Below, piece by piece: positions 1 through 37,386 of a stretch of 37,386 nt of DNA (within the stretch, counting starts at the first letter, position 1; the number at the start of each line of letters is the position of its first letter). The notes under the pieces are model-generated. The model was not told the origin of the DNA. It was given only the letters and a program-made list of their open reading frames with translations, and did not search any database. Source of the DNA: a virus. The stretch covers positions 1 through 37,386 of IMG/VR virus record IMGVR_UViG_3300025889_000360; one strand, 5' to 3'. The position numbers were made by a program, and so were the translations under genes.

Positions 1-36
1 AGTATAAATAATTATTATTATATTATTATTTATACT
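1..36. repeat. AT-rich palindrome at the contig start
   Basis: Bases 1-12 are the exact reverse complement of bases 25-36, around a 12-nt AT spacer. The first six bases (agtata) do not match the equivalent place at the other end of the window (37255-37260, ttcttt), although everything from base 7 onward does. The left arm is therefore either a fold-back assembly or read artefact that completes a palindrome, or a real variant. I favour an artefact. Confidence 0.6.
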
Positions 37-132
37 CAATATAAATAACGATTTAATTATACATTTATAGTGTTTATATTATTATTATTATGTACCTTTG
101 TAAGGTAATTAAAAACATATAAAATGGGAAAG
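7..132 (+). repeat. 126-bp terminal direct repeat, left copy
   Basis: This segment is identical to 37261-37386. It contains the AT-rich half-palindrome, a promoter-like TACCTTTG and the first nine coding bases of the first rightward gene. Because it runs into a gene start, it is best read as overlap of a circular or circularly permuted genome rather than as a separate element. A true short terminal repeat made by the packaging machinery cannot be excluded. Confidence 0.9.
71..100 (+). promoter_or_regulatory. Probable early rightward promoter
   Basis: TACCTTTG at 93-100 matches the Bacteroidota -7 consensus TAnnTTTG. The -33 region (TGTTTA at 71-76) lacks a good TTG. Transcription would begin near 106, about 18 nt before the first gene at 124. 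The same sequence recurs at 37347-37354 in the terminal repeat. The small genes downstream overlap or abut, which fits one early transcript. Confidence 0.5.
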
Positions 133-279
133 CAAACTAAAAGATCAATTAAAAAGCATTTAGATAAACTATATGCAACGGATACAAAAAACCTAGACGC
201 TTTGACGGATACGATATTGTACTGGGAAATAAAACTAGGATTAATAATGATTGAAGATTTTAAAAACGAAATGTTATGA
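124..279 (+). CDS. Small early protein, unknown function
   Basis: This 51-residue ORF begins MGKQTKRSIKKHLDKLYA and ends KNEML. It is basic at the N terminus and acidic at the C terminus and looks helical. Its TGA overlaps the next start as ATGA, the usual sign of translational coupling. It is the first gene after the probable early promoter, where phages commonly place small host-takeover proteins; that role is only positional inference. I recognise no family. Its first nine bases are repeated at the right end of the window. Confidence 0.55.
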   Translation: MGKQTKRSIKKHLDKLYATDTKNLDALTDTILYWEIKLGLIMIEDFKNEML

Positions 280-476
280 AAAGTGAAACGATAAACTTTG
301 CAGGAATAGATTTAATTGTAAATTATGAGTTTACTCCTGGAGAAGATGAAACTAATACACCAGATAATTATAAGATATTCACAGTACATATTGAAGACAC
401 TGGATGGGATGTCACTTCTGAAATGTATGGAGATCAGGAATACATTATAATAGAACGTTTAAAAGAAATAAGATGA
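276..476 (+). CDS. Small early protein, unknown function
   Basis: This 66-residue acidic protein (MKSETINFAGIDLIVNYEF...) has alternating hydrophobic stretches that suggest a small beta-rich fold. It overlaps the preceding gene by four bases (ATGA) and overlaps the next start at 473 in the same way. It belongs to the chain of coupled early genes. No family is recognised. Confidence 0.6.
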   Translation: MKSETINFAGIDLIVNYEFTPGEDETNTPDNYKIFTVHIEDTGWDVTSEMYGDQEYIIIERLKEIR

Positions 477-637
477 AAAGAGTAAGATCAGAGAAGCCAA
501 TCTCAAAAACGGGAAACACTATAAAATTTAAAGATACTGAATTTGGTGTGACAATAGAGGTAAAATCAAAAGATGAGCTAAACCCATTGTTTAAATCAAT
601 AGGGGAATATTATAACAATAAATATCTAAAAAAATGA
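473..637 (+). CDS. Small early protein, unknown function
   Basis: A 54-residue ORF beginning MKRVRSEKPISKTGNTIKF and ending YYNNKYLKK. It fills the space between two other small genes, overlapping each by four bases (ATGA junctions at 473 and 634). That tight tiling is the main evidence that it is real. It has basic ends and a central beta-like segment. Function unknown. Confidence 0.55.
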   Translation: MKRVRSEKPISKTGNTIKFKDTEFGVTIEVKSKDELNPLFKSIGEYYNNKYLKK

Positions 638-831
638 ATAACGTACAAAAATTACACAATGACATCAATGACAAGGTAGGATTCTACAACGAAGCCTCAA
701 AGTATTTCAAAGTGAAAGCAATTTCGATACGTAATAACTGGTTTGGAACTCTTCCAAATGTCCCAGATAAAAATGAAGATGAACTAATTAGATTGCTTCA
801 AAATTATATAAAATCAGAAAGAAAGCGATGA
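634..831 (+). CDS. Small early protein with a possible helix-turn-helix
   Basis: This 65-residue protein begins MNNVQKLHNDINDKVGFY. Its middle (FKVKAISIRNNWFGT, roughly residues 25-40) has the spacing of a helix-turn-helix recognition segment, followed by an acidic-basic C-terminal helix ending SERKR. A small DNA-binding regulator is possible but weakly supported. It overlaps both neighbours by four bases and sits within the early operon. Confidence 0.55.
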   Translation: MNNVQKLHNDINDKVGFYNEASKYFKVKAISIRNNWFGTLPNVPDKNEDELIRLLQNYIKSERKR

Positions 832-956
832 TAACAACAGCAAAAGAATTTATAGATAAAAATATTGAGTATTCATTAGAACTTATGATACGCTCACAAA
901 TAGCAAGTATTGATAACATAACTAAAACTGAAAAAGATGAAAAAGAAAGAATATGA
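828..956 (+). CDS. Small early protein, unknown function
   Basis: A 42-residue ORF (MITTAKEFIDKNIEYSLELM...). It starts at an ATGA overlap with the previous gene and overlaps the next gene (start 937) by 20 bases. Its 3' end lies inside the first copy of a 23-bp direct repeat (918-940), so the C-terminal residues ITKTEKDEKERI are partly repeat-encoded. Mostly helical in appearance. No family recognised. Confidence 0.5.
   Translation: MITTAKEFIDKNIEYSLELMIRSQIASIDNITKTEKDEKERI
918..940 (+). repeat. 23-bp direct repeat spanning a start codon, copy 1
   Basis: Identical to 1291-1313. Both copies end in gatga, and that ATG is the start codon of the next gene (937 here, 1310 in the other copy). 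Recombination between the copies would delete the genes at 937-1107 and 1110-1298 and leave one intact start region. Confidence 0.9.
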
Positions 957-1107
957 TTTAATTAAGTATTATACTTATCCACGCACAAACTTAATTACAA
1001 GCAGAAAAAATACTAGTGTGATTACAGGACAAGGAATGATTTTAAGACACCCTATTTCTCCCGATAAAATGGATATGATTATTGATAAATATCTTAATTC
1101 AATTTAG
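937..1107 (+). CDS. Small early protein within a repeat-bounded segment
   Basis: A 56-residue basic protein (MKKKEYDLIKYYTYPRT...). Its start codon is carried by the first copy of a 23-bp direct repeat; the second copy carries the start of the gene at 1310. The gene ends two bases before the next start. It is therefore half of a two-gene insert that could be gained or lost cleanly. No known domain is recognised. Confidence 0.55.
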   Translation: MKKKEYDLIKYYTYPRTNLITSRKNTSVITGQGMILRHPISPDKMDMIIDKYLNSI

Positions 1108-1109
1108 AA

Positions 1110-1298
1110 ATGAAAGAAGAAAAAATAATAAAAGAAATAATTTACTTATCCTCTTTTTTAAGTTTAGAAGATTGGAAAAAAATAAGAAATAATATGTTTC
1201 CAAATTATTATAATGAAAAAAATCTTATTGGAAGTAATAATATTAAATGGAAGGAAAGAAAACTAAACTATATTAAAAAATATTTAAATAATAACTAA
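1110..1298 (+). CDS. Small basic protein within a repeat-bounded segment
   Basis: A 62-residue protein rich in Lys, Asn and Ile (MKEEKIIKEIIYLSSFLSL...; ends YIKKYLNNN). Its coding sequence is visibly more AT-rich than the DNA-metabolism genes downstream, and it lies between two copies of a 23-bp repeat. Both facts suggest recent acquisition. The stop codon lies inside the second repeat copy. Function unknown. Confidence 0.55.
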   Translation: MKEEKIIKEIIYLSSFLSLEDWKKIRNNMFPNYYNEKNLIGSNNIKWKERKLNYIKKYLNNN

Positions 1299-1313
1299 AA
1301 CTGAAAAAGATGA
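1291..1313 (+). repeat. 23-bp direct repeat spanning a start codon, copy 2
   Basis: Identical to 918-940. It covers the start codon of the recombination-type gene at 1310. Together the copies bracket a 373-bp segment holding two small ORFs. Confidence 0.9.
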
Positions 1314-1699
1314 ATATTGAAAAATTAACTAAACTTTGGAAGAAATACGGACTATCAAAAGAGGACGGATTTAAACATCAACACTACACAATTATAACCA
1401 GGTCTGGGATTGATAAAATACAGGCAATAGAGAAAATATTTATTGATTATGAAGTTGTAAAATGCGAGACTAACTTTTGTGTAGTTAAAGCTAACGCAAA
1501 AAAAGAAGATGCTACTATACAAACCTTTGGAAGTGCTATAAAAGGGGAGTCATTTAAAGACGGCAATACTAATAGCTGGTATGTTATGGAGATGGCAGAA
1601 AAAAGAGCGATGAGTAGGGCTGTATTAAAGTTGTGTGGCTTCTACGAACTTGGAGTATTCGGAGAAGATGAAAGCGAAGATTTTAAACGAACTAAATAA
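1310..1699 (+). CDS. Putative phage recombination / ssDNA-annealing-type protein
   Basis: A 129-residue protein with an N-terminal lysine-rich helix, a central beta-rich part (YTIITRSGIDKIQAIEKIF), and a C-terminal motif near residues 92-120, MEMAEKRAMSRAVLKLCGF followed by an acidic tail. The AEKRAxxRAVLKL motif before a conserved Gly-Phe recurs in phage proteins annotated as single-strand annealing or recombination mediators. I infer that role from the motif and from its position ahead of an OB-fold protein and a resolvase. The exact family is uncertain. Its start lies in the second copy of a 23-bp repeat. Confidence 0.5.
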   Translation: MNIEKLTKLWKKYGLSKEDGFKHQHYTIITRSGIDKIQAIEKIFIDYEVVKCETNFCVVKANAKKEDATIQTFGSAIKGESFKDGNTNSWYVMEMAEKRAMSRAVLKLCGFYELGVFGEDESEDFKRTK

Positions 1700-1706
1700 A
1701 ACTAAA

Positions 1707-1919
1707 ATGATAAAAATAAACATAACATTGGAATTAGAGGATGAGCATAAAGTATATTGGTTTGAACAATATATAAAAGATCAACATACCGTCTTAGATT
1801 ATCGTATATTGCCTGACACTTCAGACCTATACGAAAGAGATGATACTTTTAAAAGGCTATGTAAAGCTGTAAAGGACGCTCAACTAATAAAGGATAGATA
1901 CATAAACGAAAATAGATAG
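1707..1919 (+). CDS. Hypothetical early protein
   Basis: A 70-residue acidic protein beginning MIKINITLELEDEHKVYWF, with alternating beta pattern and a helical, charged C terminus. Upstream in-frame starts exist (1635, 1668), but they would overlap the preceding gene heavily. 1707 follows that gene's stop by seven bases in an A-rich context and opens with a typical MIKI- N terminus. Cotranscribed with its neighbours. Function unknown. Confidence 0.6.
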   Translation: MIKINITLELEDEHKVYWFEQYIKDQHTVLDYRILPDTSDLYERDDTFKRLCKAVKDAQLIKDRYINENR

Positions 1920-1924
1920 AAATT

Positions 1925-2155
1925 ATGAGTAAAATAAAAAATTTAATGATAGATAAAATGAATCAAATAGATATTAAAGACGTTGAAAATTTAGAAATTG
2001 ACGGAGTAGATTCAAGAGATTACCCTGATTTTTGTGATGCGTTTTTTTGCGCAGGTGAAATAAACGGAAGGGAATTAACCGATGATGAGTTAGACTATTT
2101 AGCTGATACATACCCTGAGTTACTTGGTGAAATGGCTTACGATAGTTTGATATGA
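1925..2155 (+). CDS. Conserved-looking acidic phage protein
   Basis: A 76-residue, strongly acidic protein. Its middle reads as a DYPDFCDAFF...AGEINGRELTDDELDYL motif split across residues 33-60. This pattern recurs in unnamed proteins of flavobacterial phages and mobile elements as far as I recall, without a known function. It overlaps the next start by four bases. The charge would allow a DNA-mimic role, but nothing demonstrates it. Confidence 0.6.
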   Translation: MSKIKNLMIDKMNQIDIKDVENLEIDGVDSRDYPDFCDAFFCAGEINGRELTDDELDYLADTYPELLGEMAYDSLI

Positions 2156-2451
2156 TGATTGAGCGACTTCAAAAATTAACAGATATTATACAATCTTATG
2201 AGAGTGGTGAGTATAAAGACTTGTTTAAAATGAATAGGGAACTTGCTTGCAATATTCACTTTTTAACAGACTTTCAGATTAAGTATAATGTTAAATGGAA
2301 TGAAGAATATCATAACCACAAATCAACGGTTAATGCTGTCAAAACTCGTTATGCCGATCAAGTAGTACCTGAATTGTATATGCTACGACATATCATTAAA
2401 ACGGCTACAAATGTATCAATAGCAATGGCGCAAGAAATAAAAAGAAATTAA
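2152..2451 (+). CDS. Hypothetical helical protein next to the OB-fold gene
   Basis: A 99-residue, predominantly helical protein (MMIERLQKLTDIIQSYESGE...), with a long helix-forming C terminus ending MAQEIKRN. It overlaps the preceding gene by four bases and precedes the OB-fold gene by 16 bases. Its place suggests a DNA-metabolism accessory. No recognisable domain. Confidence 0.6.
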   Translation: MMIERLQKLTDIIQSYESGEYKDLFKMNRELACNIHFLTDFQIKYNVKWNEEYHNHKSTVNAVKTRYADQVVPELYMLRHIIKTATNVSIAMAQEIKRN

Positions 2452-2467
2452 CAATTAAATATTAAAT

Positions 2468-2839
2468 ATGGAATTACAAGGTAAAATTAAAATGATTGGA
2501 AAAACTGAAACTTTCGGAGAAAAAGGCTTCAGAAAAAGAGAGTTGGTAATAACAACAGACGAGCAATATCCGCAGCATATTCTAATAGAATTTGTACAGG
2601 ATAAAACTGATTTGTTAGATTCCTTTAAAGTTGGGGAAGATGTTAAAGTTGGCATAAACGTAAGAGGTAGAGAGTGGATTAATCCAAAAAACGAAACAAA
2701 GTATTTTAACTCTATACAGGGTTGGAATATTAACAAAACAGCCATTGATAAACTAGCTGAAGGTGCTAAGAAAATAGACTACGCTTTTGAACCTGCAGGA
2801 GATTTGGATGAGGATGATACGGATGATATGCCTTTTTAA
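2468..2839 (+). CDS. DUF3127-like OB-fold single-stranded DNA-binding protein
   Basis: This 123-residue protein opens MELQGKIKMIGKTETFGEKG, then has a strand-rich core with RKRELVITTDEQYPQHILIE at about residues 25-44 and an acidic C terminus ending DEDDTDDMPF. The pattern of an ELQGKI start, a Q-Y-P in the third strand, and a D-rich tail ending in MPF is that of DUF3127 proteins and SSB-type OB folds of Bacteroidota. The acidic tail with hydrophobic end resembles the partner-recruiting tail of SSB. It probably coats replicating phage DNA and recruits the neighbouring resolvase and nuclease. Confidence 0.8.
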   Translation: MELQGKIKMIGKTETFGEKGFRKRELVITTDEQYPQHILIEFVQDKTDLLDSFKVGEDVKVGINVRGREWINPKNETKYFNSIQGWNINKTAIDKLAEGAKKIDYAFEPAGDLDEDDTDDMPF

Positions 2840-2849
2840 TATTTAACAG

Positions 2850-3137
2850 ATGAACACTTACAGCGATAGTGAAGGCAAAAGATATACTACTCCACAAATT
2901 GAGCAAAAAATTAAAAAATCTGCTTTAGAAGTTTTAGATATGCAATTTTTGGAATTTGGATATAACTTTTGCCAAAGCTGTGAGCGTAATGATTGTAAGC
3001 CAATAGACGTATCCCATACTATAAGCCGTAAGAAAGCGAAAGAAGATGGTTGCGTTGAGGTTTTGTGGAATTATGATAATCTTGAAATACTAGGTAGGAA
3101 ATGTCATAAAATTAAAGATAAACTAAACTTATTTTAA
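2850..3137 (+). CDS. HNH-like zinc nuclease (putative)
   Basis: A 95-residue protein with CQSCERNDCK at about residues 41-50, then DVSHTISRKKAKEDG and a C-terminal NLEILGRKCHKIKDKL. The CxxC...C, the Asp-Val-Ser-His and the later Asn...Cys-His fit a compact HNH (beta-beta-alpha-metal) fold, comparable to small phage recombination nucleases such as NinG-type proteins. It overlaps the RusA-like gene by one base, so resolving or trimming DNA branches is plausible. The exact family is not certain. Confidence 0.6.
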   Translation: MNTYSDSEGKRYTTPQIEQKIKKSALEVLDMQFLEFGYNFCQSCERNDCKPIDVSHTISRKKAKEDGCVEVLWNYDNLEILGRKCHKIKDKLNLF

Positions 3138-3460
3138 TGCTAATAAACATAAAGCCTTTATCTGTTAATCAAGCGTGGCAAGGGCGTAGATTTAAAACGC
3201 CAAAATATAAATCTTATGAGAAGGAGCTAATATTAAAACTTCCAAATATTAAAATAGATAATAATGCGCGTTTAAAAGTAGATATAATATTCGGGTATAG
3301 CAATAGAGCTTCCGATATAGATAATCCTTTAAAACCCCTCCTAGACTGCTTACAAAAGAAATACAATATAAACGACAATATGATTTACGAATTGACGGTA
3401 AAAAAAGAAATTGTTAAAAAGTCAAAAGAATTCATTAACTTTGAAATAACCGAAGTATAA
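3137..3460 (+). CDS. rusA: RusA-like Holliday junction resolvase
   Basis: A 107-residue protein of normal RusA length. It opens with the typical IKPLSVNQAW strand-turn, and carries the acidic active-site motif SDIDNPLKPLLDCL with D60, D62, K66 and D70, followed by IND at residues 78-80. RusA enzymes cut four-way junctions to process branched replication intermediates before packaging. It follows an HNH-like gene and an OB-fold protein, forming a small recombination module. Confidence 0.9.
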   Translation: MLINIKPLSVNQAWQGRRFKTPKYKSYEKELILKLPNIKIDNNARLKVDIIFGYSNRASDIDNPLKPLLDCLQKKYNINDNMIYELTVKKEIVKKSKEFINFEITEV

Positions 3461-3472
3461 AATAAAAACAAA

Positions 3473-4009
3473 ATGAAAACATTAACCTCACTTTTATTAT
3501 TAATATCCTTAAATTTATTTGCTCAATCTTCCGTAGGTATTGCAGTGTATCAAGATGCGCGGCTATCCTTTGGAGATGCTAAACACGGTAACAATGGATT
3601 TACTACAGACCTTACGGCAAAATTAAAATTACAAGGCTATGAAAAGGCTTTAGGTCATACGGTGTACGCTGTTAAGTTCAGATATACTGACTTGGCTTAT
3701 TTCGATACGTACGACCCGACAGGCTTTTTATATCGTTACGGTATGGAATTTCAATACGCCTTTAATTTAGGGACTAATAGATTTCATTTCGCGCCCTTAG
3801 TTGGCTATGGAATTATGAGAAGGCAAAATACTTATGCTTATCGTAGTTGGGAGTTCGGAGGCGAAATTACTTTCCGAATTACAGATTGGCTTAAACTAAA
3901 TGCAGAGGGTGTTTATATGCAAAGACCAGACCTTCCAAAAGTAGGATTCAGATTTAACGGGTCTATTGGATTACAATTTGATATTAACACTAATTATTTA
4001 AATAGATAA
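3473..4009 (+). CDS. Secreted outer-membrane beta-barrel-like protein
   Basis: A 178-residue protein with a clear signal peptide (MKTLTSLLLLISLNLFAQ, cleavage likely around FA-QS). The rest alternates polar and aromatic residues in repeated strands (YAVKFRYTDLAYF, YRYGMEFQYAF, WEFGGEITFRITDWLKL), consistent with about eight barrel strands. Such a protein would sit in the host outer membrane, an odd cargo amid DNA-metabolism genes. I recall similar proteins in other flavobacterial phages. Superinfection exclusion or receptor masking is a reasonable guess; nothing here proves it. Confidence 0.7.
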   Translation: MKTLTSLLLLISLNLFAQSSVGIAVYQDARLSFGDAKHGNNGFTTDLTAKLKLQGYEKALGHTVYAVKFRYTDLAYFDTYDPTGFLYRYGMEFQYAFNLGTNRFHFAPLVGYGIMRRQNTYAYRSWEFGGEITFRITDWLKLNAEGVYMQRPDLPKVGFRFNGSIGLQFDINTNYLNR

Positions 4010-4011
4010 AT

Positions 4012-5133
4012 ATGATAAAAGTAAGACTAAAACCATTGGAAGCAACTGCGTTAGGATTGACAGTTAAATCAAAGTTTAAAGATGGAAACCCGAGATATAA
4101 TTTAGACGAAAATCAAATAGAACAACTAGATACACTTAGAAATAAAGGAGTGATAGATTCCTGTGAAGGCTTGGAAGTTGACCCTACAACGGTAAAGCAT
4201 TTATGGAAGAAAACAAAGCAAGAGAGCCTATTCGTTAAAAATCCTTTGTATGTAGAGCCTGAAATTAAAAAGGCAATAGATGAGCTACAAACCCTTCACG
4301 AACTTTCAATAAAAGAGCAGAAGGAATATGCTTTTAAATATCCTAAATTCAAGAGAGAAAAAACAACAGACCCTCATTGTTTATTGTTCGACCCCGCTGA
4401 TATTCACATTGGTAAGATTTGTAGTAGCTTTGAGACTGGCGAAACTTACAACAGTCAAATAGCAGTTCAAAGAGTTTTAGAAGGAATGAGGGGTGTTATA
4501 AATAAAACGAAAGGGTATTCATTCGATAAGGTTATATTGGTAGCTGGAAACGACATACTTCACGTTGATAACGCTAAATCTTCAACAACTAGTTTAACTC
4601 ATCAGGATACCGATCAGATGTGGTACGACAATTTTATGATGGCTAAGAGATTATTAGTAGAGGTTATAGAAACTTTGCTAACTATTGCGGATGTGGAGGT
4701 AGTTTACAACCCTAGCAACCACGATTTCACACACGGTTTTATGCTTTTAGATTCTATAAGTAGTTGGTTTCATAATTGCAAACAAGTAACCTTTGATAAC
4801 GATATGAGACATCGAAAATACACAATTTACGGAAACAATCTAATAGGAACGACTCATATGGATGGTGCTAAGGTAGATAAGCTCCATGGTTTAATGGCTG
4901 AGGAAGCTAGCGAATACTGGCACAAATGTAAAAATAGATATTTCTTTGGACACCATATACACCATAAGACCTCCAGGGATATATTCAGTGTGTGTATAGA
5001 GACTTTAAGGAGTCCGAGTGGTACTGATGGCTGGCATCATCGACAAGGCTTTCAGTATTCACCTAAAGCGATTGAAGCATTTATTTTTAATAAAAAGCAA
5101 GGACAAGTAGCTAGAATAACTAATATATTTTGA
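4012..5133 (+). CDS. Calcineurin-like metallophosphoesterase
   Basis: A 373-residue protein. After an N-terminal region of about 120 residues come the metallophosphoesterase motifs in order: DIH at 130-132, GNDILH at 179-184, SNHD at 235-238 and GHHIHH at 313-318. These supply the two-metal site of the Mre11/SbcD-like phosphodiesterase superfamily. A phage nuclease or phosphatase acting on DNA or RNA ends is likely. It starts two bases after the barrel gene. Its C terminus, QGQVARITNIF, is nearly repeated at the end of the next gene, which marks an insertion junction. Confidence 0.85.
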   Translation: MIKVRLKPLEATALGLTVKSKFKDGNPRYNLDENQIEQLDTLRNKGVIDSCEGLEVDPTTVKHLWKKTKQESLFVKNPLYVEPEIKKAIDELQTLHELSIKEQKEYAFKYPKFKREKTTDPHCLLFDPADIHIGKICSSFETGETYNSQIAVQRVLEGMRGVINKTKGYSFDKVILVAGNDILHVDNAKSSTTSLTHQDTDQMWYDNFMMAKRLLVEVIETLLTIADVEVVYNPSNHDFTHGFMLLDSISSWFHNCKQVTFDNDMRHRKYTIYGNNLIGTTHMDGAKVDKLHGLMAEEASEYWHKCKNRYFFGHHIHHKTSRDIFSVCIETLRSPSGTDGWHHRQGFQYSPKAIEAFIFNKKQGQVARITNIF

Positions 5134-5162
5134 TGCCGTTTGATGCCTTTTTTGTATATTTG
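5129..5162 (+). promoter_or_regulatory. Promoter for the endonuclease VII-like gene
   Basis: TTTG at 5129-5132 (inside the stop of the upstream gene) is followed 22 nt later by TATATTTG at 5155-5162, an exact match to TAnnTTTG. Transcription would start around 5167-5169, essentially on the ATG at 5167, giving a leaderless message. The 9-mer TTTGATGCC also occurs twice, at 5129 and 5139. Confidence 0.7.
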
Positions 5163-5166
5163 TAAT

Positions 5167-5610
5167 ATGAAAAAATGTAATATTTGTAAAGAAATAAAGC
5201 CTTATAGTGATTTTGTAAAAAGAAGCAACAGAGCTTCTGGAAGGCAACCTTATTGTAAATCATGTCATAATAAAAAAATGAGGGACAAATATTCATCTAA
5301 CGTAATGAAGGATTATGATTTAATGAGAAATTATAATATAACTTTAGATGACTATGAGGTTTTATTTAAAAAACAAAATGGATGTTGTGCTATCTGTGAT
5401 ACACATATTAGCGAAATAAATAAAAAACATAAAAAACACTTATGTGTAGATCATTGTCACGACACGGGTATTATTAGAGGTTTACTTTGTGATAGTTGCA
5501 ATAGAGGAATTGGATTGTTAAAAGACAATGTTTCGATACTTGAAAACGCTTTAAAATATTTAAAAAACAAAACACAGGGGCAAGTTTCAAGAATAACACA
5601 TATTTTTTAA
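5167..5610 (+). CDS. Endonuclease VII-like HNH nuclease, probably a mobile insert
   Basis: A 147-residue protein with zinc-binding cysteines C4/C7 and C30/C33, then C74/C77, and the hallmark VDHCHDTGIIRGLLCDSCN at about 94-112 seen in phage T4 endonuclease VII and related recombination or homing endonucleases. An in-frame ATG at 5140 exists, but homologues begin at the MKKCNICKE segment and the promoter predicts a start at 5167. After the natural end of the family (ALKYLKNK) comes QGQVSRITHIF, a near copy of the C terminus of the upstream metallophosphoesterase. The gene thus looks inserted near that gene's 3' end, taking over the old tail. Confidence 0.85.
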   Translation: MKKCNICKEIKPYSDFVKRSNRASGRQPYCKSCHNKKMRDKYSSNVMKDYDLMRNYNITLDDYEVLFKKQNGCCAICDTHISEINKKHKKHLCVDHCHDTGIIRGLLCDSCNRGIGLLKDNVSILENALKYLKNKTQGQVSRITHIF

Positions 5611-5612
5611 TT

Positions 5613-6239
5613 ATGATAAATATAACAAACGAGGATAATATGCTTTTAATGGCAAGGTATGAAGACAATCACTTTGACCTTGCTATTGTTGACCCACCTT
5701 ACGGAATATTAAACAAAACAAAAAGAGGTAAAAGTAATTATGTTGATGGTAAGAAGTACGAAGATTGGGATATTAAACCAAAAGACGAATACTTTAACGA
5801 ATTGATAAGGGTTAGTAAAAATCAAATCATTTGGGGTGGAAATTACTTTGGCTATCTATGGACTATATTAAAATATAATCAAGGGTTTATTATTTGGGAT
5901 AAAACACCAACAATGCCTACGTACTCGGATACTGAAATGGCTTGGAGTAGTTTTGAAATGCCAAATAAATTATTTAAGATGCACATAAATAGTGATAAAG
6001 ATAGACGTATTAACAAAATACATCCTACACAAAAGCCTGTTAAATTATACGAGTGGTTATTGATGAATTACGCAAAGGAAGGAGATAAGATACTAGACAC
6101 TCATCTTGGGAGTGGCTCAATAGCGATAGCGTGCTACAATTTAGGCTATGATTTAACAGCGTGTGAATTAGATACTGAATATTATGACAGCGCCTTAAAA
6201 CGCCTTAAACAGCATCAAGCACAATTAACAATTTTTTAA
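5613..6239 (+). CDS. DNA adenine/cytosine-N4 methyltransferase
   Basis: A 208-residue beta-class amino-methyltransferase. The catalytic DPPYG lies at 27-31, HPTQKP at 137-142, and the S-adenosylmethionine-binding DTHLGSGSIAIAC at 162-174. The order, catalytic motif before the FxGxG-type motif, defines the beta group. There is no cognate restriction enzyme beside it, so it probably protects phage DNA from host restriction. It starts two bases after the endonuclease gene; before that insertion it would have followed the metallophosphoesterase directly. Confidence 0.9.
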   Translation: MINITNEDNMLLMARYEDNHFDLAIVDPPYGILNKTKRGKSNYVDGKKYEDWDIKPKDEYFNELIRVSKNQIIWGGNYFGYLWTILKYNQGFIIWDKTPTMPTYSDTEMAWSSFEMPNKLFKMHINSDKDRRINKIHPTQKPVKLYEWLLMNYAKEGDKILDTHLGSGSIAIACYNLGYDLTACELDTEYYDSALKRLKQHQAQLTIF

Positions 6240-6246
6240 AAATAAA

Positions 6247-6278
6247 TTTGTTTATATCAAATTAAATAACTACTTTTA
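6247..6278 (+). promoter_or_regulatory. Promoter for the structured RNA and replication genes
   Basis: TTTG at 6247-6250 is followed after 20 nt by TACTTTTA at 6271-6278, which matches TAnnTTTG at seven of eight positions. Predicted transcription start near 6284 falls on the first base pairs of a hairpin (6283-6310). Confidence 0.6.
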
Positions 6279-6282
6279 CACT

Positions 6283-6380
6283 TAGTTACCCTCTCACAGT
6301 ATAGTAACTACGGAACATTAAAAAACCCGACAATGAAAGTAGAAGTGAGAGGCTACTGGATTTGTTGGGTTTTACTTTTT
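6283..6380 (+). ncRNA. Candidate kissing-loop RNA or attenuator
   Basis: Hairpin 1 pairs 6283-6289 with 6304-6310 (7 bp perfect). Its 14-nt loop starts CCUCUCAC (6290-6297). Hairpin 2 has an outer 12-bp stem (6322-6333 with 6362-6373, one G-U pair) and an inner 5-bp stem (6338-6342 with 6353-6357), capped by a loop holding GUGAGAGG (6345-6352). The two loops are perfectly complementary over 8 nt. Hairpin 2 is followed by ACTTTTT, so it can also act as an intrinsic terminator. With the promoter just upstream, this could be a stable RNA of about 100 nt or a leader that controls the replication gene at 6395. I match it to no known RNA class. Confidence 0.55.
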
Positions 6381-6394
6381 AATAATTTTAAGAT

Positions 6395-7030
6395 ATGATA
6401 AAACTCACTAGAAGAAAAGGATTTAATTTTTTTAGATCATATTATGATGTTTATAATGAGCTGAATGATAAGGAGAAAGTTGAGTTTATGGATGCGTTAT
6501 TAGATCGTCAGTTTTTAGGTGTTAAGCCTACTGAATTAACAGGCATGGCAAAGTTTGCGTACATAAGTCAAACCAACAGTATTGATAGTCAAGTAAAGGG
6601 TTATGAAGATAAAACAAAAACCAAACTATCTACCCCTTGCCTAGGGGGTGAGGTAGGGGGGGTGAACACCCCTAGCCAACAAGAGGAAGAGGAAGAGGAA
6701 GAGGAAGAGAAAGGGAAAGGACAATACGTCTATACAAAAAAAGATTTTTTAAAAGATTGGAATATTTTAAGAACTAAACATCTAAATAAACCCAGCTTTT
6801 CAAACCGTTTGACCTTTGATGACTCTAAAAACTTAGACAGCATAAAAAAAGATTATACGAGTGAGCAGATCAGAGAAGCATTAATAGGCTTATTTAAACA
6901 AAAGCATTTACCTAACGGATTAACGGTTATGCAAAGCAACCCTAAACACTTCCTAGAGAAGTTTGAAAGCTATTTCACAGCGTATCACGATAAAAACGAT
7001 TCGTTGTATGGGAAAAAAGAAATAGCATAA
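6395..7030 (+). CDS. Replication initiator / helicase-loader-like protein
   Basis: A 211-residue protein. The N-terminal part (to about residue 75: FFRSYYDVYNELNDKEK...FMDALLDRQF) resembles the DUF6291-type domain of Bacteroidota phage replication proteins. A low-complexity linker with nine glutamates follows, and then a C-terminal helical domain (FLKDWNILRTKH...NPKHFLEKFE, about 115-200) like replisome organiser or DnaD-type proteins. It begins the replication block, downstream of a structured RNA. The linker DNA has GC-rich inverted repeats and GAGGAA repeats, unusual in this genome and reminiscent of an origin inside an initiator gene. Confidence 0.65.
   Translation: MIKLTRRKGFNFFRSYYDVYNELNDKEKVEFMDALLDRQFLGVKPTELTGMAKFAYISQTNSIDSQVKGYEDKTKTKLSTPCLGGEVGGVNTPSQQEEEEEEEEEKGKGQYVYTKKDFLKDWNILRTKHLNKPSFSNRLTFDDSKNLDSIKKDYTSEQIREALIGLFKQKHLPNGLTVMQSNPKHFLEKFESYFTAYHDKNDSLYGKKEIA
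6631..6712 (+). repeat. GC-rich inverted repeats and GAGGAA microsatellite; possible origin
   Basis: ACCCC at 6632-6636 pairs with GGGGT at 6645-6649. GGGGTG at 6659-6664 pairs with CACCCC at 6667-6672, and the latter arm can also pair with CTAGGGGGTG at 6641-6650. Next come four exact GAGGAA units (6683-6706) and a degenerate fifth. Unit gain or loss changes protein length by two residues in frame. The position inside a replication gene is similar to lambda, whose origin lies in gene O. Origin function is inference. Confidence 0.4.
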
Positions 7031-7081
7031 TGCTAAAGGCTACAATTAGTAGTGTGAAATAATAACTTAAAAAAATAAAAA

Positions 7082-7342
7082 ATGACTAAACAAGATTTTG
7101 AAATATTAATGAACTCACTTTATAGTAACAACCAATTATTTATACCTCAAGGACAAAATATAAAAGAATGGATAGATAATGCCTTCGTAGAAAAACAAGA
7201 AGAAGCTATTAATGTTATACAGTGTTGTAAAAGCGATAGCGATCAGTTACATACCGAAGTTTTTAAGTTGGCAAATAAGTTAGCTATTAATGGTTACGGA
7301 AATGAAGCAGTAAAAATGCACCAAATATGCAACGGTATGTAA
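7082..7342 (+). CDS. Small accessory protein, paralogue of the gene at 23024
   Basis: An 86-residue protein whose C-terminal 30 residues (LHTEVFKLANKLAINGYG, then NEAVKMHQICNGM) are nearly the same as those of the leftward gene at 23024-23272; the N-terminal halves differ. The DNA match covers about 94 of 108 bases (7246-7353) and continues past the stop. After the TAA comes TTGTGGCTAAC, the cassette-end signature seen at three other genes. Function unknown; a shared C-terminal interaction module is likely. Confidence 0.65.
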   Translation: MTKQDFEILMNSLYSNNQLFIPQGQNIKEWIDNAFVEKQEEAINVIQCCKSDSDQLHTEVFKLANKLAINGYGNEAVKMHQICNGM

Positions 7343-7353
7343 TTGTGGCTAAC
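7246..7353 (+). repeat. Imperfect inverted repeat shared with 23013-23120
   Basis: About 94 of 108 bases match the reverse complement of 23013-23120 without gaps. It covers the conserved C-terminal module of two small genes, their stop codons and the following CTAAC. The match ends at the CTAAC motif, as expected if that motif is an exchange boundary. Confidence 0.85.
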
Positions 7354-7372
7354 TCCTAATAAACCTAGTTAC
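7349..7372 (+). other. Cassette-end motif with short inverted repeat
   Basis: CTAAC at 7349-7353 lies 9 nt after the T of the stop codon. TAACT (7350-7354) can pair with AGTTA (7367-7371). It is a reduced form of the stem-loop elements at 8244, 10392 and 11864. Confidence 0.4.
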
Positions 7373-7395
7373 AAAACACAACTAAATACAACTAA

Positions 7396-8241
7396 ATGAA
7401 CATAATACCAAAAATAGAACTAAACAAATCAGGATCAGATGATTTTGATTATGCTAAAATTTACAAAGAATGCTTTGTAGATTTAGACAAAGCAATAGAT
7501 AAGCCAGAAATAATATTAGGCATAGGATATCACGACTATAAAGGTGAGCTGTACTTAAATCCTACACATACAATAGGTGAGCTTAGTGCAATTATAGCTC
7601 CTCAAAAAAGTAAAAAGACATTCTATAAACGTGCTACTATTGCTGGGTATATTGGAGGGCAAGCGCAAAATTACTTTCCTTCAATGATTTCTATGCGAAA
7701 AGGAGAGCCTTATATTTTAGACTTCGACACTGAGCAGGGAAAGTATTACGCCCAGCGTAGTTTTAGGGGTGTCCAGGAAATGGTAGGGAGTGTTTATAAA
7801 AATTACTTACCTTTCGGATTAAAGAAATTAACAGATGATGAGCGTGTATTATTTATCGATGCGGTAGTTAATGACCCAAGATATAAGGGTAAGATAGGAT
7901 TAATTTGTATAGATGGTATTGCAGATTTATGTTTAAACACTAACGATATCGAGAAAAGTAAAATAATAGCTCAAAAGATAATGCAGTGGAATGAGGGATG
8001 CCATATTATCGGAGTCATCCATAAGACCTTCGAGAAAGATAGAGCAACCGGACACCTCGGAAGCTTTATTCAAAAGAAAGCAGAGACAACTATTTTTTTA
8101 AACATAACAGATAACGATACTAAAAATAGCCCTGTAAAAGTAGTGCAAAAAGATTCAAGGGGCGCACCGTTTGATCCCTTCTATTTTGATTTAGATTTAA
8201 CAACGGTAACTCCAAAAGAATGTAAAGAGCCTAAATGGTAA
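7396..8241 (+). CDS. RepA-like AAA ATPase with degenerate Walker A
   Basis: A 281-residue protein of the RecA-fold RepA/AAA_25 type found as helicase-like replication proteins of phages and plasmids. The P-loop position reads APQKSKKTF (68-76), where GxxGxGKT is expected: the glycines are gone but a K-K-T remains. The Walker B-like GLICIDGIADL is at 168-178, and the family motif RATGHLGSF lies near 216-224 with IQKKAETTIFL after it. It follows the initiator gene and precedes a DnaA-domain gene two genes on. ATP hydrolysis may be weakened or use a variant loop. Confidence 0.75.
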   Translation: MNIIPKIELNKSGSDDFDYAKIYKECFVDLDKAIDKPEIILGIGYHDYKGELYLNPTHTIGELSAIIAPQKSKKTFYKRATIAGYIGGQAQNYFPSMISMRKGEPYILDFDTEQGKYYAQRSFRGVQEMVGSVYKNYLPFGLKKLTDDERVLFIDAVVNDPRYKGKIGLICIDGIADLCLNTNDIEKSKIIAQKIMQWNEGCHIIGVIHKTFEKDRATGHLGSFIQKKAETTIFLNITDNDTKNSPVKVVQKDSRGAPFDPFYFDLDLTTVTPKECKEPKW

Positions 8242-8243
8242 CG

Positions 8244-8288
8244 GTCTAATATAAGGTGCGTTTTAATGCATTTTATACGTTGTTAGGT
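8244..8288 (+). other. attC-like stem-loop 1
   Basis: GTCTAAT at 8244-8250 and GTTAGGT at 8282-8288 form the ends; CTAA (8246-8249) pairs with TTAG (8283-8286). Inside, TATAAGGTGCG (8250-8260) pairs with TGCATTTTATA (8267-8277) using three G-T pairs around a TTTTAA loop. GTTAGGT fits the integron R-prime consensus GTTRRRY, and its reverse complement ACCTAAC occurs just after the next gene at 8826-8832. The element resembles attC but is shorter than typical sites. Confidence 0.45.
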
Positions 8289-8311
8289 TTAGTTAATTAA
8301 ATTTAAAAAAT

Positions 8312-8821
8312 ATGAGAATAAAATTAAATGAAATAACAGAATATCAAGATAAACAATCTGATTTATTTTCTAAATACAGTGTTTTTTCCTCTTTATCTGA
8401 ATATGAAAAAAGAAATCAATTTAATAAAGACAAAATAATAAATGATATTTATAACGGGAAAAAGGCTGAATTTTTAGTTTACAATTTTTTAATTTCTAAA
8501 CAAAAAAAACTAATATCACCAGATTTAAATATATATGAAAAATATAACAAATCTTATGATGCTGATTTATGTTTAAAAAATGTAAATATTCATGTTAAAA
8601 GTCATAAAGTAAATGGTAATTTTCCAGTATCTTGGGTGTTTCAGAAAAAAGACCCTTTACTATTAGAAATAAAAAATAATGATTATTTAGCTTTAATTGT
8701 TATGGATAAAGACATAAACTATATGTACTTAAAAAAAATAAAAGATGTTGTTTTTAAAGAACCCATAAAGGAGAGTTTAAGAAAAACAAAGTTATGTATA
8801 TATGAATCTGATTTTTTATAA
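8312..8821 (+). CDS. PD-(D/E)XK-like nuclease candidate in a cassette
   Basis: A 169-residue, Lys/Asn-rich protein with a more AT-rich gene than its neighbours. GKKAEFLVYNFLISK (about 50-64), SYDADLCLKNVNIHVKSHK (about 88-106) and PVSWVFQKKDP resemble the order of a PD-(D/E)XK nuclease core: a helix with Glu, then Asp, then a strand with a x-V-K motif; here His stands where Glu is usual. The call is tentative. The gene is bracketed by GTTAGGT (8282) and ACCTAAC (8826) and interrupts the replication genes, so it looks like an inserted accessory, perhaps counter-defence or restriction-type. Confidence 0.5.
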   Translation: MRIKLNEITEYQDKQSDLFSKYSVFSSLSEYEKRNQFNKDKIINDIYNGKKAEFLVYNFLISKQKKLISPDLNIYEKYNKSYDADLCLKNVNIHVKSHKVNGNFPVSWVFQKKDPLLLEIKNNDYLALIVMDKDINYMYLKKIKDVVFKEPIKESLRKTKLCIYESDFL

Positions 8822-8832
8822 TTACACCTAAC
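8819..8832 (+). other. Cassette-end signature TAATT-N4-CTAAC
   Basis: The stop codon TAA (8819-8821) is followed by TT, four bases and CTAAC (8828-8832). ACCTAAC at 8826-8832 is an exact RYYYAAC box. The same spacing occurs after the genes ending at 7342, 10385 and 23024 (minus strand). Confidence 0.6.
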
Positions 8833-8899
8833 TCTTTATAAGCTAATAAACGTAAAAGCACAACTATATGATTATTAATATTTTAAGATATGACAAAAT

Positions 8900-9424
8900 A
8901 TGGAAGTAGTAAAAGCAATTAAGAGACTAGCCTGGAGATTTTCCGAAGCGACTAAGAAAAACAATACATTTACAATTAATCAAAATGACCTAGACGCGCT
9001 CAATGGAATAGCAAAATACATAGAGCAAACCCAACAACAACAATATATAGACAATCAACTCTTTGCAAAGCTATTTATAAAAGTTTACGCTAAAATGATA
9101 GAACATTACAATACTGACATCCTGGACCCGATACCACGCAAAGCAATGTATCATATTTTGGAGACCCCAATAGATAGAATATTACAGGAGTTTACGGATG
9201 AAATGAATTTTAATCAAAAGGTAATTCAATTACAAGACGCTGGAATTAATTTTAAGCATCCTCTTACGCGAACCGATAAAGAAACGATACATAACACCAA
9301 AACTATAAAAGAGTTGCTTAAAACGGCTGAAAATGATTATTTAGAAGATAGCTTTGATATTGAATTTGTAGCTGAAGGATTAAAAATTGAAATTAATAAC
9401 GCATTAAACTTATTTAAAAACTAA
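8900..9424 (+). CDS. Hypothetical replication-region protein
   Basis: A 174-residue helical protein (MEVVKAIKRLAWRFSEA...), with a Gln-rich stretch near residue 44 and an acidic C-terminal half. It abuts the DnaA-domain gene with a 5-bp gap, so the two are probably translated together and may cooperate in replication initiation. The gap upstream (8833-8899) shows no clear gene. I recall similar proteins in Bacteroidota phages without known function. Confidence 0.65.
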   Translation: MEVVKAIKRLAWRFSEATKKNNTFTINQNDLDALNGIAKYIEQTQQQQYIDNQLFAKLFIKVYAKMIEHYNTDILDPIPRKAMYHILETPIDRILQEFTDEMNFNQKVIQLQDAGINFKHPLTRTDKETIHNTKTIKELLKTAENDYLEDSFDIEFVAEGLKIEINNALNLFKN

Positions 9425-9429
9425 AAACT

Positions 9430-9942
9430 ATGACAAACTTAGAGCTAATTTATAATATATGCTGTAGTGCTACAGGATTGGAGTTGAATAAAAAAACACG
9501 CAAACGGGAATATATCTACGCAAGGGCTTGTTATTATTATTTTGCTAGATTCCACACTAAAAAAAGTCTTTCCTCTATTGGTTTAATTTGTGGGACAGAT
9601 CACGCTACCGTTTTGCATGGTATAAAAATTTACGAAAACAATATAAAATATCCCGATTTCTATAAGATGAGCGAAAATATAAATAAAGAGCTGCCAGACT
9701 TTGAAATATTAAAAGTAAAGGAAAGCAGAAAAGAAAGAGCTTACTTAACATCTGTTAATGATAAGCTAAAAGATAGAATATTAGAACTAGAGGAGTTTGT
9801 AAGAAATAATGAAATAAAAAACAAACATATTCAAGAAATCAATAGTTTGCCAGAGATTGAGTTACAAGAGTTTTTAAAATACAAATGGCAACCGCATAAA
9901 AAAATGTTGGAAAGTAAAGTAAATTATCCTATCTTTAACTAA
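9430..9942 (+). CDS. DnaA domain IV-like origin-binding protein
   Basis: A 170-residue protein. Residues 22-63 read KTRKREYIYARACYYYFAR, then a helix-turn-helix and GTDHATVLH at 55-63, the signature of the DnaA C-terminal DNA-binding domain (bacterial G-R-D-H-S-T-V). There is no AAA domain. The C-terminal half is a charged helical region probably forming a coiled coil. A phage protein that binds DnaA-box-like sites, either to start phage replication or to interfere with the host origin, is the likely role. Confidence 0.8.
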   Translation: MTNLELIYNICCSATGLELNKKTRKREYIYARACYYYFARFHTKKSLSSIGLICGTDHATVLHGIKIYENNIKYPDFYKMSENINKELPDFEILKVKESRKERAYLTSVNDKLKDRILELEEFVRNNEIKNKHIQEINSLPEIELQEFLKYKWQPHKKMLESKVNYPIFN

Positions 9943-9994
9943 CTGATTTGTGTATAATTAGTTTTGATTTAATAATTAATAGATAAAATAAAAA

Positions 9995-10138
9995 ATGACA
10001 GACTTAAAAGAACTTTACGAAAATGAAACAGGAAAAGACCCTTGGTTTAAAGATGAACTTTATGGAACTTCTGGACTAACACAAGATTATGCAGAATGGC
10101 TAGAAGCAAAAATTAATTATACACATTGTTGCCATTAG
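9995..10138 (+). CDS. Small acidic protein, unknown
   Basis: A 47-residue ORF, MTDLKELYENETGKDPWF then KDELYGTSGLTQDYAEWLEA, ending in THCCH. The opening segment (LYENETGKDPWF) resembles short flavobacterial phage proteins of unknown role. It is preceded by an A-rich leader, and TAGTTTTG at 9959-9966 could be a -7 element without a visible -33. It lies in a 567-bp stretch (9943-10509) that otherwise holds one more small gene and a stem-loop. Confidence 0.5.
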   Translation: MTDLKELYENETGKDPWFKDELYGTSGLTQDYAEWLEAKINYTHCCH

Positions 10139-10217
10139 TACTTTAAGGAAATGAATGACAACTATAAATCGGCAGCAAACAAAGATTAGTGACGAAATAT
10201 TGTAAACACATAACAAG

Positions 10218-10385
10218 ATGAAAAAAGAATTTAATTTACAAGAACACAAAACTAAGGCATTAAATATAGCCGATGTTAGCCAACAACGTGAACTGTTAAA
10301 GGCTTTTTGTGAATGGGCTTTTAAGGAAGACAGTGATTGGCATCAAGTGAATAGCCATATAGAAGGTTACTTAGATAGCCTTTAA
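10218..10385 (+). CDS. Small accessory protein sharing a VSQQRELL module
   Basis: A 55-residue protein (MKKEFNLQEHKTKALNI...). Its VSQQRELL segment matches the middle of the protein at 23024-23272 on the minus strand; the DNA agrees at 24 of 25 bases (10274-10298 against 23117-23141). The rest (AFCEWAFKEDSDWH...) is different. The stop is followed by TTGCCACTAAC, the shared cassette-end signature, and then a strong stem-loop. It is likely a cassette-borne small protein. Function unknown. Confidence 0.6.
   Translation: MKKEFNLQEHKTKALNIADVSQQRELLKAFCEWAFKEDSDWHQVNSHIEGYLDSL
10274..10298 (+). repeat. 25-bp repeat shared in inverted orientation with 23117-23141
   Basis: 24 of 25 bases match the reverse complement of 23117-23141. 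It encodes the VSQQRELL segment in both small proteins and begins with TGTTAGCC, which itself resembles the GTTAG boundary motif. Confidence 0.85.
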
Positions 10386-10391
10386 TTGCCA

Positions 10392-10444
10392 CTAACGTAT
10401 TGGTATATGGAACGGCTTTTTTGCTGTTTTATATACCGTGTTAT
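10392..10444 (+). other. attC-like stem-loop 2
   Basis: TAAC (10393-10396) pairs with GTTA (10440-10443). After an asymmetric internal loop, a 15-bp stem forms between 10402-10416 and 10423-10437 with three G-T pairs, around a six-T loop. The G-T pairs put all G on one strand, so the plus strand (or its RNA) folds better than the minus. It lies seven bases after a stop codon and upstream of the methyltransferase cassette. Confidence 0.6.
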
Positions 10445-10467
10445 TAAACGTTTTTTTAAAAGGGCTG
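10433..10467 (+). repeat. 35-bp inverted repeat flanking the Dam-like gene, left arm
   Basis: 31 of 35 bases match the reverse complement of 11275-11309. The inner end carries AAAAGGGCTG (10458-10467). The arm overlaps the right side of stem-loop 2. Confidence 0.85.
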
Positions 10468-10509
10468 TGCGTGAGGTACGAGGGCAAATATTCACAACAA
10501 TAATAAATT

Positions 10510-11268
10510 ATGATATTAAGAAGAATGGGTAATAAAAGTAAAATAGCAAAGGAAATACAAAAGCATTTTCCTAAACATACAATGTACATAGAGCCTTTCT
10601 TTGGTGCTGGTGGTATGTTTTTTAATAAACCTAAAGTAAAATACAATATTGTTAATGATTTCGACAATGATGTTTTTAACTTATTTCAAATGGTTTCTTT
10701 AAAAAAGGATGAACTTAAAACACAAATGGAAATACTACCAATACATAACGGATTATTGGATTACTGGAAGAAAAACAAAGAAGAAGATGAAATTAGAAAA
10801 GCATTGAGATTTGTTTTTTTATCTAACTTTACCTATATGTGTGCAGGTGCTTCTATGCTTTTCGGCACAGAAAACCCTAAGCAAATTTTTCAAAAAAGAT
10901 TAGACAAAACTTTTGATTTAATAAAAGATGTTCAGTTTGGTAACAAAGATTTTAGAGACTTTTTTAAACAGTTAAAAGAAAAAAATGCAAGTAATGGTCT
11001 AATTTATTGCGACCCACCTTATTTAGGAACTGATGATAATTATAGTAATTCATTTAACGAAAATGATAGTAATGATTTATTTGATTGTTTAGAGAAAAGC
11101 AAATTTAAGTTTGCAATGTCTGAATTTAAACACCCTTTTATATTGGAACAAGCGAAACAAAGAAACTTGAACGTTATTATAATAGGTGAAAGAGGTAATT
11201 TAAAAAACTTTAAGACTGAAATATTAGTAACTAATTATGAAAATTTGCAACAATCTCTTTTTGCGTAA
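10510..11268 (+). CDS. Dam-like D12-class DNA adenine methyltransferase
   Basis: A 252-residue alpha-group methyltransferase. GNKSKIAKEI at 7-16, the SAM-binding YIEPFFGAGG at 26-35, NDFDNDVFNLF at 49-59 and catalytic DPPY at 168-171 are in Dam/D12 order. It is slightly shorter than cellular Dam. It is bracketed by 35-bp inverted repeats (10433-10467 and 11275-11309), and its flanks carry cassette-type TAAC motifs, so it looks like a mobile gene cassette. It is the second methyltransferase in the genome (other at 5613), suggesting layered restriction evasion. Whether it modifies GATC cannot be told. Confidence 0.9.
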   Translation: MILRRMGNKSKIAKEIQKHFPKHTMYIEPFFGAGGMFFNKPKVKYNIVNDFDNDVFNLFQMVSLKKDELKTQMEILPIHNGLLDYWKKNKEEDEIRKALRFVFLSNFTYMCAGASMLFGTENPKQIFQKRLDKTFDLIKDVQFGNKDFRDFFKQLKEKNASNGLIYCDPPYLGTDDNYSNSFNENDSNDLFDCLEKSKFKFAMSEFKHPFILEQAKQRNLNVIIIGERGNLKNFKTEILVTNYENLQQSLFA

Positions 11269-11274
11269 GAGTGG

Positions 11275-11309
11275 CAGCCCTTTTAAAAATATGTTTTATA
11301 ACACCGTAT
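11275..11309 (+). repeat. 35-bp inverted repeat flanking the Dam-like gene, right arm
   Basis: The reverse complement of this arm matches 10433-10467 at 31 of 35 bases. It starts six bases after the methyltransferase stop and ends in CACCGTAT, which is part of a second repeat family (11299-11326). Confidence 0.85.
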
Positions 11310-11326
11310 AACCATGATAAACTAAA
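11299..11326 (+). repeat. TAACACCGTATAAC repeat, copy 1
   Basis: 28 bases matching 12139-12166 at 26 positions; its first 15 bases also occur exactly on the minus strand at 23002-23016. Each copy follows an accessory gene. Confidence 0.85.
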
Positions 11327-11342
11327 ATAATTAAAAATAAAG

Positions 11343-11372
11343 TTGTTTATTAAATATTTAATTGTATTTTTG
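11343..11372 (+). promoter_or_regulatory. Strong promoter for the sigma-like gene and late operon
   Basis: TTG at 11343-11345, a 19-nt spacer, then TATTTTTG at 11365-11372: a full match to the flavobacterial TTG-N17-23-TAnnTTTG consensus. Transcription would start near 11378, a few bases before the ATG at 11387. Confidence 0.8.
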
Positions 11373-11386
11373 GTAAAACTTTAATA

Positions 11387-11857
11387 ATGTCAATCTTAGA
11401 CGAACTAGCAAAGGACGATAGTAAATGGAGGATGATTGCTTTGAAAATCTGTGGAAATAAAAGCCTGGCAGATGATCTAGTCCAGGAAGCATATCTTTCA
11501 GTTATGGATAAGAAAGAGGTTAAGTGTTCGTATATGTATAGAACAATACTTAATAAGTTTTTAAATCACACGAAAGAAAATGAACAAATAAACATAGACG
11601 ATTTAAGCAACCTTCAAAGTAACGATGATAAATTTGAGCCTGATGATGAAGATCTTAAAATATTAAATAGGTTTCGTAAAATCAACTGGAGGCAACAAGA
11701 CTTAATAAGTGAAAGCTATGATAAGAGCTTACGACAAATAGAAGAGTCATTCCCGATGATAAACTACGCCTATGCTTATAGACAAATAAAAGAAGGTACT
11801 GAAATTGTTTTAGCAGATGATATTTATAAGTATAAAAACACTAGGTGCAAAAGATAA
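11387..11857 (+). CDS. Phage sigma-70-like / ECF-type regulator
   Basis: A 156-residue protein. Residues about 20-40 (ICGNKSLADDLVQEAYLSVM) match the sigma region 2 signature, where ADDLVQEA...V contacts core RNA polymerase and the -10. The C-terminal part has RQQDLISESYDKSLRQIEE and a following helix that fit a region 4-type helix-turn-helix. It lies between accessory genes and the terminase, behind the clearest promoter of the genome. A role in switching on the packaging and structural operons is a natural inference. An alternative is a sigma-like terminase accessory, known in Bacteroidota phages. Confidence 0.75.
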   Translation: MSILDELAKDDSKWRMIALKICGNKSLADDLVQEAYLSVMDKKEVKCSYMYRTILNKFLNHTKENEQINIDDLSNLQSNDDKFEPDDEDLKILNRFRKINWRQQDLISESYDKSLRQIEESFPMINYAYAYRQIKEGTEIVLADDIYKYKNTRCKR

Positions 11858-11863
11858 ACTAAA

Positions 11864-11900
11864 TAACCTTAGCAAAGGCTTTTATTTATAGCCATTGTTA
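11864..11900 (+). other. attC-like stem-loop 3
   Basis: TAAC (11864-11867) pairs with GTTA (11897-11900). Inside, AAAGGCT (11874-11880) pairs with AGCCATT (11890-11896) with one A-A mismatch, around a nine-base AT loop. The right end, GTTAGCAAAC (11897-11906), is the exact reverse complement of GTTTGCTAAC (12133-12142) after the next gene. Confidence 0.45.
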
Positions 11901-11919
11901 GCAAACGTAAATTATTATT

Positions 11920-12141
11920 ATGGAACACCAAGCATATCAAACACCAAAAGAAAATTTAATGAATAGTGCATTAGAACACTATGAAGAAGCAAGTACAGCA
12001 ATACATCATTGGAATAGCGATATACCTAAAGCGATTAGACACTACTATATAGGCGACCAAAAATTAAACAAAAAGGGATTAGTTTCTCTTGGTGTTTGTA
12101 TTGGTTTAGTAGTAGGTTTTGTGTTGGGTTATGTTTGCTAA
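11920..12141 (+). CDS. Small membrane-anchored accessory protein
   Basis: A 73-residue protein with a helical, His-rich N-terminal part (ALEHYEEASTAIHHW) and a single C-terminal membrane helix (VSLGVCIGLVVGFVLGYVC at the end). A tail-anchored inner-membrane topology is likely. The gene sits between GTTAGCAAAC and GTTTGCTAAC, a perfect 10-bp inverted pair, with its stop codon inside the right arm. It is another cassette-like insertion. Function unknown; membrane-acting exclusion proteins are one possibility. Confidence 0.6.
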   Translation: MEHQAYQTPKENLMNSALEHYEEASTAIHHWNSDIPKAIRHYYIGDQKLNKKGLVSLGVCIGLVVGFVLGYVC

Positions 12142-12166
12142 CACCGCATAACTATGATAAACTAAA
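12139..12166 (+). repeat. TAACACCGTATAAC repeat, copy 2
   Basis: 26 of 28 bases match 11299-11326. The stop codon of the membrane protein gene (12139-12141) is the first triplet of the repeat, and the next gene starts five bases downstream. Confidence 0.85.
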
Positions 12167-12170
12167 CTAT

Positions 12171-12347
12171 ATGAAAACATCAATAAGCATAAAGACAACA
12201 AAAAAAACAGATATAGACGAGGAGATACATCACGTAACTTTTAAAGATTACCGCGGAGACTACACCATTAAAATAGACAATGGCACAGCACGTCAATTTA
12301 TAGATAGTTTAGATACCGCTGTAAATTATTGCGAACTAATACAATAA
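12171..12347 (+). CDS. Hypothetical small protein
   Basis: A 58-residue protein, MKTSISIKTTKKTDIDEEI and then a beta-rich segment with a helix near the end (ARQFIDSLDTAVNYCELIQ). The reading frame is open back to 12096, but the extra residues would overlap the preceding gene and run through a repeat; ATG 12171 follows the repeat directly. It precedes the packaging genes with a three-base gap. Function unknown. Confidence 0.6.
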   Translation: MKTSISIKTTKKTDIDEEIHHVTFKDYRGDYTIKIDNGTARQFIDSLDTAVNYCELIQ

Positions 12348-12350
12348 AAA

Positions 12351-12587
12351 ATGACTACCTACAAACTAAAATTATATGCTGAGACCGAGGAGGATGTCAC
12401 TATGTGGATGGAATTATACTTAGATGTAGAAACAATTACAGGATTTTACATTCCCTTATCAGATGAAGATGAGGAGCCGTCTATAAATATATTCATAGGA
12501 GACGCCCCCATAACCATTAAACAAGAAGATCACATAATTGACTATCTATATAATAGATTCGTAATAAACGCTGTAAAAAATGACTAA
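12351..12587 (+). CDS. Hypothetical acidic protein
   Basis: A 78-residue acidic protein (MTTYKLKLYAETEEDVTMW...) with DEDEE near the middle. It overlaps the next gene by eight bases, so the two are coupled, and both belong to the start of the packaging operon. No recognisable domain. Confidence 0.6.
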   Translation: MTTYKLKLYAETEEDVTMWMELYLDVETITGFYIPLSDEDEEPSINIFIGDAPITIKQEDHIIDYLYNRFVINAVKND

Positions 12588-13050
12588 GGATAAAGAATAC
12601 TACCAATCACTAGATAAACGATCTAAAGAGTACAGACAATGGAAAGAGTCTCAAGTGGTGAACAAAGAACCTAAACGACTAGGAGATGTGATAGAATCAA
12701 TCACGGAGGTAACAGGAATAAAGAAAGTAGTTGAAAAGATATTTGGAGAAGATTGCGGTTGCGAGGATAGAAGAAAGAAACTAAATACTGTACATCTTCC
12801 TGAAAGGTTTAAAGTAAGACGATGTTTGACTGAGGATCAATATAACCAATACCAGGAATATAGAGAGCGTAGGACATTAGACTATAAGACTAGCGATGTT
12901 CAAATAATGATAGACATCTTTGCTCACGTATTTGCTATACAATATCACCTATCAGAATTGTGTTTAAACTGTCAAGGGAGTTACAAGGTTATAAAAAGCA
13001 TTGAAGATAAATTAGATGTAGTTTATGAAAGCTACGAAAATGAAATGTAA
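12580..13050 (+). CDS. Conserved terminase-adjacent protein with Cys motifs
   Basis: A 156-residue protein. Around residues 33-66, GDVIESITEVTGIKKVVEK leads to FGEDCGCEDRRKKLN, a motif that I recall in Bacteroidota phage proteins encoded just before terminase. A second Cys pair, CLNCQG, lies near 130-135, so metal binding is possible. The helical C terminus ends ESYENEM. Likely a packaging or head-assembly accessory, by position only. Confidence 0.65.
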   Translation: MTKDKEYYQSLDKRSKEYRQWKESQVVNKEPKRLGDVIESITEVTGIKKVVEKIFGEDCGCEDRRKKLNTVHLPERFKVRRCLTEDQYNQYQEYRERRTLDYKTSDVQIMIDIFAHVFAIQYHLSELCLNCQGSYKVIKSIEDKLDVVYESYENEM

Positions 13051-13074
13051 AATTATTAATAATCTTTTTTAAAT

Positions 13075-13341
13075 ATGGCAGACGGCAGAAAGAGTAATGG
13101 AGGACATAAGACCGCAGGGCGTAAACCTAAGGTAGAAGAACAGGCTTTGATAGAGAAGTTAAGCCCATTAGAAGATAGCGCTTACAAGGCTCTTAAAAAG
13201 GCAATCGCTTCAGATGAAAGTTGGGCGGTTAAAATGTTCTTTGAATATATGTACGGCAAGCCTAAACAAGTTATAGACCAAAACACAAACCTAAACATTA
13301 ATGACTTCGACGTATCCAAACTGTACAATAAAAAAACATAA
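13075..13341 (+). CDS. terS: Small terminase subunit
   Basis: An 88-residue protein: MADGRKSNGGHKTAGRKP is the Gly/Lys-rich DNA-binding start common to small terminases of Bacteroidota phages. The helical part follows (LSPLEDSAYKALKKAI), and then KMFFEYMYGKPKQ before an Asn-rich tail. It recognises the packaging site and stimulates the large subunit. The gene overlaps the large-subunit gene by 41 bases. Confidence 0.8.
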   Translation: MADGRKSNGGHKTAGRKPKVEEQALIEKLSPLEDSAYKALKKAIASDESWAVKMFFEYMYGKPKQVIDQNTNLNINDFDVSKLYNKKT

Positions 13342-14530
13342 GGACATTTGGAATCATTTAAACAATGAGACTAGATACTTTATAATCACAGGAGGTAGAG
13401 GTTCGGGTAAGTCATTTGAGGTGGGTCGTTTCTCCTCTATATTATCATTCGAAAACAGTCACAAAATACTATTCACAAGGCAGACAATGACCTCTGCACA
13501 CCTGTCAATCATTCCAGAGTTCCAGGAGAAGATAGAGCTGTTAGGTTTAAAAGATGCTTTTGACATTACACGCAACGAGATAAACAATAAGGTATCAGGA
13601 AGCCAGATAATATTTAGAGGGCTTAAAACCTCATCAGGAGACCAAACAGCAAACCTTAAATCATTACAAGGTATTGATACTTGGATATTAGATGAAGCTG
13701 AGGAGCTAATAGATGAAACTACATTCGATAAGATAAACCTGTCTATTAGGCAAAAGGGAATACACAACCGAATCATATTAATACTAAACCCAGCCACTAA
13801 AGAACATTGGATATACAAACGTTTCTTTGAGTCTAAAGGAGTTGATGCAGGCTTTACAGGTGTTAAAGGAGACACTACATACATACATACAACCTACTTA
13901 GATAACATAGATAACCTAGATGAAAGTTTCTTAGATGAGATTGAGCGCATTAAACTATCAAATCCTATTAAGTTTAAGCACGTTATAGAGGGCAGTTGGA
14001 TTGAGAAGGCGGAAGGAGTTGTATTTGATAACTGGAGGTTCGGAGACTTTAACCCAGACGGTCTACAGGTTATTTATGGGCAGGATTACGGCTTCAGTAT
14101 AGACCCTACCACTTTGATATCTGTAGCGATAGACCAAAAGAAAAAACGTATCTATGTTAAAGAACACTTATACAAACCCAAACTATCAACAGCACAAATA
14201 GGATACATTAACCTAGAAACTTGTGGTAAGAGTTTAATCGTTGCGGATAGTGCAGAGCCTAGATTAATAGATGAGCTGTACAGGATAGGTTGTAACATCG
14301 TAGGAGCTGAGAAGGGCGCGGGCAGTATCTCTTTAGGAATATCTTTACTTTTAGACTATGAAATAATAGTTGAGCCTAATAGCCAGAACATCGCAAAGGA
14401 GTTGAACAACTTTATTTACGCTGATAAGACCTCTAAATTATACATTGATGCCTTTAACCATACCATTGACCCATTGAGATATGTAGTTACATATGTCTTA
14501 GGTAAATCAACAGGAATAGAAATTCGATAA
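13301..14530 (+). CDS. terL: Large terminase subunit (packaging ATPase-nuclease)
   Basis: A 409-residue protein of the PBSX/Terminase_3 type. Walker A GGRGSGKS is at 31-38, Walker B WILDEAEE at 128-135 and the coupling motif ILNPA near 161-165. The nuclease domain has D262 in YGQDYGFSIDP and D316 in IVADSAEP, two of the RNase H-like metal ligands. It pumps DNA into proheads and cuts it. The start at 13301 (MTSTYPNC) overlaps the small-subunit gene and is needed for a normal N terminus. Confidence 0.95.
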   Translation: MTSTYPNCTIKKHKDIWNHLNNETRYFIITGGRGSGKSFEVGRFSSILSFENSHKILFTRQTMTSAHLSIIPEFQEKIELLGLKDAFDITRNEINNKVSGSQIIFRGLKTSSGDQTANLKSLQGIDTWILDEAEELIDETTFDKINLSIRQKGIHNRIILILNPATKEHWIYKRFFESKGVDAGFTGVKGDTTYIHTTYLDNIDNLDESFLDEIERIKLSNPIKFKHVIEGSWIEKAEGVVFDNWRFGDFNPDGLQVIYGQDYGFSIDPTTLISVAIDQKKKRIYVKEHLYKPKLSTAQIGYINLETCGKSLIVADSAEPRLIDELYRIGCNIVGAEKGAGSISLGISLLLDYEIIVEPNSQNIAKELNNFIYADKTSKLYIDAFNHTIDPLRYVVTYVLGKSTGIEIR

Positions 14531-14564
14531 TAACAATAAGTAACTTTTTTTGTTTAATAAGTAT

Positions 14565-14636
14565 GGGGCTGCGAGTAGAGTTAAATTATATGAAACGCGT
14601 TAGAGATAAATAAACTCATTGACCTCGCAGTATCCC
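14565..14636 (+). other. Structured intergenic element after terL
   Basis: CTGCGAG (14569-14575) pairs with CTCGCAG (14624-14630), extended across a bulge by GGG (14566-14568) and CCC (14634-14636). Inside, GAGTT (14578-14582) pairs with AACTC (14613-14617), and AACGCGTT (14594-14601) is self-complementary. The gap 14531-14652 has no gene. It could be a structured RNA, a terminator variant or a packaging-related site. The length is near that of a tRNA, but the folding is not. Confidence 0.4.
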
Positions 14637-14652
14637 AAATAAAAAAAAGTAT

Positions 14653-15297
14653 ATGAAGATAGTATTACCTGAAAATATAAGCGAAATAACGTTGGGGCAG
14701 TTTCAAAAGTATCTGAAACTATTGACGCGTGAACTTTCTGATATAGACTTCAATAAACGTAAGATAGCAATCTTTACAAAGTTACCCTACAGAGATATAT
14801 CTAAGGTGTCAAGTGTAGATTTTAAAGAGTTACTTTTACAGATCGATTTAGCTCTAGCAACTAAAGCAGAATTTACCAATAGGTTTACTTTAAACGATAT
14901 TGAGTATGGATTCGTCCCAAACTTAGACAACATAAGCATAGGAGAGTATGCGGATTTGCAAAAATACAGCGAGCAACTTAGCCTGGTTGAAGATGATAAT
15001 ATTGAAACTATGATCGATGGGTTCAATGAGATGGAAAAAATAATGGCTGTCTTATTTAGACCGATTATAAATAAAGATGGGTTTGGGAATTATAAAATAG
15101 AATCTTACACAGCTGATGACTCACGTAATGAGATAATGAAAGAGATTCCTTTAAGTTTAGTAAACGGTGCATTGGTTTTTTTTTCGAATTTAGCCAACGA
15201 ATTATACAACAGTATCCAGAGATACACAACTCAGGAACTTCTGAAGGAAACAAAGCATTGGACCACTTTACAAAATGGGGATGGTATCCAAGCATAG
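14653..15297 (+). CDS. Tail assembly chaperone, upstream frame (gpG-like)
   Basis: A 214-residue, mostly helical acidic protein (MKIVLPENISEITLGQFQK...) in the usual gene slot ahead of tail genes, followed by an overlapping ORF in the -1 frame. Bacteroidota siphophages carry this pair, analogous to lambda gpG/gpGT. A nine-T run (15176-15184) provides the slippery heptamer T TTT TTT at 15177-15183 in the right register (V-F-F). The unshifted product ends ...TLQNGDGIQA. It is expected to hold the tape measure protein during tail assembly. Confidence 0.7.
   Translation: MKIVLPENISEITLGQFQKYLKLLTRELSDIDFNKRKIAIFTKLPYRDISKVSSVDFKELLLQIDLALATKAEFTNRFTLNDIEYGFVPNLDNISIGEYADLQKYSEQLSLVEDDNIETMIDGFNEMEKIMAVLFRPIINKDGFGNYKIESYTADDSRNEIMKEIPLSLVNGALVFFSNLANELYNSIQRYTTQELLKETKHWTTLQNGDGIQA
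15177..15183 (+). promoter_or_regulatory. Predicted -1 ribosomal frameshift site
   Basis: T_TTT_TTT fits X_XXY_YYZ in the frame of the 14653 gene (codon starts 15178 and 15181). The -1 frame is open from here to 15446 without a stop, joining the chaperone to the downstream segment. Confidence 0.6.
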
Positions 15298-15446
15298 TAG
15301 ACGTCATTGCTAAAGGGAAACCATGGAAGATAGATTGGGCAACAAAACTAAACGTACATAAGGCTCATATATTTATTGCGCATAGAATTGATAAGCGGAA
15401 GTTAAAAGCAGAATTAAGGCAACGTAAAGGAGTGACAAAGTTATGA
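15258..15446 (+). CDS. Frameshift extension of the tail assembly chaperone (T-like)
   Basis: Translated alone from the TTG at 15258 this gives 62 residues (DHFTKWGWYPSIVDVIAKG...), but the frame is open from at least 15183. Lack of an ATG start and the slippery T run upstream indicate it is made as a -1 fusion with the 14653 product. The FxxKWGWYxxI...AKG...VTKL-type pattern is one I recall from Bacteroidota phage proteins in this position. The stop overlaps the next start (ATGA at 15443). Confidence 0.65.
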   Translation: MDHFTKWGWYPSIVDVIAKGKPWKIDWATKLNVHKAHIFIAHRIDKRKLKAELRQRKGVTKL

Positions 15447-15901
15447 ATATTTATAGCAAACTATTACAAACTATTAAAACTATTGCAGAGCAGGATAGCT
15501 CTGTTAATACCGTTACGAACAATGGGCGTATAGATTTGGATATTAATAAGACTGACCTATTCCCTATTGTAGACGTGTTTGTAACAGGTGCTACATTCCC
15601 TTCCGATGCTGTGATACGTTTAACGATTGAGTTAGTTTGTGTTGATCTAAGAGATACTAATAATGAGGTTACAAGCGATAAATTTTGGAATCAGGATAAT
15701 GAAGTAGATAACTTAGGTGAAACTCTTATGGTTATTAATCGTATTTGGAAGAAGCTATATAAAGACTTTGAGGATACAAATGTAACAGCGAGTGAAAGCC
15801 CTACATTAGTTCCTATTGAGGGAGATGGTAAGGATGTTTACGATGGTTGGAGTATTACATTCGATGTCGATGTACCGAGTGTAGAAATGTCTTTGTGCTA
15901 A
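15443..15901 (+). CDS. Tail terminator / tail completion-like protein
   Basis: A 152-residue protein: MNIYSKLLQTIKTIAEQDS, then strands containing IDLDINKTDLFPIVDVFV and a C terminus with YDGWSITFDVDVPSVEMSLC. The layout (short N-terminal helix, four-strand sheet, closing WxxxFDVxxP) is that of tail terminator or minor tail proteins annotated in Bacteroidota phages. It would cap the tail tube. It overlaps the chaperone extension by four bases. Family assignment is from pattern only. Confidence 0.6.
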   Translation: MNIYSKLLQTIKTIAEQDSSVNTVTNNGRIDLDINKTDLFPIVDVFVTGATFPSDAVIRLTIELVCVDLRDTNNEVTSDKFWNQDNEVDNLGETLMVINRIWKKLYKDFEDTNVTASESPTLVPIEGDGKDVYDGWSITFDVDVPSVEMSLC

Positions 15902-15918
15902 AACTAAACTAAAATATT

Positions 15919-16158
15919 ATGGCAAAACTTAAAAATGAAATGGTTATTAAAATTGAAAATCTTGAAACTATTGATAGGATTTCTAATGCTATTGAGTTGC
16001 AAAGAGAAATGGAAACCTTACTTAAAAGAATGCAATATGATTTAGATGAATGCAGGCATTTAGTATCACCGTACAAAAGAAGATATGGAATAGGATTACC
16101 TTCTTTATTGGGAGCGGTTTTAGAAACATACCATCAATTAAGGTTAAAGGATGACTGA
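15919..16158 (+). CDS. Hypothetical helical protein
   Basis: A 79-residue helical protein (MAKLKNEMVIKIENLETID...), with a heptad-like stretch (IELQREMETLLKRMQYDLDE). It lies between two probable neck/tail-completion genes and overlaps the next by eight bases, so an assembly role is plausible. No family recognised. Confidence 0.6.
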   Translation: MAKLKNEMVIKIENLETIDRISNAIELQREMETLLKRMQYDLDECRHLVSPYKRRYGIGLPSLLGAVLETYHQLRLKDD

Positions 16159-16681
16159 AGTTGAAAGAGTATTAAGGGAGTTTGGTGAACGAGTAAATAA
16201 AAAGGCACGCGCTAACTTAAAGAGCGAAGGAAAAGACGCGTCAGGTGCTTTATCTAAATCTTTAGTATTAGATGTAAAGCAACATCCCAACAGTATTACG
16301 ATGAGTATGTTGTCTGAAGATTATTTGAAATTTGTAGACAAAGGAGTTAAGGGAGTAGGAGGCACAAAGAAAGACGGAACAAAATGGAATCAAAAAAGAG
16401 TTACTAATAATTTATATAAATATAGAAAATTAAAACCTCCAAAGGACGCGTTTAATGGTTGGACTATTCGTAGAGGCATTGCACCAAGAGATAAGAAAGG
16501 AAAGTTTATGAAGCGAAACAGTTTATTGTATGCTATTGCTAATAGTGTATATCACACAGGTATCGAAACAACTAATTTCTTTACAACCCCTTTTGAAGAA
16601 GAGTACCCAAGTTTGCCAGATGATATAGTTGAGGCTTATGGATTAGATATTGAAGAAACTTTAAAATTTATATTAAAATGA
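16151..16681 (+). CDS. HK97 gp10-like neck / tail-completion protein
   Basis: A 176-residue basic protein. LKFVDKGVKGVGGTKKDG near residues 59-76 and the late PFEEEYPSLP-type segment resemble HK97-gp10-like proteins, where a YxxxVDxGxxG motif is characteristic. These form the neck or tail-completion ring between head and tail. It sits after a terminator-like gene. It overlaps a small ORF at 16678 by four bases. Confidence 0.6.
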   Translation: MTEVERVLREFGERVNKKARANLKSEGKDASGALSKSLVLDVKQHPNSITMSMLSEDYLKFVDKGVKGVGGTKKDGTKWNQKRVTNNLYKYRKLKPPKDAFNGWTIRRGIAPRDKKGKFMKRNSLLYAIANSVYHTGIETTNFFTTPFEEEYPSLPDDIVEAYGLDIEETLKFILK

Positions 16682-16827
16682 TGGACTATAAAGACTTATT
16701 AGCGAGATATATTAAACATATTGTTGAGTGTGAGGGAGTTGATTTTTTATCACAAAGCTATATTAATGGAGGTGATGTTAAGTTCTCAAAAGACGAGATT
16801 AAGGAATTAGAAAGATTGTCATTATGA
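16678..16827 (+). CDS. Small protein between neck and tail genes
   Basis: A 49-residue ORF (MMDYKDLLARYIKHIVECEG...; ends KELERLSL). It fills the gap exactly, with four-base overlaps on both sides (ATGATGG at 16678 and ATGA at 16824). A start at the second ATG (16681) is equally possible. Helical appearance. Function unknown. Confidence 0.6.
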   Translation: MMDYKDLLARYIKHIVECEGVDFLSQSYINGGDVKFSKDEIKELERLSL

Positions 16828-17897
16828 TACGTTCACTATCGCCTTATTACGTAACAGTTCCTTTTGTATCTCCTGCATCTAGTGAAACCTGTACGTCCTA
16901 TACTCTTAATGTTTATATTTGGGATGGGTTAAAAGCAAGCGTTCCTGCAACGGTTACTTATTCATATACTAAATCAAACCCAACAGCATCGACAGGTAGC
17001 GATAAGATAAACATATCTAGGATACTATCAGACTACATAGAGCCAACACCAATAGAGGGAGTTGCTACAGAAATAACAAACGCTGAGTTAACTTGGTGGG
17101 TTAAGTACGAATATACTTACGTTAGTGATGAGCCAACAGACGCAACGACACCACAAGGCACAACCACTTCTTTATACTCCAGAGGATATACCTATGGGGG
17201 TGAGGGAGAAAACATTACAACGGTTACTAATAGAAAACTATTTGCAGGCGATGAGTTTAAAGCAGATAGAACTAGTTATTATAACTTGCCTATTCTATTT
17301 GATGAGTCGGCTACAACAGATATAATAGTTTTAAGTTATCCTAACAGCGAAATAAATTACTCAGTATCAAAGGCAGCAACTACCACTTCATCACGGTTAG
17401 TTGGAAACATATGGGTTAATTTAAGTGAGACCACATTAGATACTTATGTAGTTATTACAGTTGAGGGGGTGGAGTTATGTACTATTTTGATTGAGGATGA
17501 ACAAAAGTATGCACCTTTAGATATATTTTTCATAAATAAGTACGGATGCCAACAGTCTTTTACATTCTTTAAGGAAAAAACGGATAGTTTAACCATTACA
17601 GACAGCCAATTTGAGAGCGATAGAGGTCAGCCCAGCGCAGGAAACCATCAGTTTGTACGCTTTAATGTTCAAGGCAGAGAGGAGTTCAGGGTGAATACTG
17701 GATGGATTGATGAGGAAAACAACGAAACTATAAAGCAATTACTGTTATCGGAGTTGATATGGTCTTATGATGGCACTAATTTCACCCCGTTAAACATCAA
17801 AACTAAGACTCAAGAATGGAAAACACAACAAAAAAACAAGCTAATTAACTACGAAATAGGATTTGAGTATTCGTATAACGAAATTAATAACATATAA
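16824..17897 (+). CDS. Beta-rich tail protein
   Basis: A 357-residue Thr/Ser-rich protein of mainly beta character (MIRSLSPYYVTVPFVSP...), with a C-terminal DEENNETIKQLLLSELIW segment. Proteins of this type lie just upstream of the large distal tail protein in Bacteroidota siphophages. It is probably a distal tail or baseplate part. Its stop immediately precedes the TTG start of the next gene. Confidence 0.55.
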   Translation: MIRSLSPYYVTVPFVSPASSETCTSYTLNVYIWDGLKASVPATVTYSYTKSNPTASTGSDKINISRILSDYIEPTPIEGVATEITNAELTWWVKYEYTYVSDEPTDATTPQGTTTSLYSRGYTYGGEGENITTVTNRKLFAGDEFKADRTSYYNLPILFDESATTDIIVLSYPNSEINYSVSKAATTTSSRLVGNIWVNLSETTLDTYVVITVEGVELCTILIEDEQKYAPLDIFFINKYGCQQSFTFFKEKTDSLTITDSQFESDRGQPSAGNHQFVRFNVQGREEFRVNTGWIDEENNETIKQLLLSELIWSYDGTNFTPLNIKTKTQEWKTQQKNKLINYEIGFEYSYNEINNI

Positions 17898-20306
17898 TTG
17901 ATTAGTACTATATACATAGGGGGTTGGAGATTAGATCAATTTAACGATGAAAACGTTAACGTTGTAAGTCAAGTTGCTAGTATTAAAGATATTACAGCAA
18001 ACAATACCGACTATACGTATGATTTCACATTACCTGCGTCTCAAAGAAATAATATTCTATTTAAGCATTGGTACGACTTCAATATTGATAATGGATTTGA
18101 TGCACGAACAAAGCAAAGCGGTGAAATATATTTAGATGGTGTTCTGTTTAAAGAGGGCAACTTTAGTCTTTTAAGTGTAAATATAAAAAAAAACAAAGTA
18201 AATCATTATGTAGTTAAGTTCGTTGGTAAGTTAGTAGATATAAAAGAAAAGGCTAAGGAGTTAGAATTAAGTGATTTAAATTTAATAGAATACGACCACG
18301 ACTTTTCAAGTGATAACGTCTATCTTGGATTAACACAAAGTTTATTTTCAGGGTCTATAATTTATAACCTATTTGCAAAGAAACAGTTTTATATCAATGG
18401 AGATGGAGTTGATGAAGTGCAAACAGCAACGACATCTAATATATCTTTCGAAGGAGGAGCTGGCTCTGGTGTTATATGGAACGATCTTAGACCTTCTTTA
18501 AAAGTAATAAATATAATAGAAGCTATTGAGGTATTACTAGATGTGACATTTACACGTCATTTTTTTGGTACGTCTGAGTTTAACACTTTATATATGTGGT
18601 TAAACCCCGATAAAGATGAAACAATAAGAGGTAATTTCCTAAGAGTTGATTGGGATAATAATACATCGCCTCCTTTTGGTAATCCTGGTATGTTCGGACC
18701 TTATATGAATCTTACTACTGATGAGGGAAGTTATCCAAGAGAACTAGATGGATGGTGGTCTTTTGTTTATGTAATTACTCCAGAAGCAGGATTCGAAACT
18801 GTTACTTATACGATGAGAACCATCTTAGACGGTGATGATTTTGCATCTATTGAAATTCCATCAGGGGGCAATCAAATAGACGGTTCAGGAGTTCAGCTTA
18901 TTAATATGAGAGATGTATCTGTTGGAAGTCATATCGTTTCTTTTGAGGTTGTAAGTGAACAAGATTTTCAATACACAGCGGTGTTAAATCAATATAATTA
19001 TGATAACGCAGGATTTGATATTGATAGTGCTGGAACGAGTGGTTCTGCTCAAACCCTAAACGGTGATTTAATTATATCACAAAACATTCCTAAAATAAAG
19101 ATAATTGATTTTTTAAAAGGTTTATTTAATGCTTTTAAATTAGTTATTATAAGACAAGAGAATGGAGATTATTATGTAAATACAATATCTAATTATTATG
19201 CGGAAGGATTAAGTTATGATATTACGAAATATATTGATTGGGATTCTTTTGACGTTTCAAGGGGTGAGCTGTTAAATGAGATAAAGTTTAAGTTTAAAAA
19301 GCCTACAACGATTGCAAATATATTCTTTGAGTCTCTTAATGGTAGAGGATATGGAGATCAATTTTTATACCTAAATGATGAGGATGGAAAACCATTAGAG
19401 GGGGGTAGTTTAGTTGTAGAACTCCCTTTTGAGCAGTTTCAATATGAAAGGCTTATAGATGTTTTTACATCAATACCAGCACAACTATTACACGCTTCAA
19501 TAGTTGATGAAGATTTACAGCCAGCAAATCCTAAAGCTCATTTATTTTACAATATTAGAGAGGGTCAGGGAGTTACAAGTATAGGCTTTAGAAATGATTT
19601 GGATCAGAAAATACCTATCCCACTCCCAACAATTAATGTACCTAATCATGGTAATTCTTTAGAAAACTCATCATTCTCATTTTTATTTGAGGCTGAATAT
19701 TCGGAATGGGACGGCAACCCTTTCACTAAAAATCTTTATAAAAACCACTATGAAGATTATATACTAGCAATCTTTAACATCAAAAAACGAACAGTAAAAC
19801 ATAAGGCTTTTTTGCCATTACATATTATAACGAAGATACAACTAAACGATGTAGTTTATATAAAAGGAAACTATTACCGAATTGATAAATATAGTTATAA
19901 TCTATTAGATGGAGCGACTGATTTCGATTTAGTAAATTCATTTGATAATACTTTAAATCCCTACTTAGCATATCCAAATACAATAACAACAAGCCTTAAT
20001 GCAACAACGGAAAAGGTATTTTTAACGAGTGCTAGTAATTCAACTTTTGTTAAAAACGATTTAGGGTTTGGCACTAGTTGGGTAACTGTTTCTGGTGTTC
20101 AAGAAAGCCAAACTACAACAAATATATTAACCATTGATGTAGATGAAAATACAACAGAATATGATAGGTCTATAACGATCACATCAACAAATACAGCAAC
20201 AGGGGAAACGGAAATAATATACATATATCAAAAAGGAGTTATTTATATACCAACCCTTAATTTTTCAGATTATAGAAATTCACAATATTTAAACTTAATA
20301 ATATGA
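17898..20306 (+). CDS. Large distal tail protein with C-terminal BACON domain
   Basis: An 802-residue protein read from a TTG start directly abutting the previous stop. The N-terminal part (YTYDFTLPASQRNNILFKHW near residue 40) looks like the hub/Dit-Tal-type proteins that form the tail tip in Bacteroidota phages. Residues about 695-780 form a BACON-like domain: ...TSWVTVSGVQES..., NTTEYDRSITITS and a final IIYIYQKG. BACON domains are linked to glycan or mucin attachment and occur in crAss-like phages. The protein probably binds the cell surface at the tail tip. Confidence 0.7.
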   Translation: MISTIYIGGWRLDQFNDENVNVVSQVASIKDITANNTDYTYDFTLPASQRNNILFKHWYDFNIDNGFDARTKQSGEIYLDGVLFKEGNFSLLSVNIKKNKVNHYVVKFVGKLVDIKEKAKELELSDLNLIEYDHDFSSDNVYLGLTQSLFSGSIIYNLFAKKQFYINGDGVDEVQTATTSNISFEGGAGSGVIWNDLRPSLKVINIIEAIEVLLDVTFTRHFFGTSEFNTLYMWLNPDKDETIRGNFLRVDWDNNTSPPFGNPGMFGPYMNLTTDEGSYPRELDGWWSFVYVITPEAGFETVTYTMRTILDGDDFASIEIPSGGNQIDGSGVQLINMRDVSVGSHIVSFEVVSEQDFQYTAVLNQYNYDNAGFDIDSAGTSGSAQTLNGDLIISQNIPKIKIIDFLKGLFNAFKLVIIRQENGDYYVNTISNYYAEGLSYDITKYIDWDSFDVSRGELLNEIKFKFKKPTTIANIFFESLNGRGYGDQFLYLNDEDGKPLEGGSLVVELPFEQFQYERLIDVFTSIPAQLLHASIVDEDLQPANPKAHLFYNIREGQGVTSIGFRNDLDQKIPIPLPTINVPNHGNSLENSSFSFLFEAEYSEWDGNPFTKNLYKNHYEDYILAIFNIKKRTVKHKAFLPLHIITKIQLNDVVYIKGNYYRIDKYSYNLLDGATDFDLVNSFDNTLNPYLAYPNTITTSLNATTEKVFLTSASNSTFVKNDLGFGTSWVTVSGVQESQTTTNILTIDVDENTTEYDRSITITSTNTATGETEIIYIYQKGVIYIPTLNFSDYRNSQYLNLII

Positions 20307-21130
20307 GTACAATAGTAGTAAAAGATGGCAATATAGCCGATAAGTATTATAACGTAGTTGGAGCTGGAACGGCAGCAGACCCATTTCAACAGGTAGTTCC
20401 AGATTATAGGATTGCAAACGCAATTAGAAACATAGCGGTTAATGACGGTGTCACAGTTAGCGTTTATGAAAAGGCGAAGAACTTAGTTAAGTTTGGTTCA
20501 AATCCTTCGTTGGCATCGGGGGTTGAAGAAACGGTGTGGAGTACGGGTGGTATAGAGGTGTTAGAAACCACTAACGCAATAGGTAGATTAGTATCTACGG
20601 ATGCAGGAGATACTCAAACCGTCGTTATAGAGGGGCATACTATAAGTGGCTCAGATTTCACATTTGTAACTCAAACAGCAACACTAAATGGAACTACTCC
20701 AGTAGTATTGACAACTTTATTGGCGCGAACTAGCCGAATTTACAATACAGGTTCTACTGATTTTGCAGGAACTGTGACTGTATATACAAATGGGGGAGAT
20801 ACTCATTTAACAGCGTCAGGGAGTGATAACCAGTCTTTAAAATGCGCCAGAACAACATCGAGTACTGACTATTGGATAATCACAGGCTTTGATGTCGCTG
20901 TCAATAGGTCTAACATTGCTAATGTAGATTTTAAATTACAAGTTAGAGAATCTGGCGGTGTCTTTCGAACACAGTATTTTACTAGCCAGGCAAATGGAGG
21001 TAGTTATTTCACTTTCGACCAGCCATTAATAGTAAAGCCGAACTCAGATGTGAGGGTTCAAGCAACAAGTAACGCTGCGAGTACTTCCGTTGGCTCATCT
21101 ATTCACGGATATTTAGCTATTGTACAATGA
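20303..21130 (+). CDS. Tail/baseplate-associated protein, possibly receptor-binding
   Basis: A 275-residue beta-rich protein: MSTIVVKDGNIADKYYNV at the N terminus, a Thr-rich middle, and a C-terminal half ending SSIHGYLAIVQ. The second half (...NGGDTHLTASG..., FKLQVRESGGVF) has the look of a jelly-roll or upper-baseplate domain. It overlaps the BACON protein gene by four bases. Adhesion is inferred from the position. Confidence 0.5.
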   Translation: MSTIVVKDGNIADKYYNVVGAGTAADPFQQVVPDYRIANAIRNIAVNDGVTVSVYEKAKNLVKFGSNPSLASGVEETVWSTGGIEVLETTNAIGRLVSTDAGDTQTVVIEGHTISGSDFTFVTQTATLNGTTPVVLTTLLARTSRIYNTGSTDFAGTVTVYTNGGDTHLTASGSDNQSLKCARTTSSTDYWIITGFDVAVNRSNIANVDFKLQVRESGGVFRTQYFTSQANGGSYFTFDQPLIVKPNSDVRVQATSNAASTSVGSSIHGYLAIVQ

Positions 21131-21270
21131 TTATAAAGATAATAGATACTTTGCAGGGCAATGATTTCTACGGCTCTGGGAAATATACCGAAATAGCCAA
21201 AGGGAAAAACGAACTTGTTACAGATTGGAAGGGGTTTAAACGTAAAGTTAAGAGAGCAATTAATAAATAA
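21127..21270 (+). CDS. Small basic protein before the tape measure gene
   Basis: A 47-residue ORF (MIIKIIDTLQGNDFYGSGKY...; ends KRKVKRAINK). It starts at an ATGA overlap with the upstream gene and ends four bases before the tape measure start. The tight spacing supports reality. Function unknown. Confidence 0.6.
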   Translation: MIIKIIDTLQGNDFYGSGKYTEIAKGKNELVTDWKGFKRKVKRAINK

Positions 21271-21274
21271 AAAA

Positions 21275-22993
21275 ATGGCTTTAGAGAAGAACATAAGTAT
21301 TAATGTAGATACAGGAAAAGCTAAAAAGGAGTTCAAAGACCTTGGGGGTGTAATTCAAGAGCAGAAAGACATTACAATTGAGTTTGAAAAGGAATTAAGA
21401 GCCTTAGAGAGTCAACTTGCCAATACTTCAAAGGGTAGTTTGGCAGCCCAAAAAGCCCTTAAAGATCAAATTTCAACATTAAAGAACGCTTTAAAAGACC
21501 AAAGGATATCTTTAAAAGACTTAAATAATGAGAAATCAAAGGCTAAGGTTTTAAATGAGTCTTATACGGATGGACTAAGCAAAACTACAGGAGTTGTAAC
21601 GTATTTAAACCAAGCAACAGGAGGACTTGCTGGTAAGTTTATAGATGTAGCTAGAGCAGCGAAATTAAGCGGTAAGGCTATGAAAGCTGCATTAATATCT
21701 AGTGGTATTGGTGTGGCAGTTGCTTTAATTGCTTTAATTGTTGAGTATTGGGATGATATTGTGGGGTCTATTGAGGACGCAAATGCAAAATTAGAAGAGC
21801 AAAACAGATTATTAGAAAGAAATAAATCAGCATTACTATCTAAACTACGCCTTAATCAGCAGTTTATAGATCAGGCTATAAAGGAAGGAAAAAATGTAGA
21901 TGATTTGGTTAAAAAAAGAGGTGAATTAATTACAAGTTTGCAAAAAGAACTTTTAGCCAAACAACAGTTAATCCTAGCGAAAAGAGATGAAGCGTTATTA
22001 GACGCTAAAAAATTAACATTTGAGGAAAGAGTTGCTCAGAAAAGAGAAACTGGAAAGGTAGTAGAAGGTACTGGGGTTGTGACACCTGAGGAGTTGAAGA
22101 TAATAGATGAGTACAATGCTGAACTAGATAAACTTACGGAGTCATTAACTCAATTAGGATTTGAATCGACTAATTTAGGAGATATTGGGAAGGAAAAACC
22201 AAAAAAAGAAAAGAAAGAAAAAGAAGATAAAGATAATACAAAAATAGGCTTTGATGATACAAATCAAAAAAGACTTGATGAAGAAATAAAATATTTAGAA
22301 GATTTAGCAACAATAAGACAAACTTTTGCTGATAAAAACAGAGAAAACGAACTAGCTCAACTTGAAATTGACAGACAAAGAAAAATAGATCAAATAGATC
22401 AGTTTTTAGTAGACGAAACATTTAAAGCACAAGCGAAAGCAGAAGTAAATAAATTTTACGATAAACAAATTGCAGATACATCTGAGAAAATAAAAAAGAA
22501 GTCAGATGATGAAATAAAAAAATCTGAAGAATCGCTAAAAAATGCTAAAATTGCTATTGCTAAAGATACTTTAGGTAATCTAGGCGCTCTTGCAAAAGAA
22601 GGCTCTGCACTTTCTAAAGGTATAGCGGCATCACAAGCGACTATAAATACATTTCAAGGGGTTACATCTGCTTTGAGTGCAACATCTGTTATTCCTGATC
22701 CGTTTGGTTCTATACTTAAATTTGCTAACGCAGCAGCTATTGGAATTGCGGGTTTTATAAATGTAAAGAAAATACTTGCCACAAAACCAGTTTCAACAAG
22801 TGTGCCTGGTGGAGGGTCTGGTGGAAGCGCTCCGAGACCTCCTGCTTTCAATCTAGTACAAGGTACGAAATCTAATCAAATAGCAGATAGCGTACAGTCG
22901 GGAACGCAACCCGTCAAGGCTTATGTAACTTCTAAAGACGTTACTTCACGTCAGGAAATGGATAGGAATATAGAAGGCGGAGCTAGTTTATAG
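21275..22993 (+). CDS. Tape measure protein
   Basis: A 572-residue protein, using ATG 21275 (MALEKNISINVDTGKAKKE) rather than an upstream in-frame ATG at 21215 inside the previous gene. Long coiled coils (about 25-95, 165-250 and 340-450) flank a hydrophobic segment at 138-158 (AALISSGIGVAVALIALIV); a second apolar stretch lies near the end. This is the normal tape measure layout. At about 1.5 angstrom per residue it implies a tail near 85 nm, so a siphovirus. The stop is followed by an accessory gene on the other strand. Confidence 0.85.
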   Translation: MALEKNISINVDTGKAKKEFKDLGGVIQEQKDITIEFEKELRALESQLANTSKGSLAAQKALKDQISTLKNALKDQRISLKDLNNEKSKAKVLNESYTDGLSKTTGVVTYLNQATGGLAGKFIDVARAAKLSGKAMKAALISSGIGVAVALIALIVEYWDDIVGSIEDANAKLEEQNRLLERNKSALLSKLRLNQQFIDQAIKEGKNVDDLVKKRGELITSLQKELLAKQQLILAKRDEALLDAKKLTFEERVAQKRETGKVVEGTGVVTPEELKIIDEYNAELDKLTESLTQLGFESTNLGDIGKEKPKKEKKEKEDKDNTKIGFDDTNQKRLDEEIKYLEDLATIRQTFADKNRENELAQLEIDRQRKIDQIDQFLVDETFKAQAKAEVNKFYDKQIADTSEKIKKKSDDEIKKSEESLKNAKIAIAKDTLGNLGALAKEGSALSKGIAASQATINTFQGVTSALSATSVIPDPFGSILKFANAAAIGIAGFINVKKILATKPVSTSVPGGGSGGSAPRPPAFNLVQGTKSNQIADSVQSGTQPVKAYVTSKDVTSRQEMDRNIEGGASL

Positions 22994-23001
22994 GTTGTTA
23001 T

Positions 23002-23016
23002 GGTTATACGGTGTTA
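23002..23016 (-). repeat. TAACACCGTATAAC repeat, copy 3
   Basis: On the minus strand this reads TAACACCGTATAACC, exactly as at 11299-11313. It follows the stop of the leftward accessory gene, inside the shared cassette-end signature. Confidence 0.85.
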
Positions 23017-23120
23017 GTGACAATTACATACCATTGCAAATTTGGTGCATTTTTACTGCTTCATCACCATACCCATTAACAGCTAATTCGTTTGCCAACT
23101 TAAATACTTTGGTATGTAAC
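23013..23120 (-). repeat. Imperfect inverted repeat shared with 7246-7353
   Basis: About 94 of 108 bases match 7246-7353 in inverted orientation. It covers the C-terminal module, stop codon and CTAAC of the gene at 23024. Confidence 0.85.
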
Positions 23121-23272
23121 AGTTCACGTTGCTGGCTAACACCACCTATGCGTAATTGCTCGGCATGGTAACTTTCCATAAATTTTACTATTATGTCTTT
23201 CTTCTCTAATAGCCAATCGTTTTTATCTTTAGTGGTGTACTTTTCTATAAATTTCTCTGCTTCTTTACTCAT
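23024..23272 (-). CDS. Leftward accessory gene (moron), chimeric small protein
   Basis: An 82-residue protein on the strand opposite to all tail and head genes. The N-terminal half (MSKEAEKFIEKYTTKDKNDW...) is distinct. The middle (VSQQRELL) matches the gene at 10218, and the C-terminal half (LHTKVFKLANELAVNGYG...) matches the gene at 7082. It has its own promoter (23324-23354) and ends with TAATTGTCACTAAC. It is independently expressed cargo inserted between tail and head operons. Function unknown. Confidence 0.7.
   Translation of the reverse strand: MSKEAEKFIEKYTTKDKNDWLLEKKDIIVKFMESYHAEQLRIGGVSQQRELLHTKVFKLANELAVNGYGDEAVKMHQICNGM
23117..23141 (-). repeat. 25-bp repeat shared with 10274-10298
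   Basis: 24 of 25 bases match 10274-10298 in inverted orientation; both encode VSQQRELL. It joins directly to the block shared with 7246, so the gene is a mosaic of two modules found elsewhere in the genome. Confidence 0.85.
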
Positions 23273-23323
23273 CGTTTATTTATTTAATTTGTTGTTAATT
23301 TTTAGTTGTTAAGTTAGTTAAAG

Positions 23324-23354
23324 CAAATCTACAAATAATAATAATATAAAACAA
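23324..23354 (-). promoter_or_regulatory. Promoter of the leftward accessory gene
   Basis: On the minus strand TTG (23354-23352), a 20-nt spacer and TAGATTTG (23331-23324) match the flavobacterial consensus fully. The leader is about 45 nt to the ATG at 23272. The gap 23273-23409 holds nothing else apparent. Confidence 0.75.
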
Positions 23355-23409
23355 GGCATTTTTATAACAATATCCTATTTCTTTTGTTTAACTTATAGAT
23401 ATTCTCTAT

Positions 23410-24498
23410 ATGATAACCTACGATGCTGTTTTTAATCCCTCCAAAAATGATGGGGTATTTGCGATTTCGCTAGTCGAAGACCCAGCAATGAAGGGATTCT
23501 TTTTAGCCTTAAAAGAACAGGAAGTAATACAATTAAAAGAAATTGATAAGGAGCAACGTATCCTAATGGGTTTGGTTTTAGAACCTAATAAGCCAATTTA
23601 TAGGAATCAAAACGGGGAGGAGTTTAATATTGTATTCAAAGAAGATGTTATAAAAGAGCTATCTCACAATTTCTTTAAGGGTGGCTTTCAAAAGAATAGT
23701 AAGATAGAACACGAATCACCAATAGAGGGAGTCACTTTCGTTGAATCTTGGATAGTGGAGAACCCTAAAATAGATAAGAGTGCAAACTTCGGTTTTAGTT
23801 ATCCTAAAGGCTCTTGGATTGCTACGATGAAGGTAGAGAACGATGACATTTGGAACAATTACATAACAACAAAAAAGTTAAAAGGCTTTTCTGTAGATGC
23901 AATGATAGACTTAAAAGAGATTAATTTAAAAACAGAGAAAATGGAAAGTAACTTAGTGAATGACTTTATAAAGGACGTTAAGACCGCGCTTGGAATTAAC
24001 AAACCCGAAGTAAAGATAACGCTTGGCAGCATTAAATCGGGTGAGACTGATATAATGTTTGATGGCGAAATGTTAATGGTAGGAGGGGCTGTATGGCTCG
24101 AAACCGAAGAAGGAATGAAAGAGCCTTTGCCAGTTGGAGAATACCCGCTTGAATCAGGGGAAGTATTATCTGTAACAGAGCCTGGAGTAGTTGGAGCTAT
24201 TGGCAATGCATCCGCAGATGAAGCGCCTGCAGAATTAGAAAAAGCACCAGCACAACCTGCTGCAGCAGGTGGAGATGTTCTTAATCAAATTAAGTCACTA
24301 TTAATAAAGTACAGCTCGGAAAGCGACGCTAAGTTTAACGCCTTAGAAATCCGCTTTAACGAGATTGAAAAGAAGAATATAGAATTAAAAAAAGAAGTAG
24401 TTGAATTATCAGCAGAGCCAGCAGCAAAGAAAATAGTTGCATCTCCAGTTCAATTAAATTCTACAGGTCGAATTTTAAACAAATTAAGAAATAACTAA
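23410..24498 (+). CDS. XkdF-like prohead protease fused to scaffold
   Basis: A 362-residue protein. Residues 1-190 resemble the XkdF-type head protease: DPAMKGFFLALKEQ near 24-37, IEHESPIEGVTFVESWIVENP near 98-118, and KGFSVDAMIDL near 157-167, with His and Ser in the expected places. A Pro/Ala-rich linker (about 275-290) leads to a coiled coil (about 295-340). A protease followed by a coiled-coil scaffold in one protein is common in siphophages. It opens the head gene block directly upstream of capsid genes. Confidence 0.75.
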   Translation: MITYDAVFNPSKNDGVFAISLVEDPAMKGFFLALKEQEVIQLKEIDKEQRILMGLVLEPNKPIYRNQNGEEFNIVFKEDVIKELSHNFFKGGFQKNSKIEHESPIEGVTFVESWIVENPKIDKSANFGFSYPKGSWIATMKVENDDIWNNYITTKKLKGFSVDAMIDLKEINLKTEKMESNLVNDFIKDVKTALGINKPEVKITLGSIKSGETDIMFDGEMLMVGGAVWLETEEGMKEPLPVGEYPLESGEVLSVTEPGVVGAIGNASADEAPAELEKAPAQPAAAGGDVLNQIKSLLIKYSSESDAKFNALEIRFNEIEKKNIELKKEVVELSAEPAAKKIVASPVQLNSTGRILNKLRNN

Positions 24499-24896
24499 TG
24501 AGTACAACAATTTCATACAGACAATTAGACGCGAATCAAGATCAAAAAGCGGTCACAGCGGACACTACGTTGACATACAGCGATAGTGGAAAAACAATTT
24601 TACTTGACGCGGTAGGCGAAGCGATTACTTTGCCAGCACCAAAAGCGGGAGTAAATTATAAATTTCTAGTAACAGCAGCTGTTATAACAAGTTCTTGGAC
24701 TGTAGCAGCGACAGGAGCTTTAATTTACGGAAGTGTAACGGAAGCAGGTTTAGTACAATTAGCATCAGCTGAAACTACTATCACAATAGTATTTACAAAA
24801 GCAATTCAAGGCGATTGGTTTACACTTGAAAGCGACGGCGTTAATTGGTACGTGGCAGGACAGTTATCAGTAGCAGCATCATTCACAACGGCATAA
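24498..24896 (+). CDS. Probable head decoration / stabilisation protein
   Basis: A 132-residue, Ala/Thr-rich beta protein (MSTTISYRQLDANQDQKAV..., with GKTILLDAVGEAITLPAP in the middle). Its position between protease/scaffold and major capsid is the usual slot for a decoration protein. It overlaps the protease gene by one base. Codon use is like its neighbours. The call rests on context and fold type. Confidence 0.6.
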   Translation: MSTTISYRQLDANQDQKAVTADTTLTYSDSGKTILLDAVGEAITLPAPKAGVNYKFLVTAAVITSSWTVAATGALIYGSVTEAGLVQLASAETTITIVFTKAIQGDWFTLESDGVNWYVAGQLSVAASFTTA

Positions 24897-24916
24897 TAAT
24901 ATAAAAAAAAACAACA

Positions 24917-25843
24917 ATGGCAACAACAAACAATGTAACAAGTAATTATGTCGGCAAAGTGGCGGGGGGTATCTTCGGTACTTCAATAAAAGAAGCCGAC
25001 ACTCTTCGTTTAGGTTTATTAACTGTAGCGGAAAACGTAAACTATAAGTACAACCTTAGAAAGTTTACCTATTCAGACGGTACCACAGACTATGCGTGTG
25101 GATTTGTACCTAGTGGTACATTTACTCAAAGCGAAAAACAAATAGTTCCAGAGAAGTTAATGAATCCTTTTCAAATTTGCAAAGAGGATTTCAGACAAAC
25201 GTGGAGTGAAGACTCAATGGGCGCAAGTGCATCTAATCCGAACGCTCCTAGTGACATAATGGAGGCGATCACCGCCGAAGTGTTGGCTTCACAGGCTGCA
25301 AAAATCGATAGTGATATATGGAACGGTTTAGCTGCAACAGATGGACAGTTTGCGGGACTTATCGAGCAATTCACAGCAGACGCTGCAATTATTAAAGATG
25401 GCAACGGTGTTACTGCACCTGGACACGCTGTAACGGAATCAACCGTAGAAGCTGATCTAAAATTAGCTTTAGCAGCTGTGCCGATTGCACTACGTAGAAA
25501 AGACTTAACAGTTTGTGTATCTCCAGATGTATTTCAGGCGTATAATTTCTACTTAATTTCTAAAGGTATTGCTTGGAACGGTTCAACTGAAGATAAGCAA
25601 GCGAAATTTGGTCGATATACTTTGACAGAAGTTAACGGATTGCCTGTTAATACAATCGTTATCTACGAAAAGAAAAACATTGTATTTGCTACAGGTTTAC
25701 AAGGAGACCATAACGAAATTGCTTTAGTAGATGAGGATGAAGTTGGTCTATTGACAGGAAATGTAAGAGGTAAAATCGTTTACAATGCAGGAGTAGGATA
25801 TTACAATTCTGAGGATATTGTTTGGTTAGTTCTTACAGCGTAA
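24917..25843 (+). CDS. Major capsid protein
   Basis: A 308-residue protein in the right place (after protease and decoration, before connector genes) and of typical length for an HK97-fold capsid protein. Segments include TSNYVGKVAGGIFGTSIK (N terminus), a central MEAITAEVLASQAAKIDSDI helix and a C-terminal VVRG-like GNVRGKIVYNAGVGY. An AAAA-rich leader precedes the start, and a hairpin follows the stop. I assign it by position and general pattern; fold-level confirmation is not possible by eye. Confidence 0.8.
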   Translation: MATTNNVTSNYVGKVAGGIFGTSIKEADTLRLGLLTVAENVNYKYNLRKFTYSDGTTDYACGFVPSGTFTQSEKQIVPEKLMNPFQICKEDFRQTWSEDSMGASASNPNAPSDIMEAITAEVLASQAAKIDSDIWNGLAATDGQFAGLIEQFTADAAIIKDGNGVTAPGHAVTESTVEADLKLALAAVPIALRRKDLTVCVSPDVFQAYNFYLISKGIAWNGSTEDKQAKFGRYTLTEVNGLPVNTIVIYEKKNIVFATGLQGDHNEIALVDEDEVGLLTGNVRGKIVYNAGVGYYNSEDIVWLVLTA

Positions 25844-25859
25844 TTTAATAACGTTAAAG

Positions 25860-25881
25860 GCGGGTTCTTAATTGAATCCGC
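25860..25881 (+). terminator. Hairpin after the capsid gene
   Basis: An 8-bp stem (25860-25867 with 25874-25881, one G-T) encloses a six-base loop. There is no long T run after it, so it may stabilise the capsid message or act as a leaky terminator. Confidence 0.5.
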
Positions 25882-25906
25882 TATTTGACATAAAACATTT
25901 ATATAA

Positions 25907-26422
25907 ATGGCGTGTGCATTAACATCGAGTAGGGCTAAGATTGCGTGTAAGGATATACTAGGAGGTAACTCTGTCATATACTTGTTCGATAATATCGCAG
26001 ACCCTTTTACAGTATCCGCGGCAAATGTCGCGACTGCAATAAACGCAGGGGTAACGGCTGTATTTGAATACCCAGTTATGGGAGATACTAACACCTTAGA
26101 ACAATCTATGGTAGGAGAGTCGGCAAATTATACAAGAGTAAATACCCAAACATTAACAGTTCAATTACCTAAAATGAGCGTTGCAGACTCAGCAGAATTT
26201 AATTTGCTTGCTGCATCATTCGCTCACGCGGTTGTAAAAGATCGCGCAGGTAATTATATGGCTTTAGGAATTACAGATGGTATGGATTGGACGGTAGTAG
26301 GTGCAACTGGAGGAGCGAAAACAGACGCTAACGGTTGGACTATCACAGCAACTGCAATAGAGGGACAATTATCACCTTTTTTAGACACCACAACAATAGC
26401 AGCTTTATTAGCTTTAGTTTAG
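25907..26422 (+). CDS. Tail-tube-like structural protein, paralogue A
   Basis: A 171-residue protein: CKDILGGNSVIYLFDN near residues 14-29, then beta strands, and DRAGNYMALGITDGMDW near 115-131. The same two motifs in the same order occur in the protein at 29081 (CKDLIGGVQKVYLF, DRIGNARILGLYNGLE), so the two are paralogues. A tube or head-tail structural subunit is likely. It sits between the capsid gene and a terminator. Confidence 0.6.
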   Translation: MACALTSSRAKIACKDILGGNSVIYLFDNIADPFTVSAANVATAINAGVTAVFEYPVMGDTNTLEQSMVGESANYTRVNTQTLTVQLPKMSVADSAEFNLLAASFAHAVVKDRAGNYMALGITDGMDWTVVGATGGAKTDANGWTITATAIEGQLSPFLDTTTIAALLALV

Positions 26423-26442
26423 TTTTTAGTTTTTAGTTAATT

Positions 26443-26475
26443 GGGGTCATTATCTATTAGGTGGTGACCCTTTTT
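26443..26475 (+). terminator. Rho-independent-type terminator
   Basis: GGGTCA (26444-26449) pairs with TGACCC (26465-26470), followed by TTTTT at 26471-26475. It lies 21 bases after the tube-like gene and before the portal group. The rest of the gap 26423-26509 shows a possible TTTG (26489 region) but no convincing -7 element. Confidence 0.7.
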
Positions 26476-26509
26476 AATAACAAAAAAGGCTTTTATTTGT
26501 TATATATAT

Positions 26510-26812
26510 ATGAAAGTAGTACAAACTGGAACGGCTCATAGTATTTCGTTTATCCCTAGATTTTACCCAACGTTAGATTTGGTTGTTTCGTTATACAATG
26601 AAGCGGATAGATCAACAGGAACGCCTGCTAATACTTACGCGACTTCCAACGGATATACAACGGTAAATTTCACTTATACATTTGTAGAAAAGGATAGGTT
26701 TCAGATTAAAATAACAGAGGGTAGTGAGGTTGTGTATAGAGGTAAGATATTGGTTACAGACCAAACACCGCAAGATTATAAAATAACAAACGGAATTTAC
26801 GTTTATGAGTGA
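26510..26812 (+). CDS. Hypothetical virion-associated protein
   Basis: A 100-residue beta-rich protein (MKVVQTGTAHSISFIPRFYP...; ends ITNGIYVYE). I recall short proteins of this kind next to the portal gene in Bacteroidota phages. It overlaps the portal gene by eight bases, so the two are coupled. Structural role is by context only. Confidence 0.6.
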   Translation: MKVVQTGTAHSISFIPRFYPTLDLVVSLYNEADRSTGTPANTYATSNGYTTVNFTYTFVEKDRFQIKITEGSEVVYRGKILVTDQTPQDYKITNGIYVYE

Positions 26813-28541
26813 TATAAGATTATTTCAATTTAGTAATTATGTACGCCCTAAGTTAAAAGTAAACAAGGCGCGAAACTGGGTATTGAACGGGGACAAAAAT
26901 AAATTCTATCAGTATATTATAGATAGGAATAACGGAAGTCCAACTAATGCAAGTATAAACAATTCATATAGCGACTTAATTTATGGAAAAGGATTAGCCG
27001 CAAAGAACGCCAGCATCAATTTAAAAGACTGGACTAAGTTAGTTACCATATTAAAGCCCGAGGATTTACAGGCTATTATAAAAGATTATCAGATTTTCGG
27101 TGAATGTTCTTTCCAAATTGTTAAAACTAAAGGTAAGGATTTATCATCTATTAATCACGTTCCTAAAAATATGGTAGTTCCTTCAATGGAAAACGATGAA
27201 GGTTTAATTGAATCTTATTGGTTTTGCAAAGATTGGACTAACACTTATAAAAATGAGCCTTTAGAATATGACGCGTATGGCTCAGGTTCTAAAGATGAAA
27301 TATACGTAGTTAAACCTTACATTGTAGGAGCTGAATATTTCGGACAGCCAGACTATTTGAGTGGTTTGATGTATGCAGAAATGGAGGAGGAGATTGCAAA
27401 TTTAAACATCTCATCTATACGCAACGGATTAAGTGCGGGTTACATTGTAAATGTTCCAGGGGGTTTTAATTGGGAATCCGAACAAAAGAATAAACTAGAA
27501 AATCAAATAAAAGCGAAACTATCAGGCAGTAGTAGCGCTTCGAATTTTATAATAAACTTTGCGGGGCAGGATTTAGAAATAACAGTTATTCCTTTTCCAA
27601 CGAACGAAAATGTTCACAAACAATGGGAGTCTTTAAATGATACATCTAGTCAAAAGATACTAACAGCTCATAGGTGTACATCTCCTTCTATTGTTGGTAT
27701 TGTATCGAGTTCAGGATTTAGTAATACCGCTGATGAAATGGACACGGCAGAGGCTCAACTAATTAAAAGAGTTATTCAGCCTAAACAGAATCAAATTTTA
27801 AACGCCTTACAGGAGGTTTTAGTGGATAACGGTATAAACTTAGAGCTATACTTTAGACCCCTTACAGATGAAGTTAGTACGCCTGTGTCAATGTCTAGCC
27901 ATACTTGTCTAAGTAATGAGTCTATTGACTTTTCAGAGGATGAAGGTATATTAATGCTTGAGTCTTTGAGAGGTGAAATAATAACTGATGAGTGGGAGAT
28001 TGTAGATAAAAGAGAATTTTCAGAAGAAAATGAAGACGATGAAAGTTGGGCAACTAAATTAATAAAACCACTTGAAGTAAATTTAGCGGTAATAAAAAGC
28101 AATCCTTCAGAAAAAAGTTATTTAGATAAGTCCTTTTATAAAGTAAGATATACATATCAAGAAAAATATTCAAGTGGCAAGAGTCGTTCATTTTGTAGAG
28201 CGATGATGTCGAGAACAGATAAGGGAGTTGTTTACAGGAAAGAGGATATTGATATGGCTTCTTTTCAAGGTATTAACCGTTCTTTTGGGCATAATGGGCA
28301 ATCCTATTCTCTTTTCAAGTTTAAAGGCGGAGTCTATTGTGGACATTTCTTTCAACAAGAATTATATCGTTTAAAAACTAAAACCGATGGTTCTTTTGTT
28401 GCGGATAAAGCATTATCATCTAGTGAAGAAGTTGATACAATACCAAAGGCATATATTCCAAAAGGAGATAGTTTTCAAAAAGCAGGAACAGCCCCTAAGG
28501 ATATGGAAAGAGGTGGGCATCATCCAAATTATAAAGGATAA
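26805..28541 (+). CDS. Portal protein with C-terminal extension
   Basis: A 578-residue protein. The first 360 or so residues resemble phage portals: IYGKGLAAKN near 60-69, LQAIIKDYQIFGECSFQIV near 87-105, and a C-terminal stem helix ending NQILNALQEVLVDNG. The extra 150 residues carry SGKSRSFCRAMMSRTDKG, VYRKEDIDMASFQGINRSFG and YSLFKFKGGVYCGHFFQ, a Cys/His pattern that I recall as a C-terminal domain in Bacteroidota head proteins. The extension may act in head maturation. The stop is followed three bases later by the connector gene. Confidence 0.75.
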   Translation: MSDIRLFQFSNYVRPKLKVNKARNWVLNGDKNKFYQYIIDRNNGSPTNASINNSYSDLIYGKGLAAKNASINLKDWTKLVTILKPEDLQAIIKDYQIFGECSFQIVKTKGKDLSSINHVPKNMVVPSMENDEGLIESYWFCKDWTNTYKNEPLEYDAYGSGSKDEIYVVKPYIVGAEYFGQPDYLSGLMYAEMEEEIANLNISSIRNGLSAGYIVNVPGGFNWESEQKNKLENQIKAKLSGSSSASNFIINFAGQDLEITVIPFPTNENVHKQWESLNDTSSQKILTAHRCTSPSIVGIVSSSGFSNTADEMDTAEAQLIKRVIQPKQNQILNALQEVLVDNGINLELYFRPLTDEVSTPVSMSSHTCLSNESIDFSEDEGILMLESLRGEIITDEWEIVDKREFSEENEDDESWATKLIKPLEVNLAVIKSNPSEKSYLDKSFYKVRYTYQEKYSSGKSRSFCRAMMSRTDKGVVYRKEDIDMASFQGINRSFGHNGQSYSLFKFKGGVYCGHFFQQELYRLKTKTDGSFVADKALSSSEEVDTIPKAYIPKGDSFQKAGTAPKDMERGGHHPNYKG

Positions 28542-28544
28542 AAT

Positions 28545-29084
28545 ATGGCTATAAAACTATTTATAACACCGCAGGAGTTGACCGAAAGCACTATCATAAG
28601 TGGCAACGTGGATTTTGATAAATATACATTTACTGTTGAGTTTACTCAAATAAGTATTATCGAGCCTTTGTTGGGGTCTGAATTATATGATAAAATAGTA
28701 AGCGATTTCCCGACTTATGCGGGTGACTATTCAACTTTATATACTGAATTTATAAAGCCAATTACAAAGTATGCCGCTGCAGCTAATTATATATCCGTAG
28801 CTCCTTATATATTGTCAAATGGTGGATTATACAAACACTCTCCAGAGAATGCAGAGGTAGTGTCTAAAGAGGAAAACGATACTTTAAGCGATAAGTATAG
28901 TGCGATGGGTCAAATGTATATACAACGCTTTGAGAAATGGATATGTAAGAACCCATTGACAGAATATAAGCGTTATCAGGATGAAGTTGACGCCCAGAAC
29001 ATTAGTTTAACAGCAGGTTGGCATTTTGGGGGTAGTATAGGTCTTACAGAAGATGAACTAGGATTTGAAAGGAGATATAGATGA
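28545..29084 (+). CDS. Head-tail connector protein
   Basis: A 179-residue helical protein: MAIKLFITPQELTESTIISG, IEPLLGSELYDKIVSDFP near 40-57 and a C-terminal QMYIQRFEKWICKNPLTEY. The IEPLLGxxLYDxI segment is the signature I know from connector proteins downstream of portals in Bacteroidota phages. It would bind under the portal ring. It overlaps the next gene by four bases. Confidence 0.7.
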   Translation: MAIKLFITPQELTESTIISGNVDFDKYTFTVEFTQISIIEPLLGSELYDKIVSDFPTYAGDYSTLYTEFIKPITKYAAAANYISVAPYILSNGGLYKHSPENAEVVSKEENDTLSDKYSAMGQMYIQRFEKWICKNPLTEYKRYQDEVDAQNISLTAGWHFGGSIGLTEDELGFERRYR

Positions 29085-29653
29085 GTGAAGTATTAACAGC
29101 TACTATAGGTAGACCTTGTAAGGATTTAATTGGGGGAGTACAAAAAGTATATTTATTTCCTTATGTGAAATATTCGAGGACTCAAATAACGATTATAGGG
29201 CAGGAAGTCACTTCTTTTCCTACTACAACGGCTTTTGAAGTGTATTCTAGCAGTACTAATTTTTCAGAATCAACTGAAATAGAGGGTGGGGATGTCCTTT
29301 GGAATCAAAGTTTTACCATTGAAGTGCCAAAAACAGCGTTTACAAATCAACTGTATCGATTAGTAAAACAAGATTACAGGGCAATATTCGTAGATAGGAT
29401 TGGAAACGCAAGGATATTAGGACTTTATAATGGCTTAGAAGCATCCGTAACCAACGAAACAGGGACAGATAAGGCTAGTTTTAACGGCTATAAGGTCTCA
29501 TTTACTGGAAAAGAGGCTAGGCAAGCTCTTTGGATGCGTGGATGGGTAGATACTGGAGGTGGAGGAATTGATGTAAGCCCTCAAAACTTGTATTTATTTC
29601 AAGACGGAAACTACTTTTTATTTCAAGATGGAAACAATTATATATTTAATTAA
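29081..29653 (+). CDS. Tail-tube-like structural protein, paralogue B
   Basis: A 190-residue protein similar in layout to that at 25907 (shared CKDLIGG...YLF and DRxGNxxxLG motifs). The last 25 residues repeat LFQDGN: NLYLFQDGN, YFLFQDGN and NNYIFN. This tail is missing in paralogue A and may form a surface decoration. It overlaps the connector gene by four bases. Which of the two is the true tube cannot be decided here. Confidence 0.55.
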   Translation: MSEVLTATIGRPCKDLIGGVQKVYLFPYVKYSRTQITIIGQEVTSFPTTTAFEVYSSSTNFSESTEIEGGDVLWNQSFTIEVPKTAFTNQLYRLVKQDYRAIFVDRIGNARILGLYNGLEASVTNETGTDKASFNGYKVSFTGKEARQALWMRGWVDTGGGGIDVSPQNLYLFQDGNYFLFQDGNNYIFN

Positions 29654-29661
29654 TTAAAATA

Positions 29662-31686
29662 ATGGCAAATCAAAGATTAACAGATAAAGTTCTACTAACA
29701 GACCCAGTAGATGCGGATGTAATTCACGTTGTAGACGTTAGCGATACAACTGATGATCCAGAAGGAACGTCTAAACAAACCACTTGGAGTATTTTAAAAG
29801 ACCAGTTATTTAGTTTTTTAAAGTTGAAAGATGTAAACGATAGTACTTATGTTGGGAAGACAGGATTTGTACCCGCTGTGACTTATAATAGTTTAGGAGT
29901 TCCTGAATTAAAATTAACCACACTACCGAGTTACACAGATTTGTTAGGTGGAAATTCAATTATAAGAGGCGGTGTAATATATTCAGGAAGCGGTTTAAAC
30001 TATACTATATACGCGTCTAAATATATAATTAACAACCAGGTTTATACTGATTATGTCTCAGATACTGTTACTTTAAGCGATGGAGACGCAACTAACTCCC
30101 GAATAGATTTATTTGCCGTAGAGATAACAACAGATGACCCTCCAGTGGCTTCTATTGTTGTAGTTCCAGGAACGCCAGCTGTATCACCTGTAAAGCCCTC
30201 ATTAAATCTATCTACCCAAGTGGAAGTTAGTTTTAAATTGGTGCTAGATAATGAGACAACAGACCCAGACTTTACGGCTGAATTAATTTATAACGAAAAT
30301 CTAGGCGAAACTAACGAATGGGATAATATATTATTAGCCACTTCAGGAAATTTAAATTATACAACAGCTCCATATAACGGGACTTATAGTTTGTATTTAC
30401 CTGGTACAACTAGCGGAACTACTAAATGGCAGAAGGACGCCATGTTTGCACACGATGCAGAAGGCAGTTTAAACTTTGCTATGAAATTTCCCGAAGCGGT
30501 AGAAACTAACCCTAAAATTGAACTAGAATTAATTAATAGTTCCGATTCTAGCTATTTTAGATTTGTATTAACAGTTGAAACATTAAGAGATTACGGGTTT
30601 GATGTCACTAGCAACGCATGGCAATTAATTAGAGTGCCGTTAAATGAGTTTGTTTCAAACAGCAGATTTCCTCCTACGGAATACGATATATTAAGTATAA
30701 AAACTGTTAATAGTCCTATTATAATCTTAGACGTTATCAATATAATAGGTGGTGTAGCAAACCCTACTAATGCTCAATCTGTTTTAGAGGTTGTGGCGGG
30801 TACTAATGTAACGGTAGATAGTTCAGACCCATTGAGACCTATTGTAAGTTCTACAAGTACAGGGCTAGAACAAGTTACGGAAAGTGCGAAAACTGGACTT
30901 AGAAGGGTAGGTGCAGACCCAGCTAATTATGGAGACACGGGACAGGATGCTGTAGACCTAAGTATTTCAACTTCAGCCTCCTCTGTTAATGGAGCTAGAG
31001 GTTTGCGTAGTACTATAGGCGGTGGTTCTGATAATCAAGTGTCAAGTACTTGGGGAACTATAGGCGGTGGTGGAAATAATTCTGCAGGGCAGGCTAGTAC
31101 CGTAGGTGGTGGTATAAATAATACAGCTACAGGGCAGAGTGCCACAATTGCAGGGGGAAGTGAAAATATTGCAACTAATACCTATACTACAGTAAGTGGG
31201 GGTTTTGCTAATGAAGCGTTAGGCGTTTCATCATCAGTAATTGGAGGTGCTACTATGATGGCTAGATCTCTAGGTGAAGTCGTAGGTGGGTATTATGGAA
31301 CTAACCCTTCAGGTGATTTATCTAGCTGGGTAGCTACTGATAGAATATTTAGCATAGGAAATGGAACGGGTACTGGAACTCCAGGAGATGGAACTTATGA
31401 AATGGATGCCATAGTAATCCTAAAAAACGGACTTGGAACTTTACCTGAAGTAACAACAGCTTTAATTGAAGCTGAACCAACAGGAAAAGCAATTGTCACT
31501 AAAGAATATGGAGATGCAAACTATAAAGACGTAGGATACACGGTAGCGGGACTTCCTTCGGGAACTGTTGGAGACAGAGCATACGTAACAGACGCTACTG
31601 CCCCTACATATAATGGAACTCTAACGGGTGGAGGTGCTATTACAGTACCTGTTTTTTACAACGGATCAGCTTGGGTATCAGCTTAA
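29662..31686 (+). CDS. Tail fibre with YadA-like head repeats
   Basis: A 674-residue protein. The N-terminal region (MANQRLTDKVLLTDPVDAD...) is likely the virion anchor. Residues about 445-540 hold repeats of GGG-S/N-N type (TIGGGSDNQVSSTWG, TIGGGGNNSAGQAST, VGGGINNTATGQSA, IAGGSENIATNTYT), like the left-handed beta-roll of YadA-type trimeric adhesins. A Gly/Thr-rich linker and a C-terminal module ending YNGSAWVSA complete it. Probably a trimeric receptor-binding fibre. Confidence 0.7.
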   Translation: MANQRLTDKVLLTDPVDADVIHVVDVSDTTDDPEGTSKQTTWSILKDQLFSFLKLKDVNDSTYVGKTGFVPAVTYNSLGVPELKLTTLPSYTDLLGGNSIIRGGVIYSGSGLNYTIYASKYIINNQVYTDYVSDTVTLSDGDATNSRIDLFAVEITTDDPPVASIVVVPGTPAVSPVKPSLNLSTQVEVSFKLVLDNETTDPDFTAELIYNENLGETNEWDNILLATSGNLNYTTAPYNGTYSLYLPGTTSGTTKWQKDAMFAHDAEGSLNFAMKFPEAVETNPKIELELINSSDSSYFRFVLTVETLRDYGFDVTSNAWQLIRVPLNEFVSNSRFPPTEYDILSIKTVNSPIIILDVINIIGGVANPTNAQSVLEVVAGTNVTVDSSDPLRPIVSSTSTGLEQVTESAKTGLRRVGADPANYGDTGQDAVDLSISTSASSVNGARGLRSTIGGGSDNQVSSTWGTIGGGGNNSAGQASTVGGGINNTATGQSATIAGGSENIATNTYTTVSGGFANEALGVSSSVIGGATMMARSLGEVVGGYYGTNPSGDLSSWVATDRIFSIGNGTGTGTPGDGTYEMDAIVILKNGLGTLPEVTTALIEAEPTGKAIVTKEYGDANYKDVGYTVAGLPSGTVGDRAYVTDATAPTYNGTLTGGGAITVPVFYNGSAWVSA

Positions 31687-31728
31687 AAAAATAAATATGG
31701 CATCAATACAAATTAAATTAAATAAAAA

Positions 31729-31980
31729 ATGAAATTATACGTAGACACAACAGGCGAATTAGTATTAGACAATGGTTGGGAGTATAGATATCCCGCATTT
31801 TCTGAAATACAAAGAATTAAAATAGATAGCGATTATCTAAGACTAGAAAGTATTGCTACTAATAGAATATTATTAGACACTACGATTTACAGCGATTTAG
31901 AAACTAGTGGGGGTACACCATATGCAAGTTTTGCAGCGTTAAAAACAGCCTTAGATTCTTATTTTGATGATGTAGCATAA
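31729..31980 (+). CDS. Small protein between two adhesins
   Basis: An 83-residue protein (MKLYVDTTGELVLDNGWEYR...; ends LDSYFDDVA). An 11-codon ORF (31697-31732, ATG GCA TCA ATA...) ends at an ATGA overlap with this start and may be a leader. Its place suggests a fibre-associated factor or chaperone. Function unknown. Confidence 0.6.
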   Translation: MKLYVDTTGELVLDNGWEYRYPAFSEIQRIKIDSDYLRLESIATNRILLDTTIYSDLETSGGTPYASFAALKTALDSYFDDVA

Positions 31981-31989
31981 AAATAAAAT

Positions 31990-33708
31990 ATGTCAAGAAG
32001 AAGGAAAATATTGTTAGGGAGTTTAATTGGTGCTTTAGCTGATTATCGCACAAGGGTAAATGCAGATGGGGGCGTGGTAGAAGCCTTGACCTGCGCTAAC
32101 TCTTTAGATGCGGATGTTGTTATGATACCTAGTGGTTATAAAGCCACTAAGTTGTATAGTCAGAAGGCTGTACCTGTTTATGGTGCGGAGTTGGTTACTA
32201 ATGGAGATTTTGCGACTGATACAAATGGTTGGCTTCCTAATGGTAATGCTTTAATATCTTGGGATGAAGGTAAGGCTCTTATTGATATACAAGGTTCTTC
32301 GGGTGGCATTAAAACAACAATAAATAATTTTATTATTGGTAAAGAATACTTGGTAACTGCTGATTTTAACTTTATAACTTTTAGTGGTTCTATTGGTGGA
32401 GATATTGGTTTTGGGTACGAACAAACTTTAAATGAATCAGGTTCTCTTAATTTCATATTTACTGCAACTTCAACAAGTCAATCTATTGCTTTCGCAAGGA
32501 CAACTACTACCACAGGAACTCTTACAATAGACAACGTATCAGTAAAAGAGGTTCTAACGGGAGATTGCGACTTCGACGTATCACGTAACAGTATTGCGAC
32601 TAGAGTTAATAAATTAGGGTTGATTGAGGAGGTTGCTATTGATGTACCTAGATTAGATTATAGTGATTCTAATTGTCCTAATTTATTATTAGAACCTCAA
32701 AGTACTAATTTACTTACTTATAGTGAAGATTTTAGTGATGCGAGTTGGTCGAAGTCTCCATCAGTTACACTAACTCTTAATGATGCTGTTTCTCCAAGTG
32801 GGGATATTGACGCTACTAAGTTAAATTTCACTAGCGTAGCGTCTACTCATAATTTGAGTTATCAGTATTTAACTTTAGCAGAAGATTACACATCAGCTAT
32901 CTATGTTAAATATATTGACACTCAATTCATACAGCTTTGGTTTGGTTCTAGTGGATTTTCGGGGGGGAATGTTAATTTTGATTTAATTAATGGAACTAAA
33001 AATGAATTAAGTGGTGCTACTGGAAAGATAGAATCATTAAGTAATGGGTGGTATAGAATATCAATATCTAAAGTATCTGCTGGAGGCACTACTGCTTTGT
33101 TGGCTATTACTACTGTAAATAGCCTTAACTCTAGTAGATTTGGGTCTGAAGTTGATGGCAATGTTTACATCTGGGGCGCACAAGCAGAAGCCTTACCATA
33201 CGCAACCTCTTACATTCCAACAGTAGGAAGTACAGTTACAAGGATTGCGGATAATGTAACGGGATCAGGAGATGTAAATAGTTTTAATGATTCTGAAGGT
33301 GTTTTATTTATAGAGATGGCTTCTTTGTTTGATTCACTTTCAGATAGGGTTATTTCGATAAGCGATAACACAACAAGTGAAATGGTTTATATTTCGTATT
33401 CATCAACTACAAATCAAATAGCAGTCGATGTGGTTTCAGGTGGTGTAAGTCAAGCTCCAATGACACACACCCTTACAGATGAAACGGTAGCTTCTAAAAT
33501 TGCTCTTAAATGGAAACTTAATGACTGCGCATTATGGGTTGATGGTGTTGAAGTTGCAACAGATATTGTATGCACTATGCCGACAGGATTAGTAGATTTA
33601 TCTTTTGACGATGGAAACAGCGCAAATAATATGTATTGTAAACTTTCGGCTTTAAAAGTATTTACAACAGCTTTAAGCGATGCACAACTTGAAACACTAA
33701 CAACTTAA
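31990..33708 (+). CDS. Multidomain adhesin / putative carbohydrate-binding tail protein
   Basis: A 572-residue protein with basic start MSRRRKILLGSLIGALADYRT. ELVTNGDFATDTNGWLPNG near 67-85 opens a CBM4/9-like beta-sandwich. The central YSEDFSDASWSKSPSVTLTL segment (about 245-265) opens a second, and the C-terminal part (SEGVLFIEMASLF...) resembles a LamG-like concanavalin fold. These modules are typical of phage adhesins that bind surface glycans. The N-terminal 25 residues are probably virion-anchoring rather than a signal peptide. Confidence 0.65.
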   Translation: MSRRRKILLGSLIGALADYRTRVNADGGVVEALTCANSLDADVVMIPSGYKATKLYSQKAVPVYGAELVTNGDFATDTNGWLPNGNALISWDEGKALIDIQGSSGGIKTTINNFIIGKEYLVTADFNFITFSGSIGGDIGFGYEQTLNESGSLNFIFTATSTSQSIAFARTTTTTGTLTIDNVSVKEVLTGDCDFDVSRNSIATRVNKLGLIEEVAIDVPRLDYSDSNCPNLLLEPQSTNLLTYSEDFSDASWSKSPSVTLTLNDAVSPSGDIDATKLNFTSVASTHNLSYQYLTLAEDYTSAIYVKYIDTQFIQLWFGSSGFSGGNVNFDLINGTKNELSGATGKIESLSNGWYRISISKVSAGGTTALLAITTVNSLNSSRFGSEVDGNVYIWGAQAEALPYATSYIPTVGSTVTRIADNVTGSGDVNSFNDSEGVLFIEMASLFDSLSDRVISISDNTTSEMVYISYSSTTNQIAVDVVSGGVSQAPMTHTLTDETVASKIALKWKLNDCALWVDGVEVATDIVCTMPTGLVDLSFDDGNSANNMYCKLSALKVFTTALSDAQLETLTT

Positions 33709-33712
33709 AACT

Positions 33713-34093
33713 ATGAAAGAAATATTAATTAGTTGGTCTGGAGATATTGAACTTTTTAAAAGTGAGTTCCCAAAAATACAAGTTGTTATCATTCCTGAGA
33801 TGTTAGATGGATGCTATATGATGATTTATGATTCTCCTAGTGAAATAGTAGGCGATGATTTTAATGATGAACTTACTTGGTTAGACGGCAATGGAACATT
33901 AGAGGTGATTGGAAAATGGAAAGATGATGGAGATAAAAAAATAGATGATGATATTAATAACAATTTCACTGTTACAAAGTATAAAAAATACCTTCGGGAT
34001 ATTTGGGATGATGAAAAGCAAAAATTTGTAAAAGCACCAAGAGATAAGCCTGTAAATAAAATATATGGCTGGGGGGATAGGAATTTGATATGA
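33713..34093 (+). CDS. Hypothetical protein after the adhesin
   Basis: A 126-residue acidic protein (MKEILISWSGDIELFKSEF...; ends IYGWGDRNLI). It follows the adhesin after four bases and overlaps the next gene by four. Such small partners often act as fibre chaperones, but I recognise no family. Confidence 0.55.
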   Translation: MKEILISWSGDIELFKSEFPKIQVVIIPEMLDGCYMMIYDSPSEIVGDDFNDELTWLDGNGTLEVIGKWKDDGDKKIDDDINNNFTVTKYKKYLRDIWDDEKQKFVKAPRDKPVNKIYGWGDRNLI

Positions 34094-34791
34094 TGTACAT
34101 AACCTTTATACTTCGTGAATTATTTTTATTTATTATGTCAATAATAGGATTTATAATATTTCCTTTTATAACATACCCTTTAAGACATTGGATATGGAGG
34201 TATCCTAATTTTTTTAAATGGTTTTTTGGATTGTATTATTTTACAGATCGTTCAGAGGTTGATTTTATTCAGAATTGGTATGGGCTTTATGAATTAGTGC
34301 CTGGGTCATATCAAGAATTTTATCAAATGAATTGGTTTCAAAAGTATCTATTGAGTTGGAATTGGCTTTGTCTTAGAAATCCACATTGGGAATTGACGTT
34401 ATTATTTAAACCAAATAAGGGAGACTATGAAGATGTAAAAGTTTACAGCCATGAAGGAGAAGCTAATGTAAAAACTTGGAGAAATAAAACTATTTTCGGA
34501 AAACAGTCTATTACTTATAGTATTGATGGATGTAGATATTTTCGCTATTCATTTACAAGAAATTTAAAACCCAAATCTTTAATAAGAAAATTAGGCTATG
34601 AATATATTAACTTTATGGTTGGAGCTGCTGAAAATAGGTATCTAATAAAATTAAGATTTTTTAAAATAAAAGATATGAAAAAAGAAAAAGAAGTGCCAAA
34701 AGAGAAAACAACTGGCAATAGACCTGATGACCGTACAACTGGGAATCGTCCCGATGATAGAACTACTGGGAATCGTCCAGACGATAGATGA
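34090..34791 (+). CDS. Membrane protein with nine-residue C-terminal repeats
   Basis: A 233-residue protein with one or two N-terminal membrane helices (LFLFIMSIIGFIIFPFIT near 8-25), a Trp/Tyr-rich cytoplasmic or periplasmic core and a basic C-terminal tail. The end consists of three TTGNRPDDR units (last 27 residues), encoded by three 27-bp repeats. The gene begins the lysis/membrane block. The repeats could vary in copy number. Function unknown. Confidence 0.6.
   Translation: MMYITFILRELFLFIMSIIGFIIFPFITYPLRHWIWRYPNFFKWFFGLYYFTDRSEVDFIQNWYGLYELVPGSYQEFYQMNWFQKYLLSWNWLCLRNPHWELTLLFKPNKGDYEDVKVYSHEGEANVKTWRNKTIFGKQSITYSIDGCRYFRYSFTRNLKPKSLIRKLGYEYINFMVGAAENRYLIKLRFFKIKDMKKEKEVPKEKTTGNRPDDRTTGNRPDDRTTGNRPDDR
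34708..34788 (+). repeat. Three 27-bp tandem repeats (TTGNRPDDR)
   Basis: Units 34708-34734, 34735-34761 and 34762-34788 code for identical nine-residue units. Codon choice differs between units, so the amino acid sequence, not the DNA, is conserved. The stop follows directly. Confidence 0.85.
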
Positions 34792-35156
34792 ACAACAGGG
34801 CAGAGCTAGTTTTAAAAATAACCTTTGTAATGTCGGTTATCAATTATAGCCTTTGGAGTTATATTGAAGATTGGATTGGAATAAAGGTTTTTTACTACGG
34901 AAATGCAGCGTCTTATGTGGGATATCTATATGTCATTTACGAATACACGCGAATTTTATATAAGCAAAATAATAAATTTAGTGAGCTTATCACATGGTCA
35001 GAGATTGCACTAGCGTCAGCAGTTAGCAATTTAGCCGATGAACTTTTTTTTGACCCTACGGAATTAAGCATAAACGAATATGTAGGCTTTTTATTAATTA
35101 TCATAATGGCAATTTACAATGACCATAAAAGAAAGAGACAGAATAGAAATACTTGA
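34788..35156 (+). CDS. Multi-span membrane protein, holin candidate
   Basis: A 122-residue protein with about three membrane segments (LKITFVMSVINYSLWSYI, a YVGYLYVIYEY segment and YVGFLLIIIMAIY near the end) and a basic C terminus (DHKRKRQNRNT). It overlaps both neighbours. Lying just before the lysozyme, it may be part of the holin system or a phage lysis regulator. Confidence 0.55.
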   Translation: MNNRAELVLKITFVMSVINYSLWSYIEDWIGIKVFYYGNAASYVGYLYVIYEYTRILYKQNNKFSELITWSEIALASAVSNLADELFFDPTELSINEYVGFLLIIIMAIYNDHKRKRQNRNT

Positions 35157-35427
35157 GGGTAGAATGGAAAAGTTGGAGGAAATGAATTACGCACAAGAAA
35201 AGAAAATAGATAAAATTCTATTCTATTTCGAGTCTGATAGTAGCACAAATCAAAAAGGGATTGTTGAAAATGTCAAAGATTTACGTGGTGAGATTCAAAA
35301 CTTACTTAAACGAGAGGAGATATATAAAGGGAAAGCTACTGTATGGGGAATCGTTGGGAGTGCTATATTTGGAACTGTTGGCACTTTATTATATGTAGGT
35401 ATTAAATTTCTAATAACTAAAATATGA
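35119..35427 (+). CDS. Coiled-coil membrane-anchored protein, holin-like (XhlA-type)
   Basis: A 102-residue protein: an N-terminal coiled coil (IEILEGRMEKLEEMNYAQEK) and a C-terminal membrane helix (VWGIVGSAIFGTVGTLLYVG) with a short KFLITKI tail. This topology is that of XhlA-type or antiholin proteins. It overlaps the preceding gene by 38 bases and the lysozyme gene by four. Confidence 0.6.
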   Translation: MTIKERDRIEILEGRMEKLEEMNYAQEKKIDKILFYFESDSSTNQKGIVENVKDLRGEIQNLLKREEIYKGKATVWGIVGSAIFGTVGTLLYVGIKFLITKI

Positions 35428-35870
35428 AAACAGGTATAAATGGATTAGAGCTTATAAAAAAATATGAGGGGTTTATGGCTAAACCTTATTTATGTCCAGC
35501 AGGAGTACCTACGATTGGATATGGGGCAACTTATTATCCTGGAGGTAAAAGAGTAACAATGAATGATGACCCTATCACAAAGGAACGTGCAGAGGATTTA
35601 CTACGCGATATGCTTACTAGCTATGAAGATGGGGTTAATAGATATGTACAATATCAATTAAGCCAAAACCAGTTCGATGCTTTAGTTTCATTCGCTTATA
35701 ATTTAGGAGTTGGGGCATTGCAGAAAAGTACTTTGTTAAAAAAAATAAATATTGATCCGTGTGATGAAAGCATCTCAAATGAATTTAAGAAATGGGTTCG
35801 TGCTGGAGGTAGGGTACTTAAAGGACTTCAAAAACGTAGAGCCGAAGAAGCTGAATTATATTTTAATTAG
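35424..35870 (+). CDS. GH24 lysozyme (endolysin)
   Basis: A 148-residue T4-type/lambdoid lysozyme. The catalytic Glu is E15 (KKYEGF), and T30 lies in GVPTIGYGAT. The residue at the Asp position is Cys (C24, E-8aa-C-5aa-T), a variant permitted by the E-8aa-D/C-5aa-T consensus of phage endolysins. QNQFDALVSFAYNLGVGAL near 90-108 is the conserved helix. There is no signal peptide or SAR domain, so export depends on a holin. Confidence 0.9.
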   Translation: MKTGINGLELIKKYEGFMAKPYLCPAGVPTIGYGATYYPGGKRVTMNDDPITKERAEDLLRDMLTSYEDGVNRYVQYQLSQNQFDALVSFAYNLGVGALQKSTLLKKINIDPCDESISNEFKKWVRAGGRVLKGLQKRRAEEAELYFN

Positions 35871-35875
35871 AAACT

Positions 35876-36361
35876 ATGCCAGATAAAAGCTATAAAGAAC
35901 GAAACGGAACCACAAGAGCTGGAGATTTTTTACGATCGATAAAAGGAGTCGCACCCGATATTCTAAACCTAGCAGGAAGCGTTACAGGTTTTAGTCTTTT
36001 AAATAAGCTAGGAGACGCAATAAGTAAAACCGATACTATCAGTCCAGAAGATAAGGAAATTGCTTTAGAGTTGCTTAAAATTGATATTGGGGATGTTCAA
36101 GACGCTAGAGATTTACAAAAGGTCGCGTTACAGCAAGATGATTTATTTTCAAAGCGATTTATTTACTACTTAACAATAGCTGTATTTTTGTTCTCTGCTG
36201 GTATTGTAATATTATTATTTTTCATTGAGATGCCAGAACAAAACAGGGACGTAGTGAATTTTATTTTAGGTGTAGTGGTGGGGACTGGATTGACGGGTGT
36301 TTTTAATTATTTTTATGGTAGCTCTCAAGGTTCAAAAGATAAAATGAAGTTGATTAAGTAA
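35876..36361 (+). CDS. 3TM holin (GTA-type)
   Basis: A 161-residue protein whose DVQDARDLQKVALQQDDLFSK segment (about 79-99) precedes two membrane helices (YYLTIAVFLFSAGIVILLFF and VVNFILGVVVGTGLTGVF), with a C-terminal FYGSSQGSKDKMK. This matches the Holin_3TM/gene-transfer-agent holin family, in which the DAR motif precedes the membrane spans. It follows the lysozyme by five bases, completing a lysis cassette. It may release the enzyme or act as a pinholin. Confidence 0.75.
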   Translation: MPDKSYKERNGTTRAGDFLRSIKGVAPDILNLAGSVTGFSLLNKLGDAISKTDTISPEDKEIALELLKIDIGDVQDARDLQKVALQQDDLFSKRFIYYLTIAVFLFSAGIVILLFFIEMPEQNRDVVNFILGVVVGTGLTGVFNYFYGSSQGSKDKMKLIK

Positions 36362-36434
36362 TATTTTTTTTGTATATTGCTATTATGGAAACTGTTTTGA
36401 TTACTTTTCTTCCTGTTTTAGTATTAAATAAACA

Positions 36435-36461
36435 TTTACAACTACTCCATTGATAATAATG
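36435..36461 (+). repeat. 27-bp direct repeat flanking the GIY-YIG gene, left copy
   Basis: Matches 36870-36896 at 26 of 27 bases. It encodes the last residues and stop of the GIY-YIG gene (SALLSME). Looser similarity continues for several bases on the left side. Confidence 0.85.
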
Positions 36462-36846
36462 CTGATAAGTTTCTTCCTAAAGTAACAGGTCTATACACAA
36501 CTTTCTCAACTTCAATAATTTTTTCAACTTCAATAATTTTCTCAACTTCAATATATTTTATTTCAACTTCTTTTTTGCCTTTTGTATAACCGATAGATTT
36601 ATTTAGGCATTTTTTATTTTGTATATGATTATATATATAAGCGTGTTCTATTTTTCTTAAAATATTCTCATCTGTTGAACTAGATGTGACCAAGCATAAT
36701 ATTTCCTTTATAAAATTTTCTTTTCCGTGTCTTTTTACTTGTTTTTTAAGTTCAACACCACTTCCTAAATATTTCGGATTAGACGTTGAATTTAAGCCAA
36801 TGTAATATTCGCCTGTTATTTTATTTGTTGTTTTGTATATTTCCAT
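36442..36846 (-). CDS. GIY-YIG homing-type endonuclease
   Basis: A 134-residue protein on the minus strand. It starts MEIYKTTNKITGEYYIG, the GIY-YIG hallmark, followed by Lys/Arg-rich ELKKQVKRHGKENFIKEIL. The rest is a linker with IEVEKI repeated three times (18-bp units in the DNA). It lacks a clear C-terminal DNA-binding domain. The gene is flanked by 27-bp direct repeats (36435-36461 and 36870-36896), the left copy encoding its C terminus. That arrangement, together with an interrupted short ORF upstream, identifies it as a mobile insertion. Confidence 0.8.
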   Translation of the reverse strand: MEIYKTTNKITGEYYIGLNSTSNPKYLGSGVELKKQVKRHGKENFIKEILCLVTSSSTDENILRKIEHAYIYNHIQNKKCLNKSIGYTKGKKEVEIKYIEVEKIIEVEKIIEVEKVVYRPVTLGRNLSALLSME

Positions 36847-36854
36847 AATTTTAT

Positions 36855-36947
36855 TTAATTTAAAAAACCTTTACAACGACTCCATTGATAATAATGATAT
36901 ACTTTATGCCTATGTGTCATATCGTAAGTAGTTGTAAATGAGTTCAT
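36855..36947 (-). pseudogene. Fragment of an interrupted ORF
   Basis: On the minus strand 30 residues (MNSFTTTYDMTHRHKVYHYY, then QWSRCKGFLN) end at TAA just before the GIY-YIG gene. The repeat copy beyond that gene also reads QHYYQWSSCKCLFN in one frame, running on to 36354. The likely history is a small gene split by the endonuclease. The fragment may not be translated. Confidence 0.4.
36870..36896 (+). repeat. 27-bp direct repeat flanking the GIY-YIG gene, right copy
   Basis: Matches 36435-36461 at 26 of 27 bases. It lies within the fragment at 36855-36947. Confidence 0.85.
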
Positions 36948-36978
36948 TTTGCTTTGACGTTTATTAGCTTATAACGAG

Positions 36979-37179
36979 TTATATACAAGGCTCAACTTCA
37001 GTCCACCCAGCAATATAAATTCTATTGCCATCCTTATCTATCCCATTGCAATACATTCCATCAAGTCTGTATATTGTAATTTCATCACCTCTGCGTATTG
37101 GTGTTGATGAAAGTGGTGTGTTAACTTCATTATCAGTTACTATTACTTTTGTCCCGTATTTTACATTATGTGCTTCCAT
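36979..37179 (-). CDS. Small leftward protein, SH3-like barrel candidate
   Basis: A 66-residue protein: MEAHNVKYGTKVIVTDNEV, then RRGDEITIYRLDGMYCNGID and a C-terminal GWTEVEPCI. The alternating strands and Gly-Asp turns suggest a small SH3-type or KOW-like fold. It is the first leftward gene from the divergent control region. The 5' leader contains CTAACAGACG, recalling the cassette motifs. Function unknown. Confidence 0.6.
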   Translation of the reverse strand: MEAHNVKYGTKVIVTDNEVNTPLSSTPIRRGDEITIYRLDGMYCNGIDKDGNRIYIAGWTEVEPCI

Positions 37180-37239
37180 TATATTCTGTTTTTATTAATT
37201 AATTTCTGTGAGGCAACGCACCATATACTCGTCTGTTAG

Positions 37240-37247
37240 CAAATATA
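37240..37247 (-). promoter_or_regulatory. Leftward promoter (-7 element)
   Basis: TATATTTG on the minus strand (37247-37240) matches TAnnTTTG. No good TTG lies 17-23 nt upstream, where the AT-rich palindrome begins. It faces away from TACCTTTG at 93/37347, making a divergent control region of about 100 bp. Confidence 0.45.
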
Positions 37248-37260
37248 CAAAATATTCTTT

Positions 37261-37386
37261 AATAATTATTATTATATTATTATTTATACTCAATATAAAT
37301 AACGATTTAATTATACATTTATAGTGTTTATATTATTATTATTATGTACCTTTGTAAGGTAATTAAAAACATATAAAATGGGAAAG
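37261..37386 (+). repeat. 126-bp terminal direct repeat, right copy
   Basis: Identical to bases 7-132. It ends nine bases into the start of the gene that is complete at 124-279, so that partial gene at 37378-37386 is the same locus read again. Identity stops at 37260/6, just outside the AT-rich palindrome. Confidence 0.9.

Follow-up and report, generated by a model that had tools for sequence, protein, structure and literature searches.

Why do a metallophosphoesterase gene and the endonuclease gene that follows it end with almost the same peptide? This question is raised by one locus of the window, i.e. the whole stretch of 37,386 nucleotides that was analysed (IMG/VR virus record IMGVR_UViG_3300025889_000360). 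The phosphoesterase (4012-5133, plus strand) ends with IFNKKQGQVARITNIF and the next gene (5167-5610, plus strand) with LKNKTQGQVSRITHIF, each directly before the stop codon. Nine of the last 11 residues are identical and many of the codons differ synonymously; the initial annotation, which first pointed to this shared tail, had read both peptides correctly. It proposed that an Endonuclease VII-like (Endo VII) gene had entered near the 3′ end of the phosphoesterase gene, capturing the old tail and restoring a new one. Of the coordinates that it gave to this gene, the end of the ORF holds, but the start at 5095 falls inside the replacement tail of the phosphoesterase, and the first codon of the endonuclease is at 5167. 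The usual picture of free-standing homing endonucleases places them between genes, and where a coding sequence is interrupted, introns, inteins or split genes are the common explanation.

An occupied and an empty allele

A relative of the phosphoesterase is found on 43 viral contigs; the closest of them, L001, carries a phosphoesterase with 97% protein identity to that of the window and no endonuclease behind it. The gene ends with AACAAAACACAGGGGCAAGTTTCAAGAATAACTCATATTTTTTAA and leads straight into the same methyltransferase, which begins 3 nt after the phosphoesterase stop. Such an uninterrupted allele, with the phosphoesterase directly before the methyltransferase, had been envisaged in the initial annotation, and its tail DNA is indeed that of the window endonuclease. 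Because the L001 3′ end, AACAAAACACAGGGGCAAGTTTCAAGAATAACTCATATTTTTTAATTATGATAAATATAACAAA, matches the window from 5566 on, differing at one of the first ~64 nt, we conclude that the endonuclease wears the original tail of the phosphoesterase. Comparison with L001 shows that the captured tail has kept the sequence that originally followed it.

The outgroups indicate which of the two tails is the older one. The phosphoesterase of L002 has the TQGQVSRITHIF form and that of L018 ends with QVSRITHIF, and neither contig has an Endo VII gene at the phosphoesterase 3′ end. Since both share the VSRITHIF form, the TQGQVSRITHIF form is ancestral and the QGQVARITNIF ending of the window phosphoesterase is the newcomer. 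Thus, the L001 allele and the L002 outgroup form support the proposed insertion near the phosphoesterase 3′ end, with the old tail captured and a new one restored. Nearly all other phosphoesterase relatives are devoid of the insert. The occurrence of occupied and empty alleles in near relatives marks the endonuclease as an optional gene, as is also the case for the L050, L350 and L306 types described below.

The recoded and the old tails are identical at 11 of 14 positions (stop included), with codons changed in six of these 11. The tail pattern GQ[VI]..xxTHxF is kept in nearly all phosphoesterase relatives. In AlphaFold2 models, phosphoesterase residues 364-372 form the final beta-strand (block pLDDT 85-93), and the captured tail on the endonuclease is a low-confidence coil with no secondary structure (block pLDDT ~60). 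These models fit a tail that would be needed by the phosphoesterase and merely carried by the nuclease. An exact DNA scan of the viral contigs for further copies of the tail returned none.

We also counted the divergence between the window and L001 in 75-nt bins. The 85 differing sites over 3994-5131 are unevenly distributed: identity is ~95% at 3994-4968 (~53 mismatches in 975 nt) and ~80% at 4969-5131 (~32 mismatches in 163 nt, mostly synonymous). This rise toward the insert is the trace expected from coconversion with a somewhat diverged donor, to which ordinary mosaicism could partly contribute; the middle of the methyltransferase gene is also mosaic relative to L001. In the L050 case, divergence is found in the tail only. 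L001 is the only close empty allele for the window's own site, and the sister loci have 4 to 11 each.

Features of the phosphoesterase-methyltransferase region of the window
Feature	Position	Strand	Remarks
Metallophosphoesterase / DNA repair exonuclease-like protein, host gene	4012..5133	+	373 aa; phrog_704 DNA repair exonuclease, E 8e-65
Coconversion-like tract, phosphoesterase 3′ end	4969..5091	+	Identity drop relative to L001
Recoded replacement tail of the phosphoesterase, KKQGQVARITNIF and stop	5092..5133	+	31/42 nt identical to the old tail
Short leader of the inserted element, with TATATTTG motif (TAnnTTTG, Bacteroidetes -7-like) at 5155-5162	5134..5166	+	TGATGCC...TTGTATATTTGTAAYATGAAAAAATGTA arrangement also in L017
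Endonuclease VII-like (DHHRN-type) putative free-standing homing endonuclease	5167..5610	+	147 aa; DHCH...R...CDSCN; PF02945, phrog_2633
Captured original phosphoesterase tail, NKTQGQVSRITHIF and stop, now endonuclease C-terminus	5566..5610	+	Equals L001 5078-5122 with one mismatch; collinear into methyltransferase start
DNA methyltransferase, directly 3′ of the phosphoesterase in the empty allele	5613..6239	+	PF01555

The endonuclease is a separate ORF placed after a stop codon (ATG at 5167, stop at 5608-5610) and is carried by neither an intron nor an intein; no Rfam match, and no self-splicing RNA, was found in 3900-6400. A role of the TATATTTG motif as promoter of the inserted element is only a suggestion, as the window shows no enrichment of this motif by itself. 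Predictions of sigma-70 promoters or terminators near the insert did not exceed those in shuffled sequences. For the window phosphoesterase, we found no Pfam match and, by sequence, no solved structure. The methyltransferase ends with QLTIF in the window (5613-6239) and with QLTLF in L018 (6451-7095), both resembling sliding-clamp binding motifs. Upstream, the window also harbours an HNH-like ORF at 2850-3137 (phrog_144, E 8e-6), followed directly by a RusA-like resolvase gene at 3137-3460.

The endonuclease and its lineage

The endonuclease matches Pfam PF02945 (E 8.7e-22, residues 53-134 of 147) and phrog_2633 (E 1.9e-40). It has the catalytic D-H-x-H, R and N residues and the two zinc-binding CxxC pairs of the DHHRN group, with little or no variation across the alignments; in an alignment of 23 members, C74/C77, D95, H96, H98, R104, C108/C111 and N112 are invariant. 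The Pfam and PHROG profiles stop at residue 134-136 of 147, which bears out the claim of the initial annotation that the family ends before the tail. The last 11-13 residues are thus an addition beyond the family profile. Profile searches gave matches to the structures of T4 Endo VII and Hpy99I, the former covering the catalytic stretch only (profile 61-130 versus chain 9-86). We rejected an assignment as a T4-type Holliday junction resolvase (gp49), for which an N-terminal domain and a full-length match are expected, whereas here the motif is C-terminal and the match is confined to the catalytic stretch. A search of bacterial genomes for close relatives yielded only one match, at 37%.

The nearest relatives of the endonuclease, also its nearest rows in the tree, are those of L017 (68%), L046 (50%), L047 (48%) and L243. 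In the maximum-likelihood tree, the window and L017 enzymes pair with strong support and those of L046, L047 and L243 form a supported set. Each of the four follows a phosphoesterase gene with an intact tail at a distance of 11-46 nt, and no captured tail is present on any of the four endonucleases. L017 and the window moreover have in common the TGATGCC...TTGTATATTTGTAAYATGAAAAAATGTA leader between phosphoesterase and endonuclease. Since these relatives already occupy the place behind the phosphoesterase and have captured no tail, the lineage lives at this site and capture came later in its history. The window represents this subsequent step, in which the join on the right-hand side came to lie within the recipient's tail codons, and tail capture is no obligatory part of the lineage.

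A NUMOD4-HNH gene (5187-5660) and a GIY-YIG/NUMOD3 gene (2161-2820) are found directly behind the phosphoesterase in L018 and L237, respectively. The phosphoesterase 3′ end is an insertion hotspot for several nuclease families. In L032, a 270-aa ORF with an ABC-transporter membrane domain (4969-5781) separates the phosphoesterase from the gene that usually adjoins it; the ends overlap. The endY gene of phage Tls, which overlaps a phosphoesterase match, was discarded as a further case: it sits upstream of the gene and not at its 3′ end.

Tail capture in three other host genes

In a blind, end-anchored scan, each of 138 distinct Endo VII ORFs was compared with its upstream neighbour. Four matches reached a score of at least 20, namely the window (50), L350 (31), L050 (27) and L306 (21), for 0.17 expected; at a score of at least 30, the expected number is 0.07, and the match in the window lies far above chance level. 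With four captures in 138 genes (~3%), tail capture is a minority route among the sampled Endo VII genes. The tail of the window endonuclease is absent from all the scanned Endo VII ORFs located away from phosphoesterases, where its recurrence would, according to the initial annotation, have refuted the insertion. Old tails out of frame or behind the endonuclease stop were not detected above chance. The Endo VII genes of T7-like Klebsiella, Yersinia and Escherichia phages and of cyanophages S-CBS2 and 7B11-B, also considered as candidates, lie between genes and have no captured tail. In the Synechococcus phage 7B11-B contig (L216:1871-3864), three Endo VII genes and one HNH gene are interleaved, within 2 kb, with small genes including that of the terminase small subunit.

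Each of the three new matches was confirmed against empty alleles. The first one concerns a gene located just before a capsid-region gene, occupied in L050 (identical to L130) and others. The empty contigs (L132, L133, L135-L142 and L150) end with GAATACGACTGGTCAGAATAAACAAGAGAG, encoding EYDWSE and the stop; in the occupied contigs the gene ends with GAATATGATTGGAGTGAGTGATGG, which encodes the same EYDWSE and stop, and the endonuclease ends with GACTGGTCAGAATAAACAAGAGAG. Occupied L130 and empty L132 are 99.2% identical over 3839 nt upstream. In the second case, a lectin-type tail gene occupied in L350 and L388, the empty contigs L381-L387 end with FAENPFKNANAR, and the occupied ones have the gene ending with FAESPFKNSLAR and the endonuclease with NPPFKNANAR, in each instance before the stop. 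The third one is a crAss-like portal gene, occupied in L306 (identical to L390): the empty alleles (L395, L396, L398 and L402) end with KGRNKKSK, and in the occupied allele the portal ends with KGRKSNKK and the endonuclease with KGRNKKSK, again before the stop. L400 shares this recoded portal end, and behind it lies the start of a related endonuclease.

The endonucleases of the window, L050, L350 and L306 do not group together in the tree, and the four captures therefore look independent. Over the recoded tail and the endonuclease, L350 and L388 are 90-100% identical, versus ~50-60% just upstream and 40-84% downstream. Similarly, L390 and L400 are 94-100% identical over this block, with flanks at ~64-90%. 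In both pairs the block is more alike than its flanks; the recoded tail therefore travels with the nuclease. Behind the L050-type capsid-adjacent gene, a second Endo VII lineage is found in L197 (2414-2797) and L192 (3803-4201); there, the right-hand join falls at the stop codon or ribosome-binding site, so that no tail is captured.

Proposed mechanism and relation to known systems

Based on these sequence comparisons, we consider it very likely that the gene encodes a free-standing Endo VII (DHHRN) putative homing endonuclease that exchanges the 3′ end of the host gene. The endonuclease gene would have entered the phosphoesterase gene within its last codons, and a replacement 3′ end of ~13 codons, probably extended to ~165 nt by coconversion, would have arrived with it. 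Specifying almost the same protein ending with different codons, this replacement would keep the phosphoesterase whole. The original 3′ end would have been left on the far side, where it is in frame with the endonuclease and supplies its last 14 residues. When a cell is infected by both types of phage, the enzyme would cut the tail codons of the empty allele, and double-strand-break repair from the occupied genome would copy in the recoded tail together with the endonuclease. The recoded tail would make the new allele no longer a target, a form of immunity through recoding, and the two tail copies may be too different to recombine, in which case the gene would not be expelled.

Ordinary phage mosaicism is an unlikely alternative, in which a non-homing Endo VII gene, e.g. 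that of a junction resolvase, would have been joined by illegitimate recombination to a breakpoint in the phosphoesterase tail, without any targeted cutting. The adjoining methyltransferase, itself mosaic relative to L001, would agree with it, as would the 3′ joins, which share short stretches only, and the RusA resolvase encoded nearby. Against mosaicism speak the recurrence of this architecture in four host genes that are unrelated and whose endonucleases are distant relatives, the movement of tail and endonuclease as a block between phages, and the repeated presence of this endonuclease lineage at the phosphoesterase 3′ end. The position of the Endo VII motif toward the C-terminus (53-134 of 147) is moreover like that of F-CphI and unlike that of the T4 resolvase (PMC6083498). 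The direction of the event could also be reversed, with an ancestral occupied state and L001 arising by a precise deletion that returned the old tail to the phosphoesterase. This we regard as highly improbable: although a single close empty allele is known for the site, the outgroups L002 and L018 keep the VSRITHIF form and have no Endo VII gene there, nearly all other relatives are without the insert, and identity to L001 falls specifically toward the insertion.

The two proteins might finally have kept, independently of each other, a C-terminal peptide binding a common partner such as the sliding clamp, an idea suggested by the similar hydrophobic endings of neighbouring genes (ITNIF, ITHIF, LTIF). 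As the origin of the tail similarity, such a tag is refuted by the match at the DNA level, since the endonuclease tail is that of the L001 phosphoesterase, including the intergenic bases and the start of the methyltransferase. No other Endo VII gene of the scan has such a tail, and in the model the phosphoesterase tail is a structural strand; overall, we give a shared tag hardly any weight.

Returning to the swap of the host gene 3′ end by a homing endonuclease, we are inclined to see in it a general way for free-standing homing endonucleases of phages to enter coding sequences of essential genes with no need for splicing. The unit that moves would consist of the recoded host tail plus the endonuclease, recoding would block both self-cutting and recombinational loss, and the old tail would be a passive nuclease C-terminus. 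If this is true, conserved 3′-end codons can serve as homing sites. A phage nuclease that lands inside conserved genes and keeps them whole via a recoded ending would resemble a natural "home and rescue" gene drive. The four host genes, each with occupied and empty alleles and one with a near-isogenic pair, are material for testing target choice, recoding immunity and retention. They also carry a warning for annotation: in such nucleases, and in the genes that precede them, the ends are not what they seem.

Several known systems share parts of this arrangement, and we found no report of tail replacement in phages among the open-access papers searched. The free-standing Seg and Mob endonucleases of T4 and the ICP1 nuclease genes located at exchange boundaries are also found between conserved genes, with coconversion of the flanks; they adjoin intact genes, and term searches of PMC2988022 and PMC10448857 brought up no tail replacement or capture. 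MobE, inserted in nrdA of an Aeromonas phage as a case of genes-in-pieces (cited in PMC2988022), is likewise a homing endonuclease gene of a phage that interrupts a coding sequence, the function of the host gene being kept without splicing. There, the host protein is made in two pieces, whereas here it is one chain with a duplicated and recoded end. The ShiLan element, a homing HNH gene in phage methylase genes, also sits in a coding sequence without intron or intein, but its translation continues in the reading frame of the host gene and yields an internal loop (PMC11855218), whereas here the host gene terminates before the insert. MobE in nrdA and ShiLan are the nearest phage precedents for insertion into a coding sequence.

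On the side of the enzyme, F-CphI of cyanophage S-PM2, the founder of the homing endonucleases with an Endo VII motif (DHHRN), also has this motif toward its C-terminus and is encoded by a free-standing gene beside the targeted gene (PMC6083498). It shows that proteins of the Endo VII type can act in homing. Self-cutting by F-CphI is prevented by a group I intron in psbA, in what is called collaborative homing (PMC6083498), whereas here, where no intron RNA was found, protection would come from the recoded codons.

The closest likeness in architecture is with the mobile endonuclease ORFs of fungal mitochondria, by which the C-terminus of a gene is replaced, described in Allomyces atp6, Glomus atp6, atp9, cox2 and nad3, Rhizopus atp9 and Mortierella cox2 (PMC3630166). 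There too, the endonuclease ORF lies near the 3′ end of the gene, a foreign and mostly synonymous copy upstream restores the host protein, and the native copy downstream matches the empty allele of a close relative (PMC3630166). The window and the three sister loci all have this duplicated end, with the foreign synonymous copy upstream and the native one downstream. The window element thus works like the fungal C-terminus-replacing ORFs, and is not filed among them because it belongs to a virus record and not to fungal mitochondrial DNA. The fungal ORFs are mitochondrial (e.g. the LAGLIDADG ORF in Glomus atp6) and their duplicated stretches span ~50-280 nt (PMC3630166), whereas here the elements reside in tailed phages, the enzymes are of the Endo VII type, the tails are 8-14 codons long and the native tail has become the in-frame C-terminus of the endonuclease.

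Follow-up and report, generated by a model that had tools for sequence, protein, structure and literature searches.

A stop-codon motif as the probable right-hand end of integron-like, integrase-less gene cassettes in phages of Flavobacteria

Four genes of the virus record IMGVR_UViG_3300025889_000360 end with the motif TAATT-N4-CTAAC. The motif is not a chance pattern and is interpreted here as the right-hand end of a cassette family in flavobacterial phages. The balance of the evidence tips towards the full reading, in which it is the 3' end of mobile, integron-like gene cassettes lying in integrase-less (CALIN-like) arrays. Arrays of this kind are already known: clusters of attC without an integrase have been published for a flavobacterial phage (PMC9892861). 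New here are the shuffling of half-genes, the exact exchanges between sister phages, a distribution apparently confined to phages, and the maintenance of stems on the gene-sense strand. The window is the whole stretch of DNA analysed (37,386 nucleotides), and all coordinates refer to it.

The motif and the cassette ends

The motif occurs four times in the window, each time at a stop codon, with 0.39 copies expected and two at most in dinucleotide shuffles. The pattern was, it should be said, picked post hoc, after the data had been seen. An earlier note, made from the sequence alone, had reported the four copies, and all positions were confirmed. They form the right-hand cassette ends of the genes 7082-7342 (an R''-type box with stop, 7340..7353, plus strand), 8312-8821 (copy 2, 8819-8832, plus strand), 10218-10385 (copy 3, 10383..10396, plus strand) and 23024-23272 (copy 4, 23013..23026, minus strand). 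The copies ending genes at 7342 and 23024 are homologous, with a 127-nt inverted repeat, 83% complementary, running across the gene ends. The note had also claimed a fixed spacing relative to the stop. This holds for the four copies but fails as a rule of the family: across 77 related sites, the stop falls in three frames of the DNA box, for instance as TAA 14 nt (19/77), TAG 11 nt (7/77) or TAA 4 nt (35/77) before the end of AAC. Its statement that core genes do not show the motif was not quite right either, as a variant, TGGTAAC, closes gene 7396-8241 and an attC-like hairpin comes next.

The cassettes have the layout 5'-GTTRNNNNN...NNNNNYAAC-3', with both ends complementary to each other and specific to each unit. 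As a further correction to the note, only GTTR and YAAC are invariant; about six adjacent bases vary by unit and are complementary between that unit's two ends, and the N4 of the motif is a portion of such an end. Perfect matched-end units numbered 88 against a permuted mean of 2.9 (maximum 8), while control loci gave 1 against 0.4. Since pairing statistics counted on both strands are uninformative for palindromic units, they were recounted by gene orientation. Only four pairs of same-gene units at new positions could be compared.

In the window, the cassette at 8282..8832 (plus strand) has the ends GTTAGGTTTA...TACACCTAAC (9/10 matched), carries gene 8312-8821 as cargo and closes with motif copy 2. 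A Dam-type methyltransferase cassette (10440..11302, plus strand; gene 10510-11268) is bounded by GTTATTAAAC...GTTTTATAAC (9/10), and the perfectly matched ends GTTAGCAAAC...GTTTGCTAAC enclose gene 11920-12141 (11897..12142, plus strand). Counting against the cassette reading, a matched left end is absent from the window for three of the four motif copies, among them the box at 7340..7353.

Exchange between sister phages and within genes

The note's idea would have been refuted if homologous loci never differed at the boundary, and they do differ exactly there. Whole units are swapped precisely at the boxes between the window and its sibling L070 (91-97% identical), between the isolates P12024L and P12024S, and between the isolates P12002L and P12002S, in the latter within blocks of 99.6% identity. 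Exchange is also exact between the window and L285. The left edge of a segment replaced in L070 is the right-hand box with L''-like arm CTAACTGATTTGTGTATAATTAG (9939..9961, plus strand), where gene 9430-9942 ends, and TAACACCGTATAACCATGATAAACTAAA (11299..11326, plus strand) is the exact right edge at which homology to L070 resumes after the methyltransferase exchange. In place of the cassette at 11897..12142, L070 has another self-matched unit between identical flanks. In L285, the content differs beyond the motif end at 23013..23026. The cargo of interchangeable units in near-identical phages comprises methyltransferases, HNH-type genes and small modular proteins.

Breakpoints of the cassette phages were enriched for GTTAG (21 vs 1.7 expected) and CTAAC (7 vs 0.6), whereas those of control phage loci were not (3 vs 2.3 and 1 vs 0.3, respectively). 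Neither outcome named in the note as refuting the idea, a motif as frequent after core genes as expected by chance or homologous loci that never differ at the boundary, was borne out. Ordinary breakpoints of the control phages fall at ATG, not at GTT/AAC boxes. In the P12002 recombinant, ATTGTTGCTAACG is joined to TTTGGTTATATGG, and the parental-type junctions share only TAACG contiguously (5 bp).

The box also lies inside reading frames. A 24-bp block of DNA coding for VSQQREL, frozen in sequence, stands between unrelated flanks in no fewer than 61 viral contigs and joins unrelated, recombined N- and C-terminal protein halves. In the window, such junction boxes, both reading VSQQRELL, lie within gene 10218-10385 (GTTAGCCAACAACGTGAACTGTTA, 10275..10298, plus strand) and gene 23024-23272 (GTTAGCCAGCAACGTGAACTGTTA, 23117..23140, minus strand). 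The codons are frozen as well: CTG is used at 72/77 sites against a usage of 3%, AGC at 76/77 against 32%, and GTT at 77/77 against 45%. As for the modules, 15 pairs have the same C-module with a different N-module and different downstream DNA, six share the downstream DNA only, and three share the N-module only. At the DNA level, the box was detected in phages of Polaribacter, Olleya and Cellulophaga; a protein search with the modular protein among isolated phages gave no match. An AlphaFold model of this protein was all-helical and, with a pTM of 0.36, too weak for a fold search.

The evidence on hairpin transfer is mixed. In many exchanges the downstream hairpin stays in place, whereas a textbook cassette would take it along: the hairpin often did not move with the cassette (the 15 pairs with the same C-module) and sometimes did (2 pairs).

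The attC-like hairpins and the missing recombinase

Between the units, 41 hairpins were recognized, with two arm pairs, a covarying 10-bp inner stem, and spacers of 4-6 and 3 nt. In their stems, 388/410 positions are paired, compared with 284 after shuffling. Scanning for attC-like folds with a simple pattern proved unspecific (0.137 per kb vs 0.094 in shuffled sequence and 0.104 in control loci), and a custom covariance model, as suggested in the note, was therefore adopted. It scored the hairpin 3' of gene 7396-8241 (TGGTAAC-GGTCTA-ATATAAGGTG-CGTTTTAATG-CATTTTATAC-GTT-GTTAGG, 8233..8290, plus strand) at 59 bits, but this hairpin belongs to the training set. The hairpin CACTAAC-GTATT-GGTATATGGAACGGC-TTTTTT-GCTGTTTTATATACC-GT-GTTAT (10387..10448, plus strand) is outside the training set; it reached 31.5 bits (E=0.002), and its sense strand folds with z=-2.84. 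An Rfam scan of the window returned nothing relevant.

Among non-Watson-Crick pairs in the stems, G-T outnumbers A-C by 45 to 4, and in gene-oriented cassette ends by 46 to 15. The folded strand is therefore inferred to be the gene-sense strand, unlike the bottom strand used by IntI. G-T is conserved at stem position 11, and hairpins lie mostly behind same-strand ORFs (69 vs 27).

Several features of attC sites are thus met: a palindromic hairpin comprising two pairs of arms plus an unpaired spacer, a cassette left end complementary to its own R'' box, and exchange edges at the AAC or GTT core bases. Others are not. The full consensus GTTRRRY / RYYYAAC fails, as positions beyond GTTR/YAAC are free, and R''/R' complementarity over the intergenic hairpin does not extend significantly past this core (95 vs 87). 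Extrahelical bases with bottom-strand folding are not seen either, with a bulge in just 5/41 hairpins and the G-T bias towards the sense strand. Without a tyrosine recombinase, the window is no complete integron. A CALIN requires two or more attC sites in a replicon lacking an integrase; the window satisfies this with two attC-like hairpins and no PF00589, with the reservation that not all strict attC features are met and that only one of the two hairpins was scored outside the training set.

PF00589 tyrosine recombinases were found in 2/50 cassette-phage records, none of them in the window or P12002L, and RecT in only one of the 50. No IntI scored above the cut-off in 296 Flavobacteriales genomes, where TAATTGTGGCTAAC occurred at chance level (8 vs 6 for the reversed control). 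The VSQQREL box had one match among genome contigs, in a Flavobacteriales MAG contig. Within these 296 genomes and 50 phage records, no known integrase accounts for the cassettes, and the enzyme remains unidentified. This gap weighs against the cassette reading, as do the sense-strand folding, the hairpins that stay in place during exchange, and R''/R' complementarity that stops at the core. The note's central claim, a cassette boundary akin to the integron R'' box that no recombinase in the genome explains, was supported.

Known systems, rival explanations and significance

The closest known system is that of P12002L, a virulent Polaribacter phage which carries attC sites in clusters without an integrase, i.e., a CALIN (Qi et al. 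2023, PMC9892861). Its site P12002L_attC2 recombines with attI1 through IntI1 (PMC9892861). It belongs to the same phage group, shares the methyltransferase cargo, and contains TAATTGTGGCTAAC, TAATTGTGCCTAAC, a VSQHREL box and the same hairpins. That study listed a few attC sites; exchange between P12002L and P12002S, unit ends that match, the shuffling of half-genes and the occurrence across uncultivated phages are not described in it. Integron cassettes with attC (RYYYAAC ... GTTRRRY; e.g., class 1 integrons, PMC3053210) share the GTT/AAC boxes, the two-armed hairpin with spacers, the cargo behind the left box, and complementary left and right ends of one cassette. In contrast, the phage system lacks IntI, shows no attI so far, has longer matched ends (9-13 bp) with conserved G-T, keeps its stems on the gene-sense strand, often does not move the hairpin with the gene, and has boxes within ORFs.

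As for the mechanism, it is inferred that a recombinase acting in trans would cut at G^TT / AA^C. The excised unit would be a circle, its two ends forming one attC-like site, and could insert at any further box of this kind. Either a tyrosine recombinase of the host or an integron integrase encountered in another host may be responsible. A bolder reading, less likely than not but still compatible with the evidence, is a phage-only cassette exchange with its own unidentified recombinase, moving genes and half-genes. Recombination at the in-ORF box would then create novel pairings of N- and C-terminal protein parts, with the folded sense strand and its unit-specific ends, not the integron bottom strand, as substrate.

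The strongest rival, which remains possible, is phage mosaicism driven by homologous recombination or annealing at conserved gene boundaries. Boxes and hairpins would then be retained because they serve RNA functions (3' end, processing or termination), and recombination would merely use them as short homology. Short homology at boundary sequences has been proposed for the mosaicism of lambdoid phages, which likewise exchange gene by gene at short shared sequences. In its favor are the sense-strand G-T bias, the conserved G-T at position 11, the location of hairpins mostly 3' of same-strand ORFs, exchanges on either side of hairpins, and the scarcity of site-specific recombinases in these phages. 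However, the boundary here is no single shared linker but a structured pair that matches itself and varies in part; shared linkers would not predict ends that match each other and differ among units. Contiguous identity at a resolved crossover as short as 5 bp, the control-phage breakpoints at ATG, the rarity of RecT, and the one attC of the set functional with IntI1 (PMC9892861) also speak against it.

That the element is only regulatory or a terminator, its cassette look being coincidental, is very unlikely. Hairpins do come after stops, and their folding is better on the sense strand, but no T-run was present behind the inspected hairpins, the box is conserved within reading frames, and the precise exchange of whole units already contradicts such a view. 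Chance combined with common descent of two genes, for which the two homologous copies of four and the post hoc choice of the pattern may be cited, is all but excluded by the spread over viral contigs with unrelated flanks and by the breakpoint and matched-end control statistics.

The favored cassette reading offers a concrete, testable route for the one-by-one exchange of methyltransferases and other small genes among virulent marine phages, which is usually just called mosaicism. Two isolated sister-phage pairs exist for direct tests. If the exchange is site-specific, integron-like biology would reach into a gene pool of phages, for which a bacterial reservoir has yet to be seen, and would include the building of new proteins from halves that meet at an invariant DNA box.

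Motif copies and shuffled gene modules

The motif TAATT-N4-CTAAC occurs four times in the 37.4-kb window against 0.39 expected. The earlier note had claimed four copies, and all of them were found where it placed them (7340-7353, 8819-8832 and 10383-10396 on the plus strand, 23013-23026 on the minus strand). The small proteins encoded ahead of them gave no family match above cut-off. Genes 7082-7342 and 23024-23272(-) have their last 100 nt and the following 25 nt in common; these two of the four copies share common ancestry. A second block, GTTAGCCARCAACGTGAACTGTTA, is common to gene 10218-10385 and gene 23024-23272(-). As for the window itself, a 126-bp perfect direct repeat lies at both contig ends (7-132 and 37261-37386), and it is therefore probably a complete genome, terminally redundant or circular. 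A 39-nt direct repeat (90%; 36423-36461 and 36858-36896) flanks a homing-endonuclease-like gene (36442-36846).

With one ambiguous base allowed, the 24-mer GTTAGCCARCAACGTGAACTGTTA was matched in at least 61 viral contigs, and a degenerate scan permitting most synonymous codons recovered a near-identical set. Nearly all matches translate to VSQQRELL at the centre of a small protein. The parts N-terminal and C-terminal to it are freely variable, and the C-terminal one usually terminates in TAATT-N4-CTAAC or a slightly altered form of it. Selection on the protein does not account for the fixed codon choice in this box: CTG, which makes up 3% of the leucine codons of these phages, is used at 72/77 sites, AGC at 76/77 (usage 32%), GTT at 77/77 (45%) and CGT at 76/77 (45%). 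The end box TAATTGTGGCTAAC holds the stop codon in three different frames and is therefore a DNA element, not a protein one. N- and C-modules occur in mixed combinations: 15 pairs have the same C-module with both N-module and downstream DNA different, six have only the downstream DNA in common and three only the N-module.

Matched unit ends and intergenic hairpins

Cassette boundaries, here called boxes, read GTTR on the left and YAAC on the right, and the DNA from one to the other forms a unit. The variable bases adjoining the left GTTR and the right YAAC of a gene complement each other. A perfect match over R and five further bases was found in 88 gene units against a permuted mean of 2.9 (maximum 8); control phage loci gave one such unit (0.4 permuted). 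The ends are unit-specific, with 36 different 7-mers among 55 ten-base matches, and pairing continues for about 13 bp, position 11 of the stem being G-T in 53/85. In the window, matched ends delimit 11897-12142 (10/10), 8282-8832 (9/10) and 10440-11302, a Dam methyltransferase unit (9/10). The motif copies at 7340, 10383 and 23013 have no matched left end in the window.

A 36-nt inverted repeat (89%; 10432-10467/11275-11310) surrounds the Dam gene and, past the cassette ends, includes AAAAGGGCTG/CAGCCCTTTT. Other methyltransferase cassettes, in the sibling contig L070 and the isolated flavobacterial phage P12002L, have in common a leader containing GAGCGAGGGCA, and their ends resemble TAAGCACTTG or TAAGCGCCC. 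In another contig (L051, 2188-4700), a dense unit array lies directly 3' of a terminase-like gene.

Hairpins between genes take the form YAAC, 4 to 6 nt, a 10-bp arm, a loop (often CGTTTTAATG), the other arm, 3 nt and GTTR. Across 41 hairpins, 388/410 arm positions are paired against 284 with permuted arms (maximum 304), and compensatory pair types are numerous. Thirty of them were used to train a covariance model, which matched window 8233-8290, a copy in its training set, and 10387-10448, which was not (31.5 bits, E 0.002). It also found copies in P12002L/S, in P12024L/S, a second pair of sister phages, and in contig L066; among the remaining terminase-relative contigs searched, none fell below E 0.1 (best L090, 0.15). 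Non-Watson-Crick pairs are G-T in 45 cases and A-C in four (p 8e-10), and for the hairpins of the window the sense strand gives the better fold.

Exact exchange at boxes

Aligned parts of L070 and the window show 91-97% identity. Where the window has small ORFs, a hairpin and the Dam gene (9943-11298), L070 instead carries a single, different gene that is DNA-methylase-like; homology restarts exactly at TAACACCGTATAACC (window 11299). In TTTATAGCCATT[GTTAGCA...TGCTAAC]ACCGCATAAC, the flanks are kept in both and the inner unit is unrelated, with its own matched ends. Another sibling, L285 (95% identity adjoining), has a different DNA-methylase-like gene beyond the box at 23013.

Between P12002L and P12002S, blocks of 99.6-99.7% identity are interrupted at AAC at P12002L 37265, 47445 and 32283; P12002S is longer by about 1.1 kb directly beyond TAATTGTGGCTAACGTGTTGTGTAT. 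The P12002S junction ATTGTTGCTAACG/TTTGGTTATATGG joins halves whose P12002L junctions read ATTGTTGCTAACG/GCTACGG and AATTGCAGGTAACG/TTTGG; assuming that the latter are parental types, the uninterrupted match at the joint is TAACG. P12024L and P12024S infect a single host strain and have the same GTTGT...ACAAC slot with different contents: an ORF-less hairpin in one versus, in the other, a methyltransferase gene accompanied by a hairpin and a second attC-like site.

A 68-bp leader, AACAACGGATAAAACAAG...GTTTGATTAT, occurs twice on the minus strand of P12002L (100% identity), behind gp35 (29248) and gp53 (37305), its first base exactly at AAC. At P12002L 32693 and in many leaders past right-hand boxes, the post-box DNA is conserved (AAC-N4-TTG-N-GTATATG-ATTAGTWGCG) and could be the promoter of the next gene.

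Among 195 distinct breakpoints from all cassette-bearing loci, 21 fell at a GTTAG start (1.7 expected) and seven at a CTAAC start (0.6 expected). In an earlier, cruder count, GTTAG/CTAAC were 7- to 9-fold enriched among 679 alignment ends. Because cassette loci were partly chosen by box presence, fairer tests come from the control loci and from the isolate pairs, which were retrieved as whole phages. The 283 control-locus breakpoints showed no GTTAG/CTAAC enrichment and were located at ATG instead; in these ordinary phage contigs (L066-L145 and others), breakpoints lie at start codons (ATG 18 vs 3.7 expected, offset 0). Box presence near all edges, taken for isolate and sibling pairs singly, was 5/10, 5/8, 1/3 and 6/8 against a background of about a quarter, which is weaker support than the breakpoint enrichment.

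Reservoir, mechanism and relation to integrons

The units, ends, hairpins and exchanges are established. Recombination at G^TT/AA^C, catalysed by a trans-acting enzyme, is inferred, and that enzyme is unidentified. Of 50 cassette-phage records, two contain tyrosine recombinase PF00589, which the window and P12002L both lack, and one contains RecT; many being only fragments, the records give no proof of absence. In 296 Flavobacteriales genomes, no IntI passed the NCBIfam cut-off (partial matches lacked the IntI-specific stretch), and the box stood at chance level (8 occurrences vs 6 of the reversed control). Given these results, the cassette pool is likely phage-borne.

Integron cassette boundaries are defined by two GTTRRRY (PMC3053210). 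Since the left GTTRRRY and the RYYYAAC of a cassette form one site in its circular state, the two are expected to match, and the phage units are likewise end-matched. This expectation also rests on known cassette structure. The cassette reading in the earlier note is supported, with corrections. Unlike integron cassettes, phage genes often, though not always, move without a downstream hairpin. The strongest objection to a plain integron-cassette label is the strand bias: IntI acts on the bottom strand (PMC3053210), whereas the G-T bias and fold of the phage hairpins favour the sense strand. Either the structures have an additional role in RNA, or recombination uses the opposite strand as its substrate.

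Integrons are very rare in Bacteroidetes according to IntegronFinder 2.0 (PMC9024848). Clusters of attC lacking integrase (CALINs) are already known in phages: Qi et al. 2023 (PMC9892861) described 17, including P12002L with methyltransferase cargo, and demonstrated recombination of P12002L_attC2 with attI1 via IntI1. The P12002 genome paper stated only synteny and many common genes of the two phages (PMC4615864), and no description of matched ends, half-gene shuffling or exact sister-phage exchange was found in the open-licence literature searched. The system most likely belongs with these phage CALINs, and the question of enzyme and strand is a testable one.
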